Shown here: in pieces, positions 1 through 64,000 of the stretch
How positions within the stretch are numbered: position 1 is the first letter of the stretch
Layout of the letters: the number at the start of each line of letters is the position of its first letter
Source of the DNA: Sabellastarte sp. h YS-2021
Taxonomy: Eukaryota > Annelida > Polychaeta > Sabellida > Sabellidae
NCBI GenBank assembly: GCA_964017235.1
Contig: OZ024935.1
Span: 7,068,001 to 7,132,000 of the forward strand
Reading direction: 5' to 3'
Length of the DNA: 64,000 nucleotides
The notes under the pieces: generated by a model
Database searches by the model: none
The model's input: only the letters and a program-made list of their open reading frames with translations
Told to the model about the DNA's origin: nothing
Translations under genes and position numbers: made by a program

Positions 1-1210
1 GTATACAAAACATCCAAGTTGAGGACAAACAAGGAGAGAAAACAAGGACTTTGGAATAAAGTAAAAGAAAATAATAATTATAAATAAATTGATTGGAATA
101 GGTGAGCAAATAGTACCAAATTAAATTATGTAAATAAAATACCTTAAGATATTCAAAGAGAAATGTATTTCACTAATTAATCTATTTCACTAATTAGCTT
201 TGCTATTTTACTTTCTGCAAAGGCAAAAACCTCCACTATCATCATACATTGAGTGCCTATAAATTTGACTCACAATTATACAGTTCTCTCAGTAAAGAAA
301 TTTTTGTGCAAATTAGCTTTAATATTTTAAATTCATGGTAATAGTGCACCCTTCAATAATATCATACTGTGGGCACTCAAACTAGCAATGCCTAACAGCT
401 GGACTATCTGGAATCATAGAGTATCCATAGAGTGTAGTCAAATGGAATATTTAACTAGTTTTAAACCGCAGTACCTATTCAAAGAACAAGAAAAGGAAAT
501 GTTAACAATGTATGCATCACAATACCGTGAGTACTTACTTCACAAAACATACTTCACAAAATTACAAAATATTGTCTTTTTAATGTAAAAATCCACTTCT
601 GACATCCCTGTATTTGTCTCTTTAAATAGATACTCAGCACATGATCTCATGTAAGAACAACCAATCAAATGTGTTGTACCTGCCAAATCTCTGACAATTA
701 AAACCCTTGAAACTTCTCATTATAATGGGGAATTCCAACTTATATTGTGTGGTTATATATGTTTTTTTGCAGTTTTATTAAAATTATGCAGATGAAACTT
801 AAGTAAAAATATACATAAAAATTCCTTAATTAATCCGGTCTCTGCCTTTTATTGCAAGGAGTGGACATTTATACATATTTCACATGTTTTGGGATGGGTA
901 AAAATGCAAACAAGGAGGCTTCTGTGGACAATTTCGGTAATATTGTTTATGTGGAAAGGAACCACTTGAAACCTGGGCCAATCTGTTGCTACAAATTTCA
1001 CAAATCTGAATACAGTTACTTAAACAGTCAATTATTGTATAATATTAATGTCCTAACTCCTTATCCCCTAATATCTGCAAAAATGGTAAACAGGTCAATG
1101 ATATACAGATAGATGTGTGAAAATGAACACATCTTGATTACGATGATTATGGCTGAGGGATTCTTCCCATAAACCGGTTCTTGCCTACCTTCATCTCCCT
1201 TGACGACTTT
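1..1210. other. Intron-like AT-rich sequence, no feature seen
   Basis: Short open frames here (388-588, 852-1112) have no recognisable motif and no convincing splice-site framing. A pyrimidine-rich acceptor-like tract ends at about 772, but the sequence after it does not resemble the WH2 gene. It is most likely intron of the WH2 gene or intergenic DNA. Confidence 0.4.
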
Positions 1211-1639
1211 TTTATGTCAGCTGACTTGTCAGTCAGCTGACATTATGGCATCACTCTGCGGTGTCCGCGTCTGTGTACGCGTACGCGTCCGTGTGACAAA
1301 CTTCTTCTCCAAAACTACAAGACCCAGAGACATGCTGTTTTTTTTAAAAGATACCTTAACTATCGAGGATGATAAATCGTAAAATTCATGCAGATCTGTC
1401 TGTTCGTCTGTTCGCCAGAGCCATTACAAGTGAGGTACCCCCACCAAAGTGTGAAAATTTCAACACTTGATCACAATTTTCTCAGTGACTATTACAGGGA
1501 TTTCTCTCATATCTTGCATATATGTACTAGACCACTAGTAGATTCCCTTGTGTGAGTGTCAGACCTGGATCTTTCTTAATTATTTTTTTATGAATTTTTT
1601 AAATAATTTTTAATACATTAAAATTCATGAAATCATGCA

Positions 1640-3725
1640 CTAAATCAATTATAACTTGAAAATTATTACAATTAGAACATTTTGTTAAAATATGTTATTC
1701 AGCTACTTTTTTCATAGCTACAACATGGTGAGTAACTTGGGTGTCTATCTCAATAGCTAAGTGAGTAATAGCTACTTTTGGACTTTTCAGTAACTTCCAT
1801 CATGAGTAAAATCACTTGTAACTTGAAAACTATTGCATTTAGAGAATTTTGTACAAATATGTTATTCAGCTACTTTTGGGTCAGCTATAACATAGTAAAA
1901 TTTCAGACCTGTAGCTCATGGCATAGCCGAGTAATAGCTATTTTTAGGTTATCACTGTTGAGTAAATCACTCATAACTTGAAAAGTATTGCATTTAGAGT
2001 ATTTAGTTTCAATATGTTATTCACCTATTTTGGGGTCAGCTATAACATAGTAAAATTCCAGAGCTGTGGCTCATTGCATAGCTGAGTAATAGCTACTTTG
2101 AGGTTCTTACTCAACACTAAATCATTTATAACTTGAAAAGTATTGCATTTAGTGAATTTTGTGTAAATATGTTATTCAGCTACTTTTGGGTCAGCTATAA
2201 CATAGTAAAATTTCAGACCTGTAGCTCATGGCATAGCTGAGAAATAGCTACTTTTAGGTTATCACTGTTGAGTAAATCACTTATAACTTGAAAAGTATTG
2301 CATTTAGAGAATTATGTGTAAATATGTTATCCAGCTACTTTTGGGTCAGCTATAACATAGTAAAATTTCAGACCTGTAGCTCATGGCATAGCTGAGTAAT
2401 AGCTACTTTTAGGTTATCACTGTTGAGTAAATCACTTATAACTTGAAAAGTATTGCATTTAAAGTATTTAGTTTCAATATGTTATTCACCTATTTTGGGG
2501 TCAGCTATAACATAGTAAAATTCCAGAGCTGTGGCTCATTCCATAGCTGAGTAATAGCTACTTTGAGGTTCTTACTCAACACTAAATCATTTATAACTTG
2601 AAAAGTATTGAATTTAGAGACTTTTGTGTAAATATGTTATTCATCTACTTTTGGGTCAGATATAACATAGTAAAATCTCAGACCTGTAGCTCATTGCATA
2701 GCTGAATAATAGCTACTTTGATGTTCTTACTCAACACTAAATCATTTATAACTTGAAAAGTATTGCATTTACAGTATTTTGTGTAAATATATTATTCAGC
2801 TACTTTTGGGTCAGCTTTAACATGGTAAAATTTCAGACCTGTAGCTCATGGCATAACTGAGTAATAGCTACTTTTAGGTTATCACTGTTGAGTAAATCAC
2901 TTGTAACTTGAAAAGTATTGAATTTAGAGACTTTTGTGTAAAATGTTATTCAGCTACTTTTGGGTCAGATATAACATAGTAAAATCTCAGACCTGTAGCT
3001 CATTGCATAGCTGAATAATAGCTACTTTGATGTTCTTACTCAACACTAAATCATTTATAACTTGAAAAGTATTGCATTTACAGCATTTTGTGTAAATATG
3101 TTATTCAGCTACTTTTGGGTCAGCTTTAACATGGTAAAATTTCAGACCTGTAGCTCATGGCATAGCTGAGTAATAGCTACTGTTAGGTTATCACTGTTGA
3201 GTAAATCACTTATAACTTGAAAAGTATTGCATTTAGATTATTTAGTTTCATATGTTATTCACCTATTTTGGGGTCAGCTATAACATAGTAAAATTCCAGA
3301 GCTGTGGCTCATTGCATAGCTGAGTAATAGCTACTTTGAGGTTCTTACTTAACACTAAATCATGTATAACTTGAAAAGTATTGCATTTACAGCATTTTGT
3401 TAAAATATGTTATTCAGCTACATTTTAAATAGCTACAACATGGTGAGTAACTACTGTATCTATCTCAATAGCTAAGTGAGTAATAGCTATTTTGGACTTT
3501 TCAGTAACTTACATCATGAGTAAAATCACTTGTAACTTGAAAAGTATTGCATTTAGAGAAGTTTGTGTAAATATGTTATTCAGCTACTTTTGGGTCAGCT
3601 ATAACATAGTAAAATTTCAGACCTGTAGCTCATGGTATAGCTGAGTAGTAGCTACTTTTAGGTTATCGCTGTTGAGTAAATCACTTGTAACTTGAAAACT
3701 ATTGCATTTAAATTATTTAGTTTTA
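1640..3725 (+). repeat. 155-bp tandem array in element A
   Basis: The landmark gcatagctgagtaat recurs at 1921, 2076, 2231 and 2386, exactly 155 bp apart, and the array continues to about 3720 (some 13 copies). Typical lines are cttgaaaagtattgcattt and cagctacttttgggtcagc. Two subtypes differ in ttgggtcagc versus ttggggtcagc and in gctcatgg versus gctcattg; they alternate irregularly. The same unit fills parts of elements B, C and E. Confidence 0.9.
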
Positions 3726-3799
3726 TCCACCGGATAGCAGGATATGTTCTTCATTATAAAATCTTGACTGGAAATATTTTTGGCCTCGTTTTGAACAAA

Positions 3800-4900
3800 A
3801 CAAGATGGCCGCCACAGGTGTTTCTTTGTCAGTGATGAAAAGTGCTGATATCTCCCTTACTATTGGGCCTAGAGGTTTGGGATGGTAAACCAATGTATAG
3901 AAAATCATGGACTGGGAATCTTTTGGTGTGGTCAAATTTAACCTTGGACCCCTCATTCAAGGTCAAACGAGGATAGTCAAACTTAAAAGTGCCTATAAGT
4001 CGCTTATTACTGGTCCTACAGGTTTGGGATGGTAAACCAACCTATAGGAAATCATGGGCTGGGGATCTTTTGGTGTGGTCAGATTTGACCTTGGACAACT
4101 CCTTCAATGTCAAACGAGGATAGCCAAACTTAAAAGTGCTTATAACTCACTTATTATTGGTCCTACAGGTTTGGGATGGTAAACCAAGCTATAGGAAATC
4201 ATGGGCTGGGAGTCTTTTGGTGTTGTTGGATTTGACCTGGGACCCCTTCTTCAACGTCAAATAGGATAGCCAAACTTAAAAGTGCTTATAACTCACTTAT
4301 TATTGTTCCTACAGGTTTGGGATGGTAAACCAACCTATAGGATATCATTGGCTTGGATTCTTTTGGTGTGGTCAGATTTGACCTTGGACCCCTCCTTCAA
4401 GGTTAAACGAGGATAGCCAAACTTAAAAGTGCTTATAACTCGCTTATTATGGGTCCTAGAGGTTTGGGATGGTAAACCAACCTTTAAGAAATCATGGGCT
4501 GGGAATCTTTTGGTGTGGTCGGATTTGACGTTGGACCCCTCCTTTAAGGTAAATGAGGATAGCCAAACTTAAAAGTGCTTATAACTCGTTTATTATTGGT
4601 CCTAGAGGTTTGGAATGGCAAACCAACCTATAGGAAATCATGGGCTGAGAATTTTTTGGTGTTGTCGAATTTGACCTTGGAACCTTCCTCCAAGGTCAAA
4701 CGAGGATAGCCTAACTTAAAAGTGTTCATAACTGGCTTATTATTGGTTCCAGAGGTTTGCAATGTCAAATCATGGGCTGGGAATTTTTTGATGTGATCAG
4801 GTTTGATCTTTGGCCCAAATTAACCATGCTTATATCTCGCTTATTTGTGTTCCTAGAGGTTTGCAATGTCACACCAACCTATAGGAATCATGGGCTAAGA
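3800..4900 (+). repeat. 147-bp tandem array in element A
   Basis: The lines gtttgggatggtaaaccaa and atcatgggctgggaatctt recur every 147-148 bp (for example 4028 and 4175), about 8 copies, degrading toward the 3' end. Several units contain TTCAAGGTCAAA, which includes the TCAAGGTCA extended half-site of nuclear receptors. The sequence aagatggccgcc precedes the array at about 3802. The same unit follows the 155-bp array in element C. Confidence 0.85.
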
Positions 4901-5378
4901 ATCTTTTGATATGGTCAGATTTCACTTTGGGCTTTTCCAATTTTAAGCATGTTTTAATGGCTTTGGTGAGGATTCTTTCTGGTGCATACAATTTGTATCA
5001 GTTCTCCGATGTGATAGGTCTAATTTCAGTATGTTATTCACCTATTTTTTGGTCAGCTATTACATACTTAGTAGAATTAAAACTATTGCATTTCTTTAAA
5101 TGTGTTTTAACTTACTTTTTACACCTTAAGAGTTACTTCTTACTTTCCTTCTGAACACCATTTCCAGGGCACAACTTTTGTGTCCTTTTCTTCTGTCACT
5201 TCTATTCTGAAACTCAAAACACACAGTTAGCTGACACAGGGCCCGTTCACGGGCACTGATTGCTTGTTTGCATTTCCAATGGTACTGAGGATCTATTAGG
5301 AATCCCCAGTGCTCCAAGCAGAATCTACCAAACAATATCAAGGAAAAATTACTACAGGGGGCTTTCTATATTTTTCAG

Positions 5379-5445
5379 GATGATGGCAAACAGGCACCAA
5401 AACCTGGGTCTAGAGCAAATCTTTTTAGTGAGATAAATGCAGGCG
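5379..5445 (+). CDS. Internal exon, WH2 module 1 of an Arp2/3-activator-like protein
   Basis: The exon follows a pyrimidine-rich acceptor (ctatatttttcag at 5366-5378) and ends at a strong donor, G|GTGAGT. It is 67 nt, begins in phase 0 and ends after the first base of a codon. It encodes 22 residues ending RANLFSEINAG. The split codon gives Gly, and the next exon continues with FQLRQV, so the joined peptide LFSEINAG-G-FQLRQV fits the WH2 consensus (LLxxIxxGxxLKKV), a G-actin-binding helix plus linker. It was too short to show as an ORF and was found by matching the motif and the phase of the downstream exons. It lies only about 110 bp after the 3' end of mobile element A. Upstream exons were not found in 1-5378, so the N-terminal part of the protein is probably outside the window. 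Confidence 0.75.
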
Positions 5446-7042
5446 GTGAGTCACATAAATATAATTGTAAATTAATTAATGGCTTCTACATTTATTACCT
5501 CATTAAAAGATATGACCCATGCGTGTGAGTCTGTGTATGTCATATGCAGTTATTGAGGTCTTATGTGGAATGGTGGCTGGCAAGTTTGGCGTCCAATCAC
5601 AGACTGCATGTCACCTGTATGCAGGGTTGGAGCCAAGGTACATTATACTCACATACTTGTGTACTCGAGTACATTTTTCTTGTACTCATGATGTACTTAT
5701 TTTACCCATGAGCAAATGTACTCATACTTGTACTCGAGTACATTAAAAGATAGGCTATACTCATGAGTACATTCTGAGTACAATACAAGTACTTTTTCTC
5801 AGAATATTCCCTGTGATTAAGGACAAATCTCAGATGTTTACACTTCAAAATTTCCTTCTGATAGCACACTGTTAGTGTGCGGATGATTACACATGCGCGT
5901 TATTAATCCTCCGCGTCAGTGTTCAGTTGCGGTCAGTCTGTAACAATTTCTAGCAATCAATTATTCAACGTAAATTTTACCCCTTCTTTATGTATCTTAA
6001 CATCTAAAAATTTTTTGAAAATATTTAAGGCAGTTTTCATTAAAAATTCAACAGATTTGTCATGGCTTTTGGGTTTGTTTATATCTACTGCCACATTAAC
6101 ATGAAGTGGGTGCTTTTGGTAGGAAATAAATGTAAGAAACATACTGGATTGAAATGTACTCTATCCAGGAAAGTGTTTCATGATATGAATGACCAACGGT
6201 GAAGTAAGAAAAAAACATAATTATGGTTTGATTATATGTCAGCAAAAATGGATGAATAAGTGGTTATGTAAAGTGGAGGCTATTCCAAGAACTAAGTGAT
6301 ATCATGCTTGCAGATCTCACGATCCTGTCATAAAAACTTTTGGAAAGGCTTCACAATGCAGAGCTTCATTGCATAGACTTCATAGTTGCTTTGATATCAT
6401 TTAAATAAAAGAATTTAAATATATTTAATTTAAACATTTTGCCCTGCTCCTGATGGAGAAGTATTACGTGTGACATTATGGCATATTCACAAAACAAATT
6501 TCTTTCTTTCAATAACATAATATAGCTTGTTCCTTTCCAGAAAAACATATTGAATAAACCTATAAATGTAATAAATAAAGAGAAAAGCGTGATATTGTAG
6601 TAATCTTAAAAGGAGAAATTATATTTTTAGAAACAAATTGAATCAATTGATGAATGTCTTTTGCAGAGGTTTTTCAAAGATGTTATGCAGTTGCAATTGA
6701 AAGTAGCAGGCTATAAGTAAATTACTTAATATATATTGCTAATACCTTTTGCTATGTCTGCCATATACTAGTATCACAATTCTATGTAACTTTAGTATTT
6801 ACACAGAACTATAATACATTAAAAATCAACCCATTTCATACTGACCCACATAGTGTTAAGGATCATTTACAGGTATAATAATCCATGTATGATAACCTTT
6901 TTGAACTAGTTTCCAGCAAAATATGATGCATTGATGTTCATGCTTAAGTAATGTTTTACCTTACTTTGCACAAATGTTGTGGATTTAGGTCACACTGAAA
7001 AGTTGCATCTTTTTATGCATTTGCTATTGTGTGAACGTTTAG
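5446..7042 (+). other. Intron of the WH2 gene with a palindromic cluster
   Basis: This 1.6-kb intron separates the first two visible WH2 exons. At 5640-5800 it holds a dense set of palindromes, including TACTCGAGTA and TACTCATGAGTA, within many copies of gtactca/tgagtac. That pattern is typical of a decayed terminal region of a DNA transposon, but I could not fix its ends. No exon was seen in the remaining AT-rich sequence; ORFs 5919-6104 and 5957-6142 overlap on opposite strands and have no motif. Confidence 0.5.
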
Positions 7043-7153
7043 GTTTTCAGTTACGTCAGGTTAATAAAGAAGACAAACCGAAATCAACAGCAAAGGTAGA
7101 ACCAAGTCCGAGTGGGGACAGAGACAGCCTGCTCAGTGACATCAAAAAAGGAG
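7043..7153 (+). CDS. Internal exon, WH2 module 1/2 boundary (symmetric phase 1-1 exon)
   Basis: This 111-nt exon lies between an acceptor at 7041-7042 (gtttag|gt) and donor G|GTATTA at 7154. It enters and leaves in phase 1 and encodes 36 whole codons. It starts FQLRQVNKEDKP (end of WH2 module 1) and ends GDRDSLLSDIKKG (start of module 2). Joined to the next exon it gives LLSDIKKG-V-KLRKS, a near-canonical WH2. The KEDKP stretch and the DRD/ERD-x-L...IKKG ending recur in the exon at 45603, so the two look like copies of one ancestral exon. A competing acceptor at 7049-7050 gives the wrong phase, so I chose 7043. In the open frame, reading simply continues into the intron on both sides. Confidence 0.8.
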
Positions 7154-7229
7154 GTATTATGAATTTCAAAGAGATTCACTGGTTTCTAATCAAGCACAAA
7201 ATTCTTTTAATTTAAAAGTTGATTTAAAA

Positions 7230-7400
7230 ACACAATTGGACATAGTCTGACACTTGAGACAAAAATACATTTTTTGGGCTTAAGTCTCAGCTTTTGTCTC
7301 AGACTTAAGTCCAAATTTGGTTTCGGGATTCGTGAAAGGGCGACACTCTTTTCTAAGTTTTTGGCTTAAACCTTTGAGCCTGGCATTAAAAGTGGACGTA
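7230..7400. repeat. Remnant of a cttaagtct-type palindromic MITE
   Basis: Inverted lines such as ggcttaagtctcagctttt and gtctcagacttaagtcc, plus attcgtgaaaggg, match the terminal sequences of the MITEs at 36938-38656 and 44142-45318. The copy is short and has no intact ends. Confidence 0.5.
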
Positions 7401-7550
7401 ATCCTTCAAAAATAGCTCAAATATTTAGTTATTACCATCATATATGCTTTATTTTTTTATTAAAGTTGTCTTAAATAATCCTACATCATACACAAGACCT
7501 CTGGTATCCCAATAACTTTGAAAAATAGAATTTTATTGCGTTAATACATC

Positions 7551-7724
7551 CTATCCAATGGACAATTTGCTAAACCGGTCGGCGCAGACCGGCCCGCTAA
7601 ATGTCAGAAATAGACGTCCTGTGTTTCCACCGGCTGGCCGGTCCGTAGTACTGTGCACTCCGCAGATGGCGCCTCGTACTTCCTTCCTGTCTAGACAACC
7701 TGACGTCATAGCATCTTTTTCGTT
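7551..7724 (+). repeat. Left inverted terminal repeat of the DIRS element
   Basis: It begins ctatccaatggacaatttgc and ends near catctttttcgtt. It reads in inverted orientation at 13487-13660 with a few mismatches (for example gcagatggcg versus ccatctgggg on the other strand). ORFs on either strand here are by-products of the repeat. Confidence 0.9.
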
Positions 7725-8189
7725 TGGCGCGTGTACTGTGCAGACGTGCAACTATCTCCAGATATTTTAAGGAAAGTGTGGATTATGACGGATTTTCAAC
7801 CTTATTTCCAAATATTTTACTTTAGAAGTGTTATCTACACGTTAAGCACGGATATACATTATAAAATCTGCTGGAAACCCTCCCTAGTTGACTCAATTTA
7901 GTGTTGATGATAGGGCAGTAATCGACGAGAAATATGAAGGCAGCCAGTTTCTAGTTTCCTCCCATTCAACAATTGTGTTGTTAGGGGCAGATTGACAATA
8001 TTAAGAAATATAATGGATATACTACTTACAAGGTATTTTTATCCGTGTCTTTTTTAATGTACCTGCTGTAACCTTCCAGCTACAATCACCATAGAAATGT
8101 CTTTTCTAGTACTACAAATAGAAATCACAGGAAACTTCAGTCTACGTAGTTTTGAACACGTACTGTAAATAGAAGGAATTCCCCAAGCA

Positions 8190-9900
8190 AGAGATGCATT
8201 CTTCAGATTTCTTCAGAGCGCACTGGTACCGACTTCTCTGCTGTATAGCATCAGTCACACCAGCCTAGCTTGAGTATTTAGTGCTTTTTCATCAGAAGCA
8301 AGAGATGAATTCAGGGTTCGCAATTACGCCGTCCGAGTATGTTAAACACGCGGTATTTCAGATTTGGATGCAAATTTCGGTTGTCAGTGCGTCCATCGGG
8401 ATGCGATTTTTATGAAGAAAATATTTCTGCTTTAGAAGCGAATTTCAGTTGGCAGGAAGCGTAGATGTACAAGCAATATATATAACACTGAAGATAAGCT
8501 TTATATTTTAAAATTAAATGGTTTCGAGCGATTTCCTGGCAAGTTGTTTACGTCCACCATTGTAAAGCAAGATATATTTCGTACACTAGCAAATCTACTC
8601 AAAACGTTACATATCGAAAGAAAGCCTGATCTCTGCAAGGAAACAGTCGAAACAACAAACCAGAACGGTGAATTTCGTGGGAGACAAACTATTTTACTAA
8701 ATCTTGGAAACTCTTGATATTTAACCCCGGAAAGTTGCCCGGAAAATAAAAGCTGCAACATTCGAAAATATTTACAGGGGATGTAACAAAAAAAAACTAT
8801 ATCTCTAGAACTACCCAATTAATTTTTGTCAAACAAAAAGCAAGAAAAGCTACAAATTTTTGTCTTTCAAACAGTATCAATGCCATATTTGTAGCTTAAA
8901 TAAAATAATCATACAAAATAAATTTCAATCTAATTGCACTAAAATGAAGTTTGTTGACTGGGGTTCAGCTTTTAGAAATATTTTTAAAATTTATTTATGG
9001 ACAGATGCATATTATTTATCAGTATAAAGGAAATTGGATATATAGTGCTTCTATATATTTAAATGTATCTGAATTACGGGAGAAAAATTATTACTTGCAC
9101 CCAATTTTCATACAGTGGTACCTCTTTTTTGATGAGCCATGAGGTACAAGGTACCCGATGTTTCATAACCCTAATGCAAACACTGGACTCAGAAAAAAAT
9201 GATTGGGACTCCATTTTTCGGAGGACATGTAGTCCGTTGGACTCCATATTTTAGAGGTACTTCGCTAACCCTGGAATTCTTCAGATTTCTTCAGAGCGCA
9301 CTGGTCCAGACATCTTTGCTGTAAAGCATTAGTCGACCGGCAAGCTCAAGTTCAGCCAACCTCACCTAGTATTTACATAGAAGGAACTTCATCTTTAATC
9401 ACTCCCAGTCCCACCCTTGTGGACCCGGCACTTGTGTCGGTAATAAGGGTAGTGGATGGCCAGGACACTGGTTTGAGTGCACAGCTGGCTGAGCAACAGA
9501 CTTCAGACCGGCACCGACCAGGACTTTCATCTTCAGAGCGCACTGGTCCAGGCTTCGGTGTTTTTAAAGCATCAACCAACCGACCAGCTCAAAAGAACGC
9601 AACCTCTGATGTCATATCCAGTCAGCCAATTGCGTGTCCTTCCGACCAAATCACGAAGCTGGTCACGTGTTTTCACCGACCAGGAAGGTCGGAAGTGCGT
9701 TTTTCAGACTCACATCTACTGTGATTCCAGTCCCTGCTTTGCAGTAGTGGGGTTTTGTGGACTGTAAAGTTGCCGCTTAAGTATCACACAAAGAACGCGA
9801 CCACTGACGTAATCTCCAGTCAGCCAATCGCGTGTCCTTCCGACCAGCAAGCTGATCACGTGACACACCGAACACCAAGTGCTTCTACATATAGCTCACA
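8190..9900 (+). repeat. Imperfect direct repeats in the DIRS leader
   Basis: The line cttcagagcgcactggt recurs at about 8210, 9289 and 9531. A second pair, ccagtcagccaattgcgtgt (about 9618) and ccagtcagccaatcgcgtgt (about 9818), is about 200 bp apart. Both sets lie between the left terminal repeat and the RNase H region, where gag and RT would be expected. Confidence 0.65.
8312..9273. mobile_element. 962-bp non-autonomous DNA transposon inside the DIRS element
   Basis: Short terminal inverted repeats CAGGGTTCGC (8312) and GCTAACCCTG (ending 9273) are flanked by a 5-bp direct repeat GAATT (8307-8311 and 9274-9278). Removing the insert restores gagatgaattcttcag, which closely matches an undisturbed sister copy at 8188-8203 (gagatgcattcttcag). 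No transposase ORF is seen; the ORF at 8501-8818 on the minus strand has no motif. The superfamily is unassigned: the ends look hAT-like, but hAT target duplications are usually 8 bp. Confidence 0.75.
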
Positions 9901-10021
9901 AGGGCTTTCCCAGCAACTGTCAAATTAAGACGTGCGATTAAAGGAAATACTTTATTTAATGGAGGCAACATACAGCAAGCTGAATTCAACACAAAAGATA
10001 GTTGTAAAATTGCTTTAGCAA

Positions 10022-10262
10022 TTGGTTACAGAGTGTACCGACCAGTACCGGCTACACAGCCTTGTACACTTGCTTCAACAACTGTTTACAGAGTGTACTG
10101 ACTGGTACTGGCTACACAGCCTTGTACACTTGCTTCAACAACTGTTTACAGAGTGTACTGACTGGTACTGGCTACACAGCCTTGTACACTTGCTTCAACA
10201 ACTGGTTACAGAGTGTACCGACTGGTACTGGCTACACAGCCTTGTACACTTGCTTCAACCTA
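10022..10262 (+). repeat. 60-bp minisatellite, 4 copies, in the DIRS interior
   Basis: Four direct copies exactly 60 bp apart share ttacagagtgtac and ggctacacagccttgtacac. A degenerate partial copy follows to about 10340. Because 60 is divisible by 3, open frames run through it (10022-10270 and 10062-10355) and give a repeating 20-residue pattern. I regard these frames as by-products. Confidence 0.85.
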
Positions 10263-10979
10263 CCAGTTAAAAAGTCTACTAACAGGGTGCTGGCTCATCA
10301 GTCCTTACTGTACAGTGCTTCACCCCCAACTGGTTACATAGAAAAAGCTGGCTAAATATAGTAAATATAGACCAGTAGCTGTCTAAATTCATTGGTGACC
10401 CCAGCCTGCCAGTTTTTTGTGCCGGTTATAGAGACTTACTGTTTACAGTGAATTACCGGTTATGGTTTCTTGGTACCGGACAGAGTTGCCTAAGGTAGAT
10501 TTGGTTACAGAAAATTCTTAGACCAATCAGTGGCCTTGGGGATATGACAGTGTCTCCAGCTACTGCCAGGCAACCTTCCCTTATCACACTTTTCAACAAT
10601 TTGTTATCGGTGCTGGACTTGACTGGTAGATAATAGATTTCACCTTTACAAACACAGACCTGAATAACCAGCATGAAAAGAAAAGAAAAAAAAGTGGTTG
10701 ATAGTCAGACAAGTACTTAGACGACTGGTTGGTGAAAGCCACATCCCACCAGGTTTGTCTCCAGCATAAATCGAAACTGGAACCAAAAGCAGGTCTTCGA
10801 CCTTGTAGGTTACCAGTTCAACCTCATGGCCGGTTGGGTCTGACCTATACCGGACCATTGGCAGAACCTTCAGGACAAAATACTAGAAATACTGTCACTA
10901 CCGGTTTGCCCGGTCCAGCAGTTCATGTCTGATAGGTTTACTAACAGCCACAGGAAAGCAATTTCACCGAGGCTGACTT

Positions 10980-11675
10980 CATAAGAGACCCATATAGTGG
11001 CATCTCAAAAACAACTGGAGGGTACCAGAGTCACTAGAAAAGGTGATTCCAATGCCAAGGTGATTGCACTCATATTTACAAGGGTGGTTGCAAGAGGACA
11101 ATGTCCTTACAGGCCAACCATTACACCCAAATAAAACATGATCTGCAAATTTTACAGATTCATCAAAAGCAGGGTGGGGTGCTCACTTAAACGAACACAC
11201 TGCAGGAGGCACATAGTCCCTTCTGGAAAACAAGTTGCATATCAGTTACCAAGAACTCAAGGCAGTCTTTCTAGCCTTACAAGACCTCTGCATACACAAG
11301 ATAGTACTTGTTGAGACAGATAACACCACAGTGGTGTCATACATAAACACCGAAGGAGGCATGAGGTCGGGCCCACTTTGTGCTATACTATGGAGAATCT
11401 TGACCTGGTGCGCCAGAAATCAAGTAACTCTAAAAGCCCAACACATTCCAGGCCAGCTGAGTGTGGTCGCAGACAAGCTATCCAGGCTAGACCAGACCAC
11501 CCAAACAGAGTGGTCTCTTCTTCAGAAGGTCTTCCAAGCAATGTGCAACAGGTGGCACCGGCCTCAAATAGACCTATTTGCCACGAGGTTCAACAACAAG
11601 TTGCCCTTGTTTGTGTCACCGGTACCGGATCCCCTGGCCACAGCAGTGGATGCGCTCAATCTGCCATGGTAGGAT
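10980..11675 (+). pseudogene. DIRS reverse transcriptase C-terminus and RNase H, broken
   Basis: One frame reads WHLKNNWRVPESLEKVIP, then GWLQEDNVLTGQPLHPN, then FTDSSKAGWGAHLNEHTAGG, then LHISYQELKAVFLAL, VETDNTTVVSYIN and SVVADKLSR. These carry the RNase H acidic residues (Asp in FTDSS, Glu in QELKA, Asp in ETDN, Asp in VADKL). It ends with the DIRS-typical DLFATRFNNKLPLFVS and a stop at 11673. Four in-frame stops (10995, 11061, 11139, 11214) break the upstream part; from 11217 to 11672 the frame is open. RNase H normally removes template RNA during reverse transcription. The product cannot be made as one chain here, so the copy is dead. Confidence 0.85.
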
Positions 11676-11989
11676 CAGGAAGCATACACCTTCCCACTAT
11701 CCGCCATATTGGGCAAAGCGGTGATGTTGCAGGACGCCCCATACAAGAGAATCATTCTGATTGCTCCGGGGTGGCCCATCATGCCTTGGTTTTGGGATCC
11801 AGTGGCCATGTCCAGCCAAATCCCACTGAGCCTGCCCAATCTGCCCAACCTGTTGACACAACCATTCAATCAGATCCCTCACAGAAATCTGACAAATCTT
11901 AATCTCGATGCACGGCTCCTGGAGCTTCAGCATTCGAGGAGCAGGGCTTCGCTGAGGCGGTGGCAGCAAGAATTGAGGCTCCTCAAAGG

Positions 11990-12979
11990 GGATCAACCAG
12001 ATCAGTTTATGAGGCAAAGTGGACCATTGTTACAAGTGGTGCGTCACTAATCAGGTGGACCTCAGGGTACCCCTGTAAAGTCAGTTGCTGACTTCCTTAT
12101 GTACCTTATGAGGACAGGAAGCTACAGCCCAGCACCATTGATGGTTACAGTTCAGTCATTGCTGATAAACTGGGAAATTCACCCTTCAACATCAGCAAGG
12201 ACAAAAATCTTGCTCGTCTCCTGGATAGTTTCCACAGAGACAGACCCAAAGGCAGGAGGGGCATACCCTCCTGGAACCTCTCACTGGTCTTGCACCAACT
12301 GAATAAGGCTCCGTTTGAACCAATCAAGGAGGCCTCCTTGAAGCATTTGACCTTCAAGACGGTATTCTTCTTGGCCCTTGGTCGGGCAAACGCAGAAGTG
12401 AGATTCATGCTTGGCAAAACAAAAATATTAGACACCAATCCGATTGGTCAACTGTGTCCCCATATCCATTACCCAGCTTTCTATCCAAGAATCAGCTGGT
12501 CAAGAGGGTCCAGACAGTGTGGCCCCAGTGGTTGTAACAGCCCTGGCCCCCTTCTTTGGATAGATCCCTCATGTCTGACTGGTCCCTTTTTCCGGTTAGA
12601 GCATTGCACTACTATTTGGACAGGACCTCAAGTAGAAGAAGGAGGTGGTTGTTTTGTCTCCTTTAAGAAAGGTTCCGACAAAGACATCCGCCTCTATCTC
12701 CTCTTAGATCAAGCAGGCTGTGATCCTATGTTATGAGCTCTCTGACCAGGAGGCCCACTCTTTACATCAGGTTAAAACCCATGATGTCAGGGCCTTTGCT
12801 GCTGCTAAGGTCTTCCAGTTGGGAGTCTCCTTAGATCCAATCTTGTCAGCCTGCCACTGAAGTCACATAATACCCTCACACAGTTCTATCTGAGGGGCGT
12901 GGCTTGGGCTGACTCGGAGCTTTACCAATTGGACTTGGTATGGGCTGTTCAGCAGATCCACAGGTGGCCCTTAGATTGA
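11990..12979 (+). pseudogene. DIRS tyrosine recombinase, broken
   Basis: The N-terminal part reads VYEAKWTIVTSGAS and TIDGYSSVIADKLGNSPF, then LDSFHRDRPKGRRGIPSWNL and FEPIKEASLKHLTFKTVFFL. Frameshifts then interrupt it: the region of the first catalytic Arg is scrambled near 12390. The C-terminal part in another frame retains KTHDVRAFAAAKVFQLGVS (the HxxR box, about 12775-12830) and FYLRGVAWADSEL, with the likely nucleophile Tyr at about 12888. The enzyme would integrate circular DIRS DNA by site-specific strand exchange. It has at least two frame changes and a stop, so it is non-functional. It occupies the expected position between RNase H and the ICR. Confidence 0.8.
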
Positions 12980-13330
12980 GGAGATTGTATATATGTACAT
13001 AGTATAAACAGTTTCTACATGTACATAGTAAAAAATAATGTGATGTGCTTCCTTTGGGAGGTTTATTGACATTCTGGGACTGAACTCATCCCTCTCTTCC
13101 CCCTACCTCAGAGCAGGTCTGTTAAAAAGTGGGGGGGTGACGTCGGTATAGCCCCGGGTAACCGGCTGCTGGCAACCGACCATGACCTTACAGGGTTTCC
13201 TGACCTTAAGGTCAACCCAGGCCTGGGCCTATTGGTCTCCAGACAAAGTCAGCCCCGTAGGTTAATATTTGCTATTGTGAGTTCTCATATGTCCCTAGTA
13301 ACTTACCCGGCGACCAAGCGGTAGTTATTC

Positions 13331-13427
13331 AGCAAATTGTCCATTGGATAGCATGTATTAACGCAATAAAATTGCAAATTTAATAAGTAAATTAAATTTT
13401 TATAAGTTAATACCCTATCCAATGGAC
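13331..13427. repeat. Internal complementary region (ICR) of the DIRS element
   Basis: The first half, agcaaattgtccattggata through acgcaataaaa, is the reverse complement of the left end at 7529-7572. The second half, from ttgcaaatttaataag to ccctatccaatgg, is the reverse complement of 13646-13704. The two halves meet at aaaattgcaaa near 13370, so the ICR stores both extreme ends joined. This fixes the element termini to within a few bases. Confidence 0.9.
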
Positions 13428-13486
13428 ACACAAGACCCTCCCACCTACCCCGCTATCAGCTTACTAGGGGTCTAAGAGGTCTAGAC

Positions 13487-13660
13487 AACGAAAAAGATGC
13501 TATGACGTCAGGTTGTCTAGACAGGAAGGAAGTACGAGGCGCCATCTGGGGAGTGCACAGTACTACGGACCGGCCAGTTGGTGGAAACACAGGACATCTT
13601 TTTCTGACGTTTGGCGGGCCGGTCTGCGCCGACCGGTTTAGCAAATTGTCCATTGGATAG
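13487..13660 (-). repeat. Right inverted terminal repeat of the DIRS element
   Basis: Reverse complement of the left repeat, from aacgaaaaagatgctatgac to ccattggatag. Beyond it, 13661-13704 is the right outer extension, whose complement is kept in the internal complementary region. Confidence 0.9.
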
Positions 13661-13704
13661 GGTATTAACTTATAAAAATTTAATTTACTTATTAAATTTG
13701 CAAA

Positions 13705-14509
13705 TTTGTGGAAATAAAATAAGTTTTGAGTATAAAAGCCGACAAGACTTAAGCCCTTTAATGAATCCCATCTTAGTCTGTGAACAAATGTATGCAACTT
13801 ATGACATTCAATGCCTGATTTGCGACAGCAATTTTTTTTCACCTTCTAATTTACCTTTGATTATTTTACAATGAATAGCAATATTAGTAAGCCTGAGTGT
13901 TTCTAATGAGCTATGAGTTGTAAAACCCTGCATAACCCCACATTGAGGAGTGTGTTATTCTGATTCTAACTTGACAATTCAAATTTTTCACATTTATTCC
14001 TTGTCTTCTTACTGTTTTTGATGAAGATTTGTGGTGCATATTCTTCGTAATGTGACTTTTAAAAAGTGAAGTGGGAATATGGCGTGCCTATGTAAAACCT
14101 GTCCATGAGGTTATGCATGATTTTACCATAGCTCTCAACCAATCAGAATTGTGGACACAAGAGTGTCATGTTAGAATTGTTTTCATTCTGGGAGGGGAGA
14201 AATCAGAAGACAAGTAAAATTGCAGTGTGGTTTGTAGAAAATTAGATGAATGTTGACAAAAAATTGTGTACATAGACTTAGGAATCAACATCCCAATGTA
14301 AAATTAAACATTTTCTAATATATTCCAATCTCATTTTTTTCCAACTGTTGTGTATTAATAAATTTAATACAGTTTTTATACTATCCAGAAGAAAAAAATT
14401 GCAGTCGCAAATCAGACGTTGTATGATGTAAGTCACATTCATTTGTCCATAATTTTTTCATAAGCAATATTTTATTAAAGCAATTAGGCAAAATCCCAAA
14501 ACAGATTAT
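13705..14509. other. AT-rich intron sequence, nothing assigned
   Basis: No repeat period, splice-framed motif or ORF of interest was seen. It lies between the DIRS right end and the dispersed repeat copy. The ORF at 13611-13874 overlaps the DIRS terminal repeat and is a by-product. Confidence 0.4.
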
Positions 14510-15915
14510 ATTAAGCCTTCTTTATATAAAGATGATTTATATTTATGTAATATAAATATTTATAGAAAATTCTCGGCCAACTATTGACAAAAATGATTTT
14601 GTGATTTCCAACTTCACCCTAAACTAAACTTATTTAGTGAATCTAACAATGCTATGAGTGATCATTCTAGAAGTTAAAACCCCTGTTTTGTTTTGTTAAA
14701 CATGATTTTTGAAATTTTGTACATTTGATTTCATACACCAAATATTCCAAGAATATTTCTTCTCAAAAATGGATTGTAATGTCTAATTCATAAACACAAA
14801 ACTGTGCCTTTTCTTGCTTAATAGTCACCCTTTGTGGACAGAAAGTGTTCATATAAACATCAATAGGGTTTTTAGTTAAACAAGTAGTAATCCCATTTCA
14901 TTTTGTTATCGCTCAAATCATGAAATCTGCAATCTTCAAGAACCTGTCATTGAACAGATAACCTAGTATTGTTTTAAGCTTTCTAATGACCAATACTTTG
15001 TCAAACAATAAACATGTTATATTAATAATAATAATAATAGTAGGATTTATATAGCGCAAAATTGATACAAATCCTCTAATGCGCTCCCGACCTTAACAGT
15101 TTGTGTTCAATTACAGTAGAAGTGAAACACTCTCCCTCTCTTAATAAAAACATCCGGTATTGCACGTGTTATTCATTTTAGTGCAATAGCCCCATAATAT
15201 ATCAAAACAATTTGGTGAAATTTTTTAAATCTACTATTACAGTTTCATTGTTAATCTCCAATCCATGAAATCCAGTGAATTGACAAGAAATTTTATAAAA
15301 AAAGTGTGATAATTTTGAAACTAATATCAGTTCCTCATGTCCTCTGTCTTATAAATAACACTCAAAATGTCAACGTGTTTGGTTACTCAAAATATCATTG
15401 TTTTCCCTCATTTATTATGTTCTTCTATTTCACAGATATGATTGGACAACATTGCTTCTTGTCAATTTTTCATGCTATCACATGCAATGTTAATTTTGAG
15501 TCTAGCCTGTGAGATTGAGCAGGAGGAATTGTAGCCTGTGCATAAAACATTTGACCTTGGCTGTGCTAGAATGTTTAGTTCTAACACATTCAGACATATT
15601 TATGCTGTCAATGACATATAGATTGCTGCATGTGATTATTATATAATTAAATGTACTTTTACATAATTGTGCTGTAGTCATAGACAGCTATACTTAAATT
15701 AATAAGTAGATCAATTAATAAATATTTACAGCTACGTTATTTTTAGAATACAAATTGATGCTGTTATATTGCTATACAGTTGCATTGTTTTCATACTTTC
15801 TCTACACAATTGCACTCATACTACTGCACTATTTGTAACACCATTAACACTATTATTGTATTTTAGTCCTTCTCTTTTCTAAATATATCCCCATGTTTAC
15901 TTATGATAAATATAA
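14510..15915 (+). repeat. Dispersed repeat X, copy 1
   Basis: The sequence from gatttatatttatgtaatat to cttatgataaatat aligns with 32513-33391 plus 36651-36935. Shared lines include ggccaacta, aaaatgattttgtga, cagttcctcatgtc and aattgtgctgtagtcat. Copy 1 carries a LINE-tail insertion (15014-15200) that copy 2 lacks, while copy 2 carries the 3.26-kb insertion that copy 1 lacks. A more diverged third copy lies at 59600-59800. Its nature is unknown; no protein motif was seen. ORF 15306-15512 is not supported. Confidence 0.75.
15014..15200 (-). mobile_element. L2-type LINE 3' tail or LINE-tailed SINE
   Basis: A (TAA)n run is followed by tttatatagcgcaaaattga and tctaatgcgctcc. This is the reverse complement of the 3' tail of the L2 copy at 17223-17264 (agcgcattagagga ... 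ttgcgctatataaa). It is absent from the matching place in repeat X copy 2 (about 32965), so it is a real insertion. No tRNA-like head was seen, so I cannot tell a truncated LINE from a SINE. Confidence 0.7.
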
Positions 15916-16011
15916 TATGGTTTCCAGACATTTTAGGCAACAGTTCTTATCCTATCTTTACCAAATTTGGCATGCAGGTTTATTGGGTTAATAGCTTGTA
16001 TGGGATTGCTT

Positions 16012-17290
16012 TTTGGTGGCTGTTGCACTCACACTGCTAGACCTCTCAGCGGCATTCGACACTATCGACCATGACATTCTTTTTAATTCCCTAAGAGATT
16101 GGTTTGGGGTTGATGGCACTGTGTTGAGGTGGATCAGATCCTATCTCTCAAACCGGAAACAGAAGGTTAAATTAGGAAATAGCTTTTCAGATGTGTTCTC
16201 ACTTCCGTATGGTGTGCCTCAGGGTTCTGTCCTGGGCCCCCTCCTTTTTACCCTTTACACAACCCCTCTCAGTAATATCATTTCCAATTTCAATGTCACC
16301 CACCATCTATATGCTGATGACACCCAAATATATCTAGCATTGGACAATAGGAATTTTGATTCCAGTTTCGCTGAGCTTACAGAGTGTCTCACATGTATCC
16401 AAAACTGGATGGCTGGCGTGAAATTGAAACTCAATCCCGAGAAAACTGAATTTATTATAATAGGTGATAGACAAGCCAGAGAGTCCCTCATAAATAAATT
16501 CCCTACTCAACTTCTCGGAAATTCTATTTCCCCTACTGATACAGTCAAGAACCTGGGTGTAATTTTTGACTCTGGAAACACCTTTTCCAACCACATAACT
16601 AATATGTGTCGAGCCTGCTACTACCACCTTAAGGACCTAAGACGTATCCGTAAATTCCTCAGTGTGGAAACTGCAGCCTTGCTTGCAAACTCAATGATCA
16701 GTAGTCGACTTGACTACTGCAATTCCCTACTTTATGGCATCAGTAAGTACAATGTTGCTAAACTCCAAAAGATACAAAATGCCCTTTGTAGAATTGTTTT
16801 TAGACTTGATAGAACTAGCCATGTCACTCCTTTTCTTCAAAAACTACACTGGCTTCCTATCACTTACCGTATATTGTTTAAGTACAATCTAATTACTTTC
16901 AAGGCTATAAATTTCTCTCAACCCATATACCTATCATCCTTGATCAAAACCAGTTGTCTAACACGTGGAAATCGTCTTTCTCTTTCCTCAGCCTCTCACA
17001 AAAAGGCCATCGGTAGGAGAGGTTTTGTAGTGGCTTCCCCCATAGAATGGAACAGACTCCCACAATCAGTACGATCACAACAAACAATAACAGGTTTCCG
17101 TAGCCAGCTAAAGACCTACTTGTTTAGACTAGCATATCCTCCACCATAGTACATCTCCCTGGCGGGCGCCAACCTTGGATCATGACCTCGAACGTCCCTC
17201 GACTTTCCCTTTTTGATTTCAAGCGCATTAGAGGATGTTGCATCAATTTTGCGCTATATAAATGCTTCTATTCTATTCTATTCTATTCTA
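16012..17290 (+). mobile_element. 5'-truncated L2/CR1-group LINE
   Basis: This insertion of about 1.28 kb has a reverse-transcriptase 3' half, a short 3' UTR and a (TTCTA)n tail (about 17264-17291), with no 5' part. The target was a satellite unit; left flank ggattgctttttgg and right flank gatagctctatagc rejoin cleanly, so any target duplication is very short. 5' truncation and a short tandem tail are usual for LINE copies made by target-primed reverse transcription. Confidence 0.85.
16013..17149 (+). CDS. L2/CR1-group non-LTR reverse transcriptase, C-terminal half
   Basis: The frame is open for 378 codons to the stop at 17147-17149. It begins at the truncation point, so there is no genuine start codon. 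Motifs in order: LLDLSAAFDTIDHDIL (about residues 8-23, first catalytic Asp), GVPQGSVLGPLLFTLY (about 69-84), HLYADDTQIYLAL (about 97-109, catalytic YADD), a thumb region rich in LRRIRKF and SRLDYCNSLLYG, and the typical C-terminal SHKKAIGRRGFVVASP ... FRSQLKTYLFRLAY. These are hallmarks of L2 and related CR1-type elements, which copy their RNA at a nicked target. The endonuclease and N-terminal RT part are missing, so the copy cannot move by itself. The intact frame points to a fairly young insertion. Minus-strand ORFs here are by-products. Confidence 0.9.
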   Translation: MVAVALTLLDLSAAFDTIDHDILFNSLRDWFGVDGTVLRWIRSYLSNRKQKVKLGNSFSDVFSLPYGVPQGSVLGPLLFTLYTTPLSNIISNFNVTHHLYADDTQIYLALDNRNFDSSFAELTECLTCIQNWMAGVKLKLNPEKTEFIIIGDRQARESLINKFPTQLLGNSISPTDTVKNLGVIFDSGNTFSNHITNMCRACYYHLKDLRRIRKFLSVETAALLANSMISSRLDYCNSLLYGISKYNVAKLQKIQNALCRIVFRLDRTSHVTPFLQKLHWLPITYRILFKYNLITFKAINFSQPIYLSSLIKTSCLTRGNRLSLSSASHKKAIGRRGFVVASPIEWNRLPQSVRSQQTITGFRSQLKTYLFRLAYPPP

Positions 17291-17867
17291 TGATAGCTCT
17301 ATAGCTAACTGAGTAATAGCTACTTTGCTACTTTTGAGTATCTCTTTGGTTTCCAGACATTTTAAGGAATGCTATTAAGCCTAGCTTTCTGAAATTTGGT
17401 ATGGAGGTTCATTGGGTTAATAGCTTGTATGGGATTGCTTTTGGGGATAATTGCTTCATAGATGAGTGAGTAATTAAGCGTCCCGCAAGGGACGCTTGTT
17501 TGGGTATGGGAGAGCTGCAGCCTCCGCCGGCTCCGCATTTTGTTTTCCTTATAACTCTGTAACCGTTAGGCGGATTCTTTTCAAATTTGGCAGGTTTAGG
17601 CAGTAGCCTTGGGGAATTTTTTTGAATATGCTGCAGTGACATTTCAACCAATCAGAGAGGTCACATGACCAAAAATGTCTTTTTTCGATGGGGAAGCTTG
17701 TCCGGATGATAACTTGAAAGGAATTTTATCAATTCACCTGAAACTTGGCAAATACATTCATTCTATTAAAATCTGGAAATCATTAGATTTTGGCATTGAT
17801 TGGTCAAGAAATGGCCGAGTAATTAATGATTAATTAATCATTACGAATATTCCAAATAAGGAAAACA

Positions 17868-18640
17868 CAAAAATGCTTATATCTCGAAAACCGTGCTAGA
17901 TAGAGCGATTTCGACGAAATTTTTGACCCGCAGGGTATATCTGCAGAGTAGCCATGCCAATTTTCAAAAAAATTTTGTCTCGCCAAAAATGGCGGCCATT
18001 TTGAATTTTTGAATTTTTCGCAAAAATTGCAAAACATAAAAATGCTTATATCTCAAAAACCGTGCTAGATAGAGCGATTTCGACGAAATTTTTGACCCAC
18101 TGGGTATATCTGCAGAGTAGCCATGCCAATTTTCAAAAAAATTTTGTCTCGCCAAAAATGGCGGCCATTTTGAATTTTTGAATTTTTCGCAAAAATTGCA
18201 AAACATAAAAATGCTTATATCTCAAAAACCCTGCTAGATAGAGCGATTTCGACGAAATTTTTGACCCACAGGGTATCTCTGCAGAGTAGCCATGCCAATT
18301 TTCAAACAAAAAATTTCTCGCAAAAAATGGCGGCCATTTTGAATTTTCGAATTTTTCGCAAAATTGCAAAACACAAAAATGCTTATATCTCGAAAACCGT
18401 GCTAGATAGAGCGATTTCGACGAAATTTTTGACCCACAGGGTATCTCTGCAGAGTAGCCATGCCAATTTTCAAAAAAATTTTATTTTGCCAAAAATGGCG
18501 GCCATTTTGAATTTTCGAATTTTTCCGCAAAAATTGCAAAACACAAAAATGCTAATATTTCGAAAACCGTGCTAGCCTACATAGAGCGATTTCGACGAAA
18601 TTTTTTATCTTCAGGGTATCTCTGCAGAGCAGCTATCCCA
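17868..18640 (+). repeat. 169-bp tandem array with AAAATGGCGGCCATTTT core
   Basis: About 4.5 units share tatatctcgaaaaccgtgct, tagagcgatttcgacgaaat and aaaatggcggccatttt. The spacing of the minus-strand frames (17834, 17964, 18133) reflects the unit and its length variants. It grades into the 133-bp array at about 18640. Related partial units lie at 30175-30425, on the other side of the 133-bp array. Confidence 0.85.
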
Positions 18641-18642
18641 AA

Positions 18643-21600
18643 GAGCTTTCACTTGGTGAAGTTTCAGACCCATAGCTAATTGCTCACCTACTCAAAAAGA
18701 GTAAATGCGAATTACCTCTAAAAGTATTGCAGAGGGCCAATTTTTCTCAAATAACTCATTCACCTACTTTTGGAAGAGCTTTCACTTGGTGAAGTTTCAG
18801 ACCCGTAGCTAATTACTCACCTACTCAAAATGAGTAAATGCTAATTATCTCAAAAACTATTGCGGATACCCAATTTTTATCAAATAACTCATTCATGTAC
18901 TTTTGGGAGAGCTTTCACATGGTGAAGTTTCAGACCCGTAGATGATTACTCACCTACTCAAAATGAGTAAATGCGAATTATCTCTTAAAAGTATTGCAGA
19001 TAGCCAATTTTTCTCAAATAACTCATTCACCTACTTTTGGAAGAGCTTTCACATGGTGAAGTTTCAGACCCATAGCCAATTACTCACCTACTCAAAATGA
19101 GTAAATGCGAATTATCTCTAAAAGTATTGCAGATAGCCAATTTTTCTCAAATAACTCATTCATCTACTTTTGGGAGAGCTTTCACATGGTGAAGTTTCAG
19201 ACCCATAGCTAATTACTCACCTACTCAAAATGAGTAAATGCGAATTATCTCTAAAAGTATTGCAGATAGCCAATTTTTCTCAAATTAATCATTCACCTAC
19301 TTTTGGGAGAGCTTTCACTTGGTGAAGTTTCAGACCCATAGCTAATTACTCACCTAATCAAAATGAGTAAATGCGAATTATCTCTAAAAGTATTGCAGAT
19401 AGCCAATTTTTCTTAAATAACTCATTCACCTACTTTTGGGAGAGCTTTCACTTGGGGAAGTTTCAGACCCATAGCTAATTACTCACCTACTCAAAATGAG
19501 TAAATGCGAATTATCTCTAAAAGTATTGCAGATAGCCAATTTTTCTCAAATAACTCATTCACCTACTTTTGGGAGAGCTTTCACATGGTGAAGTTTCAGA
19601 CCCATAGCTAATTATTTACCTACTCAAAATGAGTAAATGCTAATTATCTGTAAAAGTATTGCGGATACCCAATTTTTGTCAAATAACTCATTCATCTACT
19701 TGTGGGAGAGCTTTCACATGGTGAAGTTTCAGACCCATAGCTAATTACTCACCTACTCAAAATGAGTAAATGCGAATTATCTGTAAAAGTATTGCAGATA
19801 GCCAATTTTTCTCAAATAACTCATTCACCTACTTTTGGGAGAGCTTTCACTTGGTGAAGTTTCAGACCCATAGCTAATTACTCACCTACTCAAAATGAGT
19901 AAATGCGAATTATCTCTAAAAGTATTGCAGATAGCCAATTTTTCTCAAATAACTCATTCACCTACTTTTGGGAGAGCTTTCACTCTGTGAAGTTTCAGAC
20001 CCATAGCTAATTACTCACCTACTCAAAATGAGTAAATGCGAATTATCTCTAAAAGTATTGCAGATAGCCAATTTTTCTCAAATAACTCATTCACCTACTT
20101 TTGGCAGAGCTTTCACTTGGTGAAGTTTCAGACCCATAGCTAATTACTCACCTACTGAAAATGAGTAAATGTGAATTATCTCTAAAAGTATTGCAGATAG
20201 CCAATTTTTCTCAAATAACTCATTCACCTACTTTTGGGAGAGCTTTCACTTGGTGAAGTTTCAGACCCATAGATAATTACTCACCTACTCAAAATGAGTA
20301 AATGCGAAGTATCTCTAAAGTATTGCAGATAGCCAATTTTTCTCAAATAACTCATTCACCTACTTTTGGGAGAGTTTTCACTCTGTGAAGTTTCAGACCC
20401 ATAGCTAATTACTCACCTACTCAAAATGAGTAAATGTGAATTATCTCTAAAAGTATTGCAGATACCCAATTTTTCTCAAATTGATCATTCACCTACTTTT
20501 GGGAGAGCTTTCACTTGGTGAAGTTTCAGACCCATAGCTAATTACTCACCTACTCAAAATGAGTAAATGCGAATTATCTCTAAAAGTATTGCAGATAGCC
20601 AATTTTTCTTAAATAACTCATTCACCTACTTTTGGGAGAGCTTTCACTTGGGGAAGTTTCAGACCCATAGCTAATTACTCACCTACTCAAAATGAGTAAA
20701 TGCGAATTATCTCTAAAAGTATTGCAGATAGCCAATTTTTCTCAAATAACTCATTCACCTACTTTTGGAAGAGCTTTCACATGGTGAAGTTTCAGACCCA
20801 TAGCTAATTATTTACCTACTCAAAATGAGTAAATGCTAATTATCTGTAAAAGTATTGCGGATACCCAATTTTTGTCAAATAACTCATTCATCTACTTGTG
20901 GGAGAGCTTTCACATGGTGAAGTTTCAGACCCATAGCTAATTACTCACCTACTCAAAATGAGTAAATGCGAATTATCTGTAAAAGTATTGCAGATAGCCA
21001 ATTTTTCTCAAATAACTCATTCACCTACTTTTGGGAGAGCTTTCACTTGGTGAAGTTTCAGACCCATAGCTAATTACTCACCTACTCAAAATGAGTAAAT
21101 GCGAATTATCTCTAAAAGTATTGCAGATAGCCAATTTTTCTCAAATAACTCATTCACCTACTTTTGGGAGAGCTTTCACTCTGTGAAGTTTCAGACCCAT
21201 AGCTAATTACTCACCTACTCAAAATGAGTAAATGCGAATTATCTCTAAAAGTATTGCAGATAGCCAATTTTTCTCAAATAACTCATTCACCTACTTTTGG
21301 CAGAGCTTTCACTTGGTGAAGTTTCAGACCCATAGCTAATTACTCACCTACTGAAAATGAGTAAATATGAATTATCTCTAAAAGTATTGCAGATAGCCAA
21401 TTTTTCTCAAATAACTCATTCACCTACTTTTGGGAGAGCTTTCACTTGGTGAAGTTTCAGACCCATAGCTAATTACTCACCTACTCAAAATGAGTAAATG
21501 CGAAGTATCTCTAAAGTATTGCAGATAGCCAATTTTTCTCAAATAACTCATTCACCTACTTTTGGGAGAGTTTTCACTCTGTGAAGTTTCAGACCCATAG

Positions 21601-24600
21601 CTAATTACTCACCTACTCAAAATGAGTAAATGCGAATTATCTCTAAAAGTATTGCAGATACCCAATTTTTCTCAAATTAATCATTCACCTACTTTTGGGA
21701 GAGCTTTCACTTGGTGAAGTTTCAGACCCATAGCTAATTACTCACCTACTCAAAATGAGTAAATGCGAATTATCTGTAAAATATTGCGATACCCAATTTT
21801 TATCAAATACTCATTCACCTACTTTTGGGAGAGCTTTCACTCTGTGAAGTTTCAGACCCATAGCTAATTACTCACCTACTCAAAATGAGTAAATGCGAAT
21901 TATCTCTAAAAGTATTGCAGATAGCCAATTTTTCTCAAATAACTCATTCACCTACTTTTGGCAGAGCTTTCACTTGGTGAAGTTTCAGACCCATAGCTAA
22001 TTACTCACCTACTGAAAATGAGTAAATGCGAATTATCTCTAAAAGTATTGCAGATAGCCAATTTTTCTCAAATTAATCATTCACCTACTTTTGGGAGAGC
22101 TTTCACTTGGTGAAGTTTCAGACCCATAGCTAATTACTCACCTACTCAAAATGAGTAAATGCGAATTATCTCTAAAAGTATTGCAGATAGCCAATTTTTC
22201 TCAAATAACTCATTCACCTACTTTTGGGAGAGCTTTCACTCTGTGAAGTTTCAGACCCATAGCTATTTATTCACCTACTCAAAATGAGTAAATGCTAATT
22301 ATCTGTAAAATATTGCGGATACCCAATTTTTATCAAATACTCATTCATCTACTTGTGGGAGAGCTTTCACATGGTGAAGTTTCAGACCCATAGCTAATTA
22401 CTCACCTACTCAAAATGAGTAAATGCGAATTATCTCTAAAAGTATTGCAGATAGCCAATTTTTCTCAAATAACTCATTCACCTACTTTTGGGAGAGCTTT
22501 CACTTGGTGAAGTTTCAGACCCATAGCTAATTACTCACCTACTGAAAATGAGTAAATGCGAATTATCTCTAAAAGTATTGCAGATAGCCAATTTTTCTCA
22601 AATTAATCATTCACCTACTTTTGGGAGAGCTTTCACTTGGTGAAGTTTCAGACCCATAGCTAATTACTCACCTACTCAAAATGAGTAAATGCGAATTATC
22701 TCTAAAAGTATTGCAGATAGCCAATTTTTCTCAAATAACTCATTCACCTACTTTTGGGAGAGCTTTCACTTGATGAAGTTTCAGACCCATAGCTAATTAC
22801 TCACCTACTGAAAATGAGTAAATGTGAATTATCTCTAAAAGTATTGTAGATAGCCAATTTTTCTCAAATAACTCATTCACCTACTTTTGGGGGAGCTTTC
22901 ACTTGGTGAAGTTTCAGACCCATAGCTAATTACTCACCTACTCAAAATGAGTAAATGCGAAGTATCTCTAAAGTATTGCAGATAGCCAATTTTTCTCAAA
23001 TAACTCATTCACCTACTTTTGGGAGAGTTTTCACTCTGTGAAGTTTCAGACCCATAGCTAATTACTCACCTACTCAAAATGAGTAAATGCGAATTATCTC
23101 TAAAAGTATTGCAGATACCCAATTTTTCTCAAATTAATCATTCACCTACTTTTGGGAGAGCTTTCACTTGGTGAAGTTTCAGACCCATAGCTAATTACTC
23201 ACCTACTCAAAATGAGTAAATGCGAATTATCTGTAAAAGTATTGCAGATGGCCAATTTTTCTCAAATAACTCATTCACCTACTTTTGGGAGAGCTTTCAC
23301 TCTGTGAAGTTTCAGACCCATAGCTAATTACTCACCTACTCAAAATGAGTAAATGCGAATTATCTCTAAAAGTATTGCAGATAGCCAATTTTTCTCAAAT
23401 AACTCATTCACCTACTTTTGGCAGAGCTTTCACTTGGTGAAGTTTCAGACCCATAGCTAATTACTCACCTACTGAAAATGAGTAAATGCGAATTATCTCT
23501 AAAAGTATTGCAGATAGCCAATTTTTCTCAAATTAATCATTCACCTACTTTTGGGAGAGCTTTCACTTGGTGAAGTTTCAGACCCATAGCTAATTACTCA
23601 CCTACTCAAAATGAGTAAATGCGAATTATCTCTAAAAGTATTGCAGATAGCCAATTTTTCTCAAATAACTCATTCACCTACTTTTGGCAGAGCTTTCACT
23701 TGGTGAAGTTTCAGACCCATAGCTAATTACTCACCTACTGAAAATGAGTAAATGCGAATTATCTCTAAAAGTATTGCAGATAGCCAATTTTTCTCAAATT
23801 AATCATTCACCTACTTTTGGGAGAGCTTTCACATGGTGAAGTTTCAGACCCATAGCTAATTATTTACCTACTCAAAATGAGTAAATGCTAATTATCTGTA
23901 AAAGTATTGCGGATACCCAATTTTTGTCAAATAACTCATTCATCTACTTGTGGGAGAGCTTTCACATGGTGAAGTTTCAGACCCATAGCTAATTACTCAC
24001 CTACTGAAAATGAGTAAATGCGAATTATCTCTAAAAGTATTGCAGATAGCCAATTTTTCTCAAATTAATCATTCACCTACTTTTGGGAGAGCTTTCACAT
24101 GGTGAAGTTTCAGACCCATAGCTAATTACTCACCTACTCAAAATGAGTAAATGCTAATTATCTGTAAAAGTATTGCGGATACCCAATTTTTGTCAAATAA
24201 CTCATTCATCTACTTGTGGGAGAGCTTTCACATGGTGAAGTTTCAGACCCATAGCTAATTACTCACCTACTGAAAATGAGTAAATGCGAATTATCTGTAA
24301 AAGTATTGCAGATAGCCAATTTTTCTCAAATAACTCATTCACCTACTTTTGGGAGAGCTTTCACTTGCTGAAGTTTCAGACCCATAGCTAATTACTCACC
24401 TACTCAAAATGAGTAAATGCGAATTATCTCTAAAAGTATTGCAGATAGCCAATTTTTCTCAAATAACTCATTCACCTACTTTTGGGAGAGCTTTCACTCT
24501 GTGAAGTTTCAGACCCATAGCTAATTACTCACCTACTCAAAATGAGTAAATGCGAATTATCTCTAAAAGTATTGCAGATAGCCAATTTTTCTCAAATAAC

Positions 24601-27600
24601 TCATTCACCTACTTTTGGCAGAGCTTTCACTTGGTGAAGTTTCAGACCCATAGCTAATTACTCACCTACTGAAAATGAGTAAATGTGAATTATCTCTAAA
24701 AGTATTGCAGATAGCCAATTTTTCTCAAATAACTCATTCACCTACTTTTGGGAGAGCTTTCACTTGGTGAAGTTTCAGACCCATAGCTAATTACTCACCT
24801 ACTCAAAATGAGTAAATGCGAAGTATCTCTAAAGTATTGCAGATAGCCAATTTTTCTCAAATAACTCATTCACCTACTTTTGGGAGAGTTTTCACTCTGT
24901 GAAGTTTCAGACCCATAGCTAATTACTCACCTACTCAAAATGAGTAAATGCGAATTATCTCTAAAAGTATTGCAGATACCCAATTTTTCTCAAATTAATC
25001 ATTCACCTACTTTTGGGAAAGCTTTCACTTGGTGAAGTTTCAGACCCATAGCTAATTACTCACCTACTCAAAATGAGTAAATGCGAATTATCTGTAAAAG
25101 TATTGCAGATAGCCAATTTTTCTCAAATAACTCATTCACCTACTTTTGGGAGAGCTTTCACTCTGTGAAGTTTCAGACCCATAGCTAATTACTCACCTAC
25201 TCAAAATGAGTAAATGCGAATTATCTCTAAAAGTATTGCAGATAGCCAATTTTTCTCAAATAACTCATTCACCTACTTTTGGCAGAGCTTTCACTTGGTG
25301 AAGTTTCAGACCCATAGCTAATTACTCACCTACTGAAAATGAGTAAATGCGAATTATCTCTAAAAGTATTGCAGATAGCCAATTTTTCTCAAATTAATCA
25401 TTCACCTACTTTTGGCAGAGCTTTCACTTGGTGAAGTTTCAGACCCATAGCTAATTACTCACCTACTCAAAATGAGTAAATGCGAATTATCTCTAAAAGT
25501 ATTGCAGATAGCCAATTTTTCTCAAATAACTCATTCACCTACTTTTGGGAGAGCTTTCACTCTGTGAAGTTTCAGACCCATAGCTATTTATTCACCTACT
25601 CAAAATGAGTAAATGCTAATTATCTGTAAAATATTGCGATACCCAATTTTTATCAAATACTCATTCATCTACTTGTGGGAGAGCTTTCACATGGTGAAGT
25701 TTCAGACCCATAGCTAATTACTCACCTACTCAAAATGAGTAAATGCGAATTATCTCTAAAAGTATTGCAGATAGCCAATTTTTCTCAAATAACTCATTCA
25801 CCTACTTTTGGGAGAGCTTTCACTCTGTGAAGTTTCAGACCCATAGCTAATTACTCACCTACTGAAAATGAGTAAATGCGAATTATCTCTAAAAGTATTG
25901 CAGATAGCCAATTTTTCTCAAATTAATCATTCACCTACTTTTGGGAGAGCTTTCACTTGGTGAAGTTTCAGACCCATAGCTAATTACTCACCTACTCAAA
26001 ATGAGTAAATGCGAATTATCTCTAAAAGTATTGCAGATAGCCAATTTTTCTCAAATAACTCATTCACCTACTTTTGGGAGAGCTTTCACTTGGTGAAGTT
26101 TCAGACCCATAGCTAATTACTCACCTACTCAAAATGAGTAAATGCGAATTATCTCTAAAAGTATTGCAGATAGCCAATTTTTCTCAAATAACTCATTCAC
26201 CTACTTTTGGGAGAGCTTTCACTCTGTGAAGTTTCAGACCCATAGCTAATTACTCACCTACTGAAAATGAGTAAATGCAAATTATCTCTAAAAGTATTGC
26301 AGATAGCCAATTTTTCTCAAATAACTCATTCACCTACTTTTGGCAGAGCTTTCACTTGGTGAAGTTTCAGACCCATAGCTAATTACTCACCTACTGAAAA
26401 TGAGTAAATGTGAATTATCTCTAAAAGTATTGCAGATAGCCAATTTTTCTCAAATAACTCATTCACCTACTTTTGGGAGAGCTTTCACTTGGTGAAGTTT
26501 CAGACCCATAGCTAATTACTCACCTACTCAAAATGAGTAAATGCGAAGTATCTCTAAAGTATTGCAGATAGCCAATTTTTCTCAAATAACTCATTCACCT
26601 ACTTTTGGGAGAGTTTTCACTCTGTGAAGTTTCAGACCCATAGCTAATTACTCACCTACTCAAAATGAGTAAATGCGAATTATCTCTAAAAGTATTGCAG
26701 ATACCCAATTTTTCTCAAATTAATCATTCACCTACTTTTGGGAGAGCTTTCACTTGGTGAAGTTTCAGACCCATAGCTAATTACTCACCTACTCAAAATG
26801 AGTAAATGCGAATTATCTGTAAAAGTATTGCAGATGGCCAATTTTTCTCAAATAACTCATTCACCTACTTTTGGGAGAGCTTTCACTCTGTGAAGTTTCA
26901 GACCCATAGCTAATTACTCACCTACTCAAAATGAGTAAATGCGAATTATCTCTAAAAGTATTGCAGATAGCCAATTTTTCTCAAATAACTCATTCACCTA
27001 CTTTTGGCAGAGCTTTCACTTGGTGAAGTTTCAGACCCATAGCTAATTACTCACCTACTGAAAATGAGTAAATGCGAATTATCTCTAAAAGTATTGCAGA
27101 TAGCCAATTTTTCTCAAATTAATCATTCACCTACTTTTGGGAGAGCTTTCACTTGGTGAAGTTTCAGACCCATAGCTAATTACTCGCCTACTCAAAATGA
27201 GTAAATGCGAATTATCTCTAAAAGTATTGCAGAATGCCAATTTTTCTCAAATTAATCATTCACCTACTTTTGGGAGAGCTTTCACTTGGTGAAGTTTCAG
27301 ACCCATAGCTAATTACTCGCCTACTCAAAATGAGTAAATGCGAATTATCTCTAAAAGTATTGCAGATAGCCAATTTTTCTCAAATAACTCATTCACCTAC
27401 TTTTGGGAGAGCTTTCACTCTGTGAAGTTTCAGACCCATAGCTATTTATTCACCTACTCAAAATGAGTAAATGCTAATTATCTGTAAAATATTGCGATAC
27501 CCAATTTTTATCAAATACTCATTCATCTACTTGTGGGAGAGCTTTCACATGGTGAAGTTTCAGACCCATAGCTAATTACTCACCTACTCAAAATGAGTAA

Positions 27601-30070
27601 ATGCGAATTATCTCTAAAAGTATTGCAGATAGCCAATTTTTCTCAAATAACTCATTCACCTACTTTTGGGAGAGCTTTCACTCTGTGAAGTTTCAGACCC
27701 ATAGCTAATTACTCACCTACTGAAAATGAGTAAATGCGAATTATCTCTAAAAGTATTGCAGATAGCCAATTTTTCTCAAATTAATCATTCACCTACTTTT
27801 GGGAGAGCTTTCACTTGGTGAAGTTTCAGACCCATAGCTAATTACTCACCTACTCAAAATGAGTAAATGCGAATTATCTCTAAAAGTATTGCAGATAGCC
27901 AATTTTTCTCAAATAACTCATTCACCTACTTTTGGGAGAGCTTTCACTTGATGAAGTTTCAGACCCATAGCTAATTACTCACCTACTCAAAATGAGTAAA
28001 TGCGAATTATCTCTAAAAGTATTGCAGATAGCCAATTTTTCTCAAATAACTCATTCACCTACTTTTGGGAGAGCTTTCACTCTGTGAAGTTTCAGACCCA
28101 TAGCTAATTACTCACCTACTGAAAATGAGTAAATGCAAATTATCTCTAAAAGTATTGCAGATAGCCAATTTTTCTCAAATAACTCATTCACCTACTTTTG
28201 GCAGAGCTTTCACTTGGTGAAGTTTCAGACCCATAGCTAATTACTCACCTACTGAAAATGAGTAAATGTGAATTATCTCTAAAAGTATTGCAGATAGCCA
28301 ATTTTTCTCAAATAACTCATTCACCTACTTTTGGGAGAGCTTTCACTTGGTGAAGTTTCAGACCCATAGCTAATTACTCACCTACTCAAAATGAGTAAAT
28401 GCGAAGTATCTCTAAAGTATTGCAGATAGCCAATTTTTCTCAAATAACTCATTCACCTACTTTTGGGAGAGTTTTCACTCTGTGAAGTTTCAGACCCATA
28501 GCTAATTACTCACCTACTCAAAATGAGTAAATGCGAATTATCTCTAAAAGTATTGCAGATACCCAATTTTTCTCAAATTAATCATTCACCTACTTTTGGG
28601 AGAGCTTTCACTTGGTGAAGTTTCAGACCCATAGCTAATTACTCACCTACTCAAAATGAGTAAATGCGAATTATCTGTAAAAGTATTGCAGATGGCCAAT
28701 TTTTCTCAAATAACTCATTCACCTACTTTTGGGAGAGCTTTCACTCTGTGAAGTTTCAGACCCATAGCTAATTACTCACCTACTCAAAATGAGTAAATGC
28801 GAATTATCTCTAAAAGTATTGCAGATAGCCAATTTTTCTCAAATAACTCATTCACCTACTTTTGGCAGAGCTTTCACTTGGTGAAGTTTCAGACCCATAG
28901 CTAATTACTCACCTACTGAAAATGAGTAAATGCGAATTATCTCTAAAAGTATTGCAGATAGCCAATTTTTCTCAAATTAATCATTCACCTACTTTTGGGA
29001 GAGCTTTCACTTGGTGAAGTTTCAGACCCATAGCTAATTACTCGCCTACTCAAAATGAGTAAATGCGAATTATCTCTAAAAGTATTGCAGATAGCCAATT
29101 TTTCTCAAATAACTCATTCACCTACTTTTGGGAGAGCTTTCACTCTGTGAAGTTTCAGACCCATAGCTATTTATTCACCTACTCAAAATGAGTAAATGCT
29201 AATTATCTGTAAAATATTGCGGATACCCAATTTTTATCAAATACTCATTCATCTACTTGTGGGAGAGCTTTCACATGGTGAAGTTTCAGACCCATAGCTA
29301 ATTACTCACCTACTCAAAATGAGTAAATGCGAATTATCTCTAAAAGTATTGCAGATAGCCAATTTTTCTCAAATAACTCATTCACCTACTTTTGGGAGAG
29401 CTTTCACTCTGTGAAGTTTCAGACCCATAGCTAATTACTCACCTACTGAAAATGAGTAAATGCGAATTATCTCTAAAAGTATTGCAGATAGCCAATTTTT
29501 CTCAAATTAATCATTCACCTACTTTTGGGAGAGCTTTCACTTGGTGAAGTTTCAGACCCATAGCTAATTACTCACCTACTCAAAATGAGTAAATGCGAAT
29601 TATCTCTAAAAGTATTGCAGATAGCCAATTTCTCTCAAATAACTCATTCACCTACTTTTGGGAGAGCTTTCACTCTGTGAAGTTTCAGACCCATAGCTAT
29701 TTATTCACCTACTCAAAATGAGTAAATGCTAATTATCTGTAAAATATTGCGGATACCCAATTTTTGTCAAATACTCATTCATCTACTTGTGGGAGAGCTT
29801 TCACATGGTGAAGTTTCAGACCCATAGCTAATTACTCACCTACTCAAAATGAGTAAATGCGAATTATCTCTAAAAGTATTGCAGATAGCCAATTTTTCTC
29901 AAATAACTCATTCACCTACTTTTGGGAGAGCTTTCACTCTGTGAAGTTTCAGACCCATAGATAGTTATTCACCTACTCAAAATGAATAAATGTGAATTAT
30001 CTCTTAATAGTATTGCAGATAGCCAATTTTTCTCAAATAACTCATTCACCTACTTTTGGAAGACCTTTCA
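18643..30070 (+). repeat. 133-bp satellite array, about 86 copies, with higher-order structure
   Basis: The landmark gagctttcac recurs at 18643, 18776 and 18909, 133 bp apart, and continues without interruption to about 30062. Lines: agtttcagacccatagctaa, ttactcacctactcaaaatg, aaaagtattgcagatagcc. Variants (ctactgaaaatg, ctctgtgaag, ggcagagc, gcgaagtatct with a 1-2 base deletion, tattgcgatac) recur in a shared order. No ORF spans the array. Unit similarity is very high in the middle and lower at both edges (18640-19000 and 29960-30070), as expected for unequal exchange. Confidence 0.95.
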
Positions 30071-30599
30071 CACATGAAAATGAAAAATTGTGAATATCTC
30101 GGAAAAGCTATTTCTTCTGCTTTAATGCTCGGCGGGAGATACACACCACGGCAGTGGTCTTGACAAAAGTTTTGTCTCCCCAAAAATGGTGGCCATTTTG
30201 AATTTTCAAAGTTTTTGCAAAACACAAAAATGCTTATATCTCGAAAACCGTGCTATATGGAGCGAACTCAACAAAATTTTGGACCTGCTGGGTATCTCTG
30301 CAGAGTAGCCATGCCAATTTTCAAAATATTTTTGTCTCGCCAAATATAGCGGACATTTTTAATTTTTTTATTTTTTGCAAAACACAAAAATGCTTATATC
30401 TTGAAAACCGTGCTAGATAGAGCAGACTGCGCTGACTTTGGTTGCCACAACAGTATAAGGCTAGAAACGAAGCATTTTCTTAATACTTTAACACTCACCT
30501 TTATATCCTTTTTGGGACGCTTTGTTTTTGCTATGCAAAAACATTATCTTTTTTTTTTGTGAGTGATCCTCTAGTTAATTAAATAAATGAGTAATTGGC

Positions 30600-32050
30600 T
30601 ATTTTGAATACTGAAAAAGGCAAATGTGCGCATATCTCCTAAACCGTGCGAGATAGAGCGATTTCGTCAAAATTTTCGACCCACAGGGCATCTAAGGAAT
30701 GGACTCTTTGCAGTTTTAAAAAAATTTTCCCCTTCTCAAAAATGGCGGCCATTTTGAATTTTCGAATTTTTGCCAAAAATGGCAAAACACAAATTTGCTT
30801 CTATCTCCTTAACTGTGCGAGATAGAGCAATTTCGTCCAAATTTTCAACCCACAGGGTATCTGAGCATTGTACTCTTGGCAATTTTCAAAAAATTTTCCC
30901 CTCCCCAAAAATGGCGCCCATTTTGAATTTTTGCCAAATATGGCAAAACACAAATTTGCATCTATCTCCTTAACCGTGCAAAATTTTCGACCCACAGGGT
31001 ATCTAAGGAATGTAATCTTTGCAGTTTTCAAAAAATTTTCCCCTCCCCAAAAATGGCGGCCATTTGAATTTTTGAATATTTGCCAAAAATGGCAAAACAC
31101 AAATTTGCTTCTATCTCCTTAACCGTGCGAGATAGAGCGATTTCGGCAAAATTTTCAACCCATAAGGTATCTGAGCATCATACTCTTGGCAATTTTTAAA
31201 AAATTTTCCCCTCCCCAAAAATGGCGGCCATTTTAAATTTTTGAATTTTTCCCAAAAATGGCAAAACACAAATTTGCTTCTATCTCCTTAACCGTGTGAG
31301 ATAGAGCGATTTCATCGAAATTTTCGACCCACAGGGTATCTAAGGAATGTACTCTTTGCAATTTTCAAAAAATTTTCCCCTCCCCAAAAATGGCGGCCAT
31401 TTTGAATTTTTGCCAAAAATGGCAAAACACAAATTTGCTTCTGTCTCCTTAACCGTGCGAGATAGAACGATTTCGTCGAAAGTTTCAACCCATCGAGTAT
31501 CTGAGCATTGTACTCTTGGCAATTTAAAAAAAATTTTCCCCTCCCCAAAAATGGCGGCCATTTTAAATTTTCGAATTTTTCCCAAAAATGGCAAAACACA
31601 AATTTGCAAAATTTTCCCCTTCTCAAAAATAGCGACCATTTTGAATTTTCGAATTTTTGCCAAAAATTGCAAAACACAAATTTGCTTCTATCTCCTTAAC
31701 CGTGCGAGATAGAGCGATTTCGTCGAAATTTTCGACCAACAGGGTATCTAAGGAATGTACTCTTTGCAATTTTCAAAAAATTTTCCCCTCCCCAAAAATG
31801 GCCGCCATTTTGAATTTTCGAAAATTTGCCTTAACCATGCAAAATAGAGTTATTTCGGTGAAATTTTCGACCCATAGGGTATCTAACAAATGTACTTTTG
31901 GCAATTTTCAAAAAAATTTCCTCTTCTCAAAAATGGCGGCCATTTTGAATTTTCAAATTTTTCCCAAAAATAGAAAAACAGAAATTTTCTTCTATCTTCT
32001 TAACCGTGCAATATAGAGTGATTTCGTCAAAATTTTCGACCCAACCAATG
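30600..32050 (+). repeat. About 160-bp tandem array of the ATGGCGGC type
   Basis: About nine irregular units share cgtgcgagatagagcgattt, cgacccacagggtatct, ttttcccctccccaaaaatg and gcggccattttgaattt. Units vary in length through deletions (30930-31010 and 31600-31625 are short forms). Long ORFs on both strands (31312-31677, 31347-31712, 31657-32016) arise from the repeat and are not genes. Confidence 0.85.
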
Positions 32051-32389
32051 CAAAAAGGCATGAAGCTGAAATAATTTACATGTACACTAATAAATATTTA
32101 ACCATCATTGATATATTTCACAAATGAAACAGGGTGTTGTAAGACTGCTGTACAATTTTGGCAAAAGGTTCATGGGGTGGACATTACATATGATAATGTG
32201 TGTTCTTCTATGCTATCCTGTTTCTATTCATGTGTCGCAGCTACTATCCACAGGGCGTCCTATTTCTAGTTTTTCTCAAAAATTGCAAAACACAAAAGTG
32301 CTTATATCTCGAAAACCGTGCTAGATAGAGCAGACTACACAGACTTTGGTTGCCACAACAGTATAAGGCTAAAAGCATTGAGCATTCAC

Positions 32390-32512
32390 CTATATATCCT
32401 TTTCAGGACGCTTTGTTTTTGCTGTGCAAAAACATTATCTTTTTTTTACAAGTGATCCTCTAGTTTATATTTATATATAATATAAATATTTTTTTTGCAA
32501 GTGATCCTCTAG
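32390..32512 (+). mobile_element. Family 1 3' terminus, duplicated
   Basis: The sequence aggacgctttgtttttgctg, a hairpin with gcaaaaac, and gtgatcctCTAG (32460-32463) repeat the 3' end of element D. After 28 bases of flanking sequence (tttatatttatatataat...), a second caagtgatcctCTAG ends at 32512 and is again followed by tttatatttatatgtaat. The matching 5' end of this outer element was not identified; the array at 15915-17473 and 30600-32050 may be its core. Confidence 0.65.
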
Positions 32513-33391
32513 TTTATATTTATATGTAATATAAATATTTATACAAAATTCGTGGCCAACTATGGAGAAAAATGATTTTGTGAATTCCAACTTTAGTGAA
32601 TTTTATAATGCTGTGAGTAGTCAATCTAGAAGTTAAAACCCCAGTTTTGTTTCACATGCTTTTTTGAAATTTTGTACATTTGATTCTATACACCAAATAT
32701 TCTAAGAATATTTCTTCTCAAAAATGGCTTGTCAAATGACTGTAATTCATAAGCACAAAAATGGGCCTTTTCTTGCCTAATAGTCACCCTCTGTGGGCCG
32801 AAAGTGTTCGTATAAACATCAATAGTGTTTTTAGTGATACGAGTAATAATCCCATTTCATTTTGTTATCACTGAAATCATGAAATCTGTAAACTTCAAGA
32901 ACTTGTTATTGAACAGATACCGTAGTATGGTTTTAGACTTTCTAATGACCAATACTTCATCAAACAATAAACAATTTGGTGAAATCTTTCAAATCTGCTG
33001 TTACAATTTAATTGTTAATCTCCAATCCATAAAATCCAGTGAATTGACAAGAAATTTTGTGAAAAAAAGTGATAATTTTGAAACTAATATCAGTTCCTCA
33101 TGTCTTATAAAATAACTCTCAAAATGTTAGTGCTTTTGTTACTCAAAATATCCAGTTTTTTCCACATTTAATTTCTTCTATTTCACTGAAATGATTAGAC
33201 AACAGTGCTTCTTGTCACTTTTCCATGCTATCACATGCAATGTTAATCTTGTTTCTAGCCTGTGAAATTGATCAGGAGAAAGTGTAGCATGTGCCTTCAA
33301 CATTTGACCTTGGCTGTGCTAGAATGTTAGATATATTGACATATTTATGATGTCAAAGACATAAAGATTGCTGCGTGTGATTATTATATAA
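32513..33391 (+). repeat. Dispersed repeat X, copy 2, left part
   Basis: Aligns with copy 1 from 14536 onward (tttatatttat, ggccaacta, caagaac) to gattattatataatta at 33379-33394, where the third-family element interrupts it. Its left edge coincides exactly with the CTAG end at 32512. ORF 32825-33115 is not supported. Confidence 0.75.
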
Positions 33392-33437
33392 TTATATCCC
33401 CAGACGAAAGTCGGGGATATATTGGATTCAGGTCCGT

Positions 33438-33463
33438 CGCGCCGCCGCCGCCGCCGCCGCCGT
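33438..33463 (+). repeat. (CCG)n microsatellite near the family 3 5' end
   Basis: About eight CCG units follow ggtccgtcgcg. Similar short ccgccgcc boxes occur at the same relative place in elements D (17524), E (47706) and F (61971). Confidence 0.9.
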
Positions 33464-33799
33464 AGAAATTTCCTTGTGGACGCGATAACTCAAAAACAAA
33501 TTAATATTTTTTTTTCAAACTTGGTACACATGTTAAGGGTGCCCAAAGGAAGATCCCTATTTTAAGGTGACCTTAAACTGCCAGTAAAAAAGAACTTATG
33601 GCCACCTTAAGGTCAGAAATTGGACTTTTGGCCACTTAGAGCCCTGTAGGTCACAAACTATGATGCTCAGCTGGCTGAAATTTTACCTGACAACACATTA
33701 ATATGTTCTTAGTACATGTGCCGAAAATCACGACTTTAAGTTGAGGAGAAAATTGTGTTTGAGGCCCATAAATACCCCCACTTGGGGATTTTTTGCTAT

Positions 33800-35440
33800 A
33801 CTTTTCACATATTTTGCCCTATAATTTGGAAGTGGTAATTCTGATGAGTCTCAAACTGCGCTAGGTATAACTTTGATATGTAATCCTTGTCTGTAGAAAA
33901 TTTTAGGGCTGTAAGTTTACCCAAAGGGGTCGACTTAAGGTCTCAAAAGTGCCCACAGAGATCCAATTTATGCACTTTTTGCCACTTTCAAGCACTGTAG
34001 CTTTCAAACTATGTCTCTCATCTAAGTTAAATATCATCTGGGAATATATCTATGTGTTTTCTTATATGTGCCCCAACATTTAGGCCTTTAATGGACAGTT
34101 AACCTGTGTATCAGGACCATAAACACCCACCCGAGTGACCCTTATAAGACATTTTTCACATCTTTTTCCCTGTAACTTGGAAATGGTAAGTCTGAGAAGT
34201 TTCAAACTGTATTAGATATATATTCTGTGTGTAATCTTAGTATGTAACAGATTTTAAGTCTGAAGCTTTAATTTTGAAGGTCAAATTGAGGTCTCTAAAA
34301 GGCTCCCAAAGACCCAATATTTGGACTTTTTGCTACTTTTAAGCCCTGTGACTGTCAAACTATGTGACTGATAGAGCTCAAATCCTATCTGGGAAGATAT
34401 TAGTATGTTATTTATATATGTGCCAAAAATTAAGGCTTTAAGAAGACATTTAACCTGTGTATGAGGACCATAAATCCCCACCCGAGTGACCATTTTTAGA
34501 CATTTTTCACATATTTTTCCCTGTAACTTGGAAATGGTAAGTCTAAGAAGTTTCAAACTGTATTAGATGCATATTCTATGTGTAATCTTAGTATGTGACA
34601 AATTTTAAGTCTGAGGCTTTAATTTGAAGGCCACATTTAGGTCTCTAGAAGGCCCCATAAAGACCCAGTATTTGGACTTTTTGCCAATTTTAAGGCCTGT
34701 GACTGTTAAACTATGTGACTGATAGAGCTGAAATCTCATCTGGGAATACATTATTATGTTCTTTTTACATGTGCCAAAAATCAAGGCTTCAAGTAGACAT
34801 TTAACGTGTGCATGAGGACCTTAAACACCCACCTGAGTGACCCTTTTAAGACATTTTTCACATATTTTGCTCTGTAACTTGGAAATGGTAAGTCTGAGAA
34901 GTTTCAAACTTTATTAGATACATATTCTATGTGTAATCTTAGTATGTAACAAATTTTAAGTCTGAAGCTTTAATTTGAAAGCCACATCGAGATCTCTAAA
35001 AGGCCCACAGAGACCCAATATTTGGACTTTTTACCACCTTTAAGCCCTGTGACTGTTAAACTATGTGATTGATGGAGCTGAAATCCCATCTGGGAATGCA
35101 TTATTATGTCCTTTTTACATATGCCGAAAATCAAGGTTTTTAGTAGATATTTAACCTGTGTATGAGGGCCATAGACACTCGCCCAAGTGCCTTTTTGGAC
35201 ATTTTTTTCCGTATTTTGCCTTGTTATTTGGAAATGCTTAGTGTGACAAGTCTTAAACTGTATTATATATAATTTTTGTTTGTTATGTATGTCCCCCAAA
35301 AAGTTTCAGATCTGTTGTTTAATTGCTAAGGTCTCTTTAACAATTGTAAAATGCCCACAAAAACCCAATTTATGGACATTATGCCACTTTAAAGCCCAGT
35401 AACTGTCAAACTATGTGGGTTATAGAGCTGAAATCTTTGA
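33800..35440 (+). repeat. 350-bp tandem array in the family 3 element
   Basis: The landmark catttttcacat (or a close variant) recurs at about 33800, 34150, 34501, 34852 and 35200, close to 350 bp apart. Shared lines include cctgtaacttggaaatgg, agtttcaaactgtattag and gacccaatatttggacttt. The first and last units are the most degraded. Confidence 0.85.
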
Positions 35441-36600
35441 ATTTTTAAAAGGAAATGCCTGTCTATTTAAATTTTGAATATTAATAATGTTATGGCTATC
35501 TTAGTCTTTTAAGAACTTATTTTTGTGTGTTATACCTCTGCTTGCTGAGTTTTTAACTTTTTAAAATGAAACTGGTTAAACATATTCAAGTAGACAAAAT
35601 GGACACTTTAAGTGAGCTTTAAGTCCCAATATTAATGAAATTATATCCTTATGTAGTAAAACTAGGGGATTTTTAACCCTCAACTAGCCCAGTTTTATTC
35701 AACTTGCCTCAGTTAATTTTGACACAGCTCCTACAGTTATGAACTCATTTCAGTTGATAATCACATACTTAAAATTCTCCATTCTTTTTGTATTTGAGTA
35801 CCCCTTTTATATAGATTGTTTGTTTACCATTTATGCATCCCCCACCCGGATTCCCCCCACCCACCTCTGGGACCTCCAGCTATATTGAGTGACACTAAAT
35901 AAACAAAGGTATTTAATGATATCAGATGAGAAACAAAGAACTCAATGGGGTTGCAGATCTTGTGTAATAGTGAGAGAGGTGTGGAGAAGGGGAGAGGGGT
36001 GGGGGTGGGAGGTGGTGGGCTTCATTACATATAACACAAAGGGGAGTCAGAACTGAGATTGTGTCACATGTTTAGGTTGCATATATATGGACCACATATA
36101 TAGGTATAGAGGAAATGAATAACTGAAAACAATTTGCAAATTCTAAAAATAATATAATAAAATAATAATATAAATAATTTTTTTTTAAATAATATTTTAT
36201 TTGTGAACAAATATAGAAACAGATATGTGCTTTTGGGATTATGAATTTTAGAATGGACATTGAATCATCAATCATTTAAATACTTTGAAGGAAGATTGAA
36301 AAGTATGATGAGTTGAGTTAAAAATAATATTTTATTTGTCAACAAATATAGAAACAGATATGCTCTTTTGGGATTATTATTTTAGAATGGACATTCAATC
36401 ATCAATCATTTAAATACTTTGAAAATAGGTTTAGAGTTATCATTGCAGGAAGATTGAAAATATAATTTGAGTTATGTATTCGGCGTCTGGGGATACACCA
36501 TCTTCCTTGGAAGATATAAACAGAGTAGATTGATGTGCTGAAGTTCATATAATAATGGGTAATTATGTTTGAAAAAATTCCCGATCAAAACCTGTGGCGT
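35441..36600 (+). other. Right arm of the family 3 element
   Basis: Non-tandem AT-rich sequence with a GT/GA-rich stretch (35965-36020) and an imperfect duplication: aaataatattttatttgt and ggacattgaatcatcaatca recur at about 36185-36280 and 36325-36420. The ORF 36072-36275 covers the AT-rich first copy and is not supported. Confidence 0.55.
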
Positions 36601-36650
36601 GAGTGATGACCTGTCTGGGGATATGTTGGCGCTGAGTTGGCCCAATCTAG

Positions 36651-36935
36651 TTTAATGTACTTTTATATAATTGTGCTGTAGTCATTGACAGCTGCTATTA
36701 AATTAATAAATAAATCAATTAATAAATGTTACAGCTTCATAAATTTTAGAGTACAAATTTATGCGGTTGTATCGCTATGCAGTTGCCATGTTTTGATACT
36801 TTCTCTGCATAAATTGCACTCATACTGTTTCCTGTATATTTATAATACTGTTAACACTATTATCTTATTTCAGTCCTGCTGTTTTCTTAATATATCCCCA
36901 TGTTTACTTATGATAACTATGCCATATAAAATTTC
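36651..36935 (+). repeat. Dispersed repeat X, copy 2, right part
   Basis: Resumes at taatgtacttttatataatt and aligns with 15647-15915 (aattgtgctgtagtcat, catactttctctgcat, cccatgtttacttatgata). It is bounded on the right by the MITE cluster. Confidence 0.75.
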
Positions 36936-36937
36936 CT

Positions 36938-38656
36938 GCCCAGGGGCCGGTTTCACAAAGGGTCTTAGACTTAGCAAAGTTTTTGGCTAAGTCAGGGACT
37001 TAAATCTAAGACTTTTGTCTTACCTAGGTCCAGGGGCCGTATTCTATAAGAATACTTAGATAAGGTGACCTTAGATCTAAGTAAGGGAAGGTTTTTCTTG
37101 CACTTTGTATTCACAAAACAAAAGTTAGGAATGTTCAGTTTCATCATTTCATACTTGAAATCTGAGAAATAGTTGAAATCTAAGTTTAACTTAGAAACGA
37201 ACTAAGAATTGTTGTAGAATACGGCCCCAGGACTTAAATGGATTTCACAAATGGTGACTTAGCTAAGTCCAACTTCATCAAATAACCACAGTGGTTTTCT
37301 GTGTCATGTGACATATATCCTTCATTTGACCCATTTTATCTTAGAGTAAGTGTTGTTTTGAAATGAAAATCCTTGTTACCACATACAGACATCACAAGGA
37401 CTATTTTAGGGAGGTGGTTTGTATATTTATACTTTATTTTCAGCCATTTCAAATTTTCAAGTGGAGAAAAATTTATGACGGCCATATTAAAATCTTTGTT
37501 TACAAAAGTTAAGCCCACTCCCTGGGCCTGTATTCATGAAAGGTCTTAGACTTAGCCAGGTTTTAGGCTTAAATCCAGTCTTAAAAGTTAAAACTTTTGT
37601 GTCAGCTAAGTTTTGTCTTAAAACCATATTCACAAAGGGTGACTTAGCTAAGTCTAAGATTATCAAATAACCACAGTGGTTTTCTGTGTCATGTGACCTT
37701 TCTTTTCTATTCAAACTATACTACTGGTGACATATATCCTTCATTTAATGCATTTTATCTAAGGAAAGGTGCTGTTTTGAAATGGAAAACCTTGTTACCA
37801 CATATAAACTTCCCAAAGACTACTTTAGTGAGGTATTCTGTGTAATTATACTTTATTTATAGCCATTTCAAATTTTGAAGTGGAGAAATGTTTATGGCGG
37901 CCATATTTAAATCCTCTTTACAAAATTTAAGCCCACTACCAACCAGTCTTAAAGTTGAGCCCTTGGCTAAGCCTAAGACCAGTCTTAAATTCTTTGTGAA
38001 TACCACTAAGCCAAAGACAAAAGTCTTAGCAGTTTTGGGGCAGAAACTTGACAAAAGTCTCAACTTTAAGCCTAAGCCCTGGGGCCGATTTCACTAAAGG
38101 ACTTAAACTAAGTCCGTTTTGTGGGTAAGGCTTGGACTTAAATCTAAGACTTTGGTCTTAGCTAGAAAAATGGATTTCACAAAGGTGACTTAGCTAAGTC
38201 CAGGCTTATCATATAACCACAGTGGTTTTCTGTGTCATGTGACCTTTATGGCGGCCATATTTAAGTCCTCTTTACAAAATTTAAGCCCACTACCTCCTAG
38301 ACTTAAAAGTTAAGTCCACTGACTTAGCAATTTCATGGACTTAACTGCTTTGTGAAATCCGCTAAGTCTAAGACCACAGACTTAGCAGTTTTTTGACAAA
38401 ATTTAAGACCAAAGTCTTAGATTTAAGCCTAAATCTGGACTTAAGTCCCTTTGTGAAATCGGCCCCTGGCTAAGACATTTCGTGAATACGGGCCCAGGTG
38501 TACTTAAGTTTGAGCCCTAGACTTAGCCAAAGCTTAGAGTTTGCTGCTTTGTGAAATCGGCTAAGTGTAAGACCACAGACTTAGCATGAATTAAAGACAA
38601 AAGTCTTAACTTTAAGTCTAAGTCCAGGCTAAGTCCTTTTGTGAAACCGGGCCCAG
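36938..38656. mobile_element. Nested palindromic MITEs (M1 outer)
   Basis: M1 begins caggggccggtttcacaaag and ends with the inverse, gtgaaaccgggcccagg (38656). Inside it sit a small MITE (37029-37231, ends aggggccgtattctataag and gtagaatacggcccc) and M2 (about 37522-38497, ends ggcctgtattcatgaaagg and gtgaatacgggccc). Inside M2 lies M3 (38082-38467, ends ggggccgatttcactaaagg and ctttgtgaaatcggcccc). All are non-coding with ctaagtc/gacttag-rich arms. M1, M2 and M3 share a central block containing ataaccacagtggttttct and gtgtcatgtgacc. Confidence 0.8.
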
Positions 38657-38995
38657 GTCTCATCTTCATGATTTTAAAGGCACGGCCATCGGTGACTTTG
38701 ATGTCCTCATCATTTGCACTATTATCTTCTTAAGTCTTCATTAATCATTCTTTCATCTCCATTACATATGCCTCCTGTCTTTATAGTAGGGATGTAATGA
38801 CTCCAAATATTTTATGCCAGTTAATCGCCAAGTACTATTCTCGTTGGTAGCAAATAACCGTCGAATTTATGAAAATACCAAAAATCTGATGTCACATGTT
38901 GTTGAAGACTAACAAAACATTACATATATAAAATAAATTCAAAATACAGGACCCTAATCTGTAAAATATATTAAATTTGCTCATTTTTATGTCAG
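38657..38995. other. Unassigned AT-rich spacer
   Basis: Short stretch between the MITE cluster and element B. No repeat, exon or ORF could be supported. Confidence 0.4.
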
Positions 38996-39399
38996 CTGAC
39001 TTGTCAGTCAGCTGGCATTATGGCATCACTCTGCGGCGTGTACGTACGCGTACGCGTGAGCGACTTCTCCTCCGAAACTACAAGGCCCAGAGACATGCTG
39101 TTTTTTTTAAAAGATAGCTTATCTACCTAGCATGAAAAATTGTTCAAGGCATGCAGATCTGTTTGTTCGTCTGTTTGCTAGAGCCATTATAAGGGAGGTA
39201 CCCCCCACCCCAAGTATGAAAATGTTAACACTTTATCACAATTTTCTCATTGACTATTGCAGGGATTTCTCTGATATTTTGCACATATGTACTAGGTCAT
39301 AAGTAGATTCCCTTGTGTGAGTGTCAGACCTGGATCTTTCTTAATTATTTTTTTATGAATTTTTAAAATAATTTTTAACACTTTAAAATTAATGAAATC

Positions 39400-40660
39400 A
39401 TGCACGAAATCAATTATAACTTGAAAAGTATTGCATTTAGAGCATTTTGTTAAAATATGTTATTCAGCTACTTTTTCCATAGCTACAACATAGTGAGTAA
39501 CTTGGGTGTCTATCTCAATAGCTAAGTGAGTAATAGCTACTTTTGGTCTTTTCAGTAACTTCCATCATGAGTAAAATCACCTGTAACTTAAAAACTATTG
39601 CATTTAGAGAATTTTGTGTAAATATGTTATTCAGCTACTTTTGGGTCAGCTATAACATAGTAAAATTTCAGACCTGTAGCACATGGCATAGCCGAGTAAT
39701 AGCTACTTTTAGGTTATCACTGTTGAGTAAATCACTTACAACTTGAAAAGTATTGCATGTAGAGTATTTAGTTTCTTATGTTATTCACCTATTTTAGGGT
39801 CAGCTATAACATAGTCAAATTCCAGACCTGTTGCTCATTGCATAGCTGAGTAATAGCTACTTTGAGGTTCTTACTCAACACTAAATCATTTATAACTTGA
39901 AAAGTATTGCATTTAGAGCATTTTGTTAAAATAGTTATTCAGCTACTTTTTCCATAGCTACAACATGGTGAGTAACTTGGGTGTCTATCTCAATAGCTAA
40001 GTGAGTACCCCCGGTAATAGCTACTTTTGGACTTTTCAGTAACTTCCATCATGAGTAAAATCACCTGTAACTTAAAAACTATTGCATTTAGAGAATTTCG
40101 TGTAAATATGTTATTCAGCTACTTTTGGGTCAGCTATAACATAGTAAAATTTCAGACCTGTAGCTCATGACATAGCTGAGTAATAGCTACTTTTAGGTTA
40201 TCACTGTTGAGTAAATCACTTATAACTTCAAAACTATTGCATTTAGAGTATTTAGTTCTGATGTTATTCACCTATTTTAGGGTCAGCTATAACATAGTCA
40301 AATTCCAGACCTGTGGCTCATTGCATAGCTGAGTAATAGCTACTTTGAGGTTCTTACTCAATACTAAATCATTTATAACTTAAAAACTATTGCATTTAGA
40401 GCATTTTGTTAAAATATGTTATTCAGCTACTTTTTCCATAGCTACAACATGGTGAGTAACTTGGATGTCTATCTCAATAGCTAAGTGAGTAACAGGTACT
40501 TTGTCAGTTTTTAATGATAACCATAATGAGTAAAAGGCTTATATCTTCAAAAGTATTGCAGCTACACAATTTCTCTCAAATATGTTGTTCATCTACTTTT
40601 TGTGAACTGTAATATATTTAAATTTTCATAACTGTTGCTCAATATACAAGTGAGTAATCA
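39400..40660 (+). repeat. 155-bp tandem array in element B
   Basis: About eight units of the same repeat as at 1640-3725 (agctacttttgggtcagct, cttgaaaagtattgcattt, gcatagctgagtaatagc). Confidence 0.85.
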
Positions 40661-40669
40661 CTATTTTAT

Positions 40670-42240
40670 TGCTACTTTTAGTGAAAATGTGAAAAATCAC
40701 AAATATATCGAAAACCGTAAGAGATAGAGTGATTTCGAGCGAATTTTCGACCCGCAGGGTATTGCAAGAGTGTTCCATGCAAAGGGCAAAAATTTCAATT
40801 TTCGCCACTTTTGGCGGCCATCTTGGATTTTTGCGGAAAATGAAAAAGTGTGAATATCTCGAAAACCGTAAGAGATAGAGCGATTTCGAACGAATTTTTG
40901 ACCCGCAGGGTATTGCAAGAGTGTCCCATGCAAAGGCGAAAAATTTCAATTTTCGCCACTTTTGGGGCCATCTTGGATTTTTGCGGAAAATGAAAAAGTG
41001 TGAATATCTCGAAAACCGTAAGAGATAGAGCGATTTCGAACGAATTTTTGACCCGCATGGGTATTGCAAGAGTGTCCCATGCAAAGGCGAAAAATTTCAA
41101 TTTTCGCCACTTTTGGCGGCCATCTTGGATTTTTGCGGAAAATGAAAAAGTGTGAATATCTCGAAAACCGTAAGAGATAGAGCGATTTCGAACGAATTTT
41201 TGACCCGCAGGGTATTGCTAGAGTGTCCCATGCAAAGGGGAAAAATTTCAATTTTCGCCACTTTTGGCGGCCATCTTGGATTTTTGCTGAAAATGAAAAA
41301 GTGTGAATATCTCGAAAACCGTAAGAGATAGAGCGATTTCGAGCGAATTTTCGACCCGCAGGGTATTGCAAGAGTGTCCCATGCAAAGGGCAAAAATTTC
41401 AATTTTCGCCACTTTTGGCGGCCATCTTGGATTTTTGCGGAAAATGAAAAAGTGTGAATATCTCGAAAACCATAAGAGATAGAGCGATTTCGAGCGAATT
41501 TTCGACCCGCAGGGTATTGCAAGAGTGTCCCATGCAAAGGGCAAAAATTTCAATTTTCGCCACTTTTGGCGGCCATCTTGGATTTTTGCGGAAAATGAAA
41601 AAGTGTGAATATCTCGAAAACCGTAAGAGATAGAGCGATTTCGAGCTAATTTTCGACCCGCAGGGTATTGCAAGAGTGTCCCATGCAAAGGGCAAAAATT
41701 TCAATTTTCGCCACTTTTGGCGGCCATCTTGGATTTTTGCGGAAAATGAAAAAGTGTGAATATCTCGAAAACCGTAAGAGATAGAGCGATTTCGAGCTAA
41801 TTTTCGACCCACAGGGTATTGCAAGAGTGTCCCATGCAAAAGGGAAAAATTTCAATTTTCGCCACTTTTGGCGGCCATCTTGGATTTTTGCGGAAAATGA
41901 AAAAGTGTGAATATCTCGAAAACCGTAAGAGATAGAGCGATTTCGAGCGAATTTTCGACCCGCAGGGTATTGCAAGAGTGCCCCATGCAAAGGCGAAAAA
42001 TTTCAATTTTCGCCACTTTTGGCGGCCATCTTGGATTTTTGCGGAAAATGAAAAAGTGTGAACATTTCGAAAACTGTAAGAGATAGAGCGATTTCGAGCG
42101 AATTTGCAAGAGTGTCCCATGCAATGGGCAAAAATTTCAATTTTCGCCACTTTTGGCGGCCATCTTGGATTTTTGCGGAAAATGAAAAAGTGTGAATATC
42201 TCGAAAAACGTGAGAGACAGAGCTATTTCGCGCGGATGTT
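40670..42240 (+). repeat. 151-bp tandem array with TTGGCGGCCATCTTGG core
   Basis: About ten highly similar units 151 bp apart share atatctcgaaaaccgtaaga, gatagagcgatttcgagcga, gacccgcagggtattgc and cttttggcggccatcttgg. Overlapping minus-strand ORFs of 146 codons start every 151 bp (41097, 41248, 41399 ...) because the unit length is 1 mod 3 and all frames happen to be open; this pattern argues against coding. Confidence 0.95.
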
Positions 42241-42418
42241 TGACCCGCAGGGTAGTTTAACTTACTTTTTACACCTTAACAGTTACCTTCTTACTTTCCT
42301 TGTGAACACCATTTCCAGGGCACAACTTTTGTGTCTTTTTCTTCTGTCACTTCTACTCTGAAACTAAAAACACACAGTCAGCTGACACAGAGCCCGTTCA
42401 CGGGCACTGATTGCTTGT

Positions 42419-42775
42419 TTGTTACTCTTTATGGAAGTGGTGATATAACATCTATATGGTACTTCCTGCTTTTAAGTGAATGCATAAACAATGCACAAAA
42501 CATGGCTGTAGCTTAATGTTAACTTATTTTATGTGGCAATGTGTAAGTATTTGGTGGAGTGGGACCTTTTCCCACATTAAGCAATTACACTTAGTTCATT
42601 AAAATTGAAACCGGTGTTTAAGACTATTCTGAGCGTCAGCAATTAGTTGGCCACACATGACTTCCCTACTTTCCTGCATGGCAAAATTTTTGAAACTGAA
42701 AATTTTCTCATCAGTCATCACTTTAATTTCTGTCTTTATTAATCTTTGTATTAATTCTTGTACACATAATTTATT
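42419..42775. other. Unassigned spacer
   Basis: Between element B and the degenerate family 1 copy. ORFs 42599-42838 (minus) and 42657-42854 (plus) overlap on opposite strands and show no motif. Confidence 0.4.
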
Positions 42776-43480
42776 ATGCGTCGGATGCCTGTTTGCATAT
42801 GGGAGGAATTCTCGCGGAAGGGTCCACCGGCTCCGCAAGTTTGCCTACCTATAGCGTCTTTACTAGTGGATGGAATTTCTTCAAACTTGGCACATATAGT
42901 TAGTACCCCTGGGAAAATTTTCTGAATTTGGTGCTATGACATTTCAACCAATCAGAGAAGTCACATGACCAAAAATAGCATTTTGCTTGTCTGGATGATA
43001 ACTTAAGTAGCGTTTGTATAGAAGAATATTTGCCTGAAATTTGATATATGGATACATGGTATAAAGATCTGCAAATGATTAGATTTTGGTAGACTTCCAT
43101 TAAAAAATGACTAATTAATTAAGCATTAAAATTTTTATTAACGAGGAAAATACAGATCCCTTAACAACTTCTAAACCGTGTGAGATAGAGCGATTTCGGC
43201 GAAATTTTTGGCCTGTAGGGTATATATGTAAGATACTCCATTTTCAATTTTTGAATTTTTGACAAAACTGGAAAAACTTAAAATTGCTTGTATGTCCTAA
43301 ATCATGCGGTATAAAATGATTTCGGCAAAAGTCTCGATCCACAGGGTATCTAAGCAAGATACTCTTTTCAAAAATGTCAGCCATTTAAAATTTTCAAATG
43401 TTTGCCAAAAAACTTAAAATTGCTTGTATCTCCTAAACCATTTTAAATTGTCAGCGTAATTTTGGCACTTGTAAAACCTA
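42776..43480 (+). mobile_element. Element G: degenerate family 1 copy
   Basis: tgcgtcggatgcctgtttgc, the ccaccggctccgcaagtttg box, catttcaaccaatcagagaa, gtcacatgaccaaaaat and gtctggatgataactt align with the left flank of element D (17478-17720). About two decayed units of the cgatttcggcgaaatttttg repeat follow. No 3' terminus was recognised. Confidence 0.6.
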
Positions 43481-44141
43481 AAAGTGGAAGACTAGAGTTA
43501 CAAATTTCACCCTCACTCCTTATAGTCAGTGATTCACTTCCTAAATGGGTTGTGATGTTTTAAGGTTACTGCCTCTCTAACTAATTTGCCATTTCTGAAA
43601 CTTTGCCATGTATGGTGGATTAGTTAGATAAAATTCTCACTGTTATTGTCTGAGAACAAATTTCATCCGGAGCCAGCAAGATAGTATCAGAGTTACTAGA
43701 ACAAGTAGTGTTGATGATCCATCAGTGGACTTCTTGCAATATTTCAAAGAAGATAATAGTTGACCTTTAGTTATATTTCTTGTTTACAAGTCATTTTTTG
43801 CAATACGACAGTGTTTTTGGGGGGTTTTTTTTGTTTGTTTGTAAAAACCTTTTTGTGCCTTTTAGAGTAACCATGCAGTAAATGCCATCTGCTTCCAATG
43901 TGAAGTTTGAGTCTCTCTGTGTATTTTTCCATATCGGTGGGGTTTTCATCGACTCTGTTTCCCATGGATTTGTACAAAAAATTGTTCTACAGTGTTCTCA
44001 ACTTTTTGACTGTTTGTCTGTCTGTTTATGAAAAAAAGATATGAAGTTTTGGTGAAAATGTCACTGAAAGGCGATTTTTCACAGGAGTGCTGGTTTATGC
44101 ATTGGTGTTCATGAAATAAATGGCTGGAGCTAATCCTTATT
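43481..44141. other. Unassigned intron sequence
   Basis: No tandem period, exon or recognisable repeat. The ORF 43771-43977 (minus) lies over a T/G-rich run and has no motif. Confidence 0.4.
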
Positions 44142-44731
44142 CTGGGCTGGTATTTACGAAGGGTCTTAGACTTAGCCAGGTCTTAGGCTTAAATGTTGTC
44201 TTAAAGCTGAGACTTTTGTCTCAGCTAAGTTTTGTCTTAAAACCGTATTCACAAAGGGTGACTTAGCTAAGTCTAAGATTTTCAAATAACCACAGTGGTT
44301 TTCTGTGTCATGTGACCTTTCTTTTCTATTCAATCTATACTCTGGGTGACATATATCCTTCATTTAATGCATTTTATCTAAGGAAAAGTGCTGTTTTGAA
44401 ATGGAAAACCTTGTGACCACATATAAACTTCCAAAGACTGCTTTAGTGAGGTGTTCTGTATAATTATACTTTATTTACAGCCATTTCAAATTTTGAAGTG
44501 GAGAAAAGTTTATGGCGGCCATATTTAAGTCCTCTTTATAAAATTTAAGCCCACTACCAACCAGTCTTGAAAGATGAGCCCTTGGCTAAGCTTAAGACCA
44601 GTCTTAAATTCTTTGTGAATACCACTAAGCCTAAGACAAAAGTTTTAGCAAGTTTTGGGCAGAAACTTGAGACAAAAGTCTCAAGTTTAAGCCTAAGCCT
44701 TGGCTAAGACCTTACCTGAATACGGGCCCAG
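44142..44731. mobile_element. MITE, cttagac/gtctaag type
   Basis: Starts ctgggctggtatttacgaag and ends with the inverse, cctgaatacgggcccag. The arms are rich in ttaggcttaa and gccaagac words; the centre has aataaccacagtggttttct, gtgtcatgtgacc and atggcggccatatttaag. It is close to M2 of the nested cluster. About 590 bp, no ORF with a motif. Confidence 0.75.
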
Positions 44732-45318
44732 GGGCGGATTTCACGAAAGGTCTCAGACTTAGCCCGGTCTCAGGCTGAGCCACTGGCTCAAATCTGAGCC
44801 TTTTGGCTCAGCTAAGTCTTTGTCTCAAATGGTTTTCACAGAAGGGGTCTCAGTTGAGACCAAGCTTATTCAATAACCACAGTGGTTTTCTGTGTCATGT
44901 GACCCTTTTTTGTAGTCAAACTATTCTACTGATGGCATGTATGTTCCTTGTTTGACACATAATATCTCTGATCAAATGCTATTTTGCAGTGGGAAACCTT
45001 GTAAACATGTAAAAACACCCAAAGACTACTTCAGGGGGTTGTTTTATATAATTGTACCCTATTTTCAGCCATTTCAAATTTTGAAGTGAAGAAAGAATTA
45101 TGGCGGCCATATTTGAGCCTTTGTTTACAAAACTTAAGCCCACTTTCTACCAGTCTCAACATTTGAGCCAGTGGCTCAGCCAAAGCTGAGACTGAGACCT
45201 TTTGTGAAATCCATTAAGGCTGAGCCCATGGGCTCAAGTAAAATATTCCAATAATTTGAGACAAAAGTCTCAAGTTTGAGTCTGAGACCGGGCTAAGACC
45301 TTTCGTGAAATCCGCCCC
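44731..45318. mobile_element. MITE, ctcagac/gtctgag type, abutting the previous one
   Basis: Terminal inverted repeats ggggcggatttcacgaaagg (44731) and cctttcgtgaaatccgcccc (ending 45318) are exact over 20 bp and continue imperfectly for about 25 bp more. The central block again contains ataaccacagtggttttct, gtgtcatgtgacc and atggcggccatatttg although the arms differ from the neighbour. No ORF. Confidence 0.85.
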
Positions 45319-45602
45319 AGGCAATTAAATTAATAAAAAGTTCAGTCAAATAATGTTTTTTAATAATTTTTAAAAGCTTATAGTTTATTATTGTTCTGTG
45401 AGATAAAGCATACACACAATTGTCATTGTTATTAGAATGGAAAATTGTTACCAAGTACTTGTACTTTGGTCAGCCTCGGACAAAGCTAAGTCTGCAAATT
45501 TTTGTGAAATCAGATTCTATATATTTTAGACATTTGAGAAATACAGAGTCTAGCATGTCGCAAGACATATCTTCATTTGTCTGTCAATGTGTGTATTTCT
45601 AG

Positions 45603-45698
45603 TTAAGTTACGGAAATCTATAAAAGAAGACAAGCCAGAGATTAAACCCAAACCAGTTGATGAGCGAGATGCCCTGATGTTTGCGATCAAAAAAGGAG
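45603..45698 (+). CDS. Internal exon, WH2 module 2/3 boundary
   Basis: The acceptor is gtgtatttctag at 45591-45602 and the donor is G|GTACTG at 45699. The exon is 96 nt, phase 1-1, with 31 whole codons. It encodes KLRKSIKEDKP at the start and DERDALMFAIKKG at the end. The bases before and after the introns rebuild Val at both junctions, giving LLSDIKKG-V-KLRKS before and LMFAIKKG-V-KLKKS after. The IKKGVKLKK core closely resembles what I know of the second WH2 of JMY/WHAMM proteins. The exon is separated from its upstream partner by a 38.4-kb intron filled with mobile DNA and satellite, and from the last exon by 1.5 kb. It is too short for an ORF search and rests on motif plus phase agreement. 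Confidence 0.85.
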
Positions 45699-47244
45699 GT
45701 ACTGTAAACATTGAAAATATTGTCACAGTTCTACACTAACATCTGCAATTAAAACATATCTTAACATGACACTCAGTTGTGTTTGTAAATTTCATTGGCC
45801 CAGAGCCAAGAGCCTTTTGTAAGCATTGGCTGTTCCATCAAGACCCCATCAGGCAAAGTATAATGGATGGAACAGCCTGGTTTTGTTGTGAAGTTTCTTG
45901 TTATTATTGTAATATTATTATAAAATTTAAGTAAAACATTAAATAAATACATGTTCTTCAATAGTGGCCATTGAGTCATCTGGGAAAAAGAAGGCATTTG
46001 AAGTACAATAATTGTATTTTTAAACCATTTTGAGAAGCTGCAACTGTCTTCAAAGTTCAAACATGGAAACCTTAATCAGTGTTAATCAGTCTCCTCTGGA
46101 TGCTGCGCCTTATACATTAGAATTAGTTATCCAAACAGTTTTGAAGAATGAGATTCCTGTTTAGATAATTGAAGATTCATAAACAAATATAAGCAAGTAT
46201 TTTTCAAGTGCCGAGTTGATGTTGACATGCTCTAAACCACGGATGTCAAAAATGGGATAGTTCAATTGCCGAAAGAAGTCTTGTCTCCATGTTAGCGTGT
46301 AGTAAGGGAGATGTTTATGGAGGGGGATAGGCTGGTCTAAATGCATAAGTCTTCAACTGTCATTTAATTAAACCCAGTGTTACTAATCAGGGTTCTGAAA
46401 TTTAGTCGGAGCAGCTACAACAAAGCTGCACATTCCCATGCTTTTGTTGGGTCTTGTCGATGAAACTTAACAGAGGTTGTCCCTTGTGAGGCCACTACTG
46501 CTTATCCAAAAATCATGTAAAAATCATGGATCTGGAATTGGTTGCAGATAATTCCCAGTGTTGGAATCAGTTCTATGTGTTAGAACAAGGTGCAACAGCT
46601 ACTGTGAAAACTTGATGGAAATCTATTTAATATTTTTTTTCATAATTTTGCAAGTATACAAACAGAACATTTTAGCCAAAATTTTACCCTTGATGAACCT
46701 AAAATCTTGAATTAGCTGCCTGATCACCTCCTTAGTTACATCTCTATTGCCTCATTCAGAAATAAGCTTAACACTTACCATTTCCAAAAGAATGTCCTCC
46801 TTAGCAAAACCCCACCCCTGTTGCCTTTTATGTCATGGTTTGGTTCTATTAATAGGCTAACTCTGTTTTACTTGGACAAGGCTTAACTTGCTATCTCTTT
46901 TTGCTGGCATACATTTGATGAAAGTTTGATTAACTGTTGACAATGGTACAAGAAATAGATGACAAATTTGGAAGAAATCCGGATCACCCTCTGGATCCTG
47001 GAATTTGTTGAAGGATTTTTATCAGGGCATATTCGATTGCATTGATATAAAAAGCCAAATAATAATTTGCTATAAATATTAAACTTTTATTTCAATGGAA
47101 TCAACTTTATACTCCAAAGCTGCCTCTTGTGTTATGGTTATCCCATCAGTCTAAGAAATAACTACAACATTACTAAATAAATATTACTAATATTAATATT
47201 ACTAATTCATGATGCTTGTTAATTTGGTTCCTTTTCTGTTTCAG
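45699..47244 (+). other. Last intron of the WH2 gene
   Basis: 1.55 kb, GT at 45699 and AG at 47243-47244. A short remnant aatccggatcaccctctgga near 46976 matches the repeat at about 57370. ORFs 45773-46060 and 46161-46346 (minus) have no recognised motif. Confidence 0.6.
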
Positions 47245-47408
47245 TGAAATTGAAAAAAAGTGTAAGGAAGAAGGGAATTAGTAAACCTGAAATCCCTGAA
47301 TCTTGGAAAAAAGCTGTGGATAAATTTAAACGTGAATCAGACTCAGATACAAGTGACACAGATGAAAAGAACGAATTAAATATGGACACCTGGGAAGGAA
47401 CTTTTTGA
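47245..47408 (+). CDS. Terminal exon: WH2 tail, connector and acidic C-terminus with Trp
   Basis: The acceptor is a classic pyrimidine tract, ccttttctgtttcag, ending at 47244. Two bases complete a Val codon, then 53 residues follow to TGA at 47406-47408. Order: KLKKSV closes WH2 module 3; PESWKKAVDKFKRES is a short amphipathic stretch like the central (C) helix of Arp2/3 activators; SDSDTSDTDEKNELNMD is acidic; and a Trp lies four residues from the end (DTWEGTF). Three WH2 modules followed by C and A segments with a near-terminal Trp is the VCA layout of WASP, WHAMM and JMY proteins, which nucleate branched actin. The acidic run is weaker than in N-WASP, so the class is inferred. The exact family (JMY/WHAMM versus another WH2 protein) is open because the N-terminal domains are outside the window. 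Confidence 0.85.
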
Positions 47409-47656
47409 TCCATGAAGAAGAATATAATCTTCATAAATCACAACAAATTTCTGAAATTAACATACAGATTTTAGTGAAAAGTAAATTTCATAAAAAGTGC
47501 AAGGTGTTGGTAGTATTGTTGCTTACAAAGATTCTGACAAAGGATTGTGTATTTATTTTAGACACTAAGATGAGTTTAAAATAAGTAAAAATGTGTAAAT
47601 CACTAGCTGTAATAAAATACATAATTTTGAAATTAATTATAATAAAATACATAATT
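47409..47656 (+). promoter_or_regulatory. Proximal 3' UTR with polyadenylation signals in a 30-bp repeat
   Basis: AT-rich sequence after the stop contains AATAAA at 47611 and again at 47641. Both sit in copies of a 30-bp direct repeat beginning aataaaatacataatttt (47611-47640 and 47641-47656). The second copy is cut by element E and resumes at 50539-50554. A third copy, with its own AATAAA, begins at 50555. These are the first polyadenylation signals after the stop codon and probably end the mRNA, although a longer 3' UTR is possible. Confidence 0.55.
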
Positions 47657-48049
47657 AAGCGTCCCTGAAAAAGGGCATTTATTTGTTTTCGCTTCAGTTC
47701 CCTCGCCGCCGCCACCGCATTATGGTCTCCCTTGAATATCTCCCTTATTATTGGAAGCTTTTTAACCATATTTGCCAGTTATATACTTTAGGCATGGGAA
47801 AATTTTCCACATGCTTAAATTTGATCGTTATCAAGGTCACATGATCAAAAAAATATTTTTGGGTACACCCACCCTTCATCACCGCTCAGCAAAATCTACT
47901 GAACACAGTGGCCTGTAATTTCATACACATGTTTCTGCTATCAAAAACGCAAGATGATTAGATTTTGGAAGCGATCCGATGAAAATTGACTGATTTATGA
48001 GTGATTTTCTCACAGCTATCAACCAGAAAGCTTAAAATTCATGTGAAGT

Positions 48050-48950
48050 ATTGCATTGAGAGCCATAAAATGTATTGGGGGGTAGTAGGAAACCATATGT
48101 GAAGAGTCTAGATGGCCGGTCAAATTGACCCCCTGACCGCCCCTTATGGGTCAAACTGGGGTAATAAAATAGCCGATTTGGTGTTTTTGCCTTATATCTC
48201 CTTTATTACTGCTTTTACAGCTTTCAAATGTATAAAGACGTATCGGGAAACCATATGTGAAGAGTCTAGATAGCTGGTCAGATTTACCCCCTGACCCCCT
48301 CCTTATGGGTCAAACTGGGGTCATAAAATAGCCGATTATATTGCACTACAATAGATTACCATGTGCTGTTCTGATTGCTGACTGATTGCTGTTCTCGGAT
48401 GGCCGCAGGCATCACGGCCAACGTCTTTAACAAAATAGACATTTATAGTTGGCCGTAGCCTCAGGTTAAAATTTTCAATTTTGTGTTTTAGCCTTATATC
48501 TTCTTTATTACTGCTTTTACAGCTTTCAAATGTATAAAGACGTATTGGAAAACCAGTCTAGATAGCTGGTCAGATTTACCCCCTGACCCCCTCCTTATCG
48601 GTCAAACTGGGGTCATAAACTAGACGATTTTGTGCTTTTGTCTTATATCTCCTTTATTACTGCTTTTAGAGCTTTAGAATGTATTAAGAGGTATTGGGAA
48701 ACAATGTGTGAAGAGTCTATATAGCCGGTCAGATTTACCCCCTGATCCCTCCCCCCTTACGGGTCAAAGTGGGGTAATAAAATAGCTGATTTTGTGTTTT
48801 TGCCTTATATCTCCTTTATTAATGCTTTTTCGGCTTTAGAATCTATTAAGAGGTATTAGGAAACCATATGTGAAGAGTCTAGATAGGCAGATAGATAGCA
48901 TCATGAAATAGCCGATTTTATGTTTTTGCCTTATATAAAACAAAATAAAG
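48050..48950 (+). repeat. About 150-bp tandem array (ggtcaaactgggg type) in element E
   Basis: Five to six units share ttatatctcctttattactg, gaaaccatatgtgaagagtc, cagatttaccccctgacc and gggtcaaactggggtcataa. One unit contains a short foreign insert at about 48345-48470. The same repeat fills element F. Confidence 0.8.
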
Positions 48951-48954
48951 CTGA

Positions 48955-49330
48955 CATTTTTATGTCTGCTGACGTCATGTCATTACTCTGCGGCATGGGC
49001 GTACACATGAACGACTTCTCCACCTAAACTACAAGGCCCAGAGACATGCTGTTTTTTTGTCTGCTCCGCAGAGCTTTTTATGTCAAGTCAGCTGACATTA
49101 TGGCATCACTCTGCAGTGTCCGCGTCCGCGTGAACAACTCCTCCAAAACTACAAGGCCTAGAGACATGCTGTTTTGTAAAAGATACCTTATCTATTGAGG
49201 ATGAAAAATTGTTCAAGGCATGCAAATCTGTCTGTTCATCTGTTTGCCAGAGCCATTACAAAGGAGGTACCCCCACCCGAAGTGTGAAAATTTCAACACT
49301 TTATCACAATTTTCTCATTGACTATTAAAG
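48955..49330 (+). mobile_element. Two truncated family 2 5' ends inside element E
   Basis: The line tttatgtctgctgacgtcat (about 48960) and again tttatgtcaagtcagctgac (about 49077) each lead into cattactctgcgg/catcactctgcag, CpG-rich words and aaggccYagagacatgctg. The second runs to ctcattgactattaaaggga and then joins a 151-bp unit directly. No family 2 3' end follows. Confidence 0.7.
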
Positions 49331-49339
49331 GGATTTTTG

Positions 49340-49900
49340 ACCTGCAGGGTAGTACAAGAGTATCCTGTTCAAAGGGGAAAAGTTTCATTTTCGCCACTTT
49401 TGGCAGCCATCTTGGATTTTATCGGAAAATGAAAAAGTGTGAATATCTCGAAAACCGTAAGAGATAGAGCGATTTCGAGCGAATTTTTGACCCGCTGGGG
49501 AGTACAACACTGTCCTATGCAGAGGGGAAAAATTTCAATTTTCGCCACTTTTGGCGGCCATCTTGGATTTTAGGGGAAGATAAAACATTGAAAATATCTT
49601 CAAAATGGTATGAGATAGAGCAATTTCGAGCGAATTTTTGACTCACCGGGTAGTACAACAGTATTCTGTGCCTAGGGGAAAAATTTCAATTTTCGCCACT
49701 TTTGGCGGCCATCTTGGATTTTAGAGGAAAATAAAACATTGAAAATATCTTCGAAATGGTAAGAGATAGAGTAATTTCGAGCTAATTTTTGACCCACAGG
49801 GTAGTAAAACAGTATTCTGTGCCTAGGGGAAAAATTTCAGTTTTCGCCACTTTTGGCGGCCATCTTGGATTTTAGCGGAAAATGCAAAATTGTGAATATC
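49340..49900 (+). repeat. 151-bp array, diverged units, in element E
   Basis: About four units related to 40670-42240 (ttttcgccacttttggcggc, catcttggattttagcgg, agagatagagcgatttcgag), more diverged than in element B. ORF 49837-50043 (minus) is a by-product. Confidence 0.85.
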
Positions 49901-50979
49901 TCGGAAAAGGTATTTCTTTCCCTGTAATGTTCGGCGGGAGATACATACCGCGGCAGTGGTTTTATTCTTTCAGCTATATCATAGTAAAATTTCAGACTTG
50001 TAGCACATTGCATAACAAAGTAATATCCACATAAACTATACAATGCTAACTTATTCAGAAAGAATCCCCTCCCCTCTCACCCTTTTTCATCCACGCTGCA
50101 GCAGAGAAAAGATTGCCTCTGTGTTTGGAGTGGGGGAATGTGTATATGTGTTTCCCTTCAGTGTTCCAGTTGAAGTGGGGGAATAAATATTGCATAAGAA
50201 AAGAAAAGTTCACTTTCACTGAGCTTTATTATGCCTAGCTGTGTAGATCAGTTGTAACTTGAAAATTATTGCATCTACAGTATTTTGTTTAAATATATGA
50301 CTCACCTACTTTTGGGTCAGCCATAACAGTAAAACTGCAGACCTGTAGCTCAGTGCAAAGCTGAGGAAAAGCTAATTTGAGATTCTCACTGTTCAGTAAA
50401 TCAGTTGTAACTTGAAAACTATTGCATTTACGGTATTTTGTTTAAATAGATTTTATTTTTAAATATGTTTTACACCTACTGAATACCATTTGCACCTTTG
50501 GGGACGCTTCGTTTTTGTTAGCAAAAACATTTTTCTAGTTTTAAAATTAATTATAATAAAATACATAATTTTAAAAGTTAATTATATTACAATTTTTATG
50601 TCGTCACTCTGCGTCGTGGGCGTACGCGTCCGCGCGAACAACTTCTCCTCCAAAACTACAAGGCCTAGAGACGTGCTGTTTTTTTTAAAAGATACCTTAT
50701 TTATCGAGGATGAAAAATTGTTCAAGGCATGCAAATCTGTCTGTTCGTCTGTTTGCTAGAGACATTACAAGGGGGGTACCCCCACCAAAAGTGTGAAAAT
50801 TTCAACACTTAATCACAATTTTCTCAGTGACTATTGCAGGGATTTCTCTCATATCTTGCATATATGTACTAGGCCAGAGGTAGATTCTCTTGTGTGAGTA
50901 TGAGACCTGGATCTGTCTTACTTTTTTTTAAATAAATTTTTTTAATAATTTTTAATGCATTAAAATTCATGAAATCATG

Positions 50980-53010
50980 CACAAAATCATTTATAACTTG
51001 AAAACTGTTGCATCTAGAGCATTTTGTTAAAATATGTTATTCAGCTACTTTTTTCATAGCTACAATATGGTGAGTAAGTTGGGTGCCTGTCTCAATAGCT
51101 AAGTGAGTAATAGCTACTTTTGGGCTTTTCAGTAACTTCCATCATGAGTAGAATCACTTGTAACTTAAAAACTATTGCATTTAGAGAATTTCGTGTAAAT
51201 ATGTTATTCAGCTACTTTTGGGTCAGCTATAACATAGTAAAATTTTAGACCTGTAGCTCATGGCATAGCTGAGTAATAGCTACTTTTAGGTTATCACTGT
51301 TGAGTAAATCGCTTATAACTTGAAAACTATTGCATTTAGAGAATTTCGTATAAATATGTTATTCAGCTACTTTTGGGTCAGCTATAACATAGTAAAATTT
51401 CATACCTGTAGCTCATGGCATAGCTGAGTAATAGCTACTTTTAGGTTATCACTGTTGAGTAAATCGCTTATAACTTGAAAACTATTGCATTTAGAGTATT
51501 TTGTTTCAATATGTTATTCACCTATTTTGGGATCAGCTATAACATAGTGAAGTTTCAGATCTGTGGCTCATTGCATAGCTGAGTAATAGCTACTTTGAAG
51601 TTCTCACTATTGAGTAAATCGGTTGTAATTGGAAAACTATTGCATTTAGAGAATTTCGTATAAATATGTTATTCAGCTACTTTTGGGTCAGCTATAACAT
51701 AGTAAAATTTCAGACCTGTAGCTCATGGCATAGCTGAGTAATAGCTACTTTTAGGTCATCACTATTGAGTAAATCAGTTGTAACTTGAAAACTATTGCAT
51801 TTACAGTATTTTGCTTAAATATGTTGTTCACCTACTTTTGGGTCAGCTATAACATAGTAAAATTTTAGACCTGTAGCTCATGGCATAGCTGAGTAATAGC
51901 TACTTTTAGGTTATCACTGTTGAGTAAATCGCTTATAACTTGGAAATTATTGCATTTAGAGTATTTTGTTTCAATATGTTATTCACCTATTTTGGGGTCA
52001 GCTATAACATAGTGAAGTTCCAGACCTGTGACTCATTGCATAGCTGAGTAATAGCTACTTTGAAGTTCTCAATGTTGAGTAAATCACTTGTAATTTGAAA
52101 ACTATTGCATTTAGAGAATTTAGTATAAATATGTTATTCAGCTACTTTTGGGTCAGCTATAACATAGTAAAATTTCAGACCTGTAGCTCATGGCATAGCT
52201 GAGTAATAGCTACTTTTAGGTTATCACTGTTGAGTAAATCACTTATAACTTGAAAACTATTGCATTTAGAGTATTTTGTTGCAATATGTTATTCACCTAT
52301 TTTGGGGTCAGCTATAACATAGTGAAGTTCCAGACCTGTGGCTCATTGCATAGCTGAGTAATAGCTACTTTGAAGTTCTCACTGTTGAGTAAATCAGTTG
52401 TAATTGGAAAACTATTGCCTTTACAGAAATTTGTGCAAATATGTTATTCAGCTACTTTTGGGTCAGCTATAACATAGTGAAATTACCGACCTGTAGCTCA
52501 TGGCACAACTGAGCAATAGCTATTCTCAGGCACTGACTGTTGAGTAAATCAGCTATAACTTGAAAAATATTGCATTTGGAGTATTTTGTTAAAATACATT
52601 GTTCACCTACTTTGGGGTTAGCTATAACATAGTGAAATTACAGACCTATAGCTCATGGCATAGTGGAGCAATAGCTATTTTCAGGTTCTCACTATTGACT
52701 CAATCAGTTGTAACTTGAAAACTATTGCATTTACAGTATTTTGCTTAAATATGTTGTTCACCTACTTTTAGGTCAGCTATAACAGTGCAAAAATTCAGAC
52801 ATGTAGCTCATTGCATAGCTGAGTAATAGTTACTTTGAGGTTCTCACTCTTGAGTAAATCAGTTGTAACTTGAAAATTATTACATTTAGAGTATTTTGTT
52901 TAAATATGTTATTCACATAATTTTTGGTCAGCTATAACATAGTGAAATTGCAGACCTCTATGTCATGGCATAGCTGAGCAATAGCTTCTTTCAGGTTCTC
53001 ACTGTTGAGT
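50980..53010 (+). repeat. 155-bp tandem array in element C
   Basis: About 13 units of the 155-bp repeat; the gcatagctgagtaatagc landmark is regular. Two subtypes alternate (cagctacttttgggtcagc and cacctattttggggtcagc), in places as pairs. Confidence 0.9.
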
Positions 53011-53840
53011 AAATCATTGTATCCAACCTGTAGGAAATCATGGGCTGGGAATCTATTAATATGGTCCGATTTGACCTTGGAACCCTCCTTCAAGGTCAAA
53101 TGAGGATAGCCAAACATAAAAGTGCTTATAACTCGCTTATTATTGGTCCTAGAGGTTGGAATGAAAACCATCCTATAGAAAATCATGAGCTGGGAATTTT
53201 TTGGTGTGGTCGGATTTCACCTTGGACCCCTCCTTCAAGGTCAAATGAGGATAGCCAAACTTAAAAGTGCTTATAACTCACTTATTATTGGTCCTAGCTG
53301 TTTCGAATGGAAAACCAACCTATAGAAAATCATGGGCTGGGAATCTTTTGGTGTGGTCGGATTTGACCTTAGACCCCTCCTTCCAGGTCAAACGAAGATA
53401 GCCAAACTTAAAGTGCTTATAACTCGCGTATTATTGGTCTTGGAGGTTTGGGATGGTAAACCAACATATAGGAAATCATGGGCTGGGATTCTTTTGGTGT
53501 GGTCAGATTTGACCTGGGACCCCTCCTTCAAGGTCAATTGAGGATAGCCAAACTTACAATTGCTTAGAACTCGCTTATTATTGGTCCTACAAGTTTGGGA
53601 TGGTAAACAAGCTACAGGAAATCATGGGCTGGGAATTTTTTTGTGTGGTCGGATTTGACCTTGGACCCCCTCCTTCAAGGTCAAACAAGGATAGCCAAAC
53701 TTAAAAAGTGCCTATGACTCACTTATTATTGGTCTGAGAGGTTTGGGATGGTAAACCATCCTAAATTCTTTGGCTGGGAATCTTTTGGTATGGTCAGATT
53801 TGACCTTTGGACCCCTTCTTCATGGTCGAACGAGGATATT
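53010..53840 (+). repeat. 147-bp tandem array in element C
   Basis: Five to six units share atcatgggctgggaatctt, cggatttgaccttggacccc and tccttcaaggtcaaa. ORFs 53040-53264 and 53332-53541 (plus) and 52932-53186 (minus) result from the repeat. Confidence 0.9.
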
Positions 53841-54121
53841 GCATTTATAGTATTTCTTTAAATATTTTTAACCTACTTTTTACACTTAAACAATTACCTT
53901 GTTACTTTATTTCATAATACCATTTGCAGGGCACAACTTTTTTGTCCTTTTCTTCTGTCAGCTTCGGAATATCTTTCGAACATGCTGTTCAGTTACCATT
54001 TACTGTATTTCTGTACAGCCCTTTCCCTGATAATTATGCTTTCCTCTCATTATCACCATCACAAATCAAAAACATTCAGTCAGCTGACACAGTGCCCGTT
54101 CATGGGCACTCTCCTCTTGTT

Positions 54122-57043
54122 GTAAGAATACACCCACTCACTTGACTGACCCATTTCATGTATACATATTTAAATACCCTGTTTTTGTGACAAATACCCT
54201 GTCTAATTGTACCCCCACCCCCCACCCAATACTTTAATAAGAACTTTTCAGCAAGGATCAGAATTTAAAGCAAAGAGTATGCCGTGGTAAAATGGCCATC
54301 TTTTATAAAAGCTGTACAACAATAAAAATATGTAGTAACATTATTCATTTTGTCAGCCATGTTGTAACACCAACAGGAAGTAAAGTCCTGAAAATATGTG
54401 TAAAACATAATTAACCATTTTCAGGTAGTCGTTAACCTTATATGAAAAATCTTATTCCACTGCTTTTTGTTGTTATTAATTTCTTTGAAAGATATGCATT
54501 GCCCCTGGACATTTAGTATACAAATTATGTGTGATTTTAACTGTATCTCTTACAATCTTACAGTCTTTAACAATTTCTTAATGACAGCTTTTTCTTCTTA
54601 AATCTGTATTTAAAAAAAATTAGCTTGTGATTTCCTCAAGCAGATGTTTTGCTCATTAAAATGGTCAATAATTTTGAAATGGTGCGTGGTGTTCATTATC
54701 CTTGAAATATGACAAAAAAAGGTTACCATATTTGACTGTATAAATTACACCTTACAGATCCAAAATTAAAAGAAAACTGTGTTTCAGTACATCCTTTATC
54801 ATATAACTGCAAACAAAACTTGAAAAAAATCAAAACAAAACTGCACAGTTTTGTTCAGGAATATCTTAAAATCGAAAAATATATGAGACAAAAGTGTATA
54901 ATTTGTTTCCATTTAAGGTTTATATGTAATATTGTAAGTTCTCCCACAATTTTATATGTTGACGATTGAGATGCAAATTAGAAAGTAATGATTTATTACC
55001 CACTGCCATCAGTAATTTGGGTGGTTTTTATGTGATTGTAACACCCCTTTTAAAAAAACAGCATCTCTGGGATGTTTATTCAGTGAAATACGGTACTTTT
55101 CATTGGTTGGGATTTGTGATCTTTTATGTTCTATTCATTGATACAATGCATGTGTATCATATGGGTTTCTTTGGTCATCAGCCTGTCAGATATTTGTTAT
55201 AACTTCAGAAAGAGATAGAAAATATTGCATCAATAAATTGTTTATCACAAACATGAAAAATATCATCATCTATTGTGTTTGAATATTTTCTTGGTGTGTA
55301 AGCATGTTCTGACATCAAACTCATTGTCTTTCATATTGTGTGAATAATAGTTTTTTTTTAGTTCATGAATAATATATAAAAACTATGGTTAGTTTGCATT
55401 GTATATGATTCTTAATATTTGATATGATATGCATTGATGCAATTTGCAATGTATATATATATGTACCAATGTAAATTATAACAAAATTCTTGGATTATAA
55501 GCAAAAACAAATGTCCCTCCAGTTTGTTTTGTAACAAGTTTAATGTGAGCAAAAGTTAAAATTCAGTAGCGGGTGCTAAGCTGAGTTCATTAATGTTAGC
55601 AGAATATGCCCACAGCTCAAACATGTGGTTTGCCTTCTGGTTCCTAGAGTTGGTCGTTTGAAAATCCAGGACAGTTCCTGTCCTCCTTGCATTGTTGTCT
55701 CACTGTGTTCGAACTTAAGTGTGCACCACTCTAGAATTAAAGATTCCTTGTGGCAGTGTCTCTGGCTTTCAGTGAAATGATGTTTTGAGACTGGAGGTGG
55801 GTCTGTTTATTCATGACTGATGCTCTATATGTTCACACTGGTACAGAAGTATCACAGTCTAATGGTGAAGTGACACTGATGTCTATTTTGGAAATAGACC
55901 TGGCTCCCTCATTTAGAAGGAGCACTCATTATAGAGAAGTGTGTTATTAACAATATGTTTCTACAGAGCCTAACCTCCAGTATCTTCTGATGACTCCTCA
56001 TGGTACTTGTACGACCTCTACATTCTTATTTTAGAAATCATACGAGCAATGTTGCAGTGCAGAGAAAGTTATGACTTTTATTTATTTTAGGAAACTTGAA
56101 ATTGATGAAAAATTATTCATTTTGTGTACAAAAAGAAATTACTTTGTATGTAACATGATAGTGTCCAAGTTTAGAACCTAATATTTTTGTAAATTTATAT
56201 TTTTACTATGGGTATATGACTGTTGTGTTATTTCTGTTTTCTAATGTCTAATAAAAAAATCAAGTTTGGTATATAAGATATGATTAAGTAAATTAAAAAA
56301 ATTGGTTTCACAGGAAAGTTAAAAACATTTACTGTAGCTACATACCATATGTGGGCATAATGTGATCCTATTCTGAGAAATTATTAACAAATGAGTCCAC
56401 AAAAGAGGATCTCACACACCATTCTTTTATACTGAGATGGTTATTGTAAGAGAACCACTTTAGCTGAATACCAAATATGGACATAGTGTGAGAAATGATA
56501 AACAAATGACTGGTCATATTTTAAGGAATAATGAATGTACATGCCCGTGTACACATATGCAGGATTTGGCTTGCAGATGCCCTGGCATGTAAGCTTGGTG
56601 CATTTTCATGGTAAATAAATTATCATAGATAATAAGCCGCTCTTTAAAGAATCATAACTATTTGTTGTCTGATTTAAAAAAAATCTTTTTACCATAATCT
56701 TTGTGTTCAGTTTAATAACAGAAATTTTGATGCCTTAAATATCTCCCGAACACATTTCCTATCTTGCTTGTGGTAACTTTCGGGAGAATTCGATCACAAC
56801 TGAAATGTAATGCCAAGCTTCAAACCAACAACCACCAGTCACATCCGCAAGTTGTGTACATGGAAGCACTCCCTTTACAAGCCATACCATTTGAATTTTT
56901 TGCAGCATCTGCAAACTGTATACTGCATCTGTAACCATGGACATGTAAACTAACACCCAGGGACAGTAAAACCATACAATGAAATAAAACAGCTATGTCA
57001 TTGAGTTTTGTCTCCATTTACAATGTTGTATGCGTAGACACAG
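54122..57043. other. Low-repeat region, possible distal 3' UTR or intergenic
   Basis: This 2.9-kb AT-rich stretch is the longest without tandem repeats. An AATAAA lies at about 56250 and another at 55230. No ORF has a recognised motif. It could be a distal 3' UTR of the WH2 gene or a non-coding transcript, but nothing in the sequence decides this. Confidence 0.35.
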
Positions 57044-57245
57044 GGCCCGTATTCACGAAAGGTCTTAGCCAGGGCTTAGGCTTAAAGTTGAGACTTTTGT
57101 CTAAAGTTTCTGCCCAAAAACTGCTAAGACTTTTGTTTTAGGCGTAGTGGTTTTCACAAAGAATTAAGACTGGTCTTAGGCTTAGCCAAGGGCTCAACTT
57201 TAAGACTGGTTGGTAGTGGGCTTAAATTTTGTAAAGAGGACTTAA
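57044..57245. mobile_element. Truncated MITE of the gtctaag type
   Basis: It begins gggcccgtattcacgaaagg and carries cttaggcttaaagttgagac, then the inner right-arm words ttaagactggtcttaggctt and gttggtagtgggcttaaat. It breaks off near 57245, so the opposite end is missing. Confidence 0.65.
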
Positions 57246-57249
57246 TTAT

Positions 57250-57620
57250 GGCTCCATGAAATTTAATTTTTAAAGAAAGATAGCTCAAAAACTTATGGAG
57301 GGATTTTGATGAAATGTTCAGCATATGTGAGAAACTGGTAAAGGAAGAAGTGATTAGATTTTGGAAGAGATCCGGATCACCTTCTGGATCCAGATATTTT
57401 TTAAAGGAAGATAACTCAAAAAGTTATGGGTGGATTTGGATGAAATTTTCATTAAATGTCTGAAATGGGACAACGAACAAAGCGTAAAAAATACAAGATC
57501 AATGCTAATGGTAGGTTTTCAAAGCCCAGGAATTATTTTTTGGAGTAGACACAGCATTGGGGGACTGAGCTGCCTTGGCGGAGGTCTGCGCTCTCTGAGT
57601 GCTCTTGTTTTTTCAAGAAA
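57250..57620 (+). mobile_element. Short repeat element, gatccggatcacc type
   Basis: Two half-units each begin with a(g)atagctcaaaaacttatgg / ataactcaaaaagttatggg and continue gatttKgatgaaat. Between them lies gagatccggatcaccttctg. The right end is ttggcggaggtctgcgctct followed by gagtgctcttgtt, which resembles the family 2 terminus CTCTTGTT. A fragment of the same element lies near 46976. ORF 57430-57624 runs over it and is not a gene. Confidence 0.55.
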
Positions 57621-58179
57621 TTGAGTGTTTGAATGTATTCCCCGTCTAAAGAGGTCATGAGATTAGTGAAATTCTACTTTAAACTAGATGTCTACCTGAA
57701 TGGTTTTACTGTCCACTTCAGTGCAAATTTGTCCTGAGAGGTACTTGTGTTCATCAATACTAAAGTAAAAATATTAAACTACAAAAGTGTTAAAGTAGAG
57801 AAAATTAAATTGGAACCATAAAAACATTAAGATTTAATATATTTCTCCTTTTTACAACCACAAATTTGAACATTAATGATCCTTTTTGTAAAAAAGGGTA
57901 ATGGTTTAGTGTTACTATCAAAGATATGTAAATATTGACACATTCAGTGTCAACATTGAAGTCTCAGAGCCAAACACTAATGCACTTCTCATTCTGTTTT
58001 ACTGATATATCAGTAATAATCAGCTACAAAGCCCATTATCCCTAGTTAACACCAAGAACAGGTCATATCCCAACCTGATTTGATTGAACCCCAACATTTC
58101 TATTTGATATCAATATCCAGTATCTTGATATGTATTCAGTGGTCCTATGTGTGCCAAGTTGAGGTTTGTACCATGACAC
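57621..58179. other. Unassigned AT-rich sequence
   Basis: No tandem period, terminal repeats or supported ORF. Confidence 0.4.
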
Positions 58180-58505
58180 GGAGCCAAGCAGAATAGATTC
58201 TAGGGGCCAAGAGCCAAAACATGACATGATTCGTCAGTCCAATAACAGGCATAAGTCACCAACATGTAGCACTCCGTACCTGAGTTAGTTGATGCACCAG
58301 GGTATGCATGTGCTGTCAGTTGACCTCTGCTGAGATAAGAATGATCAAAGGTCAAAGGTGGGGGTTTTACACTTGGTTCAACAGCCAAAGTCATACTAGG
58401 ACAGGGCCTGAGCATTGTCACTTGCGGGGAGTTGAACCCACATAGAGTGAGTACAGCCTCTGACTAGATGCCAAACCTGCTTACCCACTAGGCCACGGTG
58501 GGGTC
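58180..58505 (-). mobile_element. tRNA-headed SINE
   Basis: On the minus strand an A box TGGCCTAGTGG (58495-58485) and a B box GGTTCAACTCC (58438-58428) are spaced about 47 nt apart, as in a tRNA-type RNA polymerase III promoter. The head gaccccaccgtggcctagtg starts near 58505. The body runs toward lower coordinates; its end near 58180 is a guess. The sequence between the boxes does not make an obvious full cloverleaf, so a SINE is more likely than a functional tRNA gene. Confidence 0.6.
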
Positions 58506-58980
58506 TCCGATAAGAATGATTAAGTAAACCATAAATTATCTCTACAAATGGTCAACTACATGTACTATGTTTGATTGACTGAAAATGAAGCAGAGTTTAT
58601 CACTCGGATGCAAAGAACACAGTTCATTTGGCCAAAAGCTGAATTATATTAAATACATTTTGACATCAAAAACTTACTCTTGGCAATAGGATGTTAATGA
58701 ATTTTGAGGTACCATATTGAATTTATTAATATTACAGATGCCTTTTGCCCTGTTGAAAGTGCAGGTTTTATTGTAAATATTCATTGTGATATCTAGTTAT
58801 GGTAGCGCAAAATTCACAATCTCGTGAAGTTTAAAATAATGTGATATTACAGTATGTAAGTTGGTGTATTTCTTCGCAGGAATGAATTTATGTGTACTCT
58901 AAGCTTTGTGTTAATTGCAAAATGGATTAGAATATAAAAAAATCTGTTTCTACCCCACAGCCCTGTCAGGGTATTGTTTA
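58506..58980. other. Unassigned AT-rich sequence
   Basis: Spacer before the 146-bp array; nothing supported. Confidence 0.4.
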
Positions 58981-58984
58981 CAAC

Positions 58985-59530
58985 CAAGGTGTCCGGTTGG
59001 GAGGGGCGGGTGGATGCCGGTGTAGGAAGTTGATACTTGGTGCATTGGTTAGGGGGTGTAGCTGTGCAACGTTATGGTGTGACCTTGATTTGACCTTTAA
59101 GCTTGCTGTAATGATCTTGAGTTTGAAGATCGTGTCTGGACCGTATCTCGGATACCGTAATGTGTAGAAAGTTGATACTTGGCAGGGATATTGGTTAGGG
59201 GGTGTAGGTGTGCAACATCATAGTATGACCTTGATTTGACCTTTGACCTTGCCATAGTGATCTGAACTATAAAATCTTGTCCAGGCTGTATCTCTGAAAC
59301 CGTAAGGTGTAGGATGTTGATACTTGGTAGGGACATTGGTTTGGGGGTGTAGGTGTGCAACGTCATGGTGTGACCTTGATTTGACCTTTGACCTTGCTGT
59401 AGTGGCTTTGACATATAAAATCTTGTCTGGGCTATATCTCAGAAACCGTAAGGTGTAGGAAGTCTATACTTGGTTGGGACATTGGATAGGGGGTGTAGGT
59501 GTGCATCATGGTGTGACCTTTCAATTTGGC
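58985..59530 (+). repeat. 146-bp tandem array (tgaccttgatttgacc type), forward arm
   Basis: About 3.7 units share gtgtaggtgtgcaac, gtgtgaccttgatttgacct, tttgaccttgctgtag, tatctcagaaaccgtaaggt and gttgatacttggtaggg. Landmark tgaccttg lies near 59078, 59226 and 59371. Each full unit holds tgacctttgacct, a direct repeat of a nuclear-receptor half-site with one-base spacing. ORF 59097-59414 (minus) is a by-product. Confidence 0.85.
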
Positions 59531-59599
59531 TCTGCCAAAGTGTGTTCACCTGCCATATTTGAGACATGTTTCTCTTATGACAAAGTCATATGGATTTCT

Positions 59600-59900
59600 G
59601 CAACTGATTATTACTTTTACATGATTGTGCTATTTCAGTTGATAGCTATTCTCCAGTTAATAAATTTTACAACTTCATAATTTTTAGTTTACTGATTAAT
59701 GCTATCATCTTGCTATTGACACAATTTTCTTTCTCTTATACATTATTTTCTCCACTTAAATATTATTTGAACCTTAATATAACTGATACTACTCTGAAAG
59801 TATCCTGATCTTTGTACTGTTTCACTACTTCTATATCTCATGGTGTTAAAAGTTTTTCCCCAGGCTGTTGAACATGGGTATCTCTGATGCTATTTCAGTT
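59600..59900 (+). repeat. Dispersed repeat X, diverged copy 3
   Basis: Lines ttacttttacatgattgtgc, agttaataaattttaca, gctatcatcttgctattgac and ctttctcttatacat parallel 15650-15800 and 36655-36800. It lies between the two opposed 146-bp arrays. Confidence 0.55.
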
Positions 59901-60169
59901 TGCTGCTATTGTTTCATTTTGTGGTTTTATTATGCTGATATTGTAAAAAGAAAGTTTTGTATTTCGGAGGATATGATGGGAATTTGAGTGATTTACTTAT
60001 GTGTACTAATTTCATATTCAAATGATTTATATACAACTTATTACTTGTTTCCAAATAAAGAAATGAACATTGATTTTTTAGGAATTTTGTTGAGGACAGC
60101 TTTCTGTTGAACATACTGAGCAACTGCGTATACTGCATATAATTAACTCGGGTAAAAAATAAAGGTGTA

Positions 60170-60990
60170 ATGTAATGAATACCGTTATAGTGCTAAATCC
60201 TCATCATATGACAAACTCTACAGTGCCAGATACCTATAGGGAGAAGTATATCTCAAATGCGGCAGTGGAAAACATTCTGGCCAGAGCCAAGGTCAAAAGT
60301 CATACTGCACAACTACACAATCCAGACAGTATACCTACCAAGCTAACAACTTCCCACACCTCATGATATGTGAGATACAGAACAGAAAATATTTCAAAGG
60401 ACATGGTTATTAAGGCACACCATGACGCATACTTACATCCCCCAAATAAATATCCCTGCTGAGTATCTACTTCTTACACGGCACAGTTTCCTAGACACCA
60501 GAGAAGACTTTAAGTAAAGGTCATTATGCAAAAATCAAAGGTGATATCAAGGTCACACCATTGTAATGCACAACTGCACCCTCCTGGTAATGTCCCTACC
60601 CTGGTTTCTGAGATATAAGCTGGACAAACAAAAGGTCAAATAAATGTCATGCCTTGACAGTGCATATAGCCCAAAATTAATGTCTACACCTAATATGAAT
60701 ATTCTACAATTTATGGCTTCTGATGTATAGCCAAGACAAGATTTTAAAGGTCGGGGTTACTATCGCAAGCTGAAAGGCCAAATCAAGGTCATACCATGGC
60801 ATGACACAGCCACGCCCCAACAAATATCCTTTCCAAGTATCAACCTCCTACTCCATAGTGTTTCCAAGATATAGCCAAGATAGGGTTGTAAAAGTCGGGT
60901 CACCATAAACCAGATCAAAGGCGAAACACAGGCCACACCATAACAGTGCACACCTATACCCCACAAACAATGTCTCGACCAAGAATGAAC
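60170..60990 (-). repeat. 146-bp repeat, inverted arm, degraded
   Basis: About five units of the 58985-59530 repeat on the opposite strand: aaggtcacaccattgtaatg, cacaactgcaccctcctgg, tttctgagatataagctgg, ccaagtatcaacctcctac. Spacing is irregular (about 143-260 bp), so some units are deleted or interrupted. ORFs 60760-60966 and 60848-61051 (minus) are by-products. Confidence 0.75.
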
Positions 60991-61921
60991 TTGTTATATG
61001 TAATAATTTCTGGACAAGATTTTTCCCACTGCTTGCCCAGTGGTACACCATGGGTTAAAACAATACCCACACAGCTTTTAAAACTCATAGTCGATGGGTC
61101 AAAAGAGCATTTAAAATCATTCATTCCTCAGTCAAATGTGATGCTAAAGAAAACCATCTTACTGTATACATGGCAAGTGTCATTCAATAAACATATATAG
61201 CAAGCTGTAACACTGCTGTGAATATAAAGGCTCATAGAGGATTTCACTGTCAGACCTCAGCAGTCAGTTGGGTTTGTTTATTCATCTAGATAACATCTAT
61301 AAATATGCCAAGAGTGAAAGTTATTGAGGTTCTTGTCCTGGTACAACAACTTTCCCAGTTAAAGGAATGGGGTAAAAGGTCACAAAACCTCAATGATTTT
61401 ACATGGATCTAAATCCTGTTTATTGTAAATTCTGACAAAGTTATAATATTTAAAATGGTGGAAAGATAATACTTGTTGTAACTACCAGATAATTTTTTCT
61501 GAACAAAAAAAATCAAATGTCAAATTCAGATTTAAAAAACAATGAACACCTTCAGATATGTTTAAACTGTAAATTTCTAATATTTTCAATTTCATTTCCA
61601 GCATGCACAACATTTTATGCAATACATTTGTTGAATGTACAGCTAAGATATCTTCAAATAAAAGTGTTGAAGCGATGATTTACCAGTGAAATGCTAAAAA
61701 TAATTGTGGCTTCCCTACTTAAACATCCCCGGATACTTATTTGGTTTCTTCCCCATTTATCACAGACCTGCTGCATTACCATCTTGCTTAAATATTCCCC
61801 TAACTACAAGGCCTATCAAAATGATTTTTGGCATTTAGGCTATTATCTACAGGTGTCTGGAAATGTTTTGGCCAGTATAATTATGAACTTTGACCTTTAT
61901 CAATCACATGATGAAAAATGA
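60991..61921. other. Unassigned AT-rich sequence
   Basis: No tandem period or exon was recognised. The ORF 61691-61921 abuts element F and has no motif. Confidence 0.4.
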
Positions 61922-62138
61922 TTAAGCGTCCCTGAAAGGGCGCTTATTTGTTTTTGCCTCAGTTTCCTTGCTGCCGCCGCATTATGGTCTCCCTTGAATA
62001 TCTCCCTTATTATTAAAAGGTTTCAAACCATATTTGGCAGTTATATACCTTGGGCGTGGGAAAATTTTTCTGCATGCTTAAATTTGACATTTGACCTTTA
62101 TGAAGGTCACATGATCAAAAACAACTTTTTCAAGTACA

Positions 62139-62166
62139 CCCCCCCCCCCCCCCCCCCCCCCCCCCC
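62139..62166 (+). repeat. 28-bp poly-C tract
   Basis: An uninterrupted C run after agta(ca)cc in the left flank of element F. The matching place in element E (about 47869) reads gtacacccacccttcatc, so the run has expanded in F. Its exact length is unreliable in any assembly. Confidence 0.9.
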
Positions 62167-62339
62167 GTCATCACAGTTCAGGAAAAACTACTTGCTACAC
62201 AGCCTTATACTTTGACATACCTGTTCATACTATCCAAAACGCGAGCTGATTAGATTTTGGGAGCAATCCCTTGAAAAATGTCTCATTTATGAGTGATTTT
62301 CTGACACCTTCCAATCTGAAAGCCTTAAATTTAGGTCAA

Positions 62340-63040
62340 CCCCCCTATTATCTTCTTAAGTATTGCATTTAGAGCCATAAAATGTACTGGGAGGTAATAG
62401 GAAACCATATGTGGAGAGTCTAAATAGCCGGTCAGTTTTACCCCCCGACCCCCCCTTATGGGCCAAACTGGGGTCATAAATAGCTGCTTTGGAGTTTTTG
62501 TCTTATATCTCCTTTATCGTTGCTTTTATAGCTTCACAATGTATTAAGAGGTATTGGGAAAGCATATGTGGAGAATCGAAATTGCTGGTCAGTTTTACCC
62601 CCCGGCCCCCCCTTATGGGTCAAACTGGGGTCATAAAATAGCTGATTTTGAGTTTTTGCCTTGTATCTCCTTTATTATTGCTTTTATAGCTTCTGAATGT
62701 ATTAAGAGGTATCAGGAAAACATATGTGGAGAGTCTAAATAGCCGGTCAGTTTTACCCCCCAACCCCCCCTTATGGGCCAAACTGGGGTCATAAAATAGT
62801 TGCTTTGGAGTTTTGCCTTATATCTCCTTTATTGTTGCTGTTATACCTTCAGAATGTATTAAGAGGTATTGGGAAAGCATATGTGGAGAGTCTAAATAGC
62901 CGGTCAGTTTTACCCCCCGACCCCCCCTTATGGGCCAAACTGGGGGTCATAAATAGCTGGTTTGGAGTTTTTGACTTATATCATTGCTTTTATAGCTTCA
63001 GAATGTATTAAGAGGTATTGGGAAAGCATACGGTGCAGCT
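62340..63040 (+). repeat. About 157-bp tandem array in element F
   Basis: The line taccccccgacccccccttat and variants recur near 62440, 62597, 62753 and 62911, with ttatatctcctttat and attaagaggtattgggaaag between. It is homologous to the element E array at 48050-48950. ORFs 62554-62742 and 62805-63011 are by-products. Confidence 0.85.
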
Positions 63041-63135
63041 TTGTGCATTCTTAGCTTTACAGCATGCTTATTAAAACCACAAAGCATTTTACTTTCAGGG
63101 ACGCTTCGCCTTTATTAGCAAAAGCATTCCTCTAA

Positions 63136-64000
63136 TTTTTCTTGTACTTCCCATTCGCTAGATTTTCTCCAAAAATAAAACATATAGATACACCAAATTT
63201 CAAGAAGGTGTAGATTTTTAGATCAATCAGGTGATAATTGAGCGACAGTTAATTTGGCAAGACATGTGCTTAAATTGGCCCCTTCAGGTACGTGGTACAA
63301 ATCTAGTGGCCCTAATCTAAGGGCCTTATACAGATTTAATGTGCTACTGAAGTATGAAAGGAAACACACCCTCATGTCATGACTACATCAAAATCAACCA
63401 AATCAAGCATCTTTCATATGCTGTACTCAAGGAGAAGAGATCGTCAAAATGTGAAATATCTCCTTAGTTTTGGATTTACAGTAAACTGTTATTCTTCAGG
63501 ATTTTTCAGACCTGTGATTTGGCCTTTTGGCTTCTTACTAAGTTTTAAGGAAATTTTTATTACTTTTACGGGTCATATTTTCAGTTATTGCTTCATATCT
63601 TCTATATATTGTTGGATTTAGAGCTTTGGGATGAATTGGAAAGTAACAGGAAATCATATGCTAAGATTATGAATTTTTTTGTAATATATAATTATATCCC
63701 ATATGGCCATGCAATATCTCCTTGTACTACAGGACTCAAATAATGTCTACTTACATTTCATATGGCCATGCAATACCTACTTGTACTACAGGAATGCACA
63801 AGTACAGCCCAACCTCCAAAGTGACTGATATTCCTGTTACTGAAAGATAGGACTCAAGGGGTCACCATTTATCAACAACCCTGTGGTCCTATAGCCTGCC
63901 AGTGGGGATTTGACAGCATCACAGAGGACTGCCATTATAAATTGTGCTAAAAATATAGCCTTTAATGTTTAATGAAACAATGTTGTATGTTACATTTTTT
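63136..64000. other. Unassigned right edge with a short direct repeat
   Basis: Mostly AT-rich without features. The line catatggccatgcaatatct followed by cttgtactacagga occurs at 63700 and again at 63759, a 59-bp direct duplication. ORF 63379-63621 has no recognised motif. Confidence 0.5.

Follow-up and report, generated by a model that had tools for sequence, protein, structure and literature searches.

Helentron-like elements carrying tandem units in the genome of Sabellastarte sp. h YS-2021

The analysed window, a 64-kb stretch (64,000 nucleotides) of contig OZ024935.1, contains eight elements that follow one common plan and fall into four end families (F1–F4). With a probability of about 0.9, these elements are HINEs, non-autonomous Helentrons with passenger tandem units that would be mobilised by a Rep/helicase made elsewhere. 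This reading, which makes them HINEs like Cg_HINE of Crassostrea gigas, is based on the end plan, the duplication-free insertion in T-rich sequence, the many young copies, the occurrence of units together with ends, and a Helentron of matching plan that is autonomous (Rep/helicase/endonuclease) and has deletion derivatives. It agrees with an earlier note, which had proposed satellite-carrying Helentron-like elements.

Element plan and end families in the window

In this plan, a palindrome stands at the 5′ end and its word recurs in inverted form within the 3′ end, followed by a final hairpin and by CTAG, CTAA or CTTG ahead of T. The earlier note counted at least eight copies of one plan, and all eight elements were confirmed, but only six carry both ends because E3 is without a 5′ palindrome and E7 is without a recognisable 5′ end. 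Subterminal inverted repeats, with palindromes and an inverted copy of the 5′ word in the 3′ end, are present in six of the eight elements. The word AAGCGTCCC has seven matches in the window, against 0.10 expected, and GTCAGCTGAC with at most one mismatch has ten, against 1.06 expected, one of them (at 58315) outside the elements. Similarly, the F2 3′ hairpin matches three times, against 0.00 expected. The 3′ terminal hairpin is clear in F1, F2, and F3 and weak in F4 and in the autonomous family I described below.

All features lie on the + strand. Among the F2 elements, E1 (~1211–5266) begins with a 5′ palindrome holding GTCAGCTGAC twice, followed by the leader, an A155 array (1641–3723), a C147 array (3838–4930), and a 3′ end composed of the 3′ word (one mismatch), the hairpin, and CTTG then TT, the F2 terminus. 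The same terminus closes E2 (~38986–42417), with A155 (39407–40667) and B151 (40702–42234) arrays, and E3 (~50591–54119), whose 5′ palindrome is deleted and which carries A155 (50984–53021) and C147 (53023–53838) arrays. The F1 element E6 (17474–30574) has the 5′ palindrome AAGCGTCCC-GCAA-GGGACGCTT, a leader, a B169 array (17862–18641), 86 A133 units (18642–30071), a B169 remnant, and a 3′ end of GGGACGCTT, hairpin, and CTAG then TT. E6 seems to be nested in an older F1-like element, within its leader. The 3′ part of the older F1-like element E7 (30575–32463) contains a B168 array (30633–32043) and an F1-type 3′ end, CTAG then TT; a 49-bp duplication at 32440–32540 repeats its last bases. A decayed F1-like 5′ leader with B units lies at 42778–43440. 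The F3 element E4 (47655–50538) is a mosaic of an F3 5′ end, leader, D array (48061–48886), two F2 5′ pieces (48949–49332), B151 array (49333–49912), A155 units (49970–50448), an F2-like tail, and an F3 3′ end, CTAG then T. The other F3 element, E5 (61922–63135), consists of the palindrome AAGCGTCCC...GGGCGCTT, a leader, a D157 array (62349–63030), and GGGACGCTT, hairpin, and CTAA then T. F1 and F3 thus end in CTAG or CTAA followed by T, as had been claimed. Finally, the F4 element (33392–36650) has the 5′ palindrome ATATCCCC...GGGGATAT, a GCC microsatellite, an array of 351-bp units (33620–35435), and a 3′ end of GGGGATAT, weak hairpin, and CTAG then TT.

At least three families had been proposed. 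The number rises to four with F4 newly split off, whereas F1 and F3 are sister families because they have the word AAGCGTCCC in common and their leaders are homologous (z 7.0–11.1); three unrelated families are therefore rejected. The proposed absence of an ORF holds among frames of at least 150 aa, since none of the three such ORFs in the window is a plausible element gene: the first is a LINE reverse transcriptase, the second runs antisense across a B151 array, and the third (11378–11902) lies outside the elements and is without a Pfam match. An IMG/VR scan with three end patterns, in a collection that possibly does not include records from this genome, gave 0 matches, and a text search for the end words gave nothing relevant among the 20 listed out of 46 papers.

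Insertion sites and an autonomous Helentron

Four comparisons of occupied and empty sites reveal insertion without target duplication, in line with the earlier note. The F1 empty site in locus L026 is the exact one among the four, matching over 22 bp, and the same variant is intact three times nearby. The F4 site in the window, for which an empty paralogous target lies at 15600..15700, and the F3 site of E4, read from the sequence, show one base difference each. For the F4 site in L020, compared with another F2 copy, there are several base differences and a 3-base gap slightly downstream. Furthermore, CTAG is followed by TT at the 3′ end of all 20 fetched F1 copies, and ATT precedes the word at all 19 F1 5′ ends listed, which represent 18 of the 20 loci (L018 counted twice, none for L009 and L019). 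Insertion in T-rich or TT sequence without target duplication is as in Helentrons and HINEs. MITE-like cut-and-paste elements with tandem cores would also be non-coding and bear inverted repeats, but here the inverted word occupies a subterminal position in the 3′ end, and the four sites without target duplication contradict this reading, whose probability is close to negligible.

As a HINE mechanism, a Rep/helicase (with endonuclease) from elsewhere would recognise the 5′ palindrome and the 3′ inverted word, hairpin, and CTWR. One strand would be copied, presumably by the rolling-circle route, and T-rich DNA would then receive it at A^TT (equivalently T^T) without duplication of the target. 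Anything between the ends would be copied along, so that the tandem units would be passengers. The number of units varies between copies, and units may partly derive from duplicated leader-type DNA and are exchanged between families, presumably via unit homology and nested insertion.

The autonomous family I encodes Rep (PF14214), PIF1, and Exo_endo_phos and is a Helentron. It has a GGYGGGTTGCG palindrome at the 5′ end and CGCAACCCGCC and CTTG then T at the 3′ end, with a weak 3′ stem, and its end plan is the same as that of F1–F4. Its leader holds tandem units of 164–187 bp, and the coding part is missing from its deletion derivatives L062 and L063. These features bear on whether the window elements could be canonical Helitrons. 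CTAG and CTAA in F1, F3, and F4 fit CTRR, and the insertion point can be read as lying between A and T; however, F2 and family I terminate in CTTG, the 5′ end shows TT instead of TC, so that the combination of 5′ TC with 3′ CTRR was not found, and the autonomous element of the same plan has an endonuclease domain. Moreover, a palindrome at each end, together with an inverted 5′ word in the 3′ end, constitutes the Helentron/Helitron2 plan in the available text of PMC4067079. Canonical Helitrons are accordingly improbable.

The earlier note had also proposed a search for an autonomous Rep/helicase element with matching ends. A Helentron of the same plan exists in family I, but no autonomous copy with F1–F4 end words was found in a partial search of a few of the 24 Rep (PF14214) loci. 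Family I is the only Rep lineage read to both ends. For lineages II and III, with one 3′ side read each, no F-type end belonged to them, nor did the stretches beside lineages I, II, and III contain one belonging to those elements. An L052 query for the lineage II end returned mainly other repeats. The lineage I leader unit was rejected as a homologue of F1–F4 leaders or units, the best scores being reached by 26–37 of 1000 shuffles (31 of 1000 for the F1 leader, not significant). L053 does contain an F2/A133 block, but in the opposite sense.

Across the 1.79-Gb genome, the anchor search that had been suggested yielded 643–1956 candidates for each 3′ end, which are first-look counts, not confirmed copies, with 40 scored per query: 1956 for F1, 1494 and 1640 for F2, 1184 for F3, and 643 for F4, with 1381 for family I. 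Only 151 candidates came from the F1 5′ query, compared with 1956 from the 3′ end; hence, many F1 3′ ends may be without an F1 leader. Full-length F2 and F4 matches among those listed have 99–100% identity, so these copies are recent.

Tandem units and their sharing between families

Core units measure 133–169 bp, with a single exception of 351 bp; the arrays and their coordinates agree with the earlier description, which gave cores of about nucleosome length. B169 followed by A133 lies between the same ends in 18 of 20 F1 copies (L019 is without the 5′ B169 array and L023 without A133), and identity within arrays is about equal to identity between arrays; therefore, the units travel with the element. 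Both observations argue against ordinary satellite arrays that dispersed by themselves and acquired look-alike flanks, a reading with very little probability, although one array has 86 units and C147 units fill all 3434 bp retrieved from one flank of the L026 F1 insertion. Among the fetched copies, all chosen by their ends, no tandem core inserted independently of the ends was seen.

The 86-unit core is an outlier within F1, being the longest among 21 copies seen, while the other 20 have 0–30 units. In the array, 13 successive monomers match those 14 places further at 99.94%, whereas the longest comparable run in 200 order-shuffled arrays is 4. However, mean identity exceeds the shuffled maximum at no lag (0.959 vs 0.961), which rejects a regular higher-order repeat. 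The repeats are recent block duplications, unless an assembly error accounts for them. Of the proposed growth to higher-order satellite scale, the size thus stands, beyond the C. gigas counts in the text available (29.3 monomers, PMC7492417; up to 48 in what is reported), while the regular organisation does not.

Unit homology spans families with different ends, and A133 units also adjoin F2-type DNA in L053, L061, and L023. The trading of units between end families, as proposed, is real here, but its suggested novelty mostly falls away, as the accessible parts of the oyster reports describe one array type across different Helitron elements and differing arrays within one element in C. gigas (PMC12628747), and elements built of flank and array modules (PMC7492417).

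As described in the available text of PMC7492417, Cg_HINE resembles the window elements in its subTIR with complementary IR (the 5′ palindrome), microsatellite, 3′ subTIR, and palindrome, in arrays of mostly 140–180-bp units, of one or two types in each element, and in T-rich insertion without target duplication. In contrast, that text gives 29.3 units against 86 here, one cluster per flank pair against units common to several end families, and no relatable autonomous element against a Helentron that carries units in its leader and has deletion derivatives. Pearl, DTC84, and MgE are related bivalve elements in the same source, set beside ours by description only; in Pearl, likewise, HINE-type ends enclose short arrays whose units measure ~160 bp. 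HINE/DINE-1 and Helentrons, in the accessible part of PMC4067079, share the end plan, T insertion, a Rep/helicase and endonuclease partner, and tandem repeats in some copies, and differ in end words and core size.

Orientation of neighbouring elements

The co-orientation of neighbours is the new and unexpected part of this analysis and goes beyond the claims of the earlier note. Neighbouring elements (within 10 kb) are co-oriented in 14 of 14 loci. Genome pairs less than 100 kb apart are co-oriented in 8 of 8 cases, three between families and five within one family, and those at 100–300 kb in 7 of 10; beyond that, orientation is random. In the first 160 matches, all 11 pairs out to 300 kb were co-oriented, three of them inside the window, but 120 further matches did not uphold this range: of the pairs under 300 kb that include one of them, 7 of 10 agree, a value reached by 496 of 3000 shuffles. 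The range is accordingly put at ~100 kb. Additionally, in the unrepeated flanks T exceeds A on the element strand in 16 of 18 cases.

Transposition by IS200/IS605 uses HUH enzymes. If the insertion orientation of Helentron-type elements in this genome were set by local replication-fork direction, with the single-stranded lagging-strand template as the target, same-strand domains of ~100 kb across unrelated families would preserve a fossil record of how a eukaryotic genome is replicated, readable as fork direction; we consider this conceivable but unlikely. In IS200/IS605, transposition is single-stranded and its orientation follows host replication according to the available text of PMC5371812; those elements are bacterial, and here orientation was compared between neighbours and with base skew. 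Selection or transcription (e.g. long introns tolerating one orientation) or, alternatively, insertion that locally favours nested or head-to-tail arrangements offers a tentative explanation that falls somewhat short of even odds. The ~100-kb range fits genes too, transcribed strands are likewise marked by T>A skew, several F1 copies lie inside other elements, and five of the eight closest genome pairs are within one family, but selection alone would rarely give complete agreement in 14 loci.

Collectively, these elements extend the oyster picture of Helentron-borne satellites to another, larger genome. An autonomous Helentron itself bears nucleosome-length tandem units, which supports a satellite origin inside the transposon. 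Should the co-orientation be confirmed and linked to replication, eukaryotic rolling-circle transposons would share the replication-coupled targeting of bacteria, and germ-line replication direction would be readable from sequence only.

Element families and insertion sites

Based on tandem arrays, self-comparison and sequence reading, the window contains eight elements in four end families (F1–F4) of non-autonomous Helentron-like elements (HINEs), all on the + strand, and additionally one decayed F1-like leader. At least eight copies of one plan in at least three families had been proposed, and both counts hold, with F4 (33392–36650) added. The sister families F1 and F3 open with TT-AAGCGTCCC and a palindrome; their 3′ end consists of GGGACGCTT, a hairpin of the GTTTTTGCTATGCAAAAAC type and CTAG or CTAA, then T. 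For F2, the GTCAGCTGAC word occurs twice at the 5′ end and again at the 3′ end, where the hairpin GCCCGTTCAYGGGC and CTTG followed by TT complete the element. F4 begins with ATATCCCC...GGGGATAT and a GCC microsatellite and ends with GGGGATAT, a weak hairpin and CTAG followed by TT. The CTAG or CTAA terminus before T is found in F1, F3 and also F4; F2 ends in CTTG. In the window, AAGCGTCCC has 7 matches against 0.10 expected by chance, and the F2 hairpin has 3 against 0.00. ATATCCCC by itself is weak (6 matches against 1.54 expected, reached in 2 of 100 shuffles); the case for F4 as a family comes from its architecture, the 40 copies listed at 99–100% identity and an empty site.

Two rearrangements were observed in the window. 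A 49-bp tandem duplication spanning an F1 3′ end creates two CTAG ends (32440–32540). In the mosaic E4 (47655–50538), the ends are of F3 type and the interior combines an F3 array with two 5′ pieces of F2 and with B151 and A155 units (tandem types named by length in bp); an F2-like tail is joined to the F3 3′ end. A fragment of a LINE-type reverse transcriptase, with a TTCTA tail after it (16013–17149), lies between two pieces of about 100 bp that are 83% alike (15918–16016 and 17347–17445).

The genome searched comprises 1.79 Gb in 647 contigs (the window is C11:7068001–7132000), and first-look candidates numbered 151 for the F1 5′ query and 1956 for the F1 3′ end. Twenty F1 copies were fetched. 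CTAG then TT forms the 3′ terminus in all 20, and ATT precedes the 5′ word in 19 of 19 listed 5′ ends, with no 5′ row for loci L009 and L019; L018 has two 5′ rows, one with the word AACG, and a few other 5′ ends are altered further in. Four occupied and empty sites were compared. In L026, F1 lies within a C147 array, where the empty-site match is exact over 22 bp and the undisturbed variant is present three times. In L020, F4 lies inside an F2 3′ end; with the window F2 copy as reference, this site shows several base differences and, downstream, a 3-base gap. The window F4 element differs from its empty site (15600–15700) by 1 base, as does E4 from its own, an AT-rich repeat. In these four comparisons the insertion point can be written as A^TT or T^T, and beyond that ambiguity no duplication was seen, in line with the earlier note.

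Tandem cores and unit exchange

Unit A measures 133 bp in F1 and 155 bp in F2, and unit B 168–169 bp in F1 and 151 bp in F2 and E4. Units C (147 bp), D (157–162 bp) and P (351 bp) belong to F2, F3 and F4, respectively. Across 210 pairwise alignments, each set against 100 dinucleotide shuffles, F1 A units matched F2 A units (z 8.9–11.3), and F1 B units matched those of F2 or E4 (z 8.5–16.0), with z 29.8 between the B units of the F2 element E2 and of E4. The C–D similarity is weak (z 3.5–5.6, one of four falling under its own top shuffle). P resembles its own leader (z 14.5), and this leader stretch is perhaps a first, diverged P unit. Moreover, A133 units, about 91–92% like those of F1, adjoin F2-type DNA in L053, L061 and L023, the F2/A133 blocks of L053 and L061 being 99.2% copies of each other. 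Collectively, homology across families and A133 beside F2-type DNA indicate that units move between end families.

The window F1 array holds 85.9 A133 units. Among the 20 other F1 copies, 19 carry 3.7–30.1, and none adjoins the 3′ end in L023. With monomers cut at one anchor word, which missed some (58 of roughly 86 in the window array), identity within F1 arrays (0.90–0.97) is about equal to that between arrays (0.92–0.96), which suggests that arrays are copied along with the element and little homogenized in place.

Unit trading, offered as a possible novelty, is seen here, but published work on C. gigas already describes 11 Cg_HINE elements, which carry 13 types of array (PMC7492417), as well as arrays that recur across different Helitrons and single elements that combine different arrays (PMC12628747); up to 48 monomers per array are also given (PMC8268682). 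Given these descriptions, the element plan and unit trading were both known, and the proposed novelties are mostly not new.

Further array variants were noted. An odd B-unit variant is common to the F1 element E6 (30076–30161) and E4 (49878–49963), the two stretches being 88% alike. A tandem duplication of 1041 bp in L056 contains a 351-bp-type piece along with B151 units and an F2 3′ end. In L054 (1–3470), a retroelement adjoins B151 units of an F2 copy; judged by eye, its frames resemble RNase H and a tyrosine recombinase. Another 146-bp array (H146) occupies 59019–59520, with an inverted block about 70% alike at 60306–60992; its ends were not found.

Autonomous Helentrons

The Rep domain PF14214 had 24 matches in the genome, and 14 of these loci, when fetched, fell into several lineages, four belonging to lineage I (family I). 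Both ends were reached in two lineage I copies, which are 98–99% alike. An open frame of 2245 aa is present in one of them, and the portions read have PIF1 and Exo_endo_phos matches. The 5′ end has the palindrome GGYGGGTTGCGTGTAACCAACCCGCC and a GTCY microsatellite, and the 3′ end is CGCAACCCGCC...CTTG, then T. Family I carries two 5′ palindromes, each followed by 3–4 units of 164–187 bp (L033/L029, L031/L035/L037). Its 3′ end gave 1381 first-look candidates, of which the best 40 scored were all at least 98%. L063 is a derivative without the coding part (leader units 99.4%, 3′ end 99.0%), and L062 is a second deletion derivative (99.8–100%), preceded by C147-type units. The proposal of satellite-carrying Helentron-like elements is right as an observation, and largely right as a classification. 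These data show that the genome contains an autonomous Helentron that bears tandem units, along with derivatives of it. They do not show the partner of F1–F4: the suggested Rep/helicase search found family I, and no F-type end proper to lineages II and III on the one 3′ side read of each.

Lineage III (L053, L057, L061) is a second Rep/helicase/endonuclease lineage. Two copies have an inverted F2/A133/A155 block downstream, 99.2% alike over 2.2 kb.

Orientation of neighbouring elements

With either strand allowed, other-element pieces in the 20 F1 loci cover 21106 bp in the F1 direction and 0 bp in the opposite one. All 14 loci having such pieces agree in strand, or 12 of 12 without two loci holding only F1-related B168; L013, L018, L023 and L026 include nested or abutting insertions. 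After masking, repeats common to the F1 loci gave 92 same-sense matches and 7 opposite, grouped into 15 clusters wholly same sense and 4 mixed (+4, −6), a control that is only partial because inner parts of the same elements (F4 and the F1 element E7) escaped masking and account for some of the 15.

Genome-wide pairs were drawn from 280 listed hits (the best 40 for each of 7 queries), leaving out within-window pairs and F1 5′/3′ pairs within 20 kb. Same-strand pairs numbered 3/3 below 20 kb, 5/5 at 20–100 kb, 5/8 at 100–200 kb, 2/2 at 200–300 kb, 12/18 at 300–500 kb and 69/145 from 500 kb to 3 Mb. All 8 listed pairs below 100 kb are thus co-oriented; 3 of them join different families and 5 a single family (three of these five are closer than 6 kb, one being a tandem duplication in L056); at 100–300 kb 7 of 10 are, and beyond 500 kb orientation is random. 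Below 300 kb, 15 of 18 listed pairs agree, a value reached by 14 of 3000 within-family strand shuffles. Between families the count is 8 of 10 (161 of 3000), and for listed pairs including one of the last 120 hits it is 7 of 10 (496 of 3000). The exceptions are the H146 block at 60306–60992, on the − strand, and the lineage III Helentron, opposite to its adjoining F2/A133 block. An inverted pair (7523–7724 and 13487–13686, 93%), perhaps a terminal-inverted-repeat transposon, matches L011 both ways and is a possible control.

Among the papers listed, none dealt with orientation domains of Helitrons or Helentrons by title or abstract start, in a search covering few subscription journals. Unlike the elements here, arrays inside C. 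gigas Helitrons are found in differing directions, according to PMC12628747.

A choice of target during nested insertion is unlikely to explain the co-orientation. ATT and AAT occur inside elements at about the same frequency, and the ATTA/TAAT balance is mixed: ATTA prevails in some (F3 12 to 1, C147 6 to 1, A133 177 to 108) and TAAT in others. Base skew was measured in flanks read along the element strand, after masking of library and shared repeats; two loci with fewer than 1000 bases were left out. T exceeds A in 16 of 18 F1 loci (sign-flip p 0.0008) and G exceeds C in 14 of 18 (p 0.16), and the window's own skews are near zero (+0.009, −0.005); part of the T>A skew could come from unrecognized decayed elements in the flanks. 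In bacterial IS200/IS605 elements, orientation tracks replication (PMC5371812). Our hypothesis is that co-orientation of these Helentron-like elements may likewise be tied to replication, and co-orientation is the part of these results worth following.
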